Below are positions 1 to 61,532 of a stretch of DNA of 61,532 nt, piece after piece. The position numbers were made by a program, and so were the translations under genes. Every line of letters begins with the position of its first letter. Position 1 is the first letter of the stretch. The stretch comes from Clostridia bacterium (GTDB lineage: Bacteria > Bacillota > Clostridia > Oscillospirales > Acutalibacteraceae), in assembly GCA_017399175.1 (NCBI GenBank), contig JAFQEE010000029.1, positions 1 to 61,532 on the forward strand, read 5' to 3'. The notes below the pieces were generated by a model that was given only the letters and a program-made list of their open reading frames with translations, was not told the origin of the DNA and searched no databases.

Positions 1-48
1 AAACCATCACTATTATACTTGGAGGTTAATCTTTTCTCTACTGCTTTT

Positions 49-82
49 CGTGGCTTGCCATTGCTCGCCACGTTTTATTTTT
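49..82 (+). terminator. Possible terminator of a gene lying left of the window
   Basis: A 6-bp stem CGTGGC/GCCACG (49-54 with 67-72) is followed by TTTTATTTTT, which is the layout of a rho-independent terminator on the plus strand. The gene it would serve is outside the window. The short stem keeps confidence low. Confidence 0.4.
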
Positions 83-97
83 ACTAAAGCTTTTTTT

Positions 98-120
98 ATC
101 CCCCGGTAGAACCGGGGGAT
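98..120. other. GC-rich hairpin between operon ends
   Basis: Perfect 10-bp inverted repeat ATCCCCCGGT/ACCGGGGGAT with a 3-nt loop. There is no T-run downstream on either strand, so it may be an RNA-stabilising hairpin or a degraded terminator. It resembles the ATCCCC...GGGGAT hairpins at 51.9, 53.4 and 57.0 kb. Confidence 0.5.
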
Positions 121-141
121 TATATCTTTGCTAAAGACCAT

Positions 142-176
142 AAAAAAGCTTCGTGATAAATAATTACCACGAAGCT
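142..176 (-). terminator. Terminator of the module-1 operon
   Basis: A 9-bp stem AGCTTCGTG/CACGAAGCT with A-run and T-run flanks on both sides. Read on the minus strand it ends in TTTTTT about 15 nt past the stop of the small peptide gene, so it closes that operon. It could also act in the plus direction. Confidence 0.8.
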
Positions 177-191
177 ATTTTTAATTAGTTG

Positions 192-422
192 TTATGAAAG
201 GAATCCCTGAACTGCACCCAATTCAACTGAAGTATATTTACAGTAGTAATCAATTGGAACATGCATTTCACAAGCTTCATTCATACCAAAAATTTTGTCT
301 GCATCGAATCCTTCACCGAGAATGTCGGCAATAAGCTCCATATCAACCTGCGCTAAGCAAGAACTTGGAGTACCAACAGAAGCTGCAGCAAATACGAGCG
401 TTGGTTTTAAATATTTTTTCAT
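192..422 (-). CDS. Candidate RiPP-like precursor peptide A (76 aa)
   Basis: A small protein of unknown family, last gene of the minus operon kinase - radical SAM - VWA protein - peptide, starting 15 nt after the VWA stop with an AAGGAG site. The N-terminus MKKYLKP carries a Tyr4-x-x-Pro7 motif like the one in lasso-peptide leaders that is held by PqqD-like domains. A short hydrophobic stretch (about 8-16) follows, then three cysteines (Cys22, Cys51, Cys61) in an acidic, aromatic body (MHVPIDYYCKY around 53-63). The last residues are GFLS, so the C-terminal residue is Ser. The role as substrate of the adjacent radical SAM enzyme and HprK-like kinase is inferred from position and from these features; no product is known. 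The hydrophobic N-terminus could instead be part of a signal peptide, though there is no good lipobox at Cys22. Confidence 0.65.
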   Translation of the reverse strand: MKKYLKPTLVFAAASVGTPSSCLAQVDMELIADILGEGFDADKIFGMNEACEMHVPIDYYCKYTSVELGAVQGFLS

Positions 423-437
423 ATTACCAAAATCTCC

Positions 438-3400
438 TTAAAATATTTTGAAAATAAAAGCAAAAAGGTTTTTGAAGAATGCAATGATTCTTGTGAAGAT
501 GTTGTCCACAATAACAGGAACTTCAACATCTGTGTTATCATTACCCGGTTCATCAACATCAGGCTGCTGTGTATCTCCGCCGGTTATAGCATTGTAGTTG
601 TATGAGTTAGGGTCAACTGTTCTTGGAGTCAATGAGAACGACCTTGCCATAACAGGTAAATCTTCACTTGTAACTACCTGCGCAGTTGCATCAACAAGCT
701 TAAGGTTATTAACACTGAGGAGACCTGTGCCATTATTTGTAATAATAACATTAGCCATACCTGTTGAAGCGTTAATAGTAAGATATGGAGTAATGTCAAA
801 ATACTGCTCAGTAGCTGTATTTATTGCAAACTCAATAGCCTCGTCACCTGAAGCAACCTTAGCTGTAGTAGCACCATCAACTGCACGAAGGCTAATCATA
901 ACTCTTGAATCAGCATTTGGTACAGCTACATTGAATGCTACAGCATGAGAATCATCACCGCCAGTTGCTGACTGTAAGTAAATCTCATTCTGAGGACCTA
1001 CTGACTGATAGTTGCCGAATGAAAGTGTAGGAATATTACCATCTTCATCAGCACTAAGCTCACCAACAACATATGCAAACAAGCCGTCGCCACCTGTAAT
1101 AACACCGTTTTCGCCTGAAGCAAGTTCATTAACTATGTTATAGTATTTAGCACCCTTTTCAGAGTTAATGTAAAGTGAAGAATCGTTACCAAGAGGATTG
1201 TAAATACGAATGCCGTCGATATAGCAGTCAAGTGCAACATCTGCAGCAGTTGCAGTTCCACGATTTGCTGAAGAATTATCAGCAACAGGACCTGTACCAC
1301 CGTTGAGAATTGAATTGTCGTTATACCAAACGAACTCAACCTCATTTAACGGCATATTGATACCCATATCTTTTAAGAGGTTCTGTGCTGTGTATGTCTT
1401 ATTGAACAGACTTGAACGACCGCCTGTAATACCCTGAGCATTTGAAAGGTAAGCTGCTGTAACTTCAACAGTGTAATCACCGTATCCGCCTTCATTTGTG
1501 TAGCTTACGATAGGAACCTGCTTGAGAAGAGCACCGTCATAGTTTTCAGTATCAACATAATATGTATCAACCATAAATACCTTTTCGATTGTACCGTCAG
1601 CTTTCTTGATGTTTACAAGCTGAACACCTGTGTTTGCACCGCAGACTGCCATAAGGTCGAAGCCTGTACCTGTATAGCTGAATGTCATTGTTTCGCTACG
1701 CTTTGTGCTTGAATTAACAGTTGCCTTTAATACAGTACCGTTAGAGTAACTGTCGCCATTATTTGCATAAGCTGAATCGTAACCGTAACGGTCGTTTTCA
1801 CCTGAAAGTGACTGACCACCGGTTGCAATAGTTGAACCCTCAGATTTCCAGTTGGATTTAGCGAGAGAACCTAATGAAGAAGCAGTAAATCTGTTTTCTT
1901 CGAAAAGTACGGTAGAAGCAGGAACAATATTGATTCTGAACCAGTCGTATGTTCCGTCATCACGCTTGATAAGACAGAATGAACGGTTTTCTTCGTTTGT
2001 ATATGAACCTGATACAAGCTCATAAGTCATATCAAGGTTACCGTTAACAAAGTTAAGTGCTACATTGTCTGTTTCGCGAGATGTCTTATATGTTGACTGT
2101 CTGTTAAGACCGCCGTCAACGGAGCAGAGTGTACCGTTGATATCCGAGTCATACATCGGTAAATCATAGTCGAGAACATAAGTGTATGTCGGGATATTAA
2201 AGTATTCTGTCGGGAAGTACTTGAAGGTATCGGCTGAGTTGTATTCACCCTCAGTCTGATAAATAGCTGTTGTAGATGCATTATTGATTGAAGTATTTGT
2301 AATGTCAGCCTCTTCGTCAGCAAGCACGCCTTCAATTCTAATCTGGAGCTTTCTACCTGACTTATTCTTTGAAATATATTCCTCAGAATAGTCATATCCG
2401 CTTACAGTCAATTTATGTGAGTTAGAAGCATCATAGCTTACTGAAAGTCCGGTAGCAGAACCGCTTACTGCTGAAGATTCATCGAATGCGAAGCGTTCAA
2501 CCTTATCATATGAACCCGGAACGAGCTTGTAGCTTACTTTAATACCGTCTGCAAGGTTACCGTTTTCATCAACGATACCCTTAAATGCAGTACTGAGTTC
2601 TTCACAAAGGATTGAGCTTGCATCAAGGTTTGCAAGACCTACAGCCTCGTTTTTAGCAAACTCACGACCAATAATCGGAGCAAAATCCATAAAGTTTTCA
2701 ACTGTAATATCTCCGAGGTTTGAGGTATATTTTGCACCGTCAATGTTTGAACCGCCTAAATCAGTTAAGCTTGTTGCTCCGGGATACTTTGAAGAAACTG
2801 CTTCCATATATTTGTGCTTGTCAAAGTTAGCTCCGTCTTCACCGACAATAATACTATATACGAATGCACCCTTGTTTTTAGCTTCAAGTGATTTTGCAAT
2901 AACATTATTTGCGGCAGTTGTTGTGTTTGATTTATCATCTGCACCGGGAACACCGTCTGACATAAAAATAATTACACAGTTTCTGTCACCGTCAGCAGTA
3001 TAATCAACACCTGAAGCATTGATAATGTTATCAGCAAATGCAAGCTCCATACCTGAATTATCAGTCTGTGCATCATTACTAACATCTGAAATATTAGCAA
3101 TCTGTGTTTTAAGATTTGAAGCATTTGCGCCTGCGTTCCAGAAAGCATCTGTAAAGCCTGATGATGACCATCCGTTTGTACCGAGGTAAGAAGCTGAAGC
3201 ACCGTAATATGTAATTGCAATTCTGTTATCGGAACCCTGTGCTGCAATCTCACCGACAAGCTCTGCTGCTTTTGCCTTGATTGTATCTATACGAGTTGTT
3301 ACATTCAGGTCACATACACCGCAGGTGTAAGTATAGTGCACACCTGTGTAAAGTGCAGCCTCACGACGGGTACCGTTATTTGTACTTGAAGAAATACCTG

Positions 3401-6014
3401 ATTGAGCAACTGCATTATCAACATTACTGTAGAACTGGTCTCTTGTTATCGGGTCGTGAACATAACTTGCTCCGGTACTGCTTTCGCCGGCTGACTGTAA
3501 AACATAATAAAGTCCGTCGTCAGCGACATAATAAGCCCAATAATACTGCTTGTTTGGATTGCCGAAATTGTTTAATGATAATGTGTTAACCGCAATATAA
3601 ACTCTATAATACTTACCGTCAGTGTGCAACATATATATCTGGTTATCAGGGTCTGAGAATGCATAACCGTTAACACCGGCTGAACCTGATGCCGGAGTTT
3701 TTGTATCATCTTCCTCGCACAATTCAGCGACATTTATTGAATCTGTTGCTGCCCACTGTCTGAGGGCTGTACCGTCGTATGTTCCGGATTTAGTAGTAGT
3801 ATTACAGTCAGTAGTCTCTGTATAAGCAACAGATTGAGACCTATCCATTACGATAATATAGTCTGTAGGTCTGTCGCCGACATACTGATAGTGGTTTGGA
3901 GAAATAGCATAGGTTTCAAGGTCAATTGTGTATGTACCGTCAGCCTGAAGCTCTGCCTTCATATCTGTGTAAACACGGCTTTCATAGGTTGAAGCAGTCT
4001 TATCAACAATACGCTTGTAAATGTTGAATATACCGTGTGCGTAGAAGCTTTCGGCACCTGTTATAACAGCACCGCCAAGGACATTTGAGCCTGACATATT
4101 CAAAGCATCTGTATGGAGGGTACCCGGCTGTTCGGTAACACCTGAGTACATAGGAATTGTGCTGTTTGCATAATAATTATTGTATGCGGTATTATAGCTT
4201 TCTGTTGTACCGTCATTACACCAGAGGAAATATGTTTCGTTGTTGGAAATCCAGAATCCGCCTTCACCGTCGCCTGATTCCTGAATTCTCATATTATTTC
4301 CGCGAACGGTATTTGTTGCCATTGAAATTGTTGAAGCGTCAAAATAGAGGTTAGGCTGATTAACGAAATAGTAATCAGGAGACTGCATGCTGTATGAACT
4401 TCCGCTAAGACTGTTAATCTCCCAACGAAGATTCTTTACATCATCCTTTTCGGCATTACCGAGATAAAGCTTACCGTCTTCAATTGAATACTGTGTAATA
4501 GGGTGAGCAATTGCACCTGTGTAACCTGAGCCTGCACCGATGCTGTTCTTAGAAAGTCTGAAGCCCTTATAACCGCCGTTAGCATCAATTGCGTAAAGGA
4601 TATTTTTCTGAGTAACAGGGTCCTTTACAGGTGATTCATAAACGATAAGATATTCTTCACCGTTCTCGATTTCAGAAAGGCTGTTTACCTTTTCATAATG
4701 AGTAGCCGGTGTATCTGCAACCTCAACTCTGTTTTCAAGTGCATAAGGGTTAATTTTCCAGATAACGTCAACAGGCTTTTCACAGTTACCGATAGAAGTC
4801 AAGCCACTGCTTTCATTCAAATACTTGTTGGAAGCACCCTCAAATGTACAGAAAATCAAGCCGTTAACAAAGCAAAGACCTTCTGACATCGGCATCATAT
4901 CGTAGGTTTCATATTCGCTTACCTTATGTGCCTTAATAGTCTTTTTTGTATTGTTATCTTCGCTTATACTGATTTCTATATCTATTGCAGGCTGTGCAGA
5001 AAGGTCAATATCTGCTGTGATAAGCTTACTTGTTGCGCCAAAGCCGAAGGAAACAGAGTTACCTGAACCTGAACCGTATGAGCAGCTAAGGTAAAGCTTA
5101 CCGTTGTCAACAACCGCATACTGAACATCTTTGATGTTATTATCAAGAGCTATGGCTTGCGATGGTGAACCCTTACAGTCAGCTGTTCCGTTTATAAGAT
5201 TATTCCACTCTTCCTGGGAGTTTGAGCCCTGAAGCTTATAACCGTAAACCATTGAGTTGTAGCCTGCTGTAGCAGGAACATTATAATCGGCTGCAGCTAT
5301 AGTAATACCTGCAAGGCTTGCGCCACGGTCATAGAAGTTACCCATCCAGAGATAACCCTGGTCATAGCAAACATAAGCTGTATATGCAGTTTTACTGCTG
5401 CTTGTTACAGAACCGGTTTCGGTGAATACAGCTTCACCTGCAAGCTGTATTTCCTTGTGTTCACCTGTTTCGATATCGTCAAGGGCAGAAAGTGGAGCAT
5501 AAGCAATTTTTCTGTCCTTATCACCGCATGAGTAGTAGATATTGTTCTCTGAAAAGGCAATACCGCCACCATGGTCAGTGTTTACAGTACCGTCAACATT
5601 AAGGAATGAGAACATTGCTACGAAATTACCTGTTTTTGCATCAAGACAGAACATCTTACTGGATTTTGGTGTTTCGTCATCACCTGCATTATAGTATGCG
5701 GTAACAACCATCCAGTCCTTTGCCGGGTAATATGATATACCCTGAACAACATAGTCCTCTGATGCAGCAAGACCGGGGATAACCATATCGGTAGCCTCAC
5801 CGGCGCCATTCAAATATTGGGCTGCGTAGTTGCCGTATGTTACATCACGGTTACTTGTAACAATTTGTGTCTGTGTAATTGTTTCACCATCACTTGTTGT
5901 AATAGCAGAAACATTAACCTTCATCATAGGAATAGCAATTGCTAATGTTCCCATAAGGATTGCCAATGAAAGCAACAACGACATAGCCTTTCTGAATATT
6001 TTGTTCTTTTTCAT
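438..6014 (-). CDS. Giant secreted von Willebrand factor A-domain protein
   Basis: About 1,858 aa from the start chosen here (GGAGG 8 nt before MKKNKIF; two upstream in-frame ATGs extend it by up to 5 residues). Residues 1 to about 37 are a Sec signal peptide. Roughly 40-440 looks like a beta-rich, possibly propeller-type region. A VWA domain begins near residue 715 with the metal-site motif D-R-S-Q-S near 721-725, and IIFMSDG near 1015 provides a further element. The remaining C-terminal half is beta-rich with many Asn, Gly and Ser. The protein ends in a strongly hydrophobic tail (IIAFFKNLFAFIFKIF) with no LPxTG. VWA proteins usually bind protein ligands through a bound metal, so a surface or adhesin-type role is likely. 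Its place between a radical SAM gene and the candidate peptide gene is the odd part; whether it is modified or carries the peptide is unknown. Confidence 0.8.
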   Translation of the reverse strand: MKKNKIFRKAMSLLLSLAILMGTLAIAIPMMKVNVSAITTSDGETITQTQIVTSNRDVTYGNYAAQYLNGAGEATDMVIPGLAASEDYVVQGISYYPAKDWMVVTAYYNAGDDETPKSSKMFCLDAKTGNFVAMFSFLNVDGTVNTDHGGGIAFSENNIYYSCGDKDRKIAYAPLSALDDIETGEHKEIQLAGEAVFTETGSVTSSSKTAYTAYVCYDQGYLWMGNFYDRGASLAGITIAAADYNVPATAGYNSMVYGYKLQGSNSQEEWNNLINGTADCKGSPSQAIALDNNIKDVQYAVVDNGKLYLSCSYGSGSGNSVSFGFGATSKLITADIDLSAQPAIDIEISISEDNNTKKTIKAHKVSEYETYDMMPMSEGLCFVNGLIFCTFEGASNKYLNESSGLTSIGNCEKPVDVIWKINPYALENRVEVADTPATHYEKVNSLSEIENGEEYLIVYESPVKDPVTQKNILYAIDANGGYKGFRLSKNSIGAGSGYTGAIAHPITQYSIEDGKLYLGNAEKDDVKNLRWEINSLSGSSYSMQSPDYYFVNQPNLYFDASTISMATNTVRGNNMRIQESGDGEGGFWISNNETYFLWCNDGTTESYNTAYNNYYANSTIPMYSGVTEQPGTLHTDALNMSGSNVLGGAVITGAESFYAHGIFNIYKRIVDKTASTYESRVYTDMKAELQADGTYTIDLETYAISPNHYQYVGDRPTDYIIVMDRSQSVAYTETTDCNTTTKSGTYDGTALRQWAATDSINVAELCEEDDTKTPASGSAGVNGYAFSDPDNQIYMLHTDGKYYRVYIAVNTLSLNNFGNPNKQYYWAYYVADDGLYYVLQSAGESSTGASYVHDPITRDQFYSNVDNAVAQSGISSSTNNGTRREAALYTGVHYTYTCGVCDLNVTTRIDTIKAKAAELVGEIAAQGSDNRIAITYYGASASYLGTNGWSSSGFTDAFWNAGANASNLKTQIANISDVSNDAQTDNSGMELAFADNIINASGVDYTADGDRNCVIIFMSDGVPGADDKSNTTTAANNVIAKSLEAKNKGAFVYSIIVGEDGANFDKHKYMEAVSSKYPGATSLTDLGGSNIDGAKYTSNLGDITVENFMDFAPIIGREFAKNEAVGLANLDASSILCEELSTAFKGIVDENGNLADGIKVSYKLVPGSYDKVERFAFDESSAVSGSATGLSVSYDASNSHKLTVSGYDYSEEYISKNKSGRKLQIRIEGVLADEEADITNTSINNASTTAIYQTEGEYNSADTFKYFPTEYFNIPTYTYVLDYDLPMYDSDINGTLCSVDGGLNRQSTYKTSRETDNVALNFVNGNLDMTYELVSGSYTNEENRSFCLIKRDDGTYDWFRINIVPASTVLFEENRFTASSLGSLAKSNWKSEGSTIATGGQSLSGENDRYGYDSAYANNGDSYSNGTVLKATVNSSTKRSETMTFSYTGTGFDLMAVCGANTGVQLVNIKKADGTIEKVFMVDTYYVDTENYDGALLKQVPIVSYTNEGGYGDYTVEVTAAYLSNAQGITGGRSSLFNKTYTAQNLLKDMGINMPLNEVEFVWYNDNSILNGGTGPVADNSSANRGTATAADVALDCYIDGIRIYNPLGNDSSLYINSEKGAKYYNIVNELASGENGVITGGDGLFAYVVGELSADEDGNIPTLSFGNYQSVGPQNEIYLQSATGGDDSHAVAFNVAVPNADSRVMISLRAVDGATTAKVASGDEAIEFAINTATEQYFDITPYLTINASTGMANVIITNNGTGLLSVNNLKLVDATAQVVTSEDLPVMARSFSLTPRTVDPNSYNYNAITGGDTQQPDVDEPGNDNTDVEVPVIVDNIFTRIIAFFKNLFAFIFKIF

Positions 6015-6081
6015 ATTCATTACCTCCATTTTTTCAAATGAAAATATTTAACAAATCCAATTTCTGAATTTGCTTAATTCC

Positions 6082-7179
6082 TTATTTTTGGCTTTTCGTA
6101 ACAAGATTTTGCACCTGTCTGTAATAAGCCCTCGCCTTTCGGCAAGCGTATTCGGGTACTTTTGAAAAATCCCCTGTTTCTGCAAGAGAAACTGCGGCAC
6201 AGATATCGCAATTTTTACGATACTCACAGTCCTTACATTCTCTCGGCATTTTTATTTCCTCACGAGCCCTGTTCATATACTCCCAGGCAGTGTTGAAATC
6301 CTCAATTTCCACAGACGGCTGTGTCATCATTCCGCAAGGTGTCATTTTCCCGTCATAGGTAACCCAAAATGAGCTTAACCCTGCTCTGCAGGAAATTCCT
6401 TCACATTCATCTGTCAAGAACTCTCTTCTACGGCTCTGCTCACCTTTTTTTCCTGATTTGACTATTTCAGCAAGTCTTTCTTCAGTAAGGCTTTGCAGTT
6501 TGTTTTCAAAATCAACCCTTGCAGCCTCCTCCGGACTCAACCTGAATGCCTCACCGCTTGCCCTTACAGGCTCAAAAATATAGGTGACGGTCTTCATTTC
6601 GATACCCAAGGCTCCTGCATATGCTCTTGCCTTGCTCAAGTCGTCCTTATTAAGCGGTGTTACTGTGTAATTAAACCGAATGTTCACACCGTTTTTTTTC
6701 AAGCCCTCAACAGCGTATTTAACCTTTTCATAAGCGCTACCATCTCCGCAAAGTTCTTCATAAGTCCTTTCGGAGCAACCATAGAGAGTTATATTCAATC
6801 TCTGTGGAGGATACACTCTGAAAAATTCTATATACTCATCGTCAATCAATGTGGCGTTGGTATTTATATTCAAGAGAAAGCCCATTTCACGAAGTTTAAG
6901 GTAAATCTCTTTAAAATCATTCCTGACAAGTGGCTCACCACCCGTCAGCAATAAATTCAGAGTACCTCTTTTTTTACATTCCTCCGCAAGGTTCAGCCAC
7001 CATTCGGTAGATTTTTCCTTACTTTGCGCCTCCTTATTGCAAATACCTTTATGTATGTAGCACATTTTACAATCAAGAGTGCATCTTGAGGTCAGCTCAA
7101 AGGTACCCGCAAGAGGAATTTTGCCCAAATCGGCTTTCATAAAAAGCTTATTTATAAATAAATTGTATGCGTTTTCCAT
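6082..7179 (-). CDS. Radical SAM/SPASM peptide-modifying enzyme, module 1
   Basis: 365 aa. The N-terminal region has the radical SAM cluster motif C-T-L-D-C-K-M-C (CxxxCxxC) after GTFELTSR, followed by the GGEP motif (LLTGGEPLVR) that binds SAM. The C-terminal part is a SPASM region, with CEGISC, then PCGM, then the spaced set C-x2-C-x5-C-x2-C (CKDCEYRKNCDIC) and a last Cys in EYAC, expected to hold auxiliary Fe-S clusters. Such enzymes form thioether or C-C crosslinks, or epimerise residues, in ribosomal peptides. The gene starts 12 nt after the HprK-like kinase gene. ATG at 7179 is preferred over an upstream TTG at 7185; neither has a strong ribosome site, suggesting translational coupling. 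The enzyme is about 40 per cent alike by eye in its key regions to the module-2 enzyme at 14.9 kb. The chemistry is not predictable from sequence alone. Confidence 0.88.
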   Translation of the reverse strand: MENAYNLFINKLFMKADLGKIPLAGTFELTSRCTLDCKMCYIHKGICNKEAQSKEKSTEWWLNLAEECKKRGTLNLLLTGGEPLVRNDFKEIYLKLREMGFLLNINTNATLIDDEYIEFFRVYPPQRLNITLYGCSERTYEELCGDGSAYEKVKYAVEGLKKNGVNIRFNYTVTPLNKDDLSKARAYAGALGIEMKTVTYIFEPVRASGEAFRLSPEEAARVDFENKLQSLTEERLAEIVKSGKKGEQSRRREFLTDECEGISCRAGLSSFWVTYDGKMTPCGMMTQPSVEIEDFNTAWEYMNRAREEIKMPRECKDCEYRKNCDICAAVSLAETGDFSKVPEYACRKARAYYRQVQNLVTKSQK

Positions 7180-7191
7180 AAACAATCACTG

Positions 7192-8037
7192 TTATTCGTT
7201 TTTCAATGCTAATTTCAAAGCCTTAACTGCCCGTTTATCAGGAGTACAATCAAGATGATAAACACCAACCGAACTGAGAATTCTGTTTATCAGCTCAACA
7301 CACCCCACAGGCACTCCGGGAGTCTGCATATCTATATATGTATTACCCAACACCGCCTGCAAGCCACTAATTCCCGTCAGCCTTGTGACAGTATTCTGTT
7401 TGCTTTGACCCAGTTCAACTATCGCTTTAAGTGGCAGAGTTTTATTCTCACATATTCCGCTTGTTCCGCAAAAAGGTACTCCGCAAGCATAAAACCTTCC
7501 GTCAATACAGCTGACTCCTGCTTTGTCACCGTTTATTACCGTTGCTCCTGCAAACTTTCGCCAAAGCTCCGCCTGAGTACTTTTACCTGTTCCGCACGGT
7601 GCAGTAAACAAGATTGCCTCACCATCAACCTCTATATAAGAAGCGTGCATCAATAGTGAATCGAGGAACAAAAGAGACTCGGCAAGACCGATTGTGCTCC
7701 ACATATAACGCTCATCCATAAGAGTTTTAAAGCTGCTTTCATCAAAGGTTATTTCTTTTTTTGAAAAATCATTCAGAGCAGTCTTTATAACCGCACCGTC
7801 AGCACAACCCATATATATGCGTTTATAAAGCACATTCTCAGCAATACAGTAATCACTTTGGTCTCTTTTTGACCATTCACCCTTTATTTCAGGTAATTTT
7901 TCGGAGATTTTGCACTCTGCAGTTATATCTGATTTCGCAGATTTTACAAGGAATTTTTCCCAATTCTCGGAATTTGCGGGAAAGAAAGGAGCGCTAATCC
8001 TTAATCCCCTTCCGCATATAGAATAATTCCGTAACAT
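7192..8037 (-). CDS. HprK-like P-loop kinase, module 1
   Basis: 281 aa. The centre has a Walker A loop A-P-C-G-T-G-K-S-T (about residues 150-158) followed by QAELWRKF, then NGDKAG and a conserved GVPFCGTSG segment. This is the layout of the HPr kinase/phosphorylase-related proteins found with PqqD-like proteins, which include the PadeK and ThcoK kinases that phosphorylate the C-terminal Ser of lasso peptides. It lacks the N-terminal domain of true HprK. The N-terminal half (1-145) is a divergent beta-rich region shared with the module-2 kinase. It is the first gene of the minus operon, with a GGGAG site 7 nt before ATG and a consensus promoter upstream. The peptide end of Ser76 in the last gene fits it as substrate, by inference. 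Confidence 0.8.
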   Translation of the reverse strand: MLRNYSICGRGLRISAPFFPANSENWEKFLVKSAKSDITAECKISEKLPEIKGEWSKRDQSDYCIAENVLYKRIYMGCADGAVIKTALNDFSKKEITFDESSFKTLMDERYMWSTIGLAESLLFLDSLLMHASYIEVDGEAILFTAPCGTGKSTQAELWRKFAGATVINGDKAGVSCIDGRFYACGVPFCGTSGICENKTLPLKAIVELGQSKQNTVTRLTGISGLQAVLGNTYIDMQTPGVPVGCVELINRILSSVGVYHLDCTPDKRAVKALKLALKNE

Positions 8038-8068
8038 CGACTAATCTCCCACTCTTTATATTCGATTA

Positions 8069-8097
8069 ATTTTAACACACTTTAACATGATTGTCAA
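8069..8097 (-). promoter_or_regulatory. Promoter of the module-1 minus operon
   Basis: On the minus strand TTGACA, 17 nt, then TAAAAT, about 30 nt ahead of the kinase start. Near-consensus sigma-70/SigA promoter. Confidence 0.75.
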
Positions 8098-8133
8098 TTG
8101 TAAATATAAAAAGATTTTAATTATTAATTTGAT

Positions 8134-8162
8134 TTGCTATTTTCTCAAAAATATGTTAATAT
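8134..8162 (+). promoter_or_regulatory. Promoter of the module-1 PqqD-like gene
   Basis: TTGCTA, 17 nt, TAATAT, ending about 34 nt before the ATG at 8196. It lies back to back with the minus-operon promoter, so one short intergenic region drives both halves of module 1. Confidence 0.5.
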
Positions 8163-8195
8163 TGGTAGCAACATCATAGATGAAAGGTGATTTTT

Positions 8196-8471
8196 ATGAC
8201 CAACGAAACCTTTAAAATTAAGTCAGGATATGTTTTGAGAGAAATTGAGGGTGAATTTTTGGCAATTCCTTTTGCACCCGAGCTTAATTCGGCAAATATT
8301 ATTATTCTCAACCCTGTAAGCGGACTCATTTGGGAAAAGCTTCAGGCCGAATGCACACTCTCGCAGCTTGTTAAGGCAGTTACCGAGAACTTTTCAATTG
8401 ATGCTGTAACTGCACAAGGTGATATTGAGGAATTTCTGCAAACACTCAAGGAAAATGATATGCTTGAATAA
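8196..8471 (+). CDS. PqqD-like peptide-recognition protein, module 1
   Basis: 91 aa. The start is ATG with AAAGGTG upstream; a GTG 9 nt earlier lies inside that ribosome site and is rejected. The fold signature of PqqD/RRE proteins is visible: N-terminal strands (FKIKSGYVLREIEGEFLAIP), then NPVSGLIWEKL, then a helical C-terminus with FSID...DIEEFLQTLKENDML. PqqD-like domains bind leader peptides and present them to modifying enzymes. It faces away from the kinase - radical SAM - VWA - peptide operon but shares its intergenic region, so it most likely serves peptide A. Its close relative at 14.58 kb serves module 2. Confidence 0.85.
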   Translation: MTNETFKIKSGYVLREIEGEFLAIPFAPELNSANIIILNPVSGLIWEKLQAECTLSQLVKAVTENFSIDAVTAQGDIEEFLQTLKENDMLE

Positions 8472-8551
8472 CTCATCTCACAATTAAACTTTGCAACGCT
8501 TGATACAAAAACGACAAATTGTATCAAATAGCGTAATCAATGCCAAATTAG

Positions 8552-8600
8552 ATACCACTATTGATACAAATTAAGTCAATAGTGGTATTGTTGTTTTATA
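8552..8600 (+). terminator. Terminator of the module-1 PqqD-like gene
   Basis: A 13-bp perfect stem ATACCACTATTGA/TCAATAGTGGTAT with an 11-nt loop, followed by TGTTGTTTTATA. The 5' loop edge contains one of the TTGATACAA motifs. Confidence 0.7.
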
Positions 8601-8673
8601 TAGTTTTTAAGCCATATAAAAAATTGGAGCGTTGCAATTGGGAATGTCATTCCCCTTTTGCAACGCTTTTTTA
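8601..8673. repeat. Left direct repeat flanking module 2, containing a GCGTTGCA palindrome terminator
   Basis: Begins with TAGTTTTTAAGCCAT and ends with the palindrome GCGTTGCA...TGCAACGC (8629-8666) plus a T-run. The same order of elements recurs at 17654-17727 at the far end of module 2. The palindrome acts as a terminator in the plus direction and belongs to the family also seen at 21.7, 24.5 and 41.2 kb. Confidence 0.75.
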
Positions 8674-8858
8674 TTTTCTCTTTCTTCACGCGTGAGAAAT
8701 GATAAAGCCACAGAACATCAAGCCAGACAATGGTCTTGTCTGTTATCACTGTGGCAGATTTTCAGGTGCTGAATGCCACTATCGCAACATTATCAATAAA
8801 AACTTCGAATTGTATCAAATATCTTAGTTTTTCTATGAATATCATGCAATTAACAAGG

Positions 8859-8887
8859 TTGAATTTGCAAAACAGTTATGATATAAT
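8859..8887 (+). promoter_or_regulatory. Promoter of the BY-kinase/exporter operon
   Basis: TTGAAT, 17 nt, TATAAT, leaving a leader of about 75 nt to the first ATG at 8970. Confidence 0.7.
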
Positions 8888-8969
8888 AGGATGTTAAAGT
8901 ATGTGCTTAATTATGTTATATAAAGCAAAGTGGTTGATTCTTTTACAATATGGCTAAAGGAGTAATAAA

Positions 8970-9788
8970 ATGAGATATCTACGTTTAGCAGTTGTCTTGT
9001 TATTTTTAATATCGGTCGGTGGTGTAGCATACACAGTACACACAATCTCCACACGGGATGTTACCTCGCCTGTCATTACCGCTGAGTATGATGAAATTCA
9101 TATGAGCGTAAATGATAACCAAGAGATTTTGTTTGATGGTATTAGCGCCATTGACGATAGAGATGGTGATATAACCGACCAAATAATTCTGGAACGCATT
9201 TCGCGATTTTCTGAAATTGGAGTTTGTCAGGTAAACTTCGTTGTTTTTGATAAAGAAAACAATTTAGGCAGATACCAAAGAACCTTATATTATGATGACT
9301 ACACTGCACCTCGTCTTCACTTTGACAAGCCTATGCTTTATTACACCGCAGAGAATATCTCTGCTTTTGACGGGATATGCTTATTTGATTGCATTGATGG
9401 TGACATCAGTCACAAATTAAAACTTGAAGCATCAAATGTTGTGGCCAGCGTGCCCGGTATTTATGAGGTAGAATTAGCTGCAGTCACAAACTATGGTGAC
9501 GAAATTCGAGTTCGCGTACCGCTTAATGTTATAGATTATTCAGCAGATGCTCCCGTAATCACTTTAGATAAATATTTGGTTTACACAAAAAAGGGTCAGA
9601 GCGTTGACCCATTGACATATGTAAGCAGTGTTACTGATAGTAAAGGTAACGAAATGAACATTGCAGATATAAAGGTCAGCAATCAGGTGGATTTTTCCAA
9701 AGAAGGCTCAGGTCAAATACTTTTGGAATTCACCAACAGCGACGGAATAACCGGTGTAACATATTTGACAGTTATAGTTGAGGCATGA
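8970..9788 (+). CDS. Membrane-anchored protein with DUF5011/HYR-like Ig domains
   Basis: 272 aa. An uncleaved N-terminal membrane segment (about 5-24) is followed by an extracellular part made of repeated Ig-like units: the sequence TSPVITAEY...IDDRDGDITDQI near 32-68 and a second FDCIDGDISHKL unit near 143-156 match the D-x-D-G-D-I pattern of DUF5011-type domains, and a third PVITLDKYLVYTKKGQ unit lies near 196-212. There are no catalytic motifs. It is the first gene of a plus-strand run, ending 7 nt before the ATG of the first Wzz/BY-kinase. Such proteins are found next to polysaccharide export genes in Firmicutes; a periplasm-facing scaffold role here is a guess. An AAAGGAG site lies 10 nt before the start. 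Confidence 0.7.
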   Translation: MRYLRLAVVLLFLISVGGVAYTVHTISTRDVTSPVITAEYDEIHMSVNDNQEILFDGISAIDDRDGDITDQIILERISRFSEIGVCQVNFVVFDKENNLGRYQRTLYYDDYTAPRLHFDKPMLYYTAENISAFDGICLFDCIDGDISHKLKLEASNVVASVPGIYEVELAAVTNYGDEIRVRVPLNVIDYSADAPVITLDKYLVYTKKGQSVDPLTYVSSVTDSKGNEMNIADIKVSNQVDFSKEGSGQILLEFTNSDGITGVTYLTVIVEA

Positions 9789-9795
9789 GAAGGTA

Positions 9796-11202
9796 ATGGA
9801 AGAGAAAATCGTATTTTACTCGGACGAGTTGCATATTCCGATAATTCTGAAAGATATTCTTTTAAACATATGGGTAGTGATTTTAGCAACAGCAACCGTT
9901 TGTATGGGCATATTCACATATGAAAATATCGTATATAAACCACAGTATACATCTGAAGCAACCTTTGTTGTGTCACCGCGCAGTAACGGTTCATATGTTA
10001 GCTTTTATGCATCCTTAAACACTGCAAGTGAAATGGCAGAAATTTTTAGCGAAGTTTTCACCAGCGATGTGTTAAAGAGAACAATTCGTGAAGACCTCAA
10101 TGAGCCGGGTTTGGCTTTTACAGTAAACGCTAGTGTAGCAGAAGGCACTAATATTCTTTGTGTGAGCGTAGTGGCTGACTCTCCGGGAAAAGCACATTCT
10201 GTAATGCTGTCATTGATGAATAATTACGGTGAGGTTTCTGAATATCTTTTTGGTGGTGTGGTATTGGACACCCTGAAGGCACCTCAAGTTGTTACAGCAC
10301 CTATTAATCCGCCAAATATAACCAGAACACTTGTTTTGGGCGGATGTGCTGCTGCATTTGCCACAATATTAATGATTAGCTTTCTTTCATTAATGAGAAA
10401 AACTGTCAAGACACGCGATTGTGCAAAGCGTCGTCTGGGCGAATCTCCTTTAGGTGTTTTACCAAGAGTTAAAAAGAGTAAAATTATTCTAAACAAGAAA
10501 AGATTCAATAAGGCTCCCCTTCTCATAACCAATATGGCTACAGGTTTTCGTTATGCAGAAGCAATGTTGCAGGTGTCACATAAAATCTTTCACAAAATGC
10601 GCAAAAACAATCACAACGTGCTATTAATAACCAGTTGTGCGGAAAATGAAGGAAAATCCACCATCGCCTCTAACCTTGCGTTATATATGAAAAAGCACGG
10701 TCATCGTGTTGCTTTGGTTGATTTTGACTTACGACACCCTTCAATACAAGCCATTTTTTCCGAACAATCGGATATGCACAATATGTACGATATATACGAC
10801 TGTTTGAATAACGGAATACCTGCCGAATTAGGTACCGGTGACAAAAATTTAGAAGTTATTTATTGCAGTAAGCCTTTCCGACATCCTGACAGATTTTTAA
10901 CCAGCGAAGATGCACGAACATTCATTTCAGAATTACAAAAAAAGGTGGATTACATTATTTTAGACAGTTCTCCGTTCACTGTCGCAGCAGACACGGGTAT
11001 GATTCTGCAGTATGCAGATTCAGTTGTTATGGTAGTCCGTCAAGATTGGGTTCCTTATAATATTCTTCGTGATGTTGCAGAAGAACTTGATGCGGAGCAT
11101 GCTGAATATATGGGATATGTTCTCAATAATTATCGCCACAGCCACACTTCACACCTTCTGCAATTATTTGAAAAATCTGATAGCAAAAAAGGAGATAAAT
11201 GA
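9796..11202 (+). CDS. Wzz/CpsC-CpsD fusion 1: BY-kinase without a tyrosine tail
   Basis: About 468 aa. A Wzz-type chain-length region comes first (transmembrane segments near 19-40 and 175-197), followed by a bacterial tyrosine kinase domain with Walker A E-N-E-G-K-S-T, the A' motif LVDFDLRHPS and Walker B YIILDSS. The C-terminus (HSHTSHLLQLFEKSDSKKGDK) has no tyrosine cluster, which is normally the autophosphorylation site. ATG at 9796 is chosen because GAGAAGG lies just before it; a TTG at 9778 is in frame but has no ribosome site. It overlaps the next kinase gene by ATGA. BY-kinases control polymer export and length and phosphorylate partners; this one may act on the Tyr tail of the next gene product, by inference. 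Confidence 0.82.
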   Translation: MEEKIVFYSDELHIPIILKDILLNIWVVILATATVCMGIFTYENIVYKPQYTSEATFVVSPRSNGSYVSFYASLNTASEMAEIFSEVFTSDVLKRTIREDLNEPGLAFTVNASVAEGTNILCVSVVADSPGKAHSVMLSLMNNYGEVSEYLFGGVVLDTLKAPQVVTAPINPPNITRTLVLGGCAAAFATILMISFLSLMRKTVKTRDCAKRRLGESPLGVLPRVKKSKIILNKKRFNKAPLLITNMATGFRYAEAMLQVSHKIFHKMRKNNHNVLLITSCAENEGKSTIASNLALYMKKHGHRVALVDFDLRHPSIQAIFSEQSDMHNMYDIYDCLNNGIPAELGTGDKNLEVIYCSKPFRHPDRFLTSEDARTFISELQKKVDYIILDSSPFTVAADTGMILQYADSVVMVVRQDWVPYNILRDVAEELDAEHAEYMGYVLNNYRHSHTSHLLQLFEKSDSKKGDK

Positions 11203-12746
11203 TGAGCGATACCACCCCTCATAAAGAAGCGTCAAATGTTTTAAATGTCAGTGCTATTATACAAAACACTTTAGCAGTTTTTAAACGTATGTGGTGGCTT
11301 GCGATTGTGTTAACCTTAATCTTTGGTATATCCCTCCCCCTGATAAGCAAAGCCGGATACACGCCTGTTTACAGGGCTTATTGTTCTTTTTCGGTTAAAG
11401 TAATAAACAATTCCAATGCAGGTGATTTAAATTCTCTTCACGGAATATATTATGATAAAGATTTAGCAGAACAGCTAGAAAAAACTTTTACTTACATTTT
11501 GGGTAGTGACCTTCTTACAGACAAGGTAAGGGAGGAAATCGACACACAAGTTGCTGCAAACAACATTGTTGCCAGCTGTATTCCCGGTTCAAACCTTTTT
11601 GAATTAAGTACATATGCATCTACTCCTGAAGAAGCAGGCAAACTTTTAAATGCAGTTATGTCAATTTTTGAAGAAACTGCCCGTTATGTTATTGGTGACC
11701 TTGATGTAGACATGGTAGAAGAAGCCGTAATTGTAAACACTCCCAATGGTGCGCCGAATTTAATAAAGGATGCAATTATCGGTGCCGGAATGGGGCTTGT
11801 ACTCAGTGCAGGCATATTTGTGCTCCTGTCATTTTTTCATAATACTGTACAAAAGCCGGGAGATTTGGAAAAATACCTTAATATGCCTTGGCTTGGTGTG
11901 GTTCCCGTTACAGATATAAAAAAGCATAATAATGACGATGTCGGCATCACACACAGAGAGAGCGAGTTTCGTGAAAATATACACGGTATCGCCCGCAAGC
12001 TTGATGATATAATGAAAAAGGATGGGTTAAAGGTATTTTTAGTTACAAGTACTGCACCTTCAGAAGGTAAGTCCACTATCAGTCTTGCTTTGGCAGAGGC
12101 ATTTGAAAGTTGGGGTAAAAAAACAGTAATTATTGACGGTGACCTGCGTAATCCTACACTTTACCGTCGTGTCGGATTAAAGAAAAAGACACTTCCTCTT
12201 GAAAAGGCAATTAAAGGTGAGGTGCCTATAGAAGATGTTATGTTCAAGGTCACCAAAAACGAGCTTTGTCTTGTAGGTAACAGTATTCCGGTAAAACAGC
12301 CCACTGTACTCATCAACTCAAATGAGATGAGAAACTTTGTTAATAATTTAAGTATGTCGGTTGATTGTATTTTTATTGATACACCCCCATGTGAAGCCAT
12401 GTCCGATGTGGCCTTATATCAAGAATATGCAGACGGCATCATTTATGTGGTTCGTCAGGATTACGCTCCCATTAAGAGCATTATAAATGCTGTAGAGAGT
12501 CTTGGACAGATTGACAGCAAAATTTTAGGATATATTCTCAACGGGGTAAAACAGACTGCTGAGGGCTATGGAAAATACGGATACGGAAAATATAGCCACG
12601 GTAAATATGGCTATGGTTATTACGGTCAATACGGCAGTTACGGCAAATACGGTTATGACAGATATAGCAAGTATGGCAAATTTGCTTACAGACATTACGA
12701 TAAATCGCAAAATGCGGATTATGAGGACATAAATAACAATGAATAA
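11199..12746 (+). CDS. Wzz/CpsC-CpsD fusion 2: BY-kinase with a long Tyr-rich tail
   Basis: 515 aa. Transmembrane segments near 32-52 and 187-210 flank a Wzz-like extracellular loop. The kinase domain has Walker A S-E-G-K-S-T, A' motif VIIDGDLRNPT and Walker B CIFIDTPP. The last 60 residues are a low-complexity tail of Lys/Gly-Tyr-Gly units (GYGKYGYGKY and so on) with 17 tyrosines, the expected autophosphorylation cluster, but longer than usual. The ATG overlaps the stop of kinase 1 (ATGA), and an alternative ATG is the next codon. Its own stop overlaps the ABC exporter start by 8 nt, so the three are translationally coupled. Membrane protein; role in regulating export of a polymer or, in this setting, of a modified peptide is inferred. 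Confidence 0.85.
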   Translation: MMSDTTPHKEASNVLNVSAIIQNTLAVFKRMWWLAIVLTLIFGISLPLISKAGYTPVYRAYCSFSVKVINNSNAGDLNSLHGIYYDKDLAEQLEKTFTYILGSDLLTDKVREEIDTQVAANNIVASCIPGSNLFELSTYASTPEEAGKLLNAVMSIFEETARYVIGDLDVDMVEEAVIVNTPNGAPNLIKDAIIGAGMGLVLSAGIFVLLSFFHNTVQKPGDLEKYLNMPWLGVVPVTDIKKHNNDDVGITHRESEFRENIHGIARKLDDIMKKDGLKVFLVTSTAPSEGKSTISLALAEAFESWGKKTVIIDGDLRNPTLYRRVGLKKKTLPLEKAIKGEVPIEDVMFKVTKNELCLVGNSIPVKQPTVLINSNEMRNFVNNLSMSVDCIFIDTPPCEAMSDVALYQEYADGIIYVVRQDYAPIKSIINAVESLGQIDSKILGYILNGVKQTAEGYGKYGYGKYSHGKYGYGYYGQYGSYGKYGYDRYSKYGKFAYRHYDKSQNADYEDINNNE

Positions 12747-14490
12747 GTTGATTCAAAAGATAAAAAACGGTACTGTTGCAGAGATTGCTAAAGAGCTGAA
12801 ATGGATTTTTCAACTTAGTAAGAAATACACCTGGGCAATAGTTTGGTATGTTCTTTTAGGACTGTTAGGCATAGGTGCAACTTTATGTTCAAGTGTTATC
12901 AGTAAGAACATCATCGATATCGTTACCGGACACCAGGAAGGCTTGATTTTATTGGCTGCGGGAACATATATTGCCATGCAGTTAGCTAAAATTGTATTGA
13001 ATGCTATTACCGGAAATATCAACACAAGAGTGCAGCTTAAGGTTAATCAACAAATACGCGCAGATATTTTTGGAAAAATAATGAATGCCTGTTGGGAACC
13101 GGTCATGGGCTTCCATTCCGGTGACCTGCTCACCCGCTCGGGACGTGATGCAGATACTGTAGCTTCAAGCATTTTAGGTTGGGTTCCCACATTTGTCGTA
13201 AACCTTATTCAGTTTGTAGGTACATTTTTACTGATAATGTATTATGACTACACCTTGGCATTGATTGCTTTAGCGAGTGCACCAATTACTCTTTTCACTT
13301 CTGCATTTTTGACGAAAAAAATGCGTAAGCATAATGAAAGAATGCGCGTTATCGCCTCAGATATGACATCTTTTCATGCAGAAGCTTTTAATAATGTACA
13401 ATCCATTAAAAGTTTCGGCGTTGTTGATGCATACAGCAAGAAGCTGAACGAAATACAGCAGCAACAAAAAGATGCTGTTCTTGAACATAATAAATTTTCA
13501 ATTCTCACATCATCTTTTTTGAGTACCGTAGCAGTAATCATTACCGCCATCACATACTTCTTTTGTGTTTTTCGCTTGTGGAAAGGACATATTACCTATG
13601 GTGAGATGACAATGTTTTTACACCTTTCAGCGGTGCTGTCAGGAGCATTCAGTGCTTTAGTGGGCCTTGTGCCAACAACCATAAGTGCTGCCACAGCAGC
13701 CGGACGAGTAATGGCTTTGACAGAATTACCTGCTGAGGACTGTGAACCTCTCGCAGAGGTTAATCAAACGCTCAGCAGTGGCAGTTGCTCGGTTCATATT
13801 CATGCCGAGGATATGGAATTCTCATATGTATCAGGAAACACCGTTTTTAAGCATGCTGAAATGGAAGCTGAGCCCGGTCAGATAGTTGCTTTAGTTGGTG
13901 AATCGGGTGGCGGAAAAACCACTATGCTCAGAATACTGTTGGGAATTGTTGAAGTGAAAAAAGGAAAAGTGTATGTTTGTGACACCAAAAATAATACGGT
14001 AATGTCTGTTTCACCTGCTACAAGACGGTTATTCTCATATGTACCTCAAGGTAACACACTGTTTTCAGGAACCATAGCAGAAAACCTTCGCATTATGAAA
14101 CCTGACGCCACTGACGCAGAATTGGAAGAAGTTCTACGTACTGCTTATGCTCTTGATTTCATAAACGAACTGCCCCAAGGTATGTATACCTATCTCGGTG
14201 AAAGAGGCGGTGGGCTATCAGAAGGTCAGGTGCAACGAATTTCGATTGCAAGAGCCCTGCTGAACAATGCACCCATACTTCTTTTTGATGAAGCAACTAG
14301 TGCGTTGGATGTAAAAACAGAAAAAGCCCTTCTTCGCAATATATCCGAATTTCGCGGAGAGCGCACCTGTATTGTTACCACTCATCGTCCTTCAGTACTC
14401 ACTGCTTGTCATCGAGTATACCGTATCAGCGACGAGAGCATAAAACTACTCAACCAAAAAGAAATTCAAGAATTTATAATGGACAGTTAA
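12739..14490 (+). CDS. ABC exporter, fused membrane and ATPase domains
   Basis: 583 aa. Six transmembrane helices lie in the first 320 residues and an ATPase domain in the last 220, with Walker A G-E-S-G-G-G-K-T-T (about 391-399), signature L-S-E-G-Q-V-Q-R and Walker B ILLFDEATSALD. This is the MsbA/lipid- and peptide-exporter architecture. There is no N-terminal C39 peptidase domain, so any leader removal would need another enzyme; the S24/S26-type protein at 17.2 kb is a candidate. It overlaps the upstream kinase gene by 8 nt and precedes the PqqD-like gene, which has its own promoter. It likely functions as a homodimer exporting the module-2 product. Confidence 0.88.
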   Translation: MNKLIQKIKNGTVAEIAKELKWIFQLSKKYTWAIVWYVLLGLLGIGATLCSSVISKNIIDIVTGHQEGLILLAAGTYIAMQLAKIVLNAITGNINTRVQLKVNQQIRADIFGKIMNACWEPVMGFHSGDLLTRSGRDADTVASSILGWVPTFVVNLIQFVGTFLLIMYYDYTLALIALASAPITLFTSAFLTKKMRKHNERMRVIASDMTSFHAEAFNNVQSIKSFGVVDAYSKKLNEIQQQQKDAVLEHNKFSILTSSFLSTVAVIITAITYFFCVFRLWKGHITYGEMTMFLHLSAVLSGAFSALVGLVPTTISAATAAGRVMALTELPAEDCEPLAEVNQTLSSGSCSVHIHAEDMEFSYVSGNTVFKHAEMEAEPGQIVALVGESGGGKTTMLRILLGIVEVKKGKVYVCDTKNNTVMSVSPATRRLFSYVPQGNTLFSGTIAENLRIMKPDATDAELEEVLRTAYALDFINELPQGMYTYLGERGGGLSEGQVQRISIARALLNNAPILLFDEATSALDVKTEKALLRNISEFRGERTCIVTTHRPSVLTACHRVYRISDESIKLLNQKEIQEFIMDS

Positions 14491-14533
14491 TACACTTTTT
14501 CGACATTTTATGTGTTAAACATCGGGTTAATAC

Positions 14534-14562
14534 TTGAATTCTTCTTTTATATATGTTATTTT
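14534..14562 (+). promoter_or_regulatory. Internal promoter ahead of the module-2 peptide genes
   Basis: TTGAAT, 17 nt, TATTTT in the 90-nt gap between the exporter and the PqqD-like gene. It would allow the peptide genes to be expressed apart from the kinases. Confidence 0.5.
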
Positions 14563-14580
14563 ATAAGGTAGGGAATTAGG

Positions 14581-14871
14581 ATGAATTTTTCAGATAAACT
14601 TTTTCGTGCAAAAAGCGGATTTATACACCGAAAAGTAGCAAATGAAGATGTTCTTATTTCCGTCGGTTCAGGTATTGCTAATTTTAACGGCTATATTTTA
14701 CTTAATCCTACTGCTTCTTTCTTGTGGGATATGTTAAAAGAACCACGTAGCATACAAGAACTCGGCGAAGCTGTCGCTGAAGAGTTTGAAGTATCGCTTG
14801 CAGAGGCAAAAGCTGATGTAACCGAATTTATACATATGCTTAGCGATAAAGGAATGGTGGAGGAGGAATAG
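14581..14871 (+). CDS. PqqD-like peptide-recognition protein, module 2
   Basis: 96 aa, same plan as the protein at 8.2 kb: FRAKSGFIHRKVANEDVLISVG strands, NPTASFLWDML, then a helical half with FEVS...DVTEFIHMLSDKGMVEE. PqqD-like (RRE) domains capture the leader of a precursor peptide. It is directly upstream of the radical SAM gene, whose start lies 2 nt after this stop, and 1.1 kb before peptide B. The AGGAGG that serves the radical SAM start is inside the last codons of this gene. Confidence 0.87.
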   Translation: MNFSDKLFRAKSGFIHRKVANEDVLISVGSGIANFNGYILLNPTASFLWDMLKEPRSIQELGEAVAEEFEVSLAEAKADVTEFIHMLSDKGMVEEE

Positions 14872-14873
14872 AT

Positions 14874-15944
14874 TTGATAACTCTTGATTCTATGCCCCCT
14901 CGTTATCCTATAAACGGTACTTTCGAATTAACATTACGATGTAATTTGCACTGTAAAATGTGTATGTTTCGCAGAAAGGACAGCGAAAATACCATCCTTG
15001 AACATGAAGAACTGAACACGCAACAATGGATTGATATGGCGCGTCAAGTGGCAAATGCCGGAACAATCAACCTGCTTATTACCGGTGGCGAGCCTATGCT
15101 CAGAAAAGATTTTTGCGAAATATATCGCGGCATATACGAGCAAGGCTTTATCATCACACTATATACCAATGCAACAATGATTACAGAAAAGGTCATGCAG
15201 ACCTTACGGGAATTTCCTCCTCACCGTATCGGTATAACGCTGTATGGTGCAAACAATGATTCCTACAAAAAGGTTTGCGGTGTAGCGAACGGTTTTGACC
15301 GAGCCATTGAAGGTATTAAACAGCTTCGCACCCTGCCTTCAGTTATTGAATACCGAATGACGCTTATTAAAGATAATGTTGAAGATTTAGATGCAATTTG
15401 CCATTTGATTGAAGGCTTTGGTGAATGTGTGACAAACACTCTCATCGTATTTTCTCCTGTCAGAGGCGGTTGTATGCCTGTTCAGGAGTGTCGTCTTTCT
15501 GCTGAAGATTCGGTAAACTTATCAATTGGTCGTACCGTATCGAAAATTGAAGAAATGATTCCCGACTCCCTTAAAGATAAAGTTCGCATTAGAGTGAGTG
15601 AAAAATCTCACGAATGTAACACAACCGAAGAAAAGATGACTTTGTTGGGTTGTGATGCAGGTATGGACAGCTACACCATAACATTTGACGGAAAGCTTAT
15701 TGGTTGTCAGATGCTGGGAGTATTTTACACCGATACTATCAAAGAAGGTTTTTCTGTTGCTTGGGAAAACTACCCCTTTGAAGTGCATTTGCCGGATGAA
15801 CCGGAAGAATGCGTCAAATGTGAATACAAAAATCTTTGTAAAGTATGTCCGGCTGTAAGAATGGCCGAATGCGGCAGTTTAAACGGAGTGCCGAAGTATA
15901 TTTGTGATTTTTCAAAAGCAATGAAAAAAGGCGTTGAAGGTTGA
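14874..15944 (+). CDS. Radical SAM/SPASM peptide-modifying enzyme, module 2
   Basis: 356 aa from a TTG start. TTG is preferred because AGGAGG sits 7 nt upstream, while the first ATG (14892) is too far away. The cluster motif is C-N-L-H-C-K-M-C after GTFELTLR, followed by LLITGGEPMLR. The C-terminus has the SPASM set with LLGCDAG, LIGCQM and C-x2-C-x5-C-x2-C (CVKCEYKNLCKVC), then a final Cys in KYIC. It is the paralogue of the module-1 enzyme. The peptide B gene begins 1 nt after its stop, so the enzyme and peptide are tightly coupled. The predicted chemistry is crosslinking or other radical modification of peptide B; the exact reaction is unknown. Confidence 0.9.
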   Translation: MITLDSMPPRYPINGTFELTLRCNLHCKMCMFRRKDSENTILEHEELNTQQWIDMARQVANAGTINLLITGGEPMLRKDFCEIYRGIYEQGFIITLYTNATMITEKVMQTLREFPPHRIGITLYGANNDSYKKVCGVANGFDRAIEGIKQLRTLPSVIEYRMTLIKDNVEDLDAICHLIEGFGECVTNTLIVFSPVRGGCMPVQECRLSAEDSVNLSIGRTVSKIEEMIPDSLKDKVRIRVSEKSHECNTTEEKMTLLGCDAGMDSYTITFDGKLIGCQMLGVFYTDTIKEGFSVAWENYPFEVHLPDEPEECVKCEYKNLCKVCPAVRMAECGSLNGVPKYICDFSKAMKKGVEG

Positions 15945-15945
15945 G

Positions 15946-16290
15946 ATGAAGAAAACTTACGAAAAACCGAATATGCGACCTGTTCCTATCGTATCCGGGC
16001 AGGCTGTTGCCGATATATGCTGGGCATATGCTAAAAATGGTAAGAATTTTTACTACAATGTTCCCGGCCGTGGTTATGCTATACTTCAAATTACAAGCAG
16101 CAGGGGTTGTGACGGCGGTACTTTATTTGATATTGACTATTCAGAAGCAAACTTAACACCTGGAGAGATAGCTTCGTTTGATGCATATATGGAAAAAATC
16201 ATTGCCCAAGCAAAAGCTACCGCAGGAAACAGTGCCGAACCTTTTAAAGGCTCGCCTTTCTCGTCTTCAGTTGACCCTTCCTGGAGTTAA
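15946..16290 (+). CDS. Candidate RiPP-like precursor peptide B (114 aa)
   Basis: A small protein of unknown family between the radical SAM gene and the HprK-like kinase gene. ATG at 15946 follows GAAGG; an in-frame TTG at 15934 lies inside the previous gene and is rejected. The N-terminus MKKTYEKP has Tyr5-x-x-Pro8, the same pattern as peptide A (YLKP). Only two cysteines are present (Cys25 in DICWAY and Cys55 in RGCDGG), with aromatic and Gly-rich parts near 35-45. The tail is Ser- and Pro-rich (PFKGSPFSSSVDPSWS), ending in Ser114. A middle helical segment (about 70-92) is acidic and Ala-rich. It has no transmembrane segment. The precursor role is inferred from position and from the shared YxxP start and Ser end. 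Confidence 0.7.
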   Translation: MKKTYEKPNMRPVPIVSGQAVADICWAYAKNGKNFYYNVPGRGYAILQITSSRGCDGGTLFDIDYSEANLTPGEIASFDAYMEKIIAQAKATAGNSAEPFKGSPFSSSVDPSWS

Positions 16291-16292
16291 AT

Positions 16293-17162
16293 ATGAAAAA
16301 GTTTTATAAAATCGGTCCCGTAACGCTTTTGTTACGCGACTTTCCGTTCAATAATATATATCCCTTTGCACTATGGAAAGCAGATGCATATACCGTAGCG
16401 CAAACCGAACCTGATATTACCATAAGTTATACGCCCGGCATCATTAACCCTAGTGGAAAATGTGTAAAAACCGAGCGTTCTCTTTATATTGTACGCCGAA
16501 CCTTTGCTTTGCCGGATGGCAGTATGCTGTGGCAACAGGAAGATACAGAGAATGGTGAGGTAAGCTTGCAGTTTATTGTAGATGCCAAGGGTGAAAATGT
16601 GCACCTCACGGTTGACAAAAGCGAAAGCTATGGTATGGCTGCATTTGAAAGTCTTACCTTTATCGTTTTTTATCTTTTATTACACCGAGGGGTTATTACT
16701 TTTCATGGAGTACTTATGGAGTATTCCTCAAAAGGCTTTATTATTTCTGCTCCTTCAGAAGAAGGAAAAACTACACATGCAAGACTGTGGCGTGATAACA
16801 AAAACGCCTTGATACTTAATTCTGACCGCAGCTCATGCTATAAAGAAAATGGTAATTGGATAGGCTTTGGCACTCCTTGGTGTGGCACGGGTGGAGAAAA
16901 CATTAACCGCAGTGTACCGTTAAAGGCATTGGTAATTCTCAAAAGAGGTAACGAAAACCGTGCTTGCCTTATTGAAAATCGTGAGATATTGGCACAAGTG
17001 TTACCACATGTTATGTATCCTGACTGGAACGAGGAACTGACTGACTGTGCGTTGTCTTTGTTGGACGAATTTTTACAACAGATACCCATTATATCGTTAG
17101 AGTGTACTCCTTGCACAGACGCAGTAGATACGCTATACGATTGTCTGGAGAGATTAATATGA
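16293..17162 (+). CDS. HprK-like P-loop kinase, module 2
   Basis: 289 aa. The Walker A loop A-P-S-E-E-G-K-T-T (about 151-159) is preceded by HGVLMEYSSKGFIIS and followed by HARLW, then SDRSS and FGTPWCGTGGE, parallel to the module-1 kinase (GVPFCGTSG). This matches the HprK-related kinase family tied to PqqD-like proteins. The N-terminal 140 residues are the family-specific beta-rich part. It starts 2 nt after the peptide B stop and overlaps the peptidase gene by ATGA. A Ser-kinase role on the C-terminal serine or Ser cluster of peptide B is an inference from the lasso-peptide kinases. Confidence 0.82.
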   Translation: MKKFYKIGPVTLLLRDFPFNNIYPFALWKADAYTVAQTEPDITISYTPGIINPSGKCVKTERSLYIVRRTFALPDGSMLWQQEDTENGEVSLQFIVDAKGENVHLTVDKSESYGMAAFESLTFIVFYLLLHRGVITFHGVLMEYSSKGFIISAPSEEGKTTHARLWRDNKNALILNSDRSSCYKENGNWIGFGTPWCGTGGENINRSVPLKALVILKRGNENRACLIENREILAQVLPHVMYPDWNEELTDCALSLLDEFLQQIPIISLECTPCTDAVDTLYDCLERLI

Positions 17163-17656
17163 AGCACACAGATATGACTCAATTGCCGGCTTCTGATTTT
17201 TTTGGTGCAGTAGAAAATATGCTGTCTGACGGTTATGATGTAGAGTTTACTGTTACCGGCAACAGTATGTGGCCTGTTCTAAGACACGGAAGAGACCGTG
17301 TAATCATTTCTTCATATGGCGACAAAAAAATCCAACCCGGTGATACAGTTTTATATTGTCCTATTCGTGAAAAGTACCTTCTTCACCGCATAATGTTCGT
17401 AAAAAACGGCAATTTCCGTGCAGCAGGCGACAACAACTGCTTTTATGACGGTAATTTTTCTACTGATTGCATCGTCGGTAGAGTAACTACCTATATTCGC
17501 AAAGAAAAGAAATACTCCGCGGATAGTTTTGCTATGCGAACATGGAGTTTTTGTTGGAGAGTTTTGTTCCCTATACGAAAAACATTGTTATGGCTTCTTC
17601 GTAAAAGAGTGAACAAAAACTTAACAACTGATGTTAAAAAGATAAATGACAAATAG
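17159..17656 (+). CDS. S24/S26-type peptidase-like protein
   Basis: 165 aa. The sequence G-N-S-M-W-P near residue 38 fits the catalytic Ser motif (GxSMxP) of LexA-like/signal peptidase-like S24/S26 enzymes, and HRIMFV with AAGDNN near 75-92 fits the later part of the fold. No clear Lys of the usual dyad could be assigned. A hydrophobic segment and basic tail near the C-terminus (SFCWRVLFPIRKTLLWLLRKR) suggest membrane association. Its ATG overlaps the HprK-like stop. It is the last gene before the terminator. In this context it may cut the leader from peptide B or from an exported protein; this is inferred. An alternative start at 17102 would add 19 residues from a different frame of the kinase gene and is rejected. 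Confidence 0.72.
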   Translation: MKHTDMTQLPASDFFGAVENMLSDGYDVEFTVTGNSMWPVLRHGRDRVIISSYGDKKIQPGDTVLYCPIREKYLLHRIMFVKNGNFRAAGDNNCFYDGNFSTDCIVGRVTTYIRKEKKYSADSFAMRTWSFCWRVLFPIRKTLLWLLRKRVNKNLTTDVKKINDK

Positions 17657-17727
17657 TTTTTAAGCCATTTAAAAAGCACAAGCGTTGCATTTGGGAAATC
17701 TTACTTCCCTCTTGCAACGCTTTTTTA
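17654..17727. repeat. Right direct repeat flanking module 2, with palindrome terminator
   Basis: Starts TAGTTTTTAAGCCAT like the copy at 8601 and ends with GCGTTGCA...TGCAACGC (17682-17720) plus TTTTTT. It overlaps the stop codon of the peptidase gene by 3 nt and terminates module 2. The two copies are about 9.05 kb apart. Confidence 0.75.
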
Positions 17728-17880
17728 ATTGATATTTAGTTGTTAACCTGAAAAACTCCTGTAATTCAAATAAAAAATAATCATATGAATGAGATGAACA
17801 CAATAGTAAAAACTTAAAGAAAAATATTTTTTGAATCTTTATTTCAGCACGCGTCACTTATAAAAAACATCTTTCACAGC

Positions 17881-19992
17881 CTATTCATATCTTGCTTTTA
17901 CATCTTCATAAAGGCTTTCAATTTCATCAAGTTTTACATAATTTTCAGCCTGAATTATAAGATTTCTTGCATCATTGTATGGTTTTGTGATTCTGCGATA
18001 AACTGAAACCCCTTTTGTATATGCTTTGAGTTCTTTTTTTGCCTGACGGCGTTCTTTTGAGGTATTGATTTCACGATTTTTGATTTCTTCAGGAATTCTT
18101 TCGTCCGGCATTATAAGATTTTCTTTTCCGTGTTTTCTTAAAAGCTTTGCACTTCTTTTTTTCTCACGGACAAGAGTAAATGCATCCGCACGAATAAGTT
18201 TTTCTTCCTTTGTCTTTTTTGGAAGTCTTTTTGCAAGTTTCTTTTCTGCTTTCCAATCAGAATAAAGATAAACCTCACCTAAAGAAACAGTTTCCCTCGC
18301 AGAAATAAGCTTTGCTCTGTATCTTTCAGTATTAAATTTCTCAAGTTCTTCCTTAACAATCGGCAAGCCACTTACAAACTCGTTATACTTTCTGATTTCT
18401 TTAATCTCTGCTTTTGCTTTTTGAATTGCTTCTTTATCTTTTTGCTTTTTAGCAAGTTTCAATACAGTTTTATCTATAACCTTCTTTTCAAGGTTGCCTT
18501 TTGCACCTTTAATGATTCTCATTGCATCAACAAGTTGTTCATCTTCAAGTTCACCGTTTCCGTAATCTTCAAACATAGCACGGATTTTAAGAACATTAAC
18601 ATAGCCACGATGTTTTTCCTCTGTCAAATCGTAGAAAAGGTATGGAATAAGGTTAAGAACCGCACCAACTATTGAACAAATAATGAGAACATCGAAAAGA
18701 TTGTTTCTCATCTCATCGTTATAAAGCACATCGTAATTATCTTTAAGTCCCATTTTTTCATAAACGGCAGGAATCACAAGTCCTGTAAAGAAACCTAAGA
18801 CTGTGCCGATAAGACCTAATGGTCCGAAAAGTCCGTCAACTCGTACACCTGTTTTCCATTGATGATAGTCGCGCATATCCGCATTGATATTTGCCATATA
18901 AACATTCTGGAATGTATTTACAAATGTGTTGAGATAGAAAATAACGCAGACGATAAGCAGGTTTTCATAGAAAGGAACCAGACAAATCATAAGCACAATA
19001 TTTATAAGATTATGTGCTATAAGAAGATTTCGTTTGCCCATCCACTTAATAAGGAATGGTGCCAATGCCATTGACCATAGAGCAGCATTACCTATAATTG
19101 TGTTTGCAAGTCCCATATATGCTTGTTTTTCGCCATTGAATGCATAAACAAAAGACCAACTTAAAATCACACCGTACGAGCCTTCAAGAAATCCAATCCA
19201 ACCCGCAGAATTAATTATCCAAAAATATTTGTTTTTCGCAACCTCGCGTAGAGAATCAATAATACTTACATATTCAACCGGTCTTTTAGGTAGAATAATT
19301 CGTTCTTTAAGTTTAGGGAAGAAAACAAGGAGAATAACAAGACCTACAAGGGTAAATGCAGGGTAAATAATACGATATGTCCAGATATTATTCATACCGA
19401 AAGTAAAGCCCGCAATTGTAGGTATTACAAGACCTGTAAGTGATGGTGCCAATGAATAGAGAATCTGGAAAATACTCATTACATTTGCACGTTCCTGTGC
19501 ATTAGGTGTTACGACTTGTTGGAAGAAAGCCCAACCTTCACTATAAAAGCAAAGGAAAAACTGTACCAACATATACATAAACCAAACAACAATTACTTTG
19601 GTGCTGTATTGCCAATTTTCATAAGGCAACCACACAAACAAGGTTGATAATGCAACAATAGGAATAGGTGTACGAAGCATTATAGGAATAAATTTGCCAC
19701 CGGGCATTTTATGGTTATCAAATAACCAACCTCTGAAAAAGGCAATAGGCATACCAACAATATTTGCAATAATAAGCATAATCTGCAAATCAATCGGTTG
19801 AAGTCCGATACTTGCACCAACTAAAAAGTTTGACGCACTCAGTACTATTGTGTGGGCAAGATATGCAGTCCAATTGACACCAAAACCTGCAATACCTATT
19901 GTAGCAACTTCTTTATATGGAACATAATTGCCCTGAGCAGGTGTGTTCCAATGCTGTTTTATATTATTAATAAGACTTCTGACTTTTTCCAA
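17881..19992 (-). CDS. GPH/MFS-type sugar:cation symporter with long cytoplasmic tail
   Basis: 703 aa. About twelve transmembrane helices lie in residues 1-460 and resemble the glycoside-pentoside-hexuronide (MFS_2) family. The remaining approximately 240 residues are highly charged and Lys/Glu-rich with heptad-like stretches, and are not part of a classical GPH transporter (no PTS EIIA-like domain was recognised). The start is a TTG at 19992 with AAGGAG 10 nt upstream; an ATG 22 nt earlier is out of frame. A promoter lies at 20050-20078. It is divergent from the sialidase-like gene, with which it may share a carbohydrate substrate. Substrate unknown. Confidence 0.75.
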   Translation of the reverse strand: MEKVRSLINNIKQHWNTPAQGNYVPYKEVATIGIAGFGVNWTAYLAHTIVLSASNFLVGASIGLQPIDLQIMLIIANIVGMPIAFFRGWLFDNHKMPGGKFIPIMLRTPIPIVALSTLFVWLPYENWQYSTKVIVVWFMYMLVQFFLCFYSEGWAFFQQVVTPNAQERANVMSIFQILYSLAPSLTGLVIPTIAGFTFGMNNIWTYRIIYPAFTLVGLVILLVFFPKLKERIILPKRPVEYVSIIDSLREVAKNKYFWIINSAGWIGFLEGSYGVILSWSFVYAFNGEKQAYMGLANTIIGNAALWSMALAPFLIKWMGKRNLLIAHNLINIVLMICLVPFYENLLIVCVIFYLNTFVNTFQNVYMANINADMRDYHQWKTGVRVDGLFGPLGLIGTVLGFFTGLVIPAVYEKMGLKDNYDVLYNDEMRNNLFDVLIICSIVGAVLNLIPYLFYDLTEEKHRGYVNVLKIRAMFEDYGNGELEDEQLVDAMRIIKGAKGNLEKKVIDKTVLKLAKKQKDKEAIQKAKAEIKEIRKYNEFVSGLPIVKEELEKFNTERYRAKLISARETVSLGEVYLYSDWKAEKKLAKRLPKKTKEEKLIRADAFTLVREKKRSAKLLRKHGKENLIMPDERIPEEIKNREINTSKERRQAKKELKAYTKGVSVYRRITKPYNDARNLIIQAENYVKLDEIESLYEDVKARYE

Positions 19993-20049
19993 TTTCTTTT
20001 TTCTCCTTATTCATAAAAGAATATTTTATAGACAAATTCTATGGAAAAT

Positions 20050-20078
20050 ATTATAACATTTTTACTGTACGAAAACAA
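20050..20078 (-). promoter_or_regulatory. Promoter of the sugar symporter
   Basis: On the minus strand TTGTTT, 17 nt, TATAAT, about 58 nt ahead of the TTG start. Confidence 0.6.
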
Positions 20079-20146
20079 TAGGCAATACAAATAAGTATTA
20101 TATATGCTTTTCTGTATCATTTTTTTAAGTGTTTTGTATGAAAATA

Positions 20147-20175
20147 TTTACAACACGCATTGATTTTGGTATTAT
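20147..20175 (+). promoter_or_regulatory. Promoter of the sialidase-like gene
   Basis: TTTACA, 17 nt, TATTAT, about 37 nt ahead of the ATG at 20213, with AAGGAG at the ribosome site. Confidence 0.5.
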
Positions 20176-20212
20176 AAATAACAAATAATCAAGTTAGAAC
20201 AAGGAGAATGTT

Positions 20213-21709
20213 ATGACTTCAAAAATCTTTTATGAACAAATCTTTGATAACAAAGAATATTGCTCCGAGCGTAATCGTATCCCTGCCCTTTATACACTCA
20301 ATGACGGAAGTGTTATGGCAGGTGCTGACATCCGTTATGCTCACGGCTCTGACTCACCCAATAATATTGATATTGCCGTTGCAATTTCGAAAGATGGTTA
20401 TACCGATTGGGAGTATGTAATGGTCAATTACTTTGATGATTATGCAGATACCGTTACATCAAAAGATAGTGCGTCATTCATCGATTCAGCTATTGCTCAA
20501 TCAAGCACAGGCAGAATTTTTATAGTTGCAGACGCTCAACCATCGGAGTGTGGTTATCTTCAATGTAAAACAGGTACCGGATACTGTGAAATTGACGGCA
20601 AAAAGCGTATGCTGTTAACAAAGGGTAAGAATGACGATAAATTAAGTACTTTCGAATATTTCATTGGTGATTTTAACGGTGATTTTGCTCCTGTTTTCAC
20701 AAAAAGAGACAAACAAACCACAGAATATTCTGTTGACCGTGAATTCCGTATATATAAAAATAAAGAGCCACTTTATGCAGAACAAAAAGGTGCAGATGGC
20801 ATTACAATTCAGCAAAATATTTTTTACAGTTGTGCAGAGTTAAAATGCTACAGAACAACATATCTCTGGATGCGATATAGTGACGATAACGGAAAAACCT
20901 GGAGCCATCCGCAAATTCTCTCTGACCAGGTTAAAAATGATAAAGAGTCGTTTTTAGGTGTTGGTCCCGGTAGAGGTATTGTTGTAAATCACGACGGTAA
21001 GGAGAGAATTCTTTTCTGTGTTTATGATAACAATGGTCTTTTCAAAGACCCTATTTTTGAAAATGCAAGTGCCATTTATACTGATGACAATGGTGCAACA
21101 TGGCACAGAAGTAATAAAATCAGAATTAAAGCCGGTCTTCAGAAAACAAGCGAGGCACAACTTGTGAAAATCGAAGGAGAAAATTATAAGGCACTTCGTA
21201 TGTATGCGAGAAATTTAAGTAATTATATCGCATATTCTGATAGTTTTGACGGTGGCGAAACCTGGACTGATTTCCGTGCCGACCGTTCCCTTGAGGGTAC
21301 TAAAAACTGTATGGTTTCACTTATTGAAACATCAAAGAGAATTGATGGTAAGCAAGTTATTCTCTGCTCTGCCGGTGGTAGCCTTTTATCAAGAGCCGAT
21401 GGTGTACTTCGTGTTGGTCTTACCGAAAGTAACGGTGATGTTAACTGGATTACTACATACCATCTGACACAAGGCTTTTATGGTTATTCTTGTCTTACAG
21501 AATTAGCAGATGGTAATTTTGCGGTTTTCTATGAAGATGAAGCAGCACATCTTAAATACACAGTATTCAGCATATCAAACAGTGGTGTAATTAACGAAAT
21601 CAACGGCGATAATCTTGAATTTAAGCCCGATACATCATCAAAGAATTTGAAGGCTATAAACAATAAAAAGAGAATCTCAAATATCAAATTTAAGTTAGGT
21701 TTGATGTAA
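20213..21709 (+). CDS. Exo-alpha-sialidase-like BNR-repeat protein, no signal peptide
   Basis: 498 aa. The N-terminus has R-I-P-A-L, the (F/Y)RIP motif whose Arg belongs to the sialidase Arg triad. Three Asp boxes of the S-x-D-x-G-x-T-W type occur at SDDNGKTW (about 222), TDDNGATW (about 291) and SFDGGETW (about 343). Together with an EAQLV segment and ALRMYARN this supports a GH33-like six-bladed propeller. No signal peptide or anchor is visible, so the enzyme may be cytoplasmic or released otherwise. It is divergent from the GPH-type transporter. Some BNR proteins are not sialidases, so the substrate is uncertain. Confidence 0.75.
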   Translation: MTSKIFYEQIFDNKEYCSERNRIPALYTLNDGSVMAGADIRYAHGSDSPNNIDIAVAISKDGYTDWEYVMVNYFDDYADTVTSKDSASFIDSAIAQSSTGRIFIVADAQPSECGYLQCKTGTGYCEIDGKKRMLLTKGKNDDKLSTFEYFIGDFNGDFAPVFTKRDKQTTEYSVDREFRIYKNKEPLYAEQKGADGITIQQNIFYSCAELKCYRTTYLWMRYSDDNGKTWSHPQILSDQVKNDKESFLGVGPGRGIVVNHDGKERILFCVYDNNGLFKDPIFENASAIYTDDNGATWHRSNKIRIKAGLQKTSEAQLVKIEGENYKALRMYARNLSNYIAYSDSFDGGETWTDFRADRSLEGTKNCMVSLIETSKRIDGKQVILCSAGGSLLSRADGVLRVGLTESNGDVNWITTYHLTQGFYGYSCLTELADGNFAVFYEDEAAHLKYTVFSISNSGVINEINGDNLEFKPDTSSKNLKAINNKKRISNIKFKLGLM

Positions 21710-21728
21710 ATACTTAATAAAAATAAAA

Positions 21729-21771
21729 GCGTTGCAGTTGGGAAATCACTCCCTTTTGCAACGCTTTTTTT
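21729..21771. terminator. GCGTTGCA-type bidirectional terminator
   Basis: Palindrome GCGTTGCAGTTGGGA/TCCCTTTTGCAACGC (21729-21764) with T-runs on both strands, between the convergent sialidase-like and metallophosphoesterase genes. Confidence 0.8.
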
Positions 21772-21793
21772 GCTATCTTTTAATTTTCAATTT

Positions 21794-23047
21794 TCAATCT
21801 GGATAAGTTACTTGTCTGTCTGTAAATGTTTCTGTAATTTTACGGTAAATGTTACTTGCAGTTTTTTGAATTTTGCCTTTTACTGCAAATTCACAAGCCA
21901 TTCTGTATGTGAATTTATCTCCGTTCTGTTTTTCTTCTTTTACGGTTTCGAAATTGAACATATCATATATACGGGCTACCCGTGTTTTGTAAGTTGAAGT
22001 GTCATTTTCGTCAACCTCTATTATGCGATAACCACATTGTGTGGAATGAGCAAGTCCTATGTAACGAGTACTCAAAGAGTTGACAATATCAATCCCTTTA
22101 TGCTCTACTGCAAAGGCATTAGTGTGGTCGTGACCTGTAAAAATGCCGAGGACATCGCCTTTTTCTACCATTGCATCAAACTGACCATAATTTTCATAAC
22201 CGGGACAAGGGTATTCTCTTATTGTACCGTAATTCACACGGTCAGGGTCAAACATATAATACTCTTCTTTATTGTAAAGGTGCTTGAATGCATAAGGTTT
22301 CCACGAATCCGACTTTTTGAGTACATCATAAATTTCGCCCACAATTATATGCTGAAATGCAAGAGAATTTACTACTTCACCGTTATTCTCTGCCTTGAGT
22401 TTGTCAGAGGCTCTCTTGTACCACTCAATCTGGTCAGGCTTTACACAGCTGTATCTTCCTTCTTCGTCATAATCACCTGAATCAAAAACCCAGAGATTGA
22501 ATTTCACTTTTTCACCATCGGATGAAAGCACAGGAATATTATATGTACCACAGCCTGAAAGTGCTTCGCCGTCATCAACTGAAACTGAGCAAGAGAATGT
22601 GTTGTAATGTGCCATCAAATCTTCTCGTGACATTGCACCCTGCTCTGAATCGTGATTACCAAATGTTACTGCAACCGGAATATTTCTCTCATCAAAAATA
22701 TTCATCAATGCATTTATCATTTTCATTGTATCTTCTGCATTATCGCAATTCACAACATTGTCGCCTGTTATCACAACGATATCAGGTTTTTCTGTGTCAC
22801 ACGCTTTCTCAAGCAACCAGATTGTAGGGTCAAAGTTATGGTTAAGATTGAGATGAGTGTCAGTAATATGCAAAATTTTGAGTTTTCCGTTTGAATTGAA
22901 CTTAATTGTTTTATCTGTTTTGTTCCGACTGTCTGCGGGATTATAATTCACTCCGCTGTATTTAGGTCTTAATAAAGGTAATATAACCCATATTGCCATA
23001 ATAATCACCAACATCAATGAAATTACTGTTTTAATTCGTTTTTTCAT
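21794..23047 (-). CDS. Membrane-anchored calcineurin-like metallophosphoesterase
   Basis: 417 aa. An N-terminal membrane segment (about 6-27) anchors the protein. The catalytic motifs are all present: ITDTHL (DxH) near 60, ITGDN (GD) near 98, FGNHD near 131, an FQHIIV segment near 231 and FTGHDHTNAF near 300. The family is dinuclear-metal phosphoesterases acting on phosphate monoesters or diesters; the substrate is unknown. A paralogue is at 55.4 kb. It is transcribed alone, from a promoter that lies in a repeat duplicated at 24.45 kb. Confidence 0.85.
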   Translation of the reverse strand: MKKRIKTVISLMLVIIMAIWVILPLLRPKYSGVNYNPADSRNKTDKTIKFNSNGKLKILHITDTHLNLNHNFDPTIWLLEKACDTEKPDIVVITGDNVVNCDNAEDTMKMINALMNIFDERNIPVAVTFGNHDSEQGAMSREDLMAHYNTFSCSVSVDDGEALSGCGTYNIPVLSSDGEKVKFNLWVFDSGDYDEEGRYSCVKPDQIEWYKRASDKLKAENNGEVVNSLAFQHIIVGEIYDVLKKSDSWKPYAFKHLYNKEEYYMFDPDRVNYGTIREYPCPGYENYGQFDAMVEKGDVLGIFTGHDHTNAFAVEHKGIDIVNSLSTRYIGLAHSTQCGYRIIEVDENDTSTYKTRVARIYDMFNFETVKEEKQNGDKFTYRMACEFAVKGKIQKTASNIYRKITETFTDRQVTYPD

Positions 23048-23092
23048 TGTCCCATCTCCACAAACATTAATAACATATGCCTATTTAATATA

Positions 23093-23142
23093 ATCATTAT
23101 AACACTTATACAAAGCAAAAATCAATAAATAAAAGCGTTGCA
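23093..23142. repeat. Duplicated promoter/terminator segment, copy 1
   Basis: About 50 bp nearly identical to 24454-24505. On the minus strand it contains TTGATT, 18 nt, TATAAT as the likely promoter of the metallophosphoesterase, next to one half (GCGTTGCA) of the palindrome family; the other half is missing here. Confidence 0.75.
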
Positions 23143-23221
23143 TTGCCATATCATTCTGCGTTTCAGTTCAAGTTGCACACATTTCAATTCTTCATGAACT
23201 ATGATAGTTAGGTGATTGTGT

Positions 23222-23955
23222 TCAACGTAATGCTGTGGGACTTTTCTTATAATTCAAAACAAGATTTCCGTTAATATTTTCGGCTTTGGTCAGTTCAAAA
23301 TTTGAAGTGATGCTATCCATAAATAACGGCTTATCATCTTTATTCGCTATGATTGGTGCTACAACAAGGCTTAATTCGTCAATGACCTCTGCTCGTTGGA
23401 ATGAACCATTTATGATGCTTCCACCCTCTAAAAGCAAAGTTTCACAACCAATAATATTTTTAAGCTTGAACAATGCAAAATTCACATCGATTTCAGTTTC
23501 GCCTGCAAATATATATGGAATATCAAGGCTTTCAAGATAACCTAAATATCTTTCGTCAACTTGTTCAGTAAGCACCTCAATAATTTGTGCTCCGTCATAA
23601 CCCGGGTAACCGTCAGGGTCAATGATTTTATTTGATTTCCAACCTAATTTTCCTTTTGGGTCAAATGCAACTGCATAAAATCCTGTCATATCTTCTAAAT
23701 CAAGCATAAAATCCATTTTATGACCTACATCGTGACGCACAGGCTCATAATCAGATAAATCAGGATAATATCCTTGTGTAAAACTGCTTTCTCCATAGTA
23801 ACACGACCACAGATAAACCCATTACATTTAAGTTTTCGGTTAATATCATAGTAAATTTCTGTTGCATCCTCACATTCGGGACTAAACAAGAAATCACCTG
23901 TAACCTTTCCGTCAAGGGATGTTACCATATGACAGATAATATAAGGTCTGTTCAT
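23222..23955 (-). pseudogene. DHFR/RibD C-terminal-family protein, frameshifted
   Basis: Two overlapping frames form one protein of about 235-240 aa. The first frame (23955 to about 23790) begins MNRPYIICHMVTSLDGKV, a typical reductase start, and holds CNGFICGRVTMEK; it then leaves the family pattern and stops at 23725. The second frame reads SFTQGYYPDLSDYEPVRHD and runs to 23222, with LLLEGGSIINGSFQ typical of the family. The shift is of one nucleotide near 23780-23790. The family includes reductases that use NADPH and riboflavin- or folate-like substrates. It is either a recent pseudogene or a sequencing error. It is 9 nt after the monooxygenase-like gene, in the same operon. Confidence 0.75.
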
Positions 23956-23964
23956 AGTTTTCTC

Positions 23965-24294
23965 CTACTTTCTAATATACTTTTCGTCGGTTGAATTGTC
24001 AGGCTCAGCAGATACATATCGCTCAACTCTCATATGCAAATCGTACTTTTCACGCAAGTCAATTATTTTTTCCATCATCGGTGATTTGTGGTGTATGTCG
24101 AGTGCTTTTTGATTCTCCCAACTATCAATTAAAAGGACAGTTTCATTATCATTCATCGGGAAAAAGTATTCATATTTCAAATTGCCTTCTTCGGCACGGA
24201 TTTTGTCAACAATACCACTTGAAATCATTTCTTCTGCGAATTTTCGCGCATTTCCGTTTGTTCCTGAATAGTAAATATTTATTGTTATTGCCAT
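23965..24294 (-). CDS. Antibiotic biosynthesis monooxygenase-domain protein
   Basis: 109 aa, a single ABM/YgiN-like ferredoxin-fold domain: INIYYSG start, then KFAEEM, LKYEYFFP, VLLIDSWENQKALDIHHKSPMM, a common signature of quinol monooxygenase-like or heme-degrading-like proteins. It is small and cofactor-free in known members. Start has GAGGTGA 9 nt upstream. It forms a pair with the frameshifted reductase gene and sits between two copies of a duplicated promoter segment; between its own promoter copy and its start lies a MITE-like remnant. Function not assignable further. Confidence 0.75.
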   Translation of the reverse strand: MAITINIYYSGTNGNARKFAEEMISSGIVDKIRAEEGNLKYEYFFPMNDNETVLLIDSWENQKALDIHHKSPMMEKIIDLREKYDLHMRVERYVSAEPDNSTDEKYIRK

Positions 24295-24333
24295 TTTATC
24301 TTATCACCTCAAAGAATTGGAGTTTATAGGGAT

Positions 24334-24453
24334 AATTCGTAATGCGTAATTCGGAATTAAGGAACTGCGTTGCGATTATATCCCGGCTCCCTCGTCAGAG
24401 GGAGCCAAAGAAAAACGCAATTAAAAGAGAGCGATAAATTATAATTTATCGAA
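24334..24453. repeat. MITE-like remnant
   Basis: Contains the hairpin GGCTCCCTC/GAGGGAGCC (24385-24406) and ends with AAATTATAATTTATCGAAA, which recurs at the end of the 56.7-kb repeat. It lies between the promoter and the start of the monooxygenase-like gene. Confidence 0.6.
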
Positions 24454-24505
24454 ATCATTATAACACTTATACAAAACAAAAATCAATAAAAATAAAAGCG
24501 TTGCA
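24454..24505. repeat. Duplicated promoter/terminator segment, copy 2
   Basis: Near-identical to 23093-23142 (one substitution and a 2-nt indel). On the minus strand it supplies TTGATT, 18 nt, TATAAT as the likely promoter of the monooxygenase-reductase pair, and it continues into the complete palindrome terminator. Confidence 0.75.
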
Positions 24506-24540
24506 GTTGGGAATGTCACTCCCCTTTTGCAACGCTTTTT
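24498..24540. terminator. GCGTTGCA-type terminator of the V/A-ATPase operon
   Basis: Palindrome at 24498-24535 with T-runs on both sides, 18 nt past the K-subunit stop. Confidence 0.8.
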
Positions 24541-24557
24541 GAATATATAATTTATAT

Positions 24558-24989
24558 TTATCCGAGTGCTACCATGCTGAAAACGAGTGCGAACAAAGCA
24601 ACTGTTTCGCAAAGACCAACAACTGTGATGTACTGTGAGAAGCCTTTTCCTGTTTCAGCCAATGCGTCTGCACCTGCTGCACCTGCTTTACCTTGGAATA
24701 CTGCTGAGAAAGCCATTGCAAGACCTGATGCAATACCAAGACCGATTAAGAATGCAGGGTCTGCATCTGAACCTTTCATCTGTTGCATCAAAAGGAAACC
24801 GTAAATCGTCTGTGTAAGAGGTGCACCTGCAAAAACTGTAAGAATGAATGGTGCTGCCTTATTACTCATATAACATTTTTTCCAAGCACCGATTGATGCC
24901 TGACCTGCAATACCGATACCAATTGCTGAACCAATCGCAGCAATACCCATAGCCAAAGATGTTCCTAATAATCCGAAATTCATAATCAT
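24558..24989 (-). CDS. ntpK: V/A-type ATPase subunit K (membrane ring)
   Basis: 143 aa, four transmembrane helices in two hairpins, the V-type duplicated c-subunit. The ion-carrying Glu128 lies in helix 4 (CETVALF); helix 2 has Thr59-Gln60 in PLTQTIYGF and helix 3 Gln99 in VFQGKAG. These match the Thr, Gln, Gln and Glu that bind Na+ in the Enterococcus hirae ring, so sodium coupling is likely but not proven. The annotated start could instead be Met3. It is the last gene of the operon, 13 nt after subunit I. Confidence 0.9.
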   Translation of the reverse strand: MIMNFGLLGTSLAMGIAAIGSAIGIGIAGQASIGAWKKCYMSNKAAPFILTVFAGAPLTQTIYGFLLMQQMKGSDADPAFLIGLGIASGLAMAFSAVFQGKAGAAGADALAETGKGFSQYITVVGLCETVALFALVFSMVALG

Positions 24990-25002
24990 TCTCCTTCGTT
25001 AT

Positions 25003-26922
25003 TTAATCTGTTTGTTCATTAAATGGTTTGAATTTGTGTCCACTCCAGGACATATCAAGATGCGATGAAAATTCCAATGTATTCAGTCTTATACCGTGAA
25101 CGATAACAGACAAGACATTCAGTATCATATTAAGTCCGTGACCGAATACAAGAAGAATAATCGCAATAATCATAAACAAGAAGTTTCCAAGTAGTGGTCC
25201 TGCCAATTCGTTTACGGTGGCTGCAATAGCAGCACCTGCCAGTCCGACAGCCCAAAGGCGTATATAGGAAACTATATCCGAGAAAACATTAACTACGCCG
25301 AGCAAGACGGAAACTATATTTTTAAGACTTGCAAGAACAGATTTTACAATGTTTCCTTCATAATTTGAAAACACAAAGCTTAATACAAAGCCTAATCCTA
25401 TAAGTGCAATAGCAACAGTACCCACAGGAATACCACTTATTACGAGTCCGAAACTAAACACTTCAGGATTTACTACAAGGCTTAATACAAGATAGTAAAT
25501 TCCAAAAAGCTGTAAAATTGAACCAATATCACCAAGCATTTTAAGTGAACTCTTGTTTCTGATTGCACCCTTTATATGTGCTATCGTCAACTGTATAAGT
25601 GCCAACGAGAAACAGAAAATCTGTAAATTCTGTGCTGTGGTAAGTCCCACTTCACCTTGTGTCCAGAACGGATGCCATATTCTGTCTTCATAGACATTTG
25701 AAATTACAGGAATTGACAAATTCTGAAGCCACTGTGGTATTTGTTCAGGGGAAAGTCCGAACCAAGTACAGGTAAGAGTTCCCCATAAAATCGTTGATAA
25801 CCCGAAAAGACCTATCAACAAAAACATTGGTGAAACTGTTTTCTTTGCGACGAGCGATTTTATAATCGGTATAGCAACAACGGAACATATAATCAAACCG
25901 TATCCGCCATCACCAAAAATAATACCGAAGAAAATAAGGATAAATGCCAAGAACCAACCTGAAATGTCATACTCAAAATATCCGGGAACTGCACCTAAGA
26001 AGTCAGTTAACGGATAAATAAGACTTACAAACTTATTGTTTTTAAGTTTTGTGGGCACATCGTCTTCTTCGCAAGGCTCTTCCACAAGAAGTCCCCATGA
26101 ATTTGCTTTGGCAGTTTCTTTTAACCTGTCAAGATTTTCTGTTTCAACATATCCTTTGAAATATGCAACTGAAATATTTTTGTTATCATCTGACAGTTTT
26201 TCGTCTGTCATACCCGTTGAATAAACTTCAAATTCAATTTCCTTTTCACAAGCCTTGACTGCATTTTTAAGTGCGTTTGTGTAATTACTGTAAGAAATGA
26301 TTTTTTCGTCTATTGATTTAATGTTGTCACCAAGGTCAGAAATTCTTTGTCGCATTTCTTCGGTTGACATCTGTGGTAATTCTAACTTGTATGTGTTAAG
26401 TGATGAAACAAGCTCATCCTCACCGTCAAATCCCGATTTAATCAACATACATTTTACAGAATTTTTATTTTCACCTAACTTAACGGTTTTTACACTCTCG
26501 CCCAAAGAATTGTATTCTTTTTCAGGCATTTCATAAAATGAAATATCAACGCCTTTTCCCAATAATTCCTTGACGCTTTCGGGTTCAAGTTCACCCCAGC
26601 TTTTAAGTCGTTCAAGCTCTGTATTAAGGGTAATCACTTCTGCCTGACAGTTCTTCTTTTCATCAGTCAAAGAAGATATTTCTTTTGCAATATTCAACGA
26701 ATCAGCAAGAGTTAATACTTCACCCTCTGCACCTTTCTTGTTTCCAAGTGTGAAAATTGCACTTTCAAGCAAGGAAATCTGTTCTTTAAGTTCGTTTAAG
26801 CGTTCACCCGAGCCCTCGGTGATTTCTATGTGCATCATTCCGAGTTTTCGAAGTTTTTTAAGTGTTTCTGTTTTTTTATCTCCCATAATTATGAGAGAAA
26901 CTTTTTTCATAGGAACTATCAT
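25003..26922 (-). CDS. ntpI: V/A-type ATPase subunit I (a subunit)
   Basis: 639 aa. The N-terminal half is a cytoplasmic, coiled-coil-containing domain that meets the peripheral stalk (VSLIIMGDKKTETLKKLRKLGMMHIE start). From about residue 330 on come some seven to eight transmembrane helices forming the stator half-channel, ending with LGVVNVFSDIVSYIRLWAVGLAGA and the ISVIVHGIRLNTLEFSSH-type segment typical of the family. Start overlaps the D-subunit stop by ATGA; the in-frame Met5 is an alternative. Works with K to move ions across the membrane. Confidence 0.92.
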   Translation of the reverse strand: MIVPMKKVSLIIMGDKKTETLKKLRKLGMMHIEITEGSGERLNELKEQISLLESAIFTLGNKKGAEGEVLTLADSLNIAKEISSLTDEKKNCQAEVITLNTELERLKSWGELEPESVKELLGKGVDISFYEMPEKEYNSLGESVKTVKLGENKNSVKCMLIKSGFDGEDELVSSLNTYKLELPQMSTEEMRQRISDLGDNIKSIDEKIISYSNYTNALKNAVKACEKEIEFEVYSTGMTDEKLSDDNKNISVAYFKGYVETENLDRLKETAKANSWGLLVEEPCEEDDVPTKLKNNKFVSLIYPLTDFLGAVPGYFEYDISGWFLAFILIFFGIIFGDGGYGLIICSVVAIPIIKSLVAKKTVSPMFLLIGLFGLSTILWGTLTCTWFGLSPEQIPQWLQNLSIPVISNVYEDRIWHPFWTQGEVGLTTAQNLQIFCFSLALIQLTIAHIKGAIRNKSSLKMLGDIGSILQLFGIYYLVLSLVVNPEVFSFGLVISGIPVGTVAIALIGLGFVLSFVFSNYEGNIVKSVLASLKNIVSVLLGVVNVFSDIVSYIRLWAVGLAGAAIAATVNELAGPLLGNFLFMIIAIILLVFGHGLNMILNVLSVIVHGIRLNTLEFSSHLDMSWSGHKFKPFNEQTD

Positions 26923-27551
26923 AATGCGTAAACCTCCGTTTCTGAAGATTCAGCATTACGCTGTGCTATTTTTCGTTTTGATATCTTTGAACGAACTACG
27001 GCACTAACCTGTTGGTCCGCCATATAAATCGATATTTTTTTGATATTTTTCTCTGTTTCAGGAATTTTTACCTTTTCAAACAAGTTGACTCTTTGACTGG
27101 TTGCAAGAAGTTCTGCACCCAAAAGTCTTACTTGTTCATCTAACACTTCTGCCTCTAAATCAAGTGACATTGCTCTTTCCATATGATTTGCAGCAATATC
27201 AACCCACAAAGGTGTTTCGTACAAGTCATAGTCCCCTCTTGAAAAGTCTGCACCCTCATATGTGGGAATAGCAACACCTGCAATATTTCCTTTTCCTTTA
27301 CGGATATTGCTGACATTGATTATCCCGTCAGGGAATACATCCTTTTCACTAAAAACAGCAATCCAATCTCTAAAATCTTTTTCAAGTTTTTCTTTTTCTT
27401 CTCTTACTGCTTTCGCTTTAGCTTCTATTGTACGAATTTCTGCTTGAAGTTGTTGTTTTTTAAGTGTCAGAGTAGGCAAATATCTTTGGTACATTTTAAG
27501 AGCATCTTTTTGTACCTTTAACTCATTTTTTGTTAATTTGATTTTTGCCAA
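26919..27551 (-). CDS. ntpD: V/A-type ATPase subunit D (central stalk)
   Basis: 210 aa, mostly helical with long coiled-coil ends (1-75 and 160-205), the pattern of the central rotor axle. The N-terminus MAKIKLTKNELKVQKDALKMY is typical. It lies between B and I in the order E-DUF2764-A-B-D-I-K. Known axles sit with an F subunit; no F gene exists in this operon. Confidence 0.9.
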   Translation of the reverse strand: MAKIKLTKNELKVQKDALKMYQRYLPTLTLKKQQLQAEIRTIEAKAKAVREEKEKLEKDFRDWIAVFSEKDVFPDGIINVSNIRKGKGNIAGVAIPTYEGADFSRGDYDLYETPLWVDIAANHMERAMSLDLEAEVLDEQVRLLGAELLATSQRVNLFEKVKIPETEKNIKKISIYMADQQVSAVVRSKISKRKIAQRNAESSETEVYAL

Positions 27552-27565
27552 AACTACAGTCCTCC

Positions 27566-28858
27566 TTACTTAGGCCAGAATTCATCAGTAAGGTCTGACT
27601 TTATACCGGTTTCGTCTTTCTGGAAACAATCTGCTAAAATTTCCCAACCTAAATCAAGGGATTGTTCAAGTGACAAGTTAACCGACAAGTCCATCATCTT
27701 GTTTTCGAAAAGATTACCGTATTTAAGGAGTTTTTCGTCCCATTTACTCATTGAAAAGCCCATATTTTTCTTTTCCAATGTTTCCTTATATGAGGAATAC
27801 ATACGAATCATGGCATCCATAAGGGCACGATGGTCTTTTCGTGTTTTGCCGTTAACATTCTGTTTAAGTCGTGAAAGAGAACCGAATGGTTCAATACGAC
27901 CACCTTTAAGATAATACTGTCCTTCAGTAATATAACCTGTATTATCGGGAACAGGATGTGTAACATCATCACCCGGCATGGTGGTAACCGCAAGAACTGT
28001 AACTGAACCTGAATTTGCAAAGTCAACTGCCTTTTCGTAACGTGCAGCCAACTGTGAATAAAGGTCACCCGGATAACCACGGTTAGACGGAACCTGTTCC
28101 TGAGTAATTGCAATTTCTTTCATAGCGTCGGCAAAGTTAGTCATATCGGTAAGCAATACCAATACATCCTTATCCTGCAAAGCAAACTGCTCGGCAACAG
28201 CCAGTACCATATCAGGAATCATCATACATTCAACAGTAGGGTCAGATGCAGTATGAATAAACATAACAGTTTTGCTGAGTGCTCCACCCGCTGAAAGTTC
28301 ATCCTTGAAATAAAGGAAATCGTCATATTTAAGTCCCATACCACCAAGTACAATAACATCTGCCTCCGCCTGCATTGCAATTCGAGCAAGAAGCTGGTTG
28401 TATGGTTCACCGGAAATTGAGAAAATAGGCAATTTCTGTGAAACAACCAATGTATTGAACATATCTATCATAGGGATATTTGTTCTCATCATTCGGTTTG
28501 CAAGAATTCGTTTAGTAGGGTTAACTGATGGTCCGCCAACAGGCTTCATATTTTCTGTGAGTGCAGGGCCTTTATCTCTTGGTTCACCTGAACCATTAAA
28601 AATACGACCTAACAAATCTTCGCTGAATGAAACTCGCATTTCGCGACCTAAAAAGCGAACCTCGTCACCTGTTGAAACACCCTGACCACCTGCAAAAACC
28701 TGAAGGGATACAATGTCACCCTCGATTTTATTAACCTGTGCAAGTGATTTACCGAAACGAGTGTTAATCTGTGCCAATTCTTTATATTGAACATTGTTTG
28801 CTCTTACGGTAATAACGTTACCGGTGATTGATTCAATTCGATTAAAAACTTTATTCAT
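27566..28858 (-). CDS. ntpB: V/A-type ATPase subunit B (non-catalytic)
   Basis: About 430 aa from the ATG; a GTG two codons upstream is possible but overlaps the ribosome site. Contains the ATP synthase alpha/beta family core without an intact P-loop, as expected for the B subunit ([13 protein letters not shown] in place of the Walker A), and [21 protein letters not shown] with the family signature. It alternates with A in the hexameric head. The start follows the A stop by 2 nt. Confidence 0.93.
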
Positions 28859-28860
28859 TC

Positions 28861-30630
28861 TCACTCACCGTCCTTTAATAATTGCTCTGCCTCAGAGCCT
28901 AAATTACCGTTCTTTTCTTTATACAAAGCGTCTATTTCTTCTTCAACCTTTTTAAATGCATCACTTTGGAATTCTGTATAGTTCCAGTCAATGAATTTTT
29001 GACGCATACGGTTAAGGAAACTACGAGCATTGTCTTTGTTATCTATTTCATATTCACTGCCTAAAACATTAATGAGTTTATCGGTAACATAACGCTGACG
29101 CATTGTCGTGCAGTTTGCATCTGTTAAATCAAATGAGTTCTGCTGAAGATAAACTGCGTCAAGCATTTCTGCTTTAAGGTAAATAATATAGTCGGAAATG
29201 CTTGTTCCTTCTTCACCGACAACTTTCATCATAGAACCGATTTCGTTTCCGTGGTGAAGAATTTTTTTGCAATATTCAGACTTTTTGCTATCAATAACAC
29301 TTTTGTATTTTGACCATGAAATAAGCGGGTCAATAGCAGGGTATTTTCTCGCGTCTGAACGCTCACGGGACAAACCGTGGAATGCACCGACAACTTTAAG
29401 TGTTGCCTGTGTTACAGGTTCTTCAAAGTTACCGCCTGCAGGTGAAACAGTACCACCGATTGTAACAGAGCCTGTGCTTCCGTCAGGTAAACGGACATAA
29501 CCTGCTCGTTCATAGAATGCTGCAATATATGATTCAAGATATGCAGGGAATGCCTCTTCACCGGGGATTTCTTCAAGTCGTCCTGACATTTCTCGGAGTG
29601 CCTGTGCCCAACGGGATGTTGAGTCAGCAAGAAGAAGAACATTAAGTCCCATTTGTCTGTAATACTCTGCAAGAGTTACAGATGTATAAACTGATGCTTC
29701 ACGGGAAGCAACAGGCATAGAAGATGTATTACAGATAATAATTGTTCGTTCCATAAGTGAACGACCTGTTTTAGGGTCAGTAAGCTCAGGGAATTCAGTC
29801 AATGTTTCAACGACTTCACCTGCACGCTCACCACAAGCAGCAATAATAACAATATCAACATCGGCATATTTTGAAGTTGTATGCTGTAAAACTGTTTTAC
29901 CTGCACCGAACGGTCCCGGAGTACAGTATGTTCCACCCTTTGCCACAGGAAAGAAAGAGTCAATAAGACGCACCTTTGTTTCCATTGTTTCAACAGGTGC
30001 TAATCTTTCACTATAACATTTAACAGCTCGTTTTACAGGCCATTTGAATGACATAGTAACAGGAATATCACGACCGCGTTCATCTGTTAAAACAGCAACT
30101 GTTTCTTTTACTGTGTATTCGCCTTTTGGTGCGATTGATTTTAATGTATATTTTCCAAGAAGATAAAAGGGAACGAAAATCTTATGGGTAAATGGTCCTT
30201 CAGGAACTGTACCGATATATTCGCCTGCACGCAAGGTATCCCCTACTTTAGCAACTGGTGTGAACTCCCATTTCTTTTCAGCATTAAGTCCATCGGCATA
30301 AATTCCACGTTCCAAGAACCAGCCTGCCTGCTCAGCCAATACAGGCAACGGATTCTGAAGACCGTCATACACCTGACCGAGCAAACCCGGACCAAGCTCT
30401 GCTGACAACATATCACCTGTGAATTCAACCTCGTCGCCACACTTGATACCATCTGTCATTTCATAAACCTGAATTTGAGCGATATTTCCTCTTATACGGA
30501 TAACCTCACTTTTAAGTGTTGTGTCACCAACTTTAACAAAGCATATTTCATTCATTGAAACATTGCCGTTGAATTCAACTGACACAAGGTTACCGTTTAT
30601 GCTTACAACCTTTCCTGTATTTTCGGTCAT
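28861..30630 (-). CDS. ntpA: V/A-type ATPase subunit A (catalytic)
   Basis: 589 aa. Walker A G-P-F-G-A-G-K-T near residue 238, the catalytic GERAGE stretch, and [24 protein letters not shown]. The A-specific non-homologous insert (about 110-185) is present, so this is V/A-type, not F-type. It hydrolyses or makes ATP at the head interface with B. Its ATG overlaps the stop of the DUF2764 gene by one base. Confidence 0.95.
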
Positions 30631-31184
30631 TATATAGCCTCCAACCTATCTCCATTCATAATGGAGTTGTAAATATTTCTGTATGCGATTTCACCTGCGT
30701 TTGTGTCAAACTGTCTTATATGTGAAATCAACTTTAATTTTAATCCGTAATAATAGACAAATTCCTCTGAAAAATTATCCATTGGTCTTAAAGTTTCTAA
30801 AAATTCTAAACGATAAGAATTAAGGAATTTTTCTGCTTCCATAGGACTTTCAATCTCTATGGCAGTATTTGCTACCTTTAAAAGTTCACTTGACAATACA
30901 TTATTTTCAATATCAAATGACTTTTTCATTTTGTCTGCTCTCACCTTTGCAAGTGCAAGACGCAAATTACGTTCACCGTTGTTCCAGTTTTCAATTAATG
31001 ACGAACTTGATTTTTCATATACTTTTGACGGTAAAAGTGTAATTTTACTGATTTCATTCTGTATCTTTTTGCCTGAAAGTTCATTACACAACTCAAAAAA
31101 TCGTTCTTCTGTAATAGGTAACGGCATATTTTCACTGATTCCGTCCAAAGACGGTAACTGTGATATCAAATAATATTCCGACAT
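30630..31184 (-). CDS. DUF2764-family protein of reduced V/A-ATPase operons
   Basis: 184 aa, largely helical; begins MSEYYLISQLPSLDG, a start typical of the DUF2764 proteins encoded between E and A in V/A-ATPase operons of Bacteroidetes, spirochaetes and chlamydiae. The position (E, this gene, A) is the same here. Those operons lack genes for C and F, and this protein may take over part of a linker role; that is an inference. It is 2 nt after subunit E and overlaps A. Confidence 0.8.
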   Translation of the reverse strand: MSEYYLISQLPSLDGISENMPLPITEERFFELCNELSGKKIQNEISKITLLPSKVYEKSSSSLIENWNNGERNLRLALAKVRADKMKKSFDIENNVLSSELLKVANTAIEIESPMEAEKFLNSYRLEFLETLRPMDNFSEEFVYYYGLKLKLISHIRQFDTNAGEIAYRNIYNSIMNGDRLEAI

Positions 31185-31186
31185 AA

Positions 31187-31795
31187 TTATTCCGCCTCTT
31201 TCAAAAGTTTAACAACCTTTGGACTGAGATAATTTGACATCATATCCACAACAGCCTCCGTAGAGTAATCGTAATATGCACCGCCGTTATTAACTGCAAT
31301 ACGGAATCCACCGTCAAAATTATCATTAGCTTTAAGAGTAACGCCCTTTGAAATTTTTTCTTTAAGAGAAGACAATGCTGTTTTTTCAAGCAACTGTACA
31401 TCGTTACTGTTTAAAATCACTTCAATATCTTCCACATCAGGTTTGTTTGCCCAGCTTTCAACAAAATTTACAACAAGCTGTGTCAATGAATCAGCAGAAT
31501 AAACTGAATCAACTGTTTCACCAATAATTGTCTTTAACTCTCTTGTTACGCTTTCTCTGAAAGAAATGAGAAGATTTCTTCCTGCCTGACGGATAGCATC
31601 GTCACTTGACTTTACCATTCTCTCATTCTCGGCTTTAGCATCGTTGAGAATTTTGTCTGCCTGTGCTTTTGCATCTGCAATAATTTTTTCAGCTTCTGCC
31701 TTTGCAGAATCGACAATAGATTTTGCTTCTGTTTCTGCTACTTCCACACCATCTTTTTTAATCTGGTCAATAAGTTCCTGTAATTGTATTTCCAT
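31187..31795 (-). CDS. ntpE: V/A-type ATPase subunit E (peripheral stalk)
   Basis: 202 aa. The first 85 residues are an Ala/Glu/Lys-rich coiled coil (repeats such as AKAEAEKIIADAKAQADKIL), followed by a mixed alpha/beta head domain. This is the E-type stator stalk. It is the first gene of the operon. No separate G/H-type partner gene is present, so its coiled coil must pair with a protein encoded elsewhere or with itself. Confidence 0.88.
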   Translation of the reverse strand: MEIQLQELIDQIKKDGVEVAETEAKSIVDSAKAEAEKIIADAKAQADKILNDAKAENERMVKSSDDAIRQAGRNLLISFRESVTRELKTIIGETVDSVYSADSLTQLVVNFVESWANKPDVEDIEVILNSNDVQLLEKTALSSLKEKISKGVTLKANDNFDGGFRIAVNNGGAYYDYSTEAVVDMMSNYLSPKVVKLLKEAE

Positions 31796-31852
31796 AAAGT
31801 CTTCTCCTTTTTGGTTTATTCTGAATTATAGTATTGTTTCCTTTAAAAAAAT

Positions 31853-31888
31853 ATGGAACCAAAATCCTCTGCAGTCAGCTGGTTCCAT
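31853..31888 (-). promoter_or_regulatory. Attenuator-like hairpin in the V/A-ATPase leader
   Basis: Inverted repeat ATGGAACCA/TGGTTCCAT (9 bp, 18-nt loop) followed on the minus strand by ATTTTTTTAAAGG, the form of a terminator. It lies between the promoter and the first gene. Confidence 0.6.
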
Positions 31889-31907
31889 TGAATACGATAT
31901 TGAAATT

Positions 31908-31935
31908 ATTATACCATATGTTTGGTTTTTGTCAA
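31908..31935 (-). promoter_or_regulatory. Promoter of the V/A-ATPase operon
   Basis: Consensus TTGACA, 16 nt, TATAAT on the minus strand. The expected RNA start is near 31900, leaving a leader of about 105 nt. Confidence 0.75.
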
Positions 31936-32178
31936 TACTTTTGATGTGCCACAAAAAGGCAAAACAGGTCAATTATTCTATTAATTTAAAAATTATATTC
32001 AGGCTATCTAAAATGAAAAATTACATCAAAAAGTAACAAATAGAAAGCACTCATTGAAAAATAGGTGTTTTTCGTTTTATTTTTATGCTTTGTGACAAAG
32101 ACTATTAGTAGTATTTTATTATTCAAATTAAACAAGAAAATAATATGAAATATTTATATATTTTACTGATATTTTTGA

Positions 32179-32207
32179 TTGACAGGTTAAGTGTTGTATG
32201 ATATAAT
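32179..32207 (+). promoter_or_regulatory. Promoter of the pyr operon
   Basis: Consensus TTGACA, 17 nt, TATAAT about 95 nt before pyrC. The stretch 31936-32178 between the two promoters is A/T-rich and shows no gene. Confidence 0.75.
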
Positions 32208-32250
32208 TATTCCAATAAATGAATACCTTATATTGACATACAACTTATTA

Positions 32251-32284
32251 GTCTTGCCATTATTTTGAGCGGGACATTTTTTTA
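32251..32284 (+). promoter_or_regulatory. Attenuator-like hairpin in the pyr leader
   Basis: GTCTTGC (32251-32257) pairs with GCGGGAC (32269-32275) with two G-U pairs, followed by A and eight T. It is terminator-like and lies between the promoter and pyrC, so pyrimidine-sensitive attenuation is possible. No PyrR-binding consensus was recognised. Confidence 0.55.
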
Positions 32285-32302
32285 AGTAGAAAGGAGATTA
32301 AT

Positions 32303-33517
32303 ATGACTGCGAAAACTAAAATAAGTATTATTTCTGCTTCCTTAGATTCTCATTTTGTTGACGATATTGGTATTTCTATTTCTAATTTTGATTTTTCAGG
32401 TATTGATTTTTCCCGTTGTGTGGTTTTTCCTGGTTTCTGTGATGTGCATGTGCATTTCAGGGAGCCAGGTTTTTTTTATAAAGAAACCATTGCTTCAGGA
32501 AGTCTTGCATCTGCAAGAGGCGGATATACTGCTGTCTGCACTATGCCGAACTTAAATCCTGTACCTGACAGTACAGAGAATTTGATAATTCAAAGAAATA
32601 TAATTGAAGATTCAGCGTGTATTCATGTTTATCCCTATGGCTCTATAACAGTAGGTCAAAAGGGTGAGGAACTTGCTGATTTGAATGGTATGGCACCTGA
32701 TGTTGTCGGCTTTTCTGATGACGGCAGAGGTGTTCAGTCCGACGAAATGATGCGGGAAGCTATGAAAAGAGCCAAAGCATTGAACAAGCCTATTGTTGCT
32801 CACTGCGAAGTAAATGAGCTGCTTCGTGGCGGTTATATTCACGATGGCGAATATGCAGCCCGTCACGGACATCGCGGAATCTGCTCTGAAAGTGAGTGGG
32901 TTCAGATTGCAAGGGATATCGAACTTGTAAAAGAAATCGGTGTGAAATATCATGTTTGCCACATATCCACCAAAGAAAGTGTAGATATTATCCGTAAGGC
33001 AAAGGCAGAGGGTGTAGATATAACTTGTGAAACAGGACCCCATTACCTTGTAATGGACGATTCAATGCTTCAGGAAGATGGCAGATTTAAAATGAATCCA
33101 CCTTTAAGAAATAAAGAGGACAGAGATGCTCTTGTTAAAGGAATCATTGACGGTACTATTGATATGATTGCTACTGACCACGCACCTCACTCCGCTGAAG
33201 AAAAGTCAAAAGGTCTTGAAAAAAGTGCTTTCGGCGTAGTCGGTATTGAAACAGCATTCCCGATTATGTACACATATCTTGTAAAAACCGGCATTATTAC
33301 TATGGAACGACTTGTGGAGCTTATGGTTATCAACCCAAGAAAACGCTTTGAAATCCCGCTTGGTTGTGACTACTCCATATGGGATTTACAAGATGAATAC
33401 ACAGTTGACCCTGCAGAATTTATTTCTATGGGTAAAGCAACACCTTTTGAGGGTTGGAAAGTCAACGGTCGATGCCTTGCTACCGTATGTGACGGAAAAA
33501 TCGTATATAAAAAGTAA
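32303..33517 (+). CDS. pyrC: Dihydroorotase
   Basis: 404 aa. Converts N-carbamoyl-aspartate to dihydroorotate, the third pyrimidine step. The metal motif D-V-H-V-H-F-R-E-P-G (about 48-57) is intact, with HICHISTKES-like and TDHAPH motifs further on (VCHISTKES near 218, ATDHAPHS near 294). Type I dihydroorotases have about this length. AAAGGAG lies 8 nt before the ATG. First gene of the operon pyrC-carB-pyrK-pyrD-pyrF-pyrE-pyrB-pyrI. Confidence 0.93.
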   Translation: MTAKTKISIISASLDSHFVDDIGISISNFDFSGIDFSRCVVFPGFCDVHVHFREPGFFYKETIASGSLASARGGYTAVCTMPNLNPVPDSTENLIIQRNIIEDSACIHVYPYGSITVGQKGEELADLNGMAPDVVGFSDDGRGVQSDEMMREAMKRAKALNKPIVAHCEVNELLRGGYIHDGEYAARHGHRGICSESEWVQIARDIELVKEIGVKYHVCHISTKESVDIIRKAKAEGVDITCETGPHYLVMDDSMLQEDGRFKMNPPLRNKEDRDALVKGIIDGTIDMIATDHAPHSAEEKSKGLEKSAFGVVGIETAFPIMYTYLVKTGIITMERLVELMVINPRKRFEIPLGCDYSIWDLQDEYTVDPAEFISMGKATPFEGWKVNGRCLATVCDGKIVYKK

Positions 33518-33568
33518 TTTTATCAAATTGATTTAATATATTATGAGAATTTCAGGAGGAAATAACTA

Positions 33569-36500
33569 ATGGCTAAAAGAACAGACATCAAAAAAATTCT
33601 TATTATCGGCTCAGGCCCTATCGTTATCGGACAGGCTGCCGAATTTGACTATGCAGGTACTCAGGCTTGTCTTGCACTTAAGGAAGAGGGCTATGAGGTT
33701 GTTCTTTGCAACTCTAACCCTGCAACTATTATGACTGACACTATTATTGCTGATAAGGTATATATGGAACCTTTGACTCTTGAATATGTGGCAAAAATCA
33801 TTCGCCACGAGCGTCCTGATGCTATTATTCCCGGTATCGGCGGTCAGACAGGTCTTAACCTTGCTATGCAGCTTGAGAAAAAAGGTATTCTTAAAGAATG
33901 CTGTGTTGAACTTCTTGGTACTTCAAGTGCATCTATTGAACGTGCAGAAGACCGTGAAATGTTCAAAGAACTTTGCGAATCTATCGGCGAACCTGTTATT
34001 CCTTCAGAAATCACATACTCTTTAGAAGAAGCAAAAGCAGCAGCTAACCGTATCGGTTATCCTGTTGTTCTTCGTCCTGCTTTCACTCTTGGTGGTACAG
34101 GTGGCGGCTTTGCATACAACGATGAAGAACTTATGGAAATCGGTGTTAATGCATTTAACCTTTCCCCTGTTCATCAAGTTCTTATTGAAAAATCTGTTAA
34201 GGGTTATAAAGAAATCGAATTTGAAGTTATGCGTGACACAAACGACCACGCTATCACAATCTGTGGTATGGAAAATATCGACCCTGTTGGTGTTCATACA
34301 GGTGACTCTTGCGTTGTAGCACCTATTATGACACTCAGCAAAGAAGACGAAAAGATGCTCAACGATTCAGCCATCAAGCTTATCAAAGAGCTTAAGATTG
34401 AAGGCGGTTGTAATGTTCAGTTCGCTCTCAATCCTAACTCTTCAGAATATTACCTTATCGAAGTTAACCCTCGAGTTTCTCGTTCATCTGCACTTGCATC
34501 AAAGGCTTCAGGTTATCCGATTGCTCGTGTTACAGCAAAGATTGCTGTTGGTATGGCTCTTGAAGATATTCAGATTGCAAATACAAATGCTGCTTTTGAA
34601 CCAAAACTTGACTATGTTATCGCAAAATTACCTCGTTTTCCATTTGATAAGTTTGCTTCTGCTACCAACAAACTTGGTACTCAGATGAAGGCCACAGGTG
34701 AAGTCATGGGTATCGGTTCAAATCTTGAAGAAGCTCTTCTTAAAGGTATCCGTTCTCTTGAAATCGGTGCTAACCACCTTTACCTTTCAAAATTCGATAA
34801 TATGAGCGTTGATGAACTTCTTGAATATATCAAGGAATTCCGTTCTGACAACATTTTCGCGATTGCAGAACTTCTCTATCACGGTGTTTCTGTTGAAAAG
34901 ATTCACGAAATCACTATGATTACTCCATTTTTCCTTGAAGCTATTAAAAACATTATTGATATGGAAGAAACTCTTCGCGTTAATAAAGATGTTGAAACTC
35001 TTACTACCGCTAAAAAGATGGGCTTTAGCGACAAATATATCGCTCGTCTTTGGAACTGCAAGGAAATGGATGTTTACAATATGCGTAAGGAAAACAACCT
35101 TTTCCCTGTTTTCAAAATGGTTGATACTTGCCATACAAACGCATACATTCCTTACTTCTATTCTTCATACACAGGTGAAAACACATCACGCTTGACTGAC
35201 AAGAAAAAGATTATCGTTCTTGGTGCAGGTCCTATCCGTATCGGTCAGGGTGTTGAATTTGACTATTCAACTGTTCACGCTGTTATGACTATTAAAAATG
35301 CAGGTTATGAGGCTATTATTATTAATAACAACCCTGAAACTGTTTCAACTGACTATACAACTGCTGACAAGCTTTACTTTGAACCTCTTACTCCTGAAGA
35401 TGTTATGAACATAGTTGAGTTTGAAAAACCGGAAGGTGTTATCGCTTCTCTTGGTGGTCAGACTGCGATTAACCTTGCACAGCCTCTTCATGACCGCGGT
35501 GTTAAGATTATCGGTACAGACTGTGCTGCTATTGACCGTGCAGAGGACAGAAATGCATTTGAAAATCTTCTTAACGAGCTTAACATTCCTCGTGCAAAAG
35601 GTAAGGCTGTAACAAATATGGAAGACGGTATCGCAGCAGCTGCTGAAATAGGATATCCTGTTCTTGTTCGTCCTTCATTCGTTCTTGGCGGTCGTGCAAT
35701 GCAGATTGTTGCAAATGAAGAACAGCTTCGTCATTACCTTAAAACTGCTGTTGAAATTGACGAAGACAAGCCTGTTCTTGTAGATAAATATATTCAGGGA
35801 CGCGAAGTTGAAATTGACGCTATCTGTGATGGCAGAGATGTATTTGTTCCGGGTATTATGGAACTTGTTGAGCGTACAGGTGTTCACTCAGGTGACTCAA
35901 TTTCAGTTTATCCTCCTTTCTCAATCTCAAACAAGGTTAAGGGTATTATCCTTCAGTATGCTAAAAAACTTGGTCTTGGAATCGGCATTGTAGGTCTTTT
36001 CAACATTCAGTTTATTGTAGACGACCACGATGATGTTTATATTATCGAGGTTAACCCTCGTTCATCCCGTACTGTTCCTTTCCTTTCAAAGGCTACAGGC
36101 TACTCACTTGCTGATATTGCAACTGAAGTTATCCTTGGCAAGAGTCTTAAGGAACAAGGCTTCTTTGACATCTATCCTGAAGAAAAAGACCGTTGGTATG
36201 TTAAAGCTCCTGTATTCTCATTCAATAAGATTCGCGGTCTTGATGCTTACCTTTCACCTGAAATGAAATCTACCGGTGAAGCAATCGGTTATGACAACAC
36301 AAGAACTCGCGCAGTTTATAAAGCACTTCAGGCTTCAGGTATGCACCTTCAGAATTACGGTACTGTATTCTGCACTATCGCAGATAAGGATAAGGAAGAA
36401 GCACTTCCTCTTATCAGAAGATTCTACCAGCTCGGCTTTAACATTCAGGCTACTGCAGGTACTGCAACATTCCTTAAAAATCACGGAATCCGCACTCATG

Positions 36501-36736
36501 TGCTTGCTAAAATCAGCGAAGGCAGTAACGAAATTCCGGATGCATTGCGTCAGGGACATATTGCTTACTTCATTAACACAAAAGACCCGGGTTCACACAA
36601 TACAAATGACGGCGCTCAGCTTCGTCAGGTTGCAACAGAGTATAATGTGACAATGTTCACTTCTCTTGATACTGTAGATGCTCTTCTTGATGTTCTTGAA
36701 GAAACTACACTTACAATTTCAACAATTGATTCATAA
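33569..36736 (+). CDS. carB: Carbamoyl-phosphate synthase large subunit
   Basis: 1,055 aa, full length. Two homologous synthetase halves, each with an ATP-grasp domain: the first opens KKILIIGSGPIVIGQAAEFDYAGTQ, the second KKIIVLGAGPIRIGQGVEFDYSTVH near 547. The C-terminal 130 residues form the MGS-like regulatory domain. It makes carbamoyl phosphate from bicarbonate, ammonia and ATP, using ammonia channelled from a CarA glutaminase. No carA gene is in this operon, so the partner must be encoded elsewhere. It has an AGGAGG site and is 51 nt after pyrC. Confidence 0.97.
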   Translation: MAKRTDIKKILIIGSGPIVIGQAAEFDYAGTQACLALKEEGYEVVLCNSNPATIMTDTIIADKVYMEPLTLEYVAKIIRHERPDAIIPGIGGQTGLNLAMQLEKKGILKECCVELLGTSSASIERAEDREMFKELCESIGEPVIPSEITYSLEEAKAAANRIGYPVVLRPAFTLGGTGGGFAYNDEELMEIGVNAFNLSPVHQVLIEKSVKGYKEIEFEVMRDTNDHAITICGMENIDPVGVHTGDSCVVAPIMTLSKEDEKMLNDSAIKLIKELKIEGGCNVQFALNPNSSEYYLIEVNPRVSRSSALASKASGYPIARVTAKIAVGMALEDIQIANTNAAFEPKLDYVIAKLPRFPFDKFASATNKLGTQMKATGEVMGIGSNLEEALLKGIRSLEIGANHLYLSKFDNMSVDELLEYIKEFRSDNIFAIAELLYHGVSVEKIHEITMITPFFLEAIKNIIDMEETLRVNKDVETLTTAKKMGFSDKYIARLWNCKEMDVYNMRKENNLFPVFKMVDTCHTNAYIPYFYSSYTGENTSRLTDKKKIIVLGAGPIRIGQGVEFDYSTVHAVMTIKNAGYEAIIINNNPETVSTDYTTADKLYFEPLTPEDVMNIVEFEKPEGVIASLGGQTAINLAQPLHDRGVKIIGTDCAAIDRAEDRNAFENLLNELNIPRAKGKAVTNMEDGIAAAAEIGYPVLVRPSFVLGGRAMQIVANEEQLRHYLKTAVEIDEDKPVLVDKYIQGREVEIDAICDGRDVFVPGIMELVERTGVHSGDSISVYPPFSISNKVKGIILQYAKKLGLGIGIVGLFNIQFIVDDHDDVYIIEVNPRSSRTVPFLSKATGYSLADIATEVILGKSLKEQGFFDIYPEEKDRWYVKAPVFSFNKIRGLDAYLSPEMKSTGEAIGYDNTRTRAVYKALQASGMHLQNYGTVFCTIADKDKEEALPLIRRFYQLGFNIQATAGTATFLKNHGIRTHVLAKISEGSNEIPDALRQGHIAYFINTKDPGSHNTNDGAQLRQVATEYNVTMFTSLDTVDALLDVLEETTLTISTIDS

Positions 36737-36740
36737 TAAT

Positions 36741-36768
36741 AAGGGGAGAAGTTTATCTTTCTCCCCTT
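36741..36768 (+). other. Intercistronic hairpin after carB
   Basis: Stem AAGGGGAGAA/TTCTCCCCTT with an 8-nt loop and no T-run, in the 73-nt gap before pyrK. It may be an RNA-processing or stability element inside the operon. Confidence 0.5.
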
Positions 36769-36809
36769 CCGATGAATATATACCATTCCCCTAAGGTAAA
36801 GGAGAAACT

Positions 36810-37547
36810 ATGAAACAGAGTATTTTTGAAATCCGTAGTAATGAAGCACTTACGGATTCTGTATATAAAATGGTCCTTGTGGGTGATACATCTGACATCA
36901 CTAACTGCGGTCAGTTCGTAAACATTCAGCTTGACGGAATGTTTTTACGCCGTCCTATCTCCGTCTGCGATTATGACGAGGAAACACTCACACTTGTTTA
37001 TAAGGTTGTGGGCAAAGGGACAGAGGCTATGTCTTTAATGTCATCCGGCACAAAGCTTGACATCCTTACAGGTCTTGGCAACGGATACGACCTTGACTGT
37101 GCAGGTGAAAAGCCTGTTCTTCTCGGCGGTGGTGTTGGTGTACCTCCTATGTATAACCTTGCAAAGAAATTAAGGGAGCAGGGCAAAGAAGTAAAGGTTA
37201 TTCTCGGCTTTAATACAGCCAACGAAATATTCTATGAAAACGAATTCAAGGCTCTTGGTTGTGATGTAACTGTAACAACCGTAGACGGAAGCTACGGTGT
37301 AAAAGGCTTTGTTACAACTGTCCTTGAAAATATGGATTACACATATTTCTATACTTGCGGTCCTGAGCCTATGCTTAAAGCAGTTCATAAAGCATCTGTA
37401 ACATCAGGTCAGATGAGCTTTGAAGAACGTATGGGCTGTGGCTTTGGTGCTTGTATGGGTTGCTCATGTAAAACTCTTACAGGCTACAAGCGAATCTGTA
37501 AGGAAGGCCCTGTTATGAAGAAGGAGGAAATTTTATGGGAAGCTTAA
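36810..37547 (+). CDS. pyrK: Dihydroorotate dehydrogenase electron-transfer subunit
   Basis: 245 aa. Ferredoxin-reductase-like FAD domain (RRPISVCDYD near 49), NAD-binding part with GGGVGVPPMY near 111, and a C-terminal [2Fe-2S] site with Cys in MGCGFGACMGCSCKT and one more in ICKEGP. It passes electrons from dihydroorotate via PyrD to NAD+. Overlaps pyrD by 13 nt, typical for the pair. Confidence 0.94.
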   Translation: MKQSIFEIRSNEALTDSVYKMVLVGDTSDITNCGQFVNIQLDGMFLRRPISVCDYDEETLTLVYKVVGKGTEAMSLMSSGTKLDILTGLGNGYDLDCAGEKPVLLGGGVGVPPMYNLAKKLREQGKEVKVILGFNTANEIFYENEFKALGCDVTVTTVDGSYGVKGFVTTVLENMDYTYFYTCGPEPMLKAVHKASVTSGQMSFEERMGCGFGACMGCSCKTLTGYKRICKEGPVMKKEEILWEA

Positions 37548-38446
37548 ATGTTAATCTTTGCGGTATTGAACTTTCTAATCCTATAATTCCTGCTTCAGGT
37601 ACTTTTGGTTTCGGATATGAGTTTGCAGAGCTTTATGATATTAACAAGCTTGGCACATTCTCATTCAAGGGTACAACCCGTGACCCTCGCTTTGGTAATC
37701 CTACACCAAGAATTGCAGAATGCTACAGCGGTATGATTAATGCAGTAGGTCTTCAGAATCCCGGTGTGGACAAGGTTATTTCTGAAGAATTACCAAAGCT
37801 TAAAGCTTGCTTTAACAAGCCTGTTATGGCAAATGTATCAGGCTTTTCAATAGAAGACTATGCTTATACCTGCGAAAAACTTGATAAAGAGGAACAGGTC
37901 GGCTGGCTTGAAGTCAATGTTTCCTGTCCTAATGTACACGGTGGCGGTATGAGCTTCGGTACTCAGCCTGAGGCTGCTGCTGAAGTTACAAAGGCTGTTA
38001 AAGCAGTTACCACAAAGCCTGTAATTATCAAGCTTTCTCCTAATGTTACAGATATTGTTTCAATTGCAAAGGCTTGTGAAGAAGCAGGTGCTGACGGTAT
38101 CAGCCTTATCAACACTCTTCTCGGCATGCGCATAAATCTTCGCACTCGTCAGCCTGTGATTGCTAACAAAATGGGCGGTTTTTCAGGCCCTGCAATTTTC
38201 CCTGTGGCTGTGAGAATGGTTTATCAGGTAGCAAATGCAGTTAACATTCCCGTCATTGGTATGGGTGGTGTTTCAACTGCTGAAGATGTAATCGAAATGA
38301 TGTTGGCAGGTGCTACTGCTGTTGAAGTTGGTGCTGCTAACTTGGTAAATCCTTATGCTTGTCGTGATATTATCCGCGACCTGCCTGAGGTAATGGAAAA
38401 ATACGGTATTAATAATCTTAAAGATATTATTGGAGGCGTAAAATAA
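37535..38446 (+). CDS. pyrD: Dihydroorotate dehydrogenase, class 1B
   Basis: 303 aa, FMN TIM-barrel. The catalytic base Cys is seen in NVSCPNVHGGG near 130, the class 1 arrangement, and GMGGVSTAEDVIEMM near 245 binds the FMN phosphate. With PyrK it forms the NAD-dependent heterotetramer. Ends overlapping the pyrF start by one base. Confidence 0.95.
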   Translation: MGSLNVNLCGIELSNPIIPASGTFGFGYEFAELYDINKLGTFSFKGTTRDPRFGNPTPRIAECYSGMINAVGLQNPGVDKVISEELPKLKACFNKPVMANVSGFSIEDYAYTCEKLDKEEQVGWLEVNVSCPNVHGGGMSFGTQPEAAAEVTKAVKAVTTKPVIIKLSPNVTDIVSIAKACEEAGADGISLINTLLGMRINLRTRQPVIANKMGGFSGPAIFPVAVRMVYQVANAVNIPVIGMGGVSTAEDVIEMMLAGATAVEVGAANLVNPYACRDIIRDLPEVMEKYGINNLKDIIGGVK

Positions 38447-39150
38447 TGGGTAAAGATGTAATTGTAGCATGTGACTTTGCTTCTGCTGAAGCAACATTTG
38501 CATTCCTTGACAAGTTCTCGGATTGTACTCGCAAACCATTCGTAAAAATCGGTATGGAGCTTTTCTATGCAGAAGGTCCGTCAATCGTTAAAGAAATCAA
38601 ATCAAGAGGTCATAAGATTTTCCTTGACCTTAAGCTTCACGACATTCCTAACACAGTAAAGAAGGCTATGGCTGTTCTTTCAAACCTTGATGTTGACATC
38701 ACTAACCTTCACGCTGCAGGTGCAACTGCTATGATGCAGGGTGCTATTGAAGGACTTACCCGTCCTGACGGTACTCGTCCTCTCCTTATTGCAGTTACAC
38801 AGCTTACATCAACTGACCAAGAAACTATGGAACGCGATATTCTTATCAATCATCCTATTGATGAAGTTGTTATGCACTATGCTGAAACAGCAAAGAATGC
38901 AGGTCTTGACGGTATCGTATGCTCACCTCTTGAGGCCGGCAAGGTGCACGACCGTTGCGGTAAAAATTTCCTTACAATCACTCCGGGTGTTCGTTTTGCT
39001 GACGGTGATATCGGTGACCAGAAGCGTGTTATGACTCCTGCTGCTGCTAAGGAAATCGGTTCAGACTACATTGTTGTCGGCAGACCGATTACTGCTGCAG
39101 CTGACCCTGTTGCTGCTTATGAGCGTTGTGTAGCAGAATTTTGCGACTAA
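38446..39150 (+). CDS. pyrF: Orotidine 5'-phosphate decarboxylase
   Basis: 234 aa. The catalytic K-L-H-D-I-P-N-T (Asp/Lys tetrad, with preceding DLK near 61-70) is intact, and TPGVRF near 181 binds phosphate. Makes UMP from OMP. Group I length. It has a GGAGG site within the end of pyrD. Confidence 0.95.
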   Translation: MGKDVIVACDFASAEATFAFLDKFSDCTRKPFVKIGMELFYAEGPSIVKEIKSRGHKIFLDLKLHDIPNTVKKAMAVLSNLDVDITNLHAAGATAMMQGAIEGLTRPDGTRPLLIAVTQLTSTDQETMERDILINHPIDEVVMHYAETAKNAGLDGIVCSPLEAGKVHDRCGKNFLTITPGVRFADGDIGDQKRVMTPAAAKEIGSDYIVVGRPITAAADPVAAYERCVAEFCD

Positions 39151-39175
39151 TTAAAATCAGATTGGAGATAGAATT

Positions 39176-39829
39176 ATGGAAGCATATAAAAGAGAGTTTA
39201 TTGAATTCTTGCAGGACGCAGGAGTTTTGAAGTTTGGTGACTTCACAGCAAAATCAGGCCGTAAAATCCCATATTTCGTTAATGCAGGTATGATTAAGAC
39301 AGGTGACCAGATTACAAAGATGGGTGAATTCTATGCAAAGGCTTATTTTGATAAACTTGGCAAGAAGAACGCTGTTCTTTACGGACCTGCTTACAAGGGT
39401 ATTTCCCTTTCAATTTCAGCAGCAGTTGCTCTTTCAAAAAATGGTCTTAATGTTCCGTTCTTCTTTAACCGTAAGGAAGTAAAGGACCACGGTGAAGGTG
39501 GTACATTCGTTGGATATATTCCACAAGCAGGTGAAGAAATCGTTATTATTGAGGATGTAATCACTGCAGGTACTGCTATCCGTGAATCAATGGAAATCCT
39601 TAAAAACCTTGAAGACACAAAGGTTATTGCTACCTTCATTATGGTTGACCGTAAAGAAAAAGGGCAGACTGAAAAAGGTGCTATGCAGGAAATTGAAGAA
39701 CAGTTCGGTTTCCCTGTATATTCAGTAGTTGATGTTTATGACATTATTGAATATCTTGAAGAAGACGAAGCAAACCGTGAAAATGTTGAAAGAATTAAAA
39801 AGTACCTTGAAGTAAACGGTGCTAAATAA
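39176..39829 (+). CDS. pyrE: Orotate phosphoribosyltransferase
   Basis: 217 aa. The PRPP-binding motif V-I-I-E-D-V-I-T-A-G-T-A (near 121-132) is complete, and the lysine-rich loop (NRKEVKDHGEGG) is present. Makes OMP from orotate and PRPP. It is 25 nt after pyrF. Confidence 0.94.
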   Translation: MEAYKREFIEFLQDAGVLKFGDFTAKSGRKIPYFVNAGMIKTGDQITKMGEFYAKAYFDKLGKKNAVLYGPAYKGISLSISAAVALSKNGLNVPFFFNRKEVKDHGEGGTFVGYIPQAGEEIVIIEDVITAGTAIRESMEILKNLEDTKVIATFIMVDRKEKGQTEKGAMQEIEEQFGFPVYSVVDVYDIIEYLEEDEANRENVERIKKYLEVNGAK

Positions 39830-39844
39830 AAAGGAAAGTAAATT

Positions 39845-40759
39845 ATGAGAAGTCTTATTGATATTCAGGAACTTTCTGTTTCTGAAATAGATGAACTTAT
39901 TGCTGTTGCAAATGATATTATTGATAATCCATCAAAATATTCAGAAAAGTGTAAAGGCAAAATTCTTGCAACTCTTTTCTTTGAGCCATCTACAAGAACA
40001 AGACTCAGTTTTGAGTCAGCAATGTTCAATTTAGGCGGTAATGTTCTCGGATTTTCTGAAGCTCAAAGTTCATCATCTGCAAAAGGTGAAAGTGTTGCCG
40101 ACACAATCCGTACAGTGGGATATTATGCTGATATTATTGCTATGCGTCATCCAAAAGAAGGTGCACCGATGGTTGCATCTATGAATACTGATATTCCTGT
40201 TATAAATGCAGGTGACGGTGGTCATAACCATCCGACACAGACACTTACTGATTTGCTTACAATTCACCGCGAAAAGGGCAGATTTGATAATCTGACTATC
40301 GGTTTCTGTGGTGACCTTAAATTCGGCAGAACTGTACATTCTCTTATTGGTGCAATGTCAAGATACAAAAATGTTAAGTTTGTTCTCATATCTCCTGAAG
40401 AATTAAAAGTTCCGGAGTATATTAAACAGACAGAACTTGAAGCAAAAAATCTTGAATATGTTGAAACAACTTCACTTGAAAATGCAATGCCCGAGCTTGA
40501 TATTCTTTATATGACAAGAGTTCAGCGTGAGCGTTTATTTAATGAGCAAGATTACATTCGTCTTAAGGATAGTTACATTCTTACACCACAAAAGCTCGAA
40601 ACAGCAAAATCCGACCTTACAATTATGCATCCGTTACCAAGAGTTAATGAAATCTCAGTTGCTGTTGATAAAGACCCTCGTGCTTGCTATTTCAGACAGG
40701 TTAACAATGGTAAGTTTATCAGAATGGCTCTTATTATGAAATTATTGGAGGTTAAGTAA
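39845..40759 (+). CDS. pyrB: Aspartate carbamoyltransferase catalytic chain
   Basis: 304 aa. Carbamoyl-phosphate motif S-T-R-T-R-L-S-F-E near 51-59, HPTQTLTDL near 131, HPLPRVNEI near 262. Performs the second pyrimidine step. Followed after 1 nt by the regulatory chain gene, indicating a class B, allosteric dodecamer. Confidence 0.96.
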
Positions 40760-40760
40760 A

Positions 40761-41177
40761 ATGATTATCGGACAAATTAAAGACGGAATTGTACTTGACC
40801 ATATTACAGCAGGTCTTGGAATGACACTCTATAATTTCTTGGGTCTTGACAAGCTTGATTGTCAGGTAGCACTTATTAAGAATGCTGAAAGCGTAAAAAT
40901 GGGAAAAAAGGACATCATTAAAATTGATAAAGTAATTGACCTTGATTTTGATGCGTTAGGCTATGTTGACCCCGGTGTTACTGTTAATATTATAAAAGAC
41001 GGAAAACTTGCTAAAAGACAGAGCATTGATATTCCTGAACGAATTGAAAATATCATTAAATGCAAGAATCCTCGTTGCATTACAACTGTGGAACAAGGTC
41101 TTAATCACATTTTTGTTTTATCTGATAAAGAAAACCGAGTTTACAGATGCTTGTATTGCGAAAGCAAAGCAAAATAA
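40761..41177 (+). CDS. pyrI: Aspartate carbamoyltransferase regulatory chain
   Basis: 138 aa. N-terminal allosteric (nucleotide-binding) domain and C-terminal zinc domain with four Cys (CKNPRC and CLYC) that docks onto PyrB. Last gene of the pyr operon, just before a terminator. Confidence 0.95.
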   Translation: MIIGQIKDGIVLDHITAGLGMTLYNFLGLDKLDCQVALIKNAESVKMGKKDIIKIDKVIDLDFDALGYVDPGVTVNIIKDGKLAKRQSIDIPERIENIIKCKNPRCITTVEQGLNHIFVLSDKENRVYRCLYCESKAK

Positions 41178-41190
41178 GCAAATAATATAA

Positions 41191-41231
41191 GCGTTGCAGT
41201 TGGGTTTTTCCCCTCTTGCAACGCTTTTTTT
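41191..41231. terminator. GCGTTGCA-type terminator of the pyr operon
   Basis: Palindrome GCGTTGCAGTTGGG/CCCCTCTTGCAACGC (41191-41224) with seven T after it. Shorter inner loop than the other copies. It also faces the convergent gene at 41248. Confidence 0.85.
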
Positions 41232-41247
41232 GTAAGTTATATCAAAA

Positions 41248-41598
41248 TTAAACTTCTTTACCCGAATCTCTTAATTTATCCAATTTTGTGTTGCGGAAAT
41301 AAAGTGCAACATCAATAGAAATTTCAATAAAGTTAAGAACATAGAAGAAGAAACTGAGGACGAATATAAACATTCCTAATTTACCTGTACCCTCAAGAGG
41401 ATAACCAAGTGCCACAACCTGTATTGTTTTACGGGCAATACCGAAAGCATAACCGATAAGCAGGAAGACCTCAAAGAAAAGACTCTTTCCCTTTGCAGTT
41501 CTTGAAACAAGTGATTTACGGATTGAGATAGGCCACGAAAGACCGAAGCAGAATATGGTAAGTGCTTCAAAAAGGTCTGTAATAATATGTAAATCCAT
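41248..41598 (-). CDS. Small multi-helix membrane protein, PQ-loop-like
   Basis: 116 aa with about three hydrophobic segments (near 9-27, 40-60 and 70-95). The pattern FGLSWPISIRKSLVSRTAKGKSLFFE resembles PQ-loop/SemiSWEET-like proteins, where a Pro follows a short helix, but the resemblance is weak. AAGGGGAG lies about 10 nt ahead of the ATG. It is transcribed alone, between two operons. Function not assigned. Confidence 0.6.
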   Translation of the reverse strand: MDLHIITDLFEALTIFCFGLSWPISIRKSLVSRTAKGKSLFFEVFLLIGYAFGIARKTIQVVALGYPLEGTGKLGMFIFVLSFFFYVLNFIEISIDVALYFRNTKLDKLRDSGKEV

Positions 41599-41771
41599 TA
41601 ATTCATACTCCCCTTTTATTTGTTTTTATCAGTGTAGTTCGAAAGCAACTTTGGTGGTTCTTTTTTAATTATTTTATCAATTCATACAAGCAAAATCAAT
41701 AGTTTAAAGTCATTTTATCAAGCCTTGTATTAATAGTAATATTATTATTCTAAAAATATTTTTAAAAACTA

Positions 41772-41800
41772 TTGACTTTACCGCTTTAGTATGTTATAGT
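41772..41800 (+). promoter_or_regulatory. Promoter of the phe/tyr operon
   Basis: TTGACT, 17 nt, TATAGT; the expected RNA start is near 41807. The upstream 41599-41771 is A/T-rich with no visible gene. Confidence 0.7.
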
Positions 41801-41831
41801 GATTGACATAAATCACAAGGAGGCAGCTACA

Positions 41832-41909
41832 ATGAAAAATAATATATTTTCTTTTTACTTTTATTATTTTAAAAAGGGCTGCTCGTCTTCTGTGATGTCT
41901 GAGAAATAA
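41832..41909 (+). CDS. pheL: Phe/Tyr-rich leader peptide (25 aa)
   Basis: MKNNIFSFYFYYFKKGCSS... with AAGGAGG 7 nt ahead of the ATG. Residues 6-13 contain four Phe and three Tyr (F-S-F-Y-F-Y-Y-F), so translation speed reports on charged tRNA for both amino acids. It precedes DAHP synthase, pheA and tyrA, and its coding region overlaps one arm of the antiterminator described in the next entry. It is not expected to function as a protein. Confidence 0.88.
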   Translation: MKNNIFSFYFYYFKKGCSSSVMSEK

Positions 41910-41986
41910 TTTTCTTGGATTAAATATGACGAACAGTCCGCAGGTGTTGTGCTTTTTGCATTGAACATATGCGGATTTTATTTTTT
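41876..41986 (+). promoter_or_regulatory. Transcription attenuator of the phe/tyr operon
   Basis: Two mutually exclusive stems. Antiterminator: GGGCTGCTCGTC (41876-41887, at the end of the leader coding region) with GACGAACAGTCC (41928-41939), 12 pairs with one mismatch and one G-U. Terminator: TCCGCA (41937-41942) with TGCGGA (41970-41975), with extra inner pairs, followed by TTTTATTTTTT. They share TCC at 41937-41939. A ribosome stalled on Phe/Tyr codons leaves the antiterminator free; one that reaches the stop codon covers it. Confidence 0.85.
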
Positions 41987-42009
41987 GACAGAAAGCGGAG
42001 GAAATCAAA

Positions 42010-43038
42010 ATGCGAATGAATTTCCACAGAAAAATTCCTATTCCACAGGAAGTAAAAAAAGAATTTGCTTTAACTGAGAATATGATTAAGGTTAAAGCAC
42101 AGCGTGACGAAGAAATCAGCAAGGTGTTTGAGGGTACTTCTGATAAATTTATTTTAATTATCGGACCTTGCTCTGCTGACCGCAACGAGCCTGTCCTTGA
42201 ATACATTTCCCGTCTTCGCAAGGTGGAGGAACAGGTTTCAGACAAAATCATTATGATTCCTCGTATCTATACAAATAAACCGCGAACAACAGGTCAGGGG
42301 TATAAGGGAATGCTTCACCAGCCTGACCCTGACGGAAAGCCTGATATGTATAAGGGAATTGTTGCAATCCGTGAATTGCATCTGGCAGCATTGCGTGATT
42401 ATGATTTCTCATGTGCCGATGAAATGCTCTATCCGGAAAACTACCGTTATCTTTCCGACCTTCTTTCCTATGTTGCAGTTGGTGCCCGTTCAGTTGAAAA
42501 TCAACAGCACAGACTGACCGCAAGCGGAATTGATGCTCCTGTAGGTATGAAAAACCCAACAGGCGGTGACCTTTCCGTTATGATGAATTCAATTACTGCT
42601 GCACAATCAAGCCACACCTTCCTCTATCGTGGTTGGGAGGTTACAAGCGAGGGTAATCCTCTGGCTCACGCTATCTTACGCGGATATATCGACTACGCAG
42701 GAAAAAATGTATCTAATTATCATTATGAAGACCTTCTTCAGGTAAATGAACTGTATGCGAAATCAGGACTCGTTAATCCATCTGTTATTGTTGATACAAA
42801 TCACAACAATTCAGGCAAAAAATATCTTGAACAGATTCGTATTGCAAAGGATATTGTTCACAGTCGTAATCAGAACGGTGATATCAAACGTCTTGTAAAA
42901 GGGTTAATGATTGAAAGCTACCTTGAAGACGGTGCACAGTCAATCGGAGAGCATATTTTCGGTAAATCCATCACCGACCCTTGTCTTGGTTGGGAGAAAA
43001 CAGAACAATTAATCTTCGATATTGCAGACAAACTTTAA
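42010..43038 (+). CDS. aroF: DAHP synthase, class I (AroF/AroG type)
   Basis: 342 aa. Condenses phosphoenolpyruvate with erythrose 4-phosphate, the first step of aromatic biosynthesis. IIGPCSADR (metal-binding Cys), IMIPRIYTNKPRTTGQGYKG, GARSVENQQHR and DTNHNNSGK are all typical. GCGGAGG precedes the ATG. First enzyme of the operon under the Phe/Tyr attenuator, so its feedback-relevant control is likely by both amino acids. Confidence 0.93.
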   Translation: MRMNFHRKIPIPQEVKKEFALTENMIKVKAQRDEEISKVFEGTSDKFILIIGPCSADRNEPVLEYISRLRKVEEQVSDKIIMIPRIYTNKPRTTGQGYKGMLHQPDPDGKPDMYKGIVAIRELHLAALRDYDFSCADEMLYPENYRYLSDLLSYVAVGARSVENQQHRLTASGIDAPVGMKNPTGGDLSVMMNSITAAQSSHTFLYRGWEVTSEGNPLAHAILRGYIDYAGKNVSNYHYEDLLQVNELYAKSGLVNPSVIVDTNHNNSGKKYLEQIRIAKDIVHSRNQNGDIKRLVKGLMIESYLEDGAQSIGEHIFGKSITDPCLGWEKTEQLIFDIADKL

Positions 43039-43057
43039 TTGATTAGGAGTCAATCCA

Positions 43058-44146
43058 ATGAGTGAACTTCAAAAAGCAAGAGAAACAATTAACAAAGTTG
43101 ATAAGGAAATGGCGCGACTGTTTGAAATGCGTATGGATGCAGCGAAAACAGTTGCAGCATATAAACAGAAAAACGGCTTACCTGTTGATGACTTTGCAAG
43201 AGAAAATGAAATAATTGAGCGTAATTCCCAATACATACAAAATGAAGATTACAAATCATACTACGTGAATTTCCTGAAGAAAAACATCAAGCTTTCAAAA
43301 AATTTGCAACACAGACTTCTTGAAGGTATGACCGTTGCTTACAGCGGTGTAGAAGGTGCTTTTGCCAATATTGCAGCACAACGCATATTCCCTTCTGCAA
43401 GATGCTTACCGTATGCCGATTTCAAGACGGCCTATCGTGCTGTTGAAAAGGGAGAATGTGATTGTGTTGTTCTTCCTATTGAAAACAGCTTTAACGGTGA
43501 TGTAGGTAATGTTCTGGACCTTGCGTTCTTTGGTTCACTTTATATAAACGGCGTTTATGAAGCAGAGGTTGTTCAGAATCTTCTTGGTGTAAAGGGTGCT
43601 TCCCTTTCTGATGTAAGAAAAGTCATCAGTCATCCGCAAGCATTGGGACAATGTGCTACATATATCGAAAAGCACAGCTTTGAAACTGAAAATGCAGTTA
43701 ATACAGCTATTGCAGCTAAATCAGTTGCAGAGATGAACGATAAATCAATTGCGGCAATCGGCAGTGTAAAGGCGGCTGAACAATTCGGATTACAGGTTCT
43801 TTCTGAAAAAATTAACGACAGCGGAGCAAACACTACCCGTTTCGCAGTTTTTTCACGCTCCAACAGAAACCCCACACCGTTGGACGAACGCTTTATTATG
43901 TTATTTACCGTTAAAAATACAGCAGGCTCTCTCGGCGAGGCAATTTCTGTTATCGGACAGCACGGATTTAACCTTAAAGCGTTAAAGAGTCGTCCTACAA
44001 AGGAATTGGTATGGGATTATTTCTTCTATGTTGAGGGTGAAGGCAACATAAACAGCGAACAGGGCAAGGCTATGCTGACTCAGTTAAAGGAATGTTGCTC
44101 CAACCTGAAAATTGCCGGTTCGTTTGAAAAGGAAGTACACATTTAA
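43058..44146 (+). CDS. pheA: Bifunctional chorismate mutase/prephenate dehydratase
   Basis: 362 aa. Chorismate mutase domain in about 1-85 (RETINKVDKEMARLFEMRMDAA), prephenate dehydratase in about 90-270 with the catalytic T-T-R-F motif, and a C-terminal ACT domain (FTVKNTAGSLGEAISVI, KSRP) for Phe feedback. Makes phenylpyruvate from chorismate. 19 nt after DAHP synthase, and overlaps tyrA by one base. Confidence 0.95.
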   Translation: MSELQKARETINKVDKEMARLFEMRMDAAKTVAAYKQKNGLPVDDFARENEIIERNSQYIQNEDYKSYYVNFLKKNIKLSKNLQHRLLEGMTVAYSGVEGAFANIAAQRIFPSARCLPYADFKTAYRAVEKGECDCVVLPIENSFNGDVGNVLDLAFFGSLYINGVYEAEVVQNLLGVKGASLSDVRKVISHPQALGQCATYIEKHSFETENAVNTAIAAKSVAEMNDKSIAAIGSVKAAEQFGLQVLSEKINDSGANTTRFAVFSRSNRNPTPLDERFIMLFTVKNTAGSLGEAISVIGQHGFNLKALKSRPTKELVWDYFFYVEGEGNINSEQGKAMLTQLKECCSNLKIAGSFEKEVHI

Positions 44147-45018
44147 TGAAAAAGATAGATAAATCAAAAAAGTTTCTGATTGTCGGGTTAGGCTTGCTCG
44201 GCGGATGCTATGCAATGGCATTAAAGAAAAAGGGTTATTATGTTTCTGCCATAACAAAAGAGCAGGATGATGTTGATTATGCTGTAAGTCAGGGAATTAT
44301 TGACTGTGGCAGTACTGATGTGGATAAAGAACTTGTTGAAAATGCTGATATAATAGTTTTTGCTTTATATCCTCATACATTTATTGAATGGATAAAGACA
44401 TACGGTGACCTTATCAAAGAAGGAACAATTCTGACCGATGTTACCGGTGTTAAAGGCTGTATCGTCTATGAAATACAATCTTTACTGAAACCCGGAGTGG
44501 AGTTTATTGCTGCACATCCTATGGCAGGTCGTGAAGTAAGCGGTGTCCGTAACAGTGACGATTCAATCTTCAAAGATGCAAATTACATTGTAGTACCTAC
44601 TGATAAAAACACCTTTGGTGCAATTGAAATATGTAAAGAGCTTGGAGAAATTCTTGGATTTGCACGAGTTTCTGTTCTGAATCCCGAAAAGCACGACGAA
44701 ATGATTGCTTTTCTTTCACAGCTTACTCACTGTATAGCCGTTTCACTTATGTGTGCTAATGACAATCCCGGTCTTGTTTTCTATACAGGTGACTCATTCA
44801 GAGATTTGACAAGAATCGCAAATATCAATGATGATATGTGGAGCGAGTTGTTTTTATCCAACCGTGAAGCATTACTTAAAGAAATGGAAAAATACAGAAA
44901 CACATTTAATCGATTGTATGAATGCGTTAAAAACAACGACCGCGAAGAAATGCGTAGTATGATGCGAATCTCTACCGAACGACGCGCTGAATTCAATAAA
45001 AGATATCAGGATTTATAA
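44146..45018 (+). CDS. tyrA: Prephenate dehydrogenase
   Basis: 290 aa. N-terminal NAD site G-L-G-L-L-G-G (about 14-20), HPMAGRE near 125-131 that binds prephenate, and a helical C-terminal domain. Directs prephenate to tyrosine. Monofunctional, without a mutase domain, since PheA supplies the mutase. Confidence 0.94.
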   Translation: MKKIDKSKKFLIVGLGLLGGCYAMALKKKGYYVSAITKEQDDVDYAVSQGIIDCGSTDVDKELVENADIIVFALYPHTFIEWIKTYGDLIKEGTILTDVTGVKGCIVYEIQSLLKPGVEFIAAHPMAGREVSGVRNSDDSIFKDANYIVVPTDKNTFGAIEICKELGEILGFARVSVLNPEKHDEMIAFLSQLTHCIAVSLMCANDNPGLVFYTGDSFRDLTRIANINDDMWSELFLSNREALLKEMEKYRNTFNRLYECVKNNDREEMRSMMRISTERRAEFNKRYQDL

Positions 45019-45022
45019 TATT

Positions 45023-45062
45023 AAAGAGGTAACACGGATTTTGTCCGTATTACCTCTTTTTT
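45023..45062. terminator. Terminator after tyrA
   Basis: Long stem AAAGAGGTAA-ACGGA/TCCGT-TTACCTCTTT with a 5-nt loop and T6. It faces the convergent aldo/keto reductase gene and may stop it weakly as well. Confidence 0.85.
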
Positions 45063-45070
45063 CTATCATA

Positions 45071-45982
45071 TTAAGGAAGAATGTTACCTGCGGCACGATA
45101 AATTTCATACCATTCTTCACGAGTTATCTGAATATCACTTGCCTTTAAGCAATCAGAAAGTCGTGTAAGATTTGTTGTGCCTGTAACAGGTTGCATTTTT
45201 GCAGGATGACGAAGAATCCACGCAAATGCCATTGTCGTTTTTGATACGCCGTATTTATCCCCTATTCTCTGTAAGGCTTCATTGAGTTCAGGGAATTTTT
45301 CATTATCAATAAAGCAACCTTTGAAAAATCCGTACTGCATTGGTGACCAAGGTTGAATTGTAATCTTGTTAAGTCTGCAAAAATCAAGCACACCACCGTC
45401 ACGATTAACTCCCGACTCATTATACATATTCACATTTATACCTGACTGAATCATTGGTGTATGCATAACACCAAACTGTAACTGATTTGCACAAAGCGGC
45501 ATATCCATCGCATTCTGTAAGAGTTGCATCTGATACGGATTTTGATTTGAAACACCGAAATGACGAACTTTTCCCGATGATTTAAGATAGTCAAATGTCT
45601 TTGCCACTTCTTCAGGCTCCATAAGTGCATCAGGACGGTGAAGAAGCAAAACATCAAGGTACTCTATCCCAAGTCGTTTAAGACTGCCGTCAACAGAATT
45701 CACAATATGGTCATATGAAAAATCAAACATACCTTTACGAATACCGCACTTTGTCTGAATGATTAAATCTTCTCTGTTTAATGATTTAATCGCTTTACCG
45801 AAAACTTCTTCACTTTTTCCTCCACCGTAAATATCAGCGTGGTCAAAAAAGTTTGCACCAAAGCTCAAAGCAGTATTAACAAATGCAGATACTTCCTTTT
45901 CACTCATATCGCTTATACGCATACAGCCTACCGCAATAGTAGGTACTTGTATTCCGCTTTTACCAAAATCAATATTATACAT
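45071..45982 (-). CDS. Aldo/keto reductase
   Basis: 303 aa, TIM-barrel NADPH oxidoreductase of the YdhF-like branch. The catalytic Asp and Tyr are in FFDHADIYGGG, Lys in IQTKCGI and His in LLLHRPD. The C-terminal part binds the cofactor phosphate (TGTTNLTRL). It is 18 nt after the sulfatase gene, in the same operon. Substrate unknown. Confidence 0.88.
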   Translation of the reverse strand: MYNIDFGKSGIQVPTIAVGCMRISDMSEKEVSAFVNTALSFGANFFDHADIYGGGKSEEVFGKAIKSLNREDLIIQTKCGIRKGMFDFSYDHIVNSVDGSLKRLGIEYLDVLLLHRPDALMEPEEVAKTFDYLKSSGKVRHFGVSNQNPYQMQLLQNAMDMPLCANQLQFGVMHTPMIQSGINVNMYNESGVNRDGGVLDFCRLNKITIQPWSPMQYGFFKGCFIDNEKFPELNEALQRIGDKYGVSKTTMAFAWILRHPAKMQPVTGTTNLTRLSDCLKASDIQITREEWYEIYRAAGNILP

Positions 45983-46000
45983 AAACTCATTCCTTTTCTG

Positions 46001-47407
46001 TTAAAATCTTTGCCAGTAGTCAATTCCCCATGGATGTGACTGTTCTTCCCAATCATCGCGGTGCTTGAGTATCTTTTCTCGCATTTCAACAATTTTCTCT
46101 TTGTATTCATCGTTATCTGCAAGGTTTTTGGTTTCCCAAGGGTCATTTTTTATATCATACAAAAATGTCCACTTGTCTTCATCATTATCACCGTTGCGAT
46201 ACTCAATCAGTTTGTAATTATCATCCTTTACACCACGGACAAACTTATCAAATATAAGATACAATTCATCACGGAATTTGTCACCGTGTTCACCGTCAAG
46301 AAGATGTGCAAAGCTTTTTCCGTCTACGGATTCGGGTATTTCAATACCAATCTTTTCACAAAGTGTAGGGAAAATATCATAAAGATACACATAGGCATCA
46401 TTTCGCATATTCTTTGCTATTTCAGGACCTGCCATAATAAGAGGAATACGCACACCGTGTTCATAAATATCCTCTTTGCCCAACCAACCGTGCTGACCAA
46501 CAGCAAGACCGTTGTCCCCTGTAAACACAATAATCGTGTTATCTTCTTCACCTGATTCGTGTAAAGCATCGAGTAATCTGCCAATTTCGAAGTCCAAGTG
46601 AGTAATCATAGCAAAATACTCTGCAATATGGCGTTTGATTTCATCTTTTTGTCGTGGATATGATGCAAGGTGCTCATCACGATGTACCATAAGCGGATAA
46701 TTGGTATCAATAATCTCCTGAAAATTTGGTGGTAATGTGATTTTTTCAGCATCATACATCTGACGGAATTCATCAGGCATAGTGCGAGGGTCGTGGGGTG
46801 CTAAATATGCCAGATACATAAAAAATGGTTTTTCTCCGCCTGCATTTTTATTAAGCAAATCAATAGCTGCATCCGTAAGTAATGTGCTTGAATGCTTCCC
46901 CGGGTCAAACTCGTCACAATGCTGTGATTGAGGATGATTGTCATTATAAAAATCAACTACAAAATTGATTACATTATCATATTTACCCGTCGGGTCATAT
47001 CTGCATGTAGGCACATTCCAATGGTCCCACATTCCACCAAAGAAAATCTTTGCACCCTGAGTAAAGCTTCGTGCATACGCAGGACAACCATTGTGCCATT
47101 TGCCAAGACCAATGGTTTCATATCCGTTATTTTTAAAGGTTTCAGCAAGAGTTTTGTGCTCAGGCGGAATATTACCACCTAATTCTTCAAGATGAAAGGG
47201 ATTGCGTCCTGACATCACCATAGCACGGCTTGGCATACAAACAGCACCACAAGTCCCCCCTGCTATATGAGCACGAACAAAGGATGTTCCTCGTTTTGCA
47301 AGCTTATCAAGATTCGGCGTAACAATTTCTTTGTTTCCCAAGGCATGAATTGTGTCAAATCGTTGGTCATCAGTCACAATAAATAAAACATTCGGTTTTT
47401 TCAGCAT
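46001..47407 (-). CDS. Cys-type sulfatase, cytoplasmic
   Basis: 468 aa from the ATG at 47407 (AAAGGTGGTG about 5 nt before it), which gives MLKKPNVLFIVTDDQR; the longer start 36 nt upstream is not supported. The maturation motif C-x-P-S-R is present as C57-M-P-S-R61, which must be oxidised to formylglycine, in anaerobes by an anSME radical SAM enzyme. Asp13-Asp14 and HDPR, DNG and HGWLGK segments form the metal and sulfate site. No signal peptide. Co-transcribed with the aldo/keto reductase and next to the lic operon; a choline-sulfate or sugar-sulfate substrate is possible. Confidence 0.85.
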   Translation of the reverse strand: MLKKPNVLFIVTDDQRFDTIHALGNKEIVTPNLDKLAKRGTSFVRAHIAGGTCGAVCMPSRAMVMSGRNPFHLEELGGNIPPEHKTLAETFKNNGYETIGLGKWHNGCPAYARSFTQGAKIFFGGMWDHWNVPTCRYDPTGKYDNVINFVVDFYNDNHPQSQHCDEFDPGKHSSTLLTDAAIDLLNKNAGGEKPFFMYLAYLAPHDPRTMPDEFRQMYDAEKITLPPNFQEIIDTNYPLMVHRDEHLASYPRQKDEIKRHIAEYFAMITHLDFEIGRLLDALHESGEEDNTIIVFTGDNGLAVGQHGWLGKEDIYEHGVRIPLIMAGPEIAKNMRNDAYVYLYDIFPTLCEKIGIEIPESVDGKSFAHLLDGEHGDKFRDELYLIFDKFVRGVKDDNYKLIEYRNGDNDEDKWTFLYDIKNDPWETKNLADNDEYKEKIVEMREKILKHRDDWEEQSHPWGIDYWQRF

Positions 47408-47431
47408 ACAAACACCACCTTTAATAAATAA

Positions 47432-47460
47432 AGTATAATTCAAACAACACTAAATTGCAA
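47432..47460 (-). promoter_or_regulatory. Promoter of the sulfatase-reductase pair
   Basis: On the minus strand TTGCAA, 17 nt, TATACT, about 25 nt before the chosen ATG. Confidence 0.55.
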
Positions 47461-47466
47461 TAAAAA

Positions 47467-47504
47467 GATAACTCCCCTTGAGATAATTCAAGAGGAGTTA
47501 TAAT
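47467..47504 (-). terminator. Terminator of the lic/SSS operon
   Basis: Stem ATAACTCC..TTGA/TCAA..GGAGTTAT (with a 2-nt internal bulge), followed on the minus strand by CTTTTTATTG, 18 nt past the transporter stop. Confidence 0.7.
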
Positions 47505-47521
47505 TATATAAACAATAAAAA

Positions 47522-49108
47522 TTAGGAAAGTCCTTTATTGTATGGAATAACCCAAAGTACTAATAAAAGAATTGTAACAACTATTCCAAGTGGAATAGTT
47601 AATCCTATCATCATTTTTGTTTTTCTTATTTCAACCGGGTTATCTTCTCCCGGTGGTAAGATAAACAACTTTTTCCGCTCATCAATTTCTTTTTCAGTTA
47701 CCTTTGTAAACAATGAACCCAACACGAGAAAAAGTACACTTACAAAAAGGCCTACAAAGAATGGGTCAAAATAAATTGGAAGTGAAATCGAATTTACTGA
47801 AACATATATTTTCATAGCAGATGACACAACAAAACCAAACAACATGCTAAGAAACGCCCCTGTTCTCGTAACTCTTTTACTCCAAACACTTGCAATTGAC
47901 ACCGGCAACCATGAACATGCAACAATTGTTGCACCAAGATATGTAATCCAGAATATTTGTGGTGGTTGTATAACACAAATAAAACAAATAATAGTTGCAA
48001 CTATAACAATTGTTAATCTTCCAAATAACAATTGTTTTCTTTCGTCCTTGACATTGAGTATATCCATTGTAATGTTGGAACCAATCAACGACAAGAATGT
48101 CGTAGCAGAAGAAATTGCAGAAGCAAGAACACCTGATAATACTATGATTCCCAAAAACTTAGGCATTATATTCATGGAAGCCCAAACAAGCGCATTTGAA
48201 GGGTTTTCCAAATCAGGATTAATTTTATTGGTGAATACACCAGCCATACACATCAAGAATTCAATTATAAATACACTTGCAGATGCAATAATTCCGGAAC
48301 GCACAACAGTGTGTTCATTTTTAGCCATAAGATATCGGCTTGATTGCCATGGTGCTACCATCAAAACAGCCATCCATGCTATACCATATCCTACTGCCCA
48401 AATCATATTTTCGGCACCTGATGGATAAAAATAATCCAGGTTACCACTACCTGCTAATATATCCGGTATGATTTCATAGTTAGCCATTTCACTAACTGTG
48501 GTTGTCCAACCGCCTGCTTCCTTTGCAATAACAATTGCACCTATAATAGAAGCAAAAGAGAATACACCAAACATTAATGTATCAGTAATCAACACACCTT
48601 TTGCACCAGAAAACACTGCAATTAATGTAAAAACAATAACTGAAATCACAACACACATTTCATATGATAACCCAGTAAGCGAACTCATAAGAGTTCCTAT
48701 TCCCTGAACACATGAAAGGATGTACACAAGCATAATAAATGTACCAGTGATTATCGCAAGATTTTTCATTGGTCTTGAATCAAAACGTTTGCCAAAGTAT
48801 TCGGGTAAAGTTGTACAATTACTTCGTCTTAAATAACGACCAAAGAAAACTGAACCAACAACATAACCAACCGATAAAACTCCTACAGCCACAATGATTG
48901 GTGCAAAAAAACCACTATAAGATTCCCCTACATCACCCATAAATAATCCAACGCCTATAAATGAAGCTACTAATGAACCTGTGATTAAAATTGTTGGTGC
49001 ATTTCGCCCAGCCACAAAAAACTCATTAGCGTTTTTCACCTTGCGACTAATTATAAAACTCAAAATAATATAAATTATAAAGCCTACAATAATTCCAAAC
49101 AAATACAT
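47522..49108 (-). CDS. Sodium:solute symporter (SSS family)
   Basis: 528 aa with about 13 transmembrane helices. N-terminal GRNAPTILITGSLVASFIGVGLFMGD and the GWTTTV...-type middle fit the SSS family, in which Na+ drives uptake of amino acids, sugars or quaternary amines. In the lic operon it could be the choline importer in place of LicB. Its ATG overlaps the stop of a 37-aa membrane peptide gene by one base. Substrate assigned only from context. Confidence 0.85.
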   Translation of the reverse strand: MYLFGIIVGFIIYIILSFIISRKVKNANEFFVAGRNAPTILITGSLVASFIGVGLFMGDVGESYSGFFAPIIVAVGVLSVGYVVGSVFFGRYLRRSNCTTLPEYFGKRFDSRPMKNLAIITGTFIMLVYILSCVQGIGTLMSSLTGLSYEMCVVISVIVFTLIAVFSGAKGVLITDTLMFGVFSFASIIGAIVIAKEAGGWTTTVSEMANYEIIPDILAGSGNLDYFYPSGAENMIWAVGYGIAWMAVLMVAPWQSSRYLMAKNEHTVVRSGIIASASVFIIEFLMCMAGVFTNKINPDLENPSNALVWASMNIMPKFLGIIVLSGVLASAISSATTFLSLIGSNITMDILNVKDERKQLLFGRLTIVIVATIICFICVIQPPQIFWITYLGATIVACSWLPVSIASVWSKRVTRTGAFLSMLFGFVVSSAMKIYVSVNSISLPIYFDPFFVGLFVSVLFLVLGSLFTKVTEKEIDERKKLFILPPGEDNPVEIRKTKMMIGLTIPLGIVVTILLLVLWVIPYNKGLS

Positions 49109-49221
49109 TATTCTTCCTCATTCTCGTTTTTTCTTTTAAATGATTTTCCTACATGTATATATGATACTATACCACATAAAACAAACCACAGACCTATACC
49201 AATAGCAATACCATATTCCAT
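49108..49221 (-). CDS. Small membrane protein coupled to the SSS transporter (37 aa)
   Basis: MEYGIAIGIGLWFVLCGIVS followed by YIHVGKSFKRKNENEEE: one transmembrane helix (about 4-22), then a basic and acidic cytoplasmic tail. GGAG lies 9 nt before the ATG, overlapping the end of the LicC-LicA gene, and the stop TAA overlaps the transporter ATG (TAATG). This layout matches the tiny accessory proteins often encoded directly upstream of SSS transporters. It is too short for routine gene finding. Confidence 0.75.
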   Translation of the reverse strand: MEYGIAIGIGLWFVLCGIVSYIHVGKSFKRKNENEEE

Positions 49222-49225
49222 ACAC

Positions 49226-50950
49226 TTATTCTCCACTTTCAATATGTTTCAATGTTATATCTGCATAATAATTCATTTTATCATACCACTCCATCATATA
49301 GGAAGATGCTTTTCCTGAAATCTTACCCTCATATACAGACCAAACAAACCAATAGTAATAAATAATTGATGCACACGAGAACAAATGTAGTTTTTCCTCT
49401 TTTGTTGTTTCGCGACCATAATACATACAAAGCCATTTATCTATCTCACTGAAATCCGGAGAATTCAAAGAAAATAGTTTGCATATATCAAACCCTATAT
49501 CACTATCTCCTGCAAATTCCCAGTCAATCAACTCAAGTTTGTCTTCGGTGATTAACAAATTGGGTTCATAAATATCATTATGACAAAGTGATGTCTGCCA
49601 GGAGTCATTTTCTAAGAAGGTAACAATAGGTTTAACCTTTTCTTGTGCCTGCACAAGTCTTCCATGCGCACTATTATCAACAACTCTGACAAAGTCAATA
49701 AGTTTTTTTGCTTCATCATAATAATTAAATGAAAAACCAACTTTTATATTTGAATCATGCAATACTTTTAAACTACCAGCAAGTAATTTGATGTGCTGAA
49801 GATTCTCAAAATTAAAAGTTTCTTTTACATCAACAAACTTTGAAATTTTCCATCCTTCTACATCATCTACATGGATTAATGTATCATCTATTCCCAGTTT
49901 TTTTGCTATATTTAGTGATACAGCTTCTTTTTTGCGGTCAATTACGGCTGATGCTGTATTACCAGGATGTCGGTATATATAATAATTATCATTAACCAAA
50001 AATTTGAACGAACGATTATTAAGACCTTTTTTTATCACTTCAATATCTTTAATATCTTGTATACTACAATTCAAAACACTACAGATATTTTCAAAAATCT
50101 TTATATTATTATGAGCAATAAAGTCCGGGTCAAAGACTTTTAACTCATCCATACTATCAAACTCTAAAATCTCACCATCTTGGCACTGTTTTATGTACAT
50201 AGAAAGTTTGTCAAGATTTTCTGCATACACATTTTCCCAATACAAATTTTCTACACCATCTCTACCATAATAGCTCTCCAAAATCGGTACAAAGTCTCTG
50301 GTGAATTCATGGTCATAATATGCATGTCCAAACATAATCCACTGATTGTTTGATGGTTTGTTGGTATCATAAATCAATCCCGTTTCATCAAATGTAAATG
50401 CACGTTCAACATAACTGATTCCTTCTAAATATACAGAGCAATAATAAGCTCTGTACTCATATTCGTGGAATGGATTTTCTGGATAATAATTATCAGAACA
50501 ACATATATATGTATTTCCCAAATACTGTCTAGCATGGTATATACTAGAATGAGTGTTCTTAGTTGCAAATTCATCGTTTACAACTAATGTCACGCCAAAT
50601 TTTTCTCTTAAATACAAGAACTTCTCCATCATATATCCAACAACTACAACAATATCCTTTACATTTTTCTCCTGCAATTGTTTGATAATTCTTTCTATTA
50701 AAACATCACCTTTTACGGCAATCAAGCCTTTCGGCTTTTCAAATGAAACAGGTACAAATCGGCTACTCATACCTGCAGCCAATATAATTGCATTATCCAC
50801 CTTGTATTTACTTAATTCGTCTATACCTGTTTTAGTAGGCTTATCGTTTTCATCGATATATTTTTTTTCTTTTAACAATGTTAAATCTTGCTCATTATTC
50901 ACATCTTCGTAAATATCACGCAATAAATCAAATTCTTGTTTTGTAAGCAT
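49226..50950 (-). CDS. licCA: Fused CTP:phosphocholine cytidylyltransferase-choline kinase (LicC-LicA)
   Basis: 574 aa. Residues 1-50 resemble a small winged-helix N-domain. A nucleotidyltransferase domain follows with I-L-A-A-G-M-S-S-R-F and KPKGL (about 54-75), like LicC. The C-terminal half is a choline-kinase fold with Brenner's motif H-N-D-I-Y-E-P-N near 455 and LIDWEFAG near 475, like LicA. The fusion would activate choline to CDP-choline in one protein. It stands between licD and the transporter pair, 15 nt after licD. Confidence 0.82.
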   Translation of the reverse strand: MLTKQEFDLLRDIYEDVNNEQDLTLLKEKKYIDENDKPTKTGIDELSKYKVDNAIILAAGMSSRFVPVSFEKPKGLIAVKGDVLIERIIKQLQEKNVKDIVVVVGYMMEKFLYLREKFGVTLVVNDEFATKNTHSSIYHARQYLGNTYICCSDNYYPENPFHEYEYRAYYCSVYLEGISYVERAFTFDETGLIYDTNKPSNNQWIMFGHAYYDHEFTRDFVPILESYYGRDGVENLYWENVYAENLDKLSMYIKQCQDGEILEFDSMDELKVFDPDFIAHNNIKIFENICSVLNCSIQDIKDIEVIKKGLNNRSFKFLVNDNYYIYRHPGNTASAVIDRKKEAVSLNIAKKLGIDDTLIHVDDVEGWKISKFVDVKETFNFENLQHIKLLAGSLKVLHDSNIKVGFSFNYYDEAKKLIDFVRVVDNSAHGRLVQAQEKVKPIVTFLENDSWQTSLCHNDIYEPNLLITEDKLELIDWEFAGDSDIGFDICKLFSLNSPDFSEIDKWLCMYYGRETTKEEKLHLFSCASIIYYYWFVWSVYEGKISGKASSYMMEWYDKMNYYADITLKHIESGE

Positions 50951-50965
50951 TTTTACATTTCCTTA

Positions 50966-51739
50966 TTAATTTAATTCTTCATCTGGTTTTGATAAGTCAA
51001 AACTAATTCTACCAGGATTATGGGCTACTCGCTTATCTTCTGGTGGAAGTTGCATATAATCGCCATAAGTAATTTTCAATACATTATCATAATTTTTGGG
51101 TGCCGAATACATTTTTCCACAAAACTCTAATTCAATAGCTGGCAAAAAATCTTCTCTTTCAAAATAAAATCCCCATGAATAAAACATATCGCCATGACTA
51201 TTGCGAAAGATGTCTCTCAATCTGTAAAGAATTCCATCAGGCAACATTTTGAGAAAACGATTACCAGCATTTTTATTTTCTCTTTTACATGCTACCGCTA
51301 AGGTTAATCTCTCACCTATTTTCATTTTTATTTTTGAGAATATGGATGGATACCTCTTATAATCATATAATGGAATTATATCAACAAAAATACCATGATG
51401 CTTTTTGATATTAGTATCTTCTTTGCTATAAAAAGCTGTATTGTTCAATCTCACCTTTGCAAAATAGGCAGGATGATATTTATCTGTTTTACTTGTTTGC
51501 AAGAAAAATTCATCTGACAATTCCTTAGGTGCGACCTTTAAAAACTTTTTATAATCCTTCATAGGCATATTTATATCTATATCATCATCCCATGGTATAA
51601 AGCCTTTATGTCTTACTGCGCCAATGAGCGTACCCCACATAATAAAATATGTAATATTGTGTTTTTTACAAATTCTGTCAATCTCATCTAAAATTTTTAA
51701 CTCATGTTGCCACAATTTTTCAAGTATTTCTTGTTTCAT
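50966..51739 (-). CDS. licD: LicD-family phosphotransferase
   Basis: 257 aa. The LicD core is clear: ITYFIMWGTLIGAVRHKGFI and the acidic motif P-W-D-D-D-I-D-I near 50-57. LicD proteins transfer phosphocholine or similar groups from CDP-linked donors to teichoic acids or other surface glycans. It is the first gene of the operon licD - licCA - 37-aa protein - SSS transporter. Confidence 0.85.
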   Translation of the reverse strand: MKQEILEKLWQHELKILDEIDRICKKHNITYFIMWGTLIGAVRHKGFIPWDDDIDINMPMKDYKKFLKVAPKELSDEFFLQTSKTDKYHPAYFAKVRLNNTAFYSKEDTNIKKHHGIFVDIIPLYDYKRYPSIFSKIKMKIGERLTLAVACKRENKNAGNRFLKMLPDGILYRLRDIFRNSHGDMFYSWGFYFEREDFLPAIELEFCGKMYSAPKNYDNVLKITYGDYMQLPPEDKRVAHNPGRISFDLSKPDEELN

Positions 51740-51772
51740 ACTCTACCCCTATAACATTTAAAATCTTGTTTT

Positions 51773-51801
51773 ATTATATCATATATATGTATATTTTTCA
51801 A
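51773..51801 (-). promoter_or_regulatory. Promoter of the lic operon
   Basis: On the minus strand TTGAAA, 17 nt, TATAAT, about 35 nt before licD, with AGGGG near the start. Confidence 0.65.
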
Positions 51802-51878
51802 TAACCAAATACAGAAGTCAAAGAAACATACGGCTGTATAATCTATCCCAAATCCTATCTTCATCGTAATTGTAAAAT

Positions 51879-51904
51879 ATCCCCACCGATTGCTCGATGG
51901 GGAA
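51879..51904 (-). terminator. Terminator of the NCS2 permease gene
   Basis: TCCCCA/TGGGGA stem with the 12-nt loop CCGATTGCTCGA, followed on the minus strand by TATTTTAC. A sister of the hairpin at 56966. Confidence 0.6.
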
Positions 51905-51924
51905 TTTCTTATTCAGTATTTATT

Positions 51925-53325
51925 TTAGATTGCACCGAATACAAATTTACAAGCAAAGAGAATTGCAATAACTGTTACAGCAATATCCTTCTTTGTGAAT
52001 TTACCTGTAAACAATGTGATGAGAACATAAGAAATAGCACCAATACCGATACCGTTTGCTATTGAATAAGTAAGTGGCATCATTACGAGTGTCAAGAATG
52101 CAGGAACAGCACTTCTCATATCTTCCATATCAACTTTGGAGAAGTTTTTAAGCATTAAAACACCAACGAAAATAAGTGCAGGAGCAGTAGCGGCTGCAGG
52201 AATAATACTTGCAACAGGAGATAAGAACAAGCAGAGAACAAAGCAAAGTGATGTTACTAAACTTGTAAGACCTGTTCTACCACCGGCTGCAACACCTGAT
52301 GCACACTCAACGAATGTTGTTACTGTTGATGTACCGCAAACAGCACCTGAAAGAGTTGCAATTGAATCGCATGCCATTGACTTATCAATATCAACAGGGT
52401 CACCATTTTCGTCAAGCATATTAGCCTCAGAAGCAGCACCATAAAGTGTACCGATTGTATCAAACATATCAACAAGGCAGAATGTTACTATAAGCATAAT
52501 AACTGAGAAAATGCTACCAATCATTTCGCCTGAAAAAGCATTTTTCCAAGATTCGGCCTGGAATACACCTGTAATACCGATTTCAGCAAAATCCTTGAAT
52601 GGCTGTGCAACTGAAGTAAGGTCAAAGCTTGGTAACTGCCATGTTGCAAGATAGTAAATAACAGTAGTTGCAAGAATACCAAGAAGAACAGCACCCTTAA
52701 CTTTAAGTTTTGTAAGGATTGCAATAATAATGAAACCTACAAGTGCAATAATTGCAGGAGCAATATCTGCCCATTTTGCACCATTGATTTTTACAAACTG
52801 AACTAATGTATATTGATTAGCCTGAATAATACCAACATTCTGGAAACCGATGAAAGCAATAAACAAACCAATACCTGCAGGAATTGCCTTTTTAATACAT
52901 TCAGGCATCGCCTTAGCAATATAACTACGAGCACCTGTTAAAGAAAGAATCAGGAAGATGACACCTGAAATCAAAATAATAACAAGACCTGCCTGATAAC
53001 CCTTGATTACATCCCCACCTGATATAATCTGTGGAAGAACAAATGATGTAAAGAAAAACGAGTTAAGACCCATACCGCAAGCCTGTGCAAAAGGTAATTT
53101 TGCATAAAATGCATAAAGTAATGTACCGATTACTGCTGCAAGAATTGATGCGATATAAACCGCATTCCAGATTTTTGATACGCCCGGAACATCAAAACTG
53201 AAGCCAACAATCTGATTTGGATTTACAACAATAATGTAAGCCATTGCGAAGAATGTTGTAAGACCCGCAATAATCTCGGTTTTGACATTCGAACCGCGTT
53301 CTGTGATTTTAAAGAATTTGTCCAT
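51925..53325 (-). CDS. NCS2-family purine permease (AzgA/PbuG-like)
   Basis: 466 aa, about 12-14 transmembrane helices. The N-terminus MDKFFKITERGSNVKTEIIAG and LTTFFAMAYIIVVNP are typical of the AzgA branch that takes up adenine, guanine or hypoxanthine with H+. FDTIGTLYGAA and GTSTVTTFVECASGVAAGGRTG are the conserved substrate-site segments. AAAAGGAG precedes the ATG. No purine riboswitch fits into its short leader. Single-gene operon. Confidence 0.88.
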   Translation of the reverse strand: MDKFFKITERGSNVKTEIIAGLTTFFAMAYIIVVNPNQIVGFSFDVPGVSKIWNAVYIASILAAVIGTLLYAFYAKLPFAQACGMGLNSFFFTSFVLPQIISGGDVIKGYQAGLVIILISGVIFLILSLTGARSYIAKAMPECIKKAIPAGIGLFIAFIGFQNVGIIQANQYTLVQFVKINGAKWADIAPAIIALVGFIIIAILTKLKVKGAVLLGILATTVIYYLATWQLPSFDLTSVAQPFKDFAEIGITGVFQAESWKNAFSGEMIGSIFSVIMLIVTFCLVDMFDTIGTLYGAASEANMLDENGDPVDIDKSMACDSIATLSGAVCGTSTVTTFVECASGVAAGGRTGLTSLVTSLCFVLCLFLSPVASIIPAAATAPALIFVGVLMLKNFSKVDMEDMRSAVPAFLTLVMMPLTYSIANGIGIGAISYVLITLFTGKFTKKDIAVTVIAILFACKFVFGAI

Positions 53326-53341
53326 TTTTTTCTCTCCTTTT

Positions 53342-53391
53342 TATAGTTTTAAACTATAATTATATTTTACCAAAAATTTATACTTTTTCAA
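53342..53391 (-). promoter_or_regulatory. Promoter and palindrome of the NCS2 permease
   Basis: Promoter on the minus strand TTGAAA (53386-53391), 16 nt, TAAAAT (53364-53369). A 17-nt palindrome TATAGTTTTAAACTATA (53342-53358) lies just downstream of the -10 box, at the start of transcription, as a possible operator. Confidence 0.5.
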
Positions 53392-53428
53392 TAGTTTTTT
53401 GTGAAATTTGACATCTTATTTGTAAAAA

Positions 53429-53454
53429 ATATCCCCATCGAATTGATGGGGAAT
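53429..53454 (-). terminator. Terminator of the secreted hydrolase operon
   Basis: ATCCCCATC/GATGGGGAT-type stem with a 5-nt loop, followed on the minus strand by ATTTTTTAC, close behind the stop at 53465. Confidence 0.75.
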
Positions 53455-53464
53455 GATTATATTT

Positions 53465-55408
53465 TTATTGTGGAACATGGATTCTGAAATCAACAAAGCC
53501 CTTTGCACCGAATATGAGATACACAACATCGTTAAGACCTTTAAGTCCAAAGTTAAGAATGTTATCTAAGGTGCTTGGTTCTGCTTCAGGCTCATAAACA
53601 CCGATTTCAACAAGCATATCGTGAACCTTATCCATTACTGCTTCATCATTTTCAACATTATTGACTGTGTTCTTTGTCATAGCATCTGCTTCTGCGAGAA
53701 TTGCTTCTTGCTCTGCAGTGAGCACATAACCTGTTTCTTCGCAATATCTCTGGAGGTCCTCTTTATACCACTTAAGAGGCTTTAAGTTTCTTGCACCATT
53801 GAACTGCGGATAATAGTATTCTCCGTCAGGGTCAGAACAGCTGTCAACTGTTGTTACATAACCTGTTGCAAGGTTAAGTGCAAGCGAAAGAGCTGTATTG
53901 TTGTGTTCAAGCTCGTGCTTCTGCTCATAGAAATACCATGTTGAATCCTTATAAAGGCATGTTGAAATATCAAGTGAACCGTCAGGAGAGAGTTCTCTGC
54001 CATTTGTATCTTCAAATTGTGTTCCGTAAGGAACGAAAGTTGTTCCCGGAGCAGTTGAATCAATGTTAATAATTTCGTCAGAGTTTGTTATAGGACTGTT
54101 CTTCATAAATCCGAAGAAGCTGTAGTCAGGTGTACAAGCACCAAATGGAAGACCGTAGCCTGCGATAAATGAGAATGTTACACCTTCAGCCTGAAGATTT
54201 GCAATATTCTGGTGAAGTCTTGATTTTGCTGCATAGAAATCGTCAACTTCTTTTTTTACAACATCAGATGTAATAAAGCCTGTTGCCATAACTTCTTCAT
54301 ATCTTGCCATAGGAGCCATATTACTGAGTGATGGAGTTGTGCCAAAAAGTTCTGTTGCCAAACCTCTTATTGCCAAATCAATAAAATCACGGAGAACCTG
54401 TTTAGGAGCCATACGAAGTGCAACATTTACAAGATAACCCCAAGGCTCACCAACAAGGTCACCGATAATTCCGTTATAGAAAAGGTCTGCTGACATTGGT
54501 TCGCAATAGCTCTGAGTAAGCATATCGGCAATAATTTCTGTACCATCCCAAGCGCCAACAATACCGATAACTCTTCTGAGATGATTTTCTGCTTTTGTTG
54601 GGTATGCATCAATATAAGCTGTTGTAATGGATGCACCCATACTCATAGGAACAAGAACAACATCCTTAGCTCCCACTTTATTATTTGCAAGGATTGTTTC
54701 AATAAATTCGTGAAGTCCCTCTACATTCTTTGAAGTGTAAGAGAAAGCACAGTAGTTGAAGCAATAAAGATAATCTTCGTAATTTTCACCAAACTTTTCT
54801 TTTGCAATATCTTCACAAGGAATAGATGAGAAGAAGCGTTCTCTTGCTTCACTACGCATTTCACCGTCTTCACCCTCTGCCCAAGGGTATTCGGAAACAG
54901 GCATTGTATATCTTGGAGTTACAACTCTTGGGTCAGAATTACCGTTTTCATCAACAAGGTTGAATTTAAAAAGATTGCGAAGAAGTGTCTTTACATCATC
55001 TTCCTTAATTGAGCAATTTCTTGTGAATGTTGAAACCATAAGGTCCTTGACAATATTGATGATAGCCCCGATAGTTGACATATCTGAAAATGCTTCATCC
55101 ATTGAGTTGAAAAGGTTCCATCTTGAACTGTATTTGCCTTCTGCAATAAGTGGAGCATAATTTTCATAATCCTGAAGAGTGCCTTTTTCGAAAGCACCTT
55201 CCTCTGTATAACTTTCATCAAAAAGATAAGAATAGCTTTGTCCGATGCCTGTTACAAAAACGATAAGGCTGTTTTCACCGTCTGCGAAAACACTTTCCAT
55301 ATCAGAAACAGTAACAACTTCATTAGTTTTTTCATTTGCAGATGCAGGAATCAATGCCACAGACACCACCATAATAACTGCAAGAAGAACTGCAATAATT
55401 TTTTTCAT
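53465..55408 (-). CDS. Secreted alpha/beta-hydrolase-like protein
   Basis: 647 aa from the ATG at 55408 (AAAGGGG ahead); the seven-codon longer form lacks this support. Residues 1 to about 24 are a signal peptide (MKKIIAVLLAVIMVVSVALI...). A beta-strand with IVFVTGIGQSYSYLF near 50 and a nucleophile-elbow-like V-P-M-S-M-G-A-S suggest an alpha/beta hydrolase with Pro in place of the usual first Gly. The rest is unassigned, helical, ending in a hydrophobic stretch. It follows the metallophosphoesterase gene by 33 nt in the same operon. Substrate unknown. Confidence 0.6.
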   Translation of the reverse strand: MKKIIAVLLAVIMVVSVALIPASANEKTNEVVTVSDMESVFADGENSLIVFVTGIGQSYSYLFDESYTEEGAFEKGTLQDYENYAPLIAEGKYSSRWNLFNSMDEAFSDMSTIGAIINIVKDLMVSTFTRNCSIKEDDVKTLLRNLFKFNLVDENGNSDPRVVTPRYTMPVSEYPWAEGEDGEMRSEARERFFSSIPCEDIAKEKFGENYEDYLYCFNYCAFSYTSKNVEGLHEFIETILANNKVGAKDVVLVPMSMGASITTAYIDAYPTKAENHLRRVIGIVGAWDGTEIIADMLTQSYCEPMSADLFYNGIIGDLVGEPWGYLVNVALRMAPKQVLRDFIDLAIRGLATELFGTTPSLSNMAPMARYEEVMATGFITSDVVKKEVDDFYAAKSRLHQNIANLQAEGVTFSFIAGYGLPFGACTPDYSFFGFMKNSPITNSDEIINIDSTAPGTTFVPYGTQFEDTNGRELSPDGSLDISTCLYKDSTWYFYEQKHELEHNNTALSLALNLATGYVTTVDSCSDPDGEYYYPQFNGARNLKPLKWYKEDLQRYCEETGYVLTAEQEAILAEADAMTKNTVNNVENDEAVMDKVHDMLVEIGVYEPEAEPSTLDNILNFGLKGLNDVVYLIFGAKGFVDFRIHVPQ

Positions 55409-55441
55409 TTTATAAATCCCCTTTCGCATATTTTAAATTAC

Positions 55442-56638
55442 TTACATTTTAACGCCTGTAAGAAGATAAACTATATCAGTAATCTGGAAATAAAGTTTAA
55501 AGAACACTGATTCCAAAATACCAAGAACGGCATCACCTTTTGTATAATCACCGTATTCAGTAAGATGTTCCCCATCTTTCAGAACATATTCAGAAAGTGT
55601 CAGCATTTCGGACTCATAAACTGATGTATCAGCTTCATTAATTGTCAACATACGGATACCTCTTGTTGCAGGGTCACCATAAGTTCCGAGAGAACAAGTA
55701 GGAGTGTTTACGATATCAACTCCATCCTTTTCAACAGTAAAAGAATTAGGGTGGTCATGTCCTGAAAAAACTGCAACAACATCACCGGTTTCTACAAAAG
55801 CATCAAACTGTCCGTAATTGTAGTAACCCGGACAAGGTGCCTCAAGAAGAAAACCATCCTTGATGTTATATACATATGGTAAATATGTGTATGTTTGTCC
55901 GTCAAAGTTCACAGTTGCCTTACCAAGAGCAAATGGAAACTCGTAGAACATCATTTCATAAATATCCTGAACGATTATATGTTGGAAGGCCATAGCTTTT
56001 ACTATTTCTCCGCCATTAGCCGCTTTAATATTTGCAGATGTGTTTTTATACCATTCTATCTGGTCCTTGTGAACACAATCATATCCAAGTTTATTACCAT
56101 CTTCATCATAAACATATGAATTCGAGTCGAACATATAAAGATTGTATGCTATCTTGTTACCATCAGAGCTTTTAACTGTAAGATTGTGAGTGCCCACACC
56201 TGAAAGTTCAGGAACTGCATCGTAAGCAAGGCAATATTTTCCGCCATAAAGTTTATACATCTTAAAAAGTTCTTCACGGGAAACACCCTGCTCATCATCA
56301 TGATTACCAAAAACGAATGTGAAATATGTTTTGCTTTCAACAAAGATATCGCAGATTTCTTTAATTGCATCAGCTTTGGTTTCCTTTGGTGCGGTTGTGT
56401 TATCACCACCAAGAACAACCAAATCAGGACTATGAAGCTTAATCATATCTTTAATAAATACGACGGTAGTTTCATTCATAGGAAAATCATCCTGAATATC
56501 ACAAAGATTAAAAATCTTGAACTCACCGTTTTCGTCAAATCTAAGCACATCATTTTCTCCCGATACACCTGCAAAAGCAATAACAGATGATGAGAAAACA
56601 AGAATTATGCTCAAAAGAATTGCAATCACCTTTTTCAT
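55442..56638 (-). CDS. Secreted metallophosphoesterase with a D-x-Q first motif
   Basis: 398 aa from the ATG at 56638 (AGGAGG 8 nt ahead). Signal peptide about 1-23. The calcineurin-like motifs are VLGGDN, FGNHDDE and FSGHDHPNSF, but the first motif reads C-D47-I-Q49 instead of D-x-H. A D-x-Q is also known in some family branches, so metal binding is likely kept. It is a paralogue of the gene at 21.8 kb. The C-terminus has a hydrophobic tail (VFFKLYFQITDIVYLL). First gene of an operon with the alpha/beta-hydrolase-like gene. Confidence 0.82.
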   Translation of the reverse strand: MKKVIAILLSIILVFSSSVIAFAGVSGENDVLRFDENGEFKIFNLCDIQDDFPMNETTVVFIKDMIKLHSPDLVVLGGDNTTAPKETKADAIKEICDIFVESKTYFTFVFGNHDDEQGVSREELFKMYKLYGGKYCLAYDAVPELSGVGTHNLTVKSSDGNKIAYNLYMFDSNSYVYDEDGNKLGYDCVHKDQIEWYKNTSANIKAANGGEIVKAMAFQHIIVQDIYEMMFYEFPFALGKATVNFDGQTYTYLPYVYNIKDGFLLEAPCPGYYNYGQFDAFVETGDVVAVFSGHDHPNSFTVEKDGVDIVNTPTCSLGTYGDPATRGIRMLTINEADTSVYESEMLTLSEYVLKDGEHLTEYGDYTKGDAVLGILESVFFKLYFQITDIVYLLTGVKM

Positions 56639-56667
56639 ATTCAATCCTCCTAAAATAATACATAATA

Positions 56668-56696
56668 ATTTTACTACCAAATAAAGCTGTTGTCAA
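56668..56696 (-). promoter_or_regulatory. Promoter of the metallophosphoesterase operon
   Basis: Consensus TTGACA, 17 nt, TAAAAT on the minus strand, about 30 nt before the ATG. Confidence 0.75.
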
Positions 56697-56727
56697 ACTG
56701 ATAACGCATATTTATCAAAAATGTATT

Positions 56728-56934
56728 TGTAAATTGGAGGTTATCGAGCAGATAGAACACCTTGACGCCCCATCTCCGAGGGGGCTGTCACGAGCTTTGC
56801 GAGTGACTGGGGGAGTAACTCCCTCAGTCTCACTTCGTTCGACAGCTCCCTCAAAGAGGGAGCGGATGCAGGCGTGGAAGCCTGCCACTACGCGTGAATA
56901 ACTCTTCCCTACAAATTATAATTTATCGAAACAG
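56728..56934. repeat. MITE-like repeat, fullest copy
   Basis: About 205 bp without an ORF. Begins GTAAATTGGAGGTTATCGAG, contains several CTCCCTC/GAGGGAG-type hairpins and ends with CAAATTATAATTTATCGAAA. Its start recurs at 61253 and its end at 24437. The edge units AAATT...TATCGA are imperfect direct repeats. It lies between the operon promoter at 56.7 kb and the terminator of the 875-aa protein gene. Confidence 0.65.
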
Positions 56935-56965
56935 AATTCATATTATTATCAAAACAACATAAGAA

Positions 56966-56991
56966 ATCCCCAACGATTGCTCGCCGGGGAT
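56966..56991 (-). terminator. Terminator of the Big_2-domain protein gene
   Basis: ATCCCC/GGGGAT stem with the loop AACGATTGCTCGCC, followed on the minus strand by TTCTTATG. Same loop core (CGATTGCTCG) as the hairpin at 51879. Confidence 0.5.
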
Positions 56992-57043
56992 TATTTATCA
57001 ATAAATTAGGATTTAATCTTAATTTTATTTATACATTTGAATT

Positions 57044-59671
57044 TCAGCCTTCAAGCATACCGTGGTATCTGCCCATCCAGTATGGAAGTGAATATGTTGT
57101 TGAACCTTCCATTTCATAAATATTATGAGCATCGTCAAGGTCATATGATGAACCGTTGTACTTATGGAATGCTCTTTCGTCAGGTGCTGCAACAGTCTGT
57201 TCAAGCTTAGTAATACCTAAAATCATACCAGCTGTCTTAAGAATCTTGCTGTTTGAATTCCAGAATTTAGGTGTGTATGCATCAGGGTCAAATGAAATCT
57301 CATTTGTTCCGCCGATACCAACATCATCAAGGTCAAATTCATAAACATCATCACGATTTTCGTTTGTTGCAAGATATCTTCTTAAATCCATTGGATGACG
57401 AGAAAGTGACCATGATGCAGTTTCGATAAGACTGTTACCGTAAGCATCTGTCTTTTCCTCGTTTGGATATGCAAGCTGATATACATAATACCAAAGAGGA
57501 TTTTCGCTATTCTGCATTGAGAACCACCAATCGTCGAGTGCTTCTCTGTAATACTTAAGAAGTTCTTCGTCGTCCTCAAGCTGGAAGAGAGTATAGAAAC
57601 CAAGCATAGCCATTTCTTCGTCAGAATGGTTGAGAATCAACTTGTAAGCACAATCAAACAACTTTGTTCCCACTACGTGACGGAGAATACGACCTAAAAT
57701 AGGAGTTACGCTGTTTACATATTCAAGAATTGAAAGCTGATATCTTTCAAGCTCCTGAGTCATAATTTCAGCATACTGATACTGTTCGTCAAAAGCTGCC
57801 ATTCTGTATTCGTCTTCCCACTTCTGATAGCCTGTAACATGTGCTGCAACTTTGAATACTGTAAGAAGAACAAGAGCGTTAAGCGGTGCACCACCAAGAA
57901 CCTGACCGTTGTGGAAATATGTTCTTGAGAATTTTGCCCAAGTTGTAGGCTGACCTGAACCGTCAACCATATTGTATGAGTTATCTACAAGGTGCTGTGC
58001 GAACTTATCCATTGTGTTTTCAATAAGAGCAGCAAGTTCGGGGTCTTCAGGACCAAGAATATCATAAGCGAGCTTATAAAGGAATACGTGACCGATAATT
58101 TCGTCAGAGCTTGTATCACCTTTATAAACAATATCTTCTATAGTCTTACCTTCAGGAATAAGGTCATTCCAGAGTCTTTCAGGGATTTCGCCTGATGCAT
58201 CAACCTTAAGACCACGATAGTTTTCACCGTGAAGAAGGAAGTCGCTTCCGTCATCATATGTCTTTGTTGAAAGACCTGTTGCTGTTCCGTCACCGTTATG
58301 TGACCAATAAGCAAATGAGTCATAGTCATTGTTTTCATCCCTGAATGAGTATGTTCTTGACCAGAAGCCTTCAAGGTTTCTTGTACGCATTGCGTATTCG
58401 CCATCAGTTTCAAGAGGATTAGCCCAACCTTCTGTGTTATAAAGCTTAAGGTTTTCTTCAGGAAGCTGAACATAAGTGCGTTTAGCTTTATCTAAATAAA
58501 GTGAATACATATTATCGAACATTTTAGCAGGACTTAAGAACGGAACATCCTGTGAATAGTCACCACCGATAAGAGTAGCTTCACTTGTATAATATTTACC
58601 TGTTTCAAGCTCAACAACTGTACCGCTTCTCTGTGCACGGTTATAAGATTCCACAGTACCCTGACGCATTGAAATATATGTAAGGAAAAGAACTGCTTCT
58701 GTTGAAAGAGTTGCTGTCTTTCTTGCATCTTCAATCTGTTCAGGTGTTGCATTTGGGTCATTCTTGAGCGTTGCATAACGCATAAGTTCACCGCCTGCAT
58801 ACATTGATGTCCAAAGACCATCGTTATCACTTTCTTCAGGTTTCCATTCACCGTCAATGAAGTAAGCATTTGAAACCATACCGCGTCTTGCAACATATTC
58901 CCATGTCTGCTCATTTAAAGCTTCAGCCTTTTCAGTACCGTTGATATCGAGCATTTCGATATGAGAATAGCCTTCTTCCATTACTGTCCAAATACCGTTT
59001 TCGCTATCAGCAAAAATAGCGAGCACTTTGCCTTTGCCTGTATCAGCAGCATAGAAATATCTGTCACCCATGAAACGCTGTTCTTTATCTCTTTCATTTG
59101 TTGCTTTTTCATCAACACGAAGAACACCGTAATCTGTGATTGTCCATACAGCACCGTCTTTTGTTGTTGCTGACTGTGCTTTTTCATATTTTGCTTTGTC
59201 TTTTACATCAGCAGGGACATCTTTATCATCAAGTTCATATCTTGTGACAACTTTTTGAAGATTATCACCTTCAGCTACTGCACCAAGTGTGTAGTCAACT
59301 TTTTCTGCTTTGTCAGCAATTTTTGTTGGCTCTGTCACAACATTAAGTGTAATGCTGTCTGTAAGACCTTCTGAAGTAGTAGCAGTGATTACAGCTTTAC
59401 CCTCTTTGAGTGCTGTAACACGACCCCATTCGTCAACTTTTGCAACATCAGCAGGTTCTGCAGTCCAAGTGAGCATTCTCTTTTCTGTTCCTTGCATTGC
59501 ATAGTCAACTGTTCTTGAATCTCCGATATCCATTTCCCAATTTTCAGGAACGATGAGGCGAAGTTTAGCCTCTACTTCTGCATCCTTATCACTTGCAGCA
59601 AATGCAGTGGTAGGAGCAAAGATTCCCATGAAAAGTGTAAGTGAGAGAACAATTGCAATAAATCTTTTCAT
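57044..59671 (-). CDS. Secreted Big_2-domain protein of unknown function
   Basis: 875 aa. Signal peptide about 1-25, then a bacterial Ig-like (Big_2) domain about 38-115 with the pattern TWTAEPADVAKVDEWGRVTALKEG and KAVITATTS. The middle (about 130-400) is beta-rich, possibly a propeller. The last 400 residues are Trp- and Tyr-rich and mainly helical (LILNHSDEEMAMLGFYTLFQLEDDEELLKYYREAL), recalling alpha/alpha-barrel enzymes, but no catalytic motif could be assigned. No LPxTG or transmembrane anchor. A short leader with AAGGGGAAA precedes the ATG. Single-gene operon with its own terminator. Family not recognised beyond Big_2. Confidence 0.65.
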   Translation of the reverse strand: MKRFIAIVLSLTLFMGIFAPTTAFAASDKDAEVEAKLRLIVPENWEMDIGDSRTVDYAMQGTEKRMLTWTAEPADVAKVDEWGRVTALKEGKAVITATTSEGLTDSITLNVVTEPTKIADKAEKVDYTLGAVAEGDNLQKVVTRYELDDKDVPADVKDKAKYEKAQSATTKDGAVWTITDYGVLRVDEKATNERDKEQRFMGDRYFYAADTGKGKVLAIFADSENGIWTVMEEGYSHIEMLDINGTEKAEALNEQTWEYVARRGMVSNAYFIDGEWKPEESDNDGLWTSMYAGGELMRYATLKNDPNATPEQIEDARKTATLSTEAVLFLTYISMRQGTVESYNRAQRSGTVVELETGKYYTSEATLIGGDYSQDVPFLSPAKMFDNMYSLYLDKAKRTYVQLPEENLKLYNTEGWANPLETDGEYAMRTRNLEGFWSRTYSFRDENNDYDSFAYWSHNGDGTATGLSTKTYDDGSDFLLHGENYRGLKVDASGEIPERLWNDLIPEGKTIEDIVYKGDTSSDEIIGHVFLYKLAYDILGPEDPELAALIENTMDKFAQHLVDNSYNMVDGSGQPTTWAKFSRTYFHNGQVLGGAPLNALVLLTVFKVAAHVTGYQKWEDEYRMAAFDEQYQYAEIMTQELERYQLSILEYVNSVTPILGRILRHVVGTKLFDCAYKLILNHSDEEMAMLGFYTLFQLEDDEELLKYYREALDDWWFSMQNSENPLWYYVYQLAYPNEEKTDAYGNSLIETASWSLSRHPMDLRRYLATNENRDDVYEFDLDDVGIGGTNEISFDPDAYTPKFWNSNSKILKTAGMILGITKLEQTVAAPDERAFHKYNGSSYDLDDAHNIYEMEGSTTYSLPYWMGRYHGMLEG

Positions 59672-59821
59672 AATATTTCCCCTTCTTCTTTTTGATTTTT
59701 GCGATAAAACACCTTAATTTTCATCACAATAAATTATCGTATATATCATATCATTACCAATTAATTCCGTCAAGAAAAAAGGCAAAATTTGCTTGCTAAC
59801 AAACACAATTTAATAAAAGAA

Positions 59822-59849
59822 TTGAATTTTCATATTAATTTGATATAAT
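59822..59849 (+). promoter_or_regulatory. Promoter of the 59.9-kb metallophosphoesterase
   Basis: TTGAAT, 16 nt, TATAAT, followed 30 nt later by the ATG with AAGGAG. Confidence 0.65.
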
Positions 59850-59879
59850 AATATGTATTACAAAAAGGAGCGGAAAATT

Positions 59880-61196
59880 ATGACAAATTTTATTTCACAA
59901 TTAGTTTTCAAAATGCTTTCTGTAGTGCTTGGCATTACATTCACTTTCACAGGTTTAGGCAGTAGCTTAAACTCTGACGGTGCGACAGGTACTCCTGACG
60001 ATTTTACCCCTGTTGTTCGTTTTGTCGTGTGCTCTGACATTCACCTTGACGGTGACGAAAATCAGCAGGCAGCAAAGCGATTTGCAAATCTCTTTACTGA
60101 TATGTATGAATATGCAGAGGGTTGCGAATACAAAAATCTTGATGCTGTGCTTGTTGCAGGTGACTTTACAGGTGGCGGTGCAGAAAAGGAATACCAGGTA
60201 TACACCAAAATTATTAACGAAAATAAGAAGGATGAAACTCAAGTACTTACCATACTTGGTAATCACGAGTTCATTGACTATCGTGATGTTGATGCAACCG
60301 TAGGCTACGATGTTTTTCGCGAATACATAAAACAAGATGTTGATACTGACATTGTGATTAACGGTTATCACTTTATCGGTGTTTCATATGACGATAACGG
60401 TAAGACTTTTAGTGGTAAAACAAAATGGCTTGACGAAAGACTTAAAAATGCCACAGCCGAAGACCCCGACAAGCCTGTTTTCGTTTATCAGCACCCACAC
60501 CCTGCCCTTACGGTTTACGGTAGTGTAAACTGGGGTGATGTTGACACAAGAGCTGTTTTGAGCAAATATCCACAGGTTGTTAATTTCTCAGGTCATTCTC
60601 ATTATGCAGCAAGCGACCCGAGAAGTGTTTGGCAAGGCGAATTCACAGCAGTAGGTTGTGGCTCTTTATCTGCATTTATGGGTAATCTTAACTATATTGA
60701 GGGCGATAAGGATGCTCCCGGTAATTCAGGTGGTGCTTGGCTTGTTGAAGTTGACGCAAACGGTAATGTAAGTATGCGACTTTACGACATCGAAAACAGA
60801 ATGTTCTTCGATAATATTGACTATTATTTCACAGATTTAAGCAAAACTTCAAAGAGAACTTACACTTGGAGACAGCAAAAGGCACTTGATACTGTTCCCG
60901 AATTCCCTGAAGGTGCAACTGTAACCTCTTATGTTGATGAAAACGGAGATACTATAATCACATTCCCTGAAGCTGAAGGCTATTACCCAGCAGAAAACTA
61001 TAAAATCAAAGTAACAAGAAAGTCAAAAACTGTTTATTCCGGAACTGTAATTTCGGAATATGTCCGTGCTACTGACGACGATGTTACAGTAAATTTGGGT
61101 CAGCTTTCAAGTGGTGAATATAAAGTTAAAATCGTTGCATACAGCCCATATGCCAAGAAAGGCGAAAAAATCAAACAAACTATAACAGTTGAATAA
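59880..61196 (+). CDS. Secreted metallophosphoesterase with C-terminal FN3-like domain
   Basis: 438 aa from the ATG at 59880 (AAGGAG ahead; the longer start at 59853 is not supported). N-terminal membrane/signal segment (about 8-27). Catalytic motifs: CSDIHLDGD (DxH) near 49, VAGDFTGGG near 92, LGNHEF near 122, YQHPHP near 204 and FSGHSHY near 236. The last 90 residues form a beta-sandwich (fibronectin-like) domain (TITFPEAEGYYPAENYKIKV). A third phosphoesterase in the window but of a different branch. Substrate unknown. Confidence 0.82.
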   Translation: MTNFISQLVFKMLSVVLGITFTFTGLGSSLNSDGATGTPDDFTPVVRFVVCSDIHLDGDENQQAAKRFANLFTDMYEYAEGCEYKNLDAVLVAGDFTGGGAEKEYQVYTKIINENKKDETQVLTILGNHEFIDYRDVDATVGYDVFREYIKQDVDTDIVINGYHFIGVSYDDNGKTFSGKTKWLDERLKNATAEDPDKPVFVYQHPHPALTVYGSVNWGDVDTRAVLSKYPQVVNFSGHSHYAASDPRSVWQGEFTAVGCGSLSAFMGNLNYIEGDKDAPGNSGGAWLVEVDANGNVSMRLYDIENRMFFDNIDYYFTDLSKTSKRTYTWRQQKALDTVPEFPEGATVTSYVDENGDTIITFPEAEGYYPAENYKIKVTRKSKTVYSGTVISEYVRATDDDVTVNLGQLSSGEYKVKIVAYSPYAKKGEKIKQTITVE

Positions 61197-61209
61197 AGTC
61201 ATTGACAGC

Positions 61210-61244
61210 AACAAAGCCAACACAGTTTTTGTGTTGGCTTTGTT
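61210..61244 (+). terminator. Terminator of the 59.9-kb metallophosphoesterase
   Basis: Perfect long stem AACAAAGCCAACAC/GTGTTGGCTTTGTT with a 7-nt loop, then TTATTG. Confidence 0.8.
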
Positions 61245-61252
61245 TATTGATT

Positions 61253-61406
61253 GGTAAATTGGAGGTTGTCGAGATAAACTGATTGTGTATTCTTGGCTCC
61301 CTCTGACGAGGGAGCTGTCTGCGAAGCAGACTGAGGGAGAGATTTAGTGAACAGTTAAACCTATCTCTCCCTCCGTCAAAATCAAAGATTTTGCCACGGT
61401 GGATTG
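61253..61406. repeat. MITE-like repeat next to the IS30 gene
   Basis: Starts GGTAAATTGGAGGTTGTCGAG like the 56728 copy and carries GGCTCCCTC/GAGGGAG and CTGTCTGC/GCAGACTG hairpins. Its expected right end (AAATTATAATTTATCGA) is not seen; the transposase stop codon is directly adjacent. Confidence 0.6.
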
Positions 61407-61532
61407 TCAAGCAAGTGCAACACTTTTCCCATAAAAAACTTCAGCAGGAGTACGCCAACCAAGACATTTTCTTGGTCGGTTGTTCAAGAGGTTGACAACA
61501 TAGTCAACATCCTCTTGAGTAATAGTACGAAA
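61407..61532 (-). mobile_element. IS30-family transposase, C-terminal end (cut by the window edge)
   Basis: On the minus strand the last 41 codons read FRTITQEDVDYVVNLLNNRP..., then CLGWRTPAEVFYG and a stop at 61407. L-N-N-R-P-R-K-C-L-G-W-R-T-P is the hallmark end of IS30 transposases (with the third acidic residue of the DDE triad upstream, outside the window). Terminal repeats could not be identified. Confidence 0.85.

Follow-up and report, generated by a model that had tools for sequence, protein, structure and literature searches.

Clostridia peptide modules combining radical SAM/SPASM enzymes with HprK-like kinases may form an undescribed branch of modified peptides with a phosphate at the tail

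HprK-like, PqqD-like and radical SAM/SPASM proteins occur together in the SynChlorMet cassette, which consists of the HprK-like ScmC, the PqqD-like ScmD and two radical SAM/SPASM proteins, ScmE and ScmF. Paeninodin-type lasso peptides are defined by a lasso cyclase and a B2 peptidase. Radical SAM enzymes with SPASM cysteines adjoin Cys-containing precursors in sactipeptides and ranthipeptides, and to our knowledge neither a kinase nor a terminal Ser is part of these classes. HprK-like kinases were tied to linear RiPPs just recently, with the linear polyphosphorylated peptides (LPP), whose kinase LppK acts on S3, near the core start (Popov et al., 2026, PMC13381572). Among the kinases covered in PMC10368454, the paeninodin-type PadeK, ThcoK and PsmK use the C-terminal Ser of the precursor as acceptor, while BsfK acts on Ser3, near the core start. 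LPP and the phosphorylated lasso peptides are the nearest published kinds to the modules described here.

The window is the whole analysed stretch of DNA, 61,532 nucleotides of contig JAFQEE010000029.1 from the Clostridia bacterium genome GCA_017399175.1. Profile matches and motifs bear out the original prediction that it carries two modules, A and B, each with a PqqD-like RRE, a radical SAM/SPASM enzyme, an HprK-like kinase and a small peptide, and that both peptides combine a YxxP leader with a C-terminal Ser, reading YLKP...GFLS in A and YEKP...PSWS in B (Table 1). Both RREs match PF05402 above cut-off. Peptide A, whose gene is preceded by AGGAG, belongs to class I with the pattern YCK[FY]TS...FxS, and the source genome carries a third such module on another contig (C53). 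Judging from sequence, we propose, with a probability of roughly 0.6, that each module matures a RiPP, the radical SAM enzyme modifying the core and the kinase phosphorylating the C-terminal Ser. The S26 peptidase, the giant protein and the EPS-type genes are additions to the originally listed gene set; an S26 gene of module A's own was not found in the annotated stretch.

Table 1. Predicted features of modules A and B and the genes around them.
Feature	Position	Strand	Description
Peptide A	192..422	-	76 aa, YLKP leader, 3 Cys, C-terminal GFLS; class I
Giant protein	438..6014	-	1858 aa, signal-like N-terminus, hydrophobic C-terminal tail
Radical SAM/SPASM enzyme A	6082..7179	-	PF04055, E 6.5e-23
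HprK-like kinase A	7192..8037	-	Motif NGD
PqqD-like RRE A	8196..8471	+	Divergent; PF05402, E 3.3e-13
Surface Ig-like protein, membrane-anchored	8970..9788	+	PF16403; recurrent neighbour
Wzz/BY-kinase-like protein 1, EPS-type	9796..11202	+	PF02706, PF13614
BY-kinase-like protein 2, EPS-type	11199..12746	+	PF13614
MsbA-like ABC transporter, candidate exporter	12739..14490	+	NCBIfam CydD/MsbA models, E 2e-77 to 2e-76, under cut-offs
PqqD-like RRE B	14581..14871	+	PF05402, E 1.1e-17
Radical SAM/SPASM enzyme B	14874..15944	+	PF04055, E 1.5e-23
Peptide B	15946..16290	+	114 aa, YEKP leader, C-terminal PSWS; class IV together with L036
HprK-like kinase B	16293..17162	+	Motif NSD
Archaeal-type signal peptidase I-like (S26) protein, candidate leader peptidase	17159..17656	+	TIGR02228, E 1.3e-10, under cut-off

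Like both modules, LPP systems possess a discrete PqqD-like RRE, a YxxP leader and an HprK-like kinase with no macrolactam cyclase; they include an MsbA-like transporter and an archaeal-type signal peptidase, for which module B has candidates by similarity under curated cut-offs; and like the window, they are located in polysaccharide loci (PMC13381572). In contrast to both modules, radical SAM receives no mention in that paper. LPP systems also have an NTP transferase, whereas a profile seeded from three PF14907 proteins found none in positions 1-22000 of the window. By eye, neither peptide A (YLKPTLVFAAASVGTPSS) nor peptide B (YEKPNMRPVPIVSGQ) follows the LPP leader motif YxxPxVLxHQxIxFETxxS, and LPP are phosphorylated at core residue S3 and vary at their C-termini, whereas the terminal Ser is kept here. 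The paeninodin-type lasso systems share with modules A and B an RRE, a [YW]xxP leader, an HprK-like kinase and a Ser-ending precursor, but the available part of PMC10368454 describes no radical SAM enzyme in them. The lasso cyclase (PF00733) was found at four places in the source genome (contigs C55, C68, C39 and C36) and nowhere on the window's contig (C25), in agreement with the original prediction; since the contig is without a macrolactam cyclase, identity with lasso peptides was rejected. Although SynChlorMet has the same three protein types, the profile matches are weak and both modules fall below its cut-offs, with 22 and 19.5 against 125 bits for ScmC, 31 and 22 against 100 bits for ScmD and 76 and 91 against 400 bits for ScmE. 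Like sactipeptide and ranthipeptide systems, the modules pair a radical SAM enzyme bearing SPASM cysteines with a precursor that contains Cys.

Related modules were found in many Clostridia, many of them uncultured gut bacteria; cultured carriers include Anaerostipes butyraticus (L115) and Clostridium celatum (L098). The main kinase scan used the pattern GK[ST]TQAxLW, which favours NGD kinases, and retained the 80 best among at least 588 confirmed stretches, so that the counts describe this branch rather than all HprK-like kinases. Automatic picking gave no peptide at 23 of 81 kinases linked to radical SAM enzymes; some were added by hand and the rest stay without one. Before terminal residues were counted, spurious automatic candidates (L039, L115) were removed or exchanged for manual picks; L042, which has a frame break and an alternative frame ending in NVFQS, was counted as non-Ser, and one end was counted per kinase at loci with several peptides (L326, L327, L328 and L048). 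A six-frame check showed that 8 of the 51 kinases marked as free of a radical SAM enzyme do have one within 4 kb (gene caller misses), two of these finds, L238 and L240, being second kinases of a locus. The counts of 92 kinases, the list of NGD kinases with non-Ser peptides, the count of giant protein genes ahead of 53 peptides and the recurrence of the Ig-like protein use the marking made before this check (the older marking). A six-frame search for kinases found none at L188, L198-L202, L206, L231, L247, L255 and L330.

Among the survey loci, Ser is the last residue in 62 of the 65 peptides associated with the kinase clade that contains kinase A, compared with 81 of 1211 in a comparison set of other genes. 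It ends every peptide of class I (17/17), class II (25/25), class III (7/7, with a WxxP leader) and class IV (2/2), and a class II profile built without the last 8 residues retrieved three further loci (L155, L156 and L157), each Ser-ending. The final codons of 59 Ser-ending peptides comprise 54 TCN, of all four kinds, and 5 AGY; with all six Ser codons in use, it is the residue that is kept, across several core types. A side effect of general Ser richness was rejected because Ser makes up only 5-10% of the residues elsewhere in the same peptides. The G170 kinases with a peptide have a terminal Ser in 69 of 77 cases, a link based on no more than 3-4 independent switches, which does not lend itself to a pairwise test. 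The predicted conservation of the terminal Ser thus holds in the main kinase clade, where it is near-invariant, and fails in distant loci with NDD-type kinases (peptide ends A in L263, R in L325, K/K/V in L326 and N/I in L327) or DGD-type kinases (T in L239, K in L240 and T in L324), so that it is not a general rule for all loci with a radical SAM enzyme and a kinase, which often end otherwise. Other distant loci of this kind end in P (L067) and V (L197), and by the older marking four NGD kinases accompany non-Ser ends (G in L044, P in L048, Y in L097 and G in L051, a 45-aa short form). The survey's three HprK-bearing loci of lasso type (L210, L219 and L238) are all Ser-ending; each has a B2-type protease and a cyclase was seen in L238. 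Also Ser-ending are L200 and L202, kinase-free radical SAM peptides of other families.

These exceptions bear on the possibility that the peptides are radical-modified RiPPs whose kinase targets an internal Ser or Thr, the terminal Ser being kept for recognition by a peptidase, an exporter or a surface partner. The reported S3 and Ser3 targets of LppK and BsfK, the kinase-linked peptides without a terminal Ser, the presence of Ser elsewhere in the peptides and L188, a close relative that keeps the Ser and lacks a kinase out to about 9 kb, are consistent with this reading. Neither the class I nor the class II alignment, however, has an invariant or near-invariant internal Ser/Thr column, while the final Ser varies in neither, and we regard an internal target as unlikely.

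Both kinases have the fold, the Walker A motif and the conserved His of the HPr kinase/PEPCK superfamily, but the Asp pair that follows the P-loop in HPr kinase (D178-D179, numbering by count) is incomplete: the first Asp is Gly in kinase A and Ser in kinase B, and the second is kept. The kinases of the lasso-type loci have DD at this place, against GD in kinase A and SD in kinase B. In HPr kinase, D178 acts as the catalytic base, and with Gly at its position in 91 of 100 kinases linked to radical SAM enzymes, against 10 of 43 others (six-frame marking), the usual base is missing. An ordinary HPr kinase of sugar control was rejected on account of the weak similarity, the adjoining peptide genes and the altered Asp pair. 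The lost Asp could mean a changed chemistry, in which the kinase-like protein activates the C-terminal carboxylate or serves as a nucleotide-driven chaperone, and the enzyme it resembles most in fold, PEPCK, has a substrate that contains a carboxylate. With a carboxylate as the acceptor there would be no need for Ser specifically, however, and by the older marking His131 and GK[ST]T, with the Walker lysine, are kept in 92 of 92 linked kinases and Asp171 in 90 of 92. NTP_transf_5, found within 6 kb of 20 of the 92, also fits a phospho-handle, being a partner of phosphorylated-lasso and LPP kinases according to PMC13381572; we therefore judge the changed chemistry quite improbable.

The radical SAM enzymes display the CxxxCxxC and SPASM cysteines of radical SAM/SPASM peptide maturases, and C21, C25, C28, C252, C270, C303, C306, C312, C315 and C334 (translation of 6082-7143) are invariant in 18 of 18 sequences. 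The gene set recurs as predicted: an HprK-like kinase lies near 27 of 28 close relatives of the radical enzyme and near 13 of 14 in a class-wide set of the close subfamily, three in each set coming from the source genome itself. For either enzyme, no NCBIfam model reached its cut-off among the best 25 of 68 and the best 25 of 82 matches, so that no known maturase type is indicated. That the terminal Ser is instead a substrate of the radical enzyme, with the kinase acting elsewhere, has a precedent in the anaerobic sulfatase-maturing enzymes, which belong to the radical SAM/SPASM proteins and oxidise Ser or Cys, but is very improbable, given that no maturase model reached cut-off among these best matches and that the lasso-type HprK loci are Ser-ending too, the 3.2-kb loci L210 and L219 without a radical SAM gene and L238 with one that belongs to the adjacent module.

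Returning to phosphorylation of the C-terminal Ser after radical modification of the core, we suggest that the PqqD-like RRE would hold the YxxP leader, by analogy with published RREs, while the radical SAM/SPASM enzyme would modify the Cys-containing core, most likely with a thioether or other Cys-linked bond, as the enzyme family and the conserved Cys indicate. The HprK-like kinase would then phosphorylate the hydroxyl of the C-terminal Ser in the manner of the lasso kinases, a step suggested by the invariance of this residue in peptides encoded next to the kinase. As in LPP, the S26 peptidase of module B may cut off the leader and the MsbA-like transporter may export the product. The modules may therefore represent an undescribed branch of modified peptides with a phosphate at the tail, in which one branch of the HprK-like superfamily goes together with both a radical SAM subfamily and a single residue at the peptide end. 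The combination of a radical SAM/SPASM enzyme, an NGD kinase and a YxxP...FxS peptide, often with an RRE, provides a rule for genome mining, and the terminal Ser allows kinase specificity to be tested cleanly at a single residue.

Peptide A is probably made together with the giant, probably secreted protein, whose gene lies 16 bp upstream, and its product therefore probably acts at the cell surface. More speculatively, and in our view a long shot, the modules could define a separate Clostridia RiPP class of Cys-crosslinked peptides whose C-terminal Ser is phosphorylated by an Asp-less kinase, with the peptide's own C-terminal carboxylate replacing the Asp, which would account for the need for an acceptor at the final position; the phosphate would serve to attach a sugar or surface polymer, and the product would be incorporated into the giant protein or displayed together with it. 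The giant, probably secreted proteins and the polysaccharide genes nearby make a surface role of phosphorylated RiPPs testable. The giant protein has no Pfam match and shows, by eye only, a vWA-like DxSxS stretch; by the older marking, a gene for a giant protein stands directly ahead of 38 of 53 Ser-ending peptides and the surface Ig-like protein recurs beside the modules.

Should the phosphate be demonstrated, the description that best fits the two modules of the window is that of a new branch of phosphorylated RiPPs, one with radical SAM enzymes. They share parts with lasso peptides but lack the lasso cyclase, a defining feature of that class, whose absence had been pointed out in the original prediction and is borne out here. 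They also share parts with the linear polyphosphorylated peptides (LPP), but without the LPP leader motif and NTP transferase, and the radical enzyme is an addition relative to both. According to the available part of the LPP paper, the LPP gene set comprises a PqqD-like leader-binding protein (RRE), an HprK-like kinase, an archaeal-type signal peptidase, an NTP transferase and an MsbA-like transporter, the clusters often sit in capsule loci and phosphorylation is at S3 of the core; the text of the paper contains no mention of radical SAM (PMC13381572).

The pairing of radical SAM/SPASM (rSAM) and kinase genes recurs. Among 28 close rSAM relatives (E 2.5e-107 or lower; match lists compared by hand) from 150 same-family genomes and the window's own genome, which contributes three, 27 have a kinase match on the same contig at about 3 kb or less. 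The sole kinase-less case, locus L188, has no kinase in about 9 kb and one elsewhere in the genome. Class-wide, 13 of 14 rSAM relatives have a kinase nearby, three of the 14 again being from the own genome. Ten weaker rSAM matches (E 3.5e-81 to 1.2e-32) are mixed in kinase linkage: the kinase is a few kb away in genomes G073 and G102 (two), about 8 kb off for one match of G146, and not found within the stretch read for six (G146, G123, G008, G088, G106 and G121). Kinases alone are much commoner (91 of 291 genomes). The window's genome has one more such module, its third, on contig C53 (L035), where the giant protein has a PA14 domain.

Neighbourhoods were drawn from the 150 same-family genomes, 72 of which contain a relative of kinase B (with an initial set of 40 stretches), and from a one-genome-per-species kinase scan with at least 588 confirmed stretches (best 80 of 588 used); class-wide and phylum-wide surveys added more. 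The criteria for choosing peptides were a [YWF]xxP start, a ribosome site and position, with the terminal residue left out of the pick, which gave candidates at 58 of 81 rSAM-linked kinases. These automatically picked peptides end in Ser in 53 of 58 cases, versus 81 of 1211 other genes. In the kinase tree, the expected conservation of the terminal Ser among homologues holds in the clade with kinase A (62 of 65 peptides; SH-aLRT support 87), with L042 (frame break; the alternative frame ends NVFQS), L051 (a short form of 45 aa) and L097 (ending FGSY) as exceptions. As a feature of rSAM and kinase loci at large, the terminal Ser stands for this clade but fails at several distant loci, where peptides end in P (L067), V (L197), T (L239, L324), K (L240), A (L263), R (L325), K/K/V (L326) or N/I (L327); L328 and L329, also distant, have Ser-ending peptides. 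Twelve kinases have a peptide and no rSAM in the stretch read: six peptides are Ser-ending, at lasso-type loci (L210 and L219) or beside kinases with an NGD motif at the Asp-pair position (L096, L104, L112 and L113), and six are not (Y, P, Y, Y, D and D). L104, L112 and L113 lie close to a contig end; at L096, no rSAM was found across the 19.8-kb locus, and it is either lost or encoded elsewhere in the genome. Kinase-free rSAM peptides of other families end in Ser (L200 and L202), Gly (L198, L199 and L206), R (L247), A (L255) or C (L231), and this small control set therefore gives a mixed picture.

The peptides fall into several core types, grouped by sequence type rather than by shown descent: class I (YCK[FY]TS...FxS; 17 of 17 Ser-ending), class II (CYHVP-like...FxS; 25 of 25), class III (WxxP leader, 134-160 aa; 7 of 7) and class IV (peptide B and its counterpart at L036; 2 of 2). 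The last sense codon of 59 Ser-ending peptides is TCA in 22, TCC in 15, TCT in 10, TCG in seven, AGC in four and AGT in one; what is kept is the residue itself. Their stop codons are TAA in 43, TGA in 16 and TAG in none, as raw counts. A class II profile built minus the last eight residues matched three loci beyond the own genome in 291 genomes, all Ser-ending: L155 (FGGS) and L156 and L157 (ELQS), the latter two being full modules that start with the RRE, followed by rSAM, peptide, kinase and archaeal-type signal peptidase I-like gene (S26). The class III profile found no loci in the same genomes. Precursors resembling class III, in which the leader motif carries W (or F) and the core is long (L107, L132, L137, L143, L149, L152, L058, L053 and L146), end in KS, RS, PS or HS. 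WxxP is described as typical for Bacillota lasso leaders in the available part of PMC13381572.

Residues 170-171 of kinase A align with D178-D179 of L. casei HprK, numbered here from the chain. Gly is found at the first Asp position in 91 of 100 rSAM-linked kinases versus 10 of 43 others after a six-frame check for rSAM (86 of 92 versus 15 of 51 before it); kinase B has Ser. His131 and the Walker Lys are conserved in 92 of 92 rSAM-linked kinases. Gly170 changes state four times on the tree versus about 37 in shuffles. Hand-curated Ser-ending peptides accompany 69 of 77 Gly170 kinases and 8 of 19 remaining kinases (Fisher 3e-5, kinship ignored), a comparison with only three to four independent switches. 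Asp loss is not required for a C-terminal Ser acceptor, because lasso kinases use the C-terminal Ser, as stated in the available part of PMC10368454, and kinases of the lasso-type loci examined here keep the Asp pair.

At rSAM loci, 38 of 53 Ser-ending peptides lie directly behind a protein of at least 700 aa, mostly with a gap of 0-28 bp. By eye, many giant proteins begin with a signal-like stretch and end in a tail that is hydrophobic or amphipathic. Many have a linker rich in Pro/Asp/Glu. At many loci of class II, the peptide and kinase genes flank a gene for a membrane-anchored or lipoprotein-like protein (of 35 genes at that position, 27 are related); three scanned members had no Pfam match, and an AF2 model comprises a single N-terminal helix plus a beta-sandwich. 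Of 92 rSAM-linked kinases, some at loci cut by contig ends, 45 have PqqD genes, 27 S26 genes, 35 ABC genes and 31 EPS-type genes at a distance of up to 10 kb, and NTP_transf_5 lies within 6 kb for 20 of the 92.

Coordinates of selected features (giant proteins lie upstream of peptides, at these and other loci; four were scanned with Pfam)
Locus	Feature	Position	Strand	Remark
Window	Giant protein	438-6014	-	No Pfam match
L035	Giant protein	3611-8722		PA14
L040	Giant protein	1554-8720		Big_2
L072	Giant protein	11469-18431		GH88 and Big_2
L035	Membrane-anchored or lipoprotein-like protein	9046-9804		Family with 26 related proteins
L096	NGD kinase and Ser-ending class II peptide	9343-10516	+	
L188	Peptide ending FFKS	10390-10665	-	Adjoins close rSAM relative

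Most likely, the leader would be bound by the RRE, the Cys-containing core altered by the rSAM, the last Ser phosphorylated by the kinase, the leader cut off by S26 or another peptidase and the product exported by the ABC transporter; at some loci a nucleotidyltransferase may add onto the phosphate. For classes I and II, the site of action is probably the surface, where the product would work together with the giant protein. At L238, three HprK-like systems are adjacent, each with its own peptide: one lasso-type (cyclase, B2 and NTP transferase), one rSAM-type and one LPP-like.
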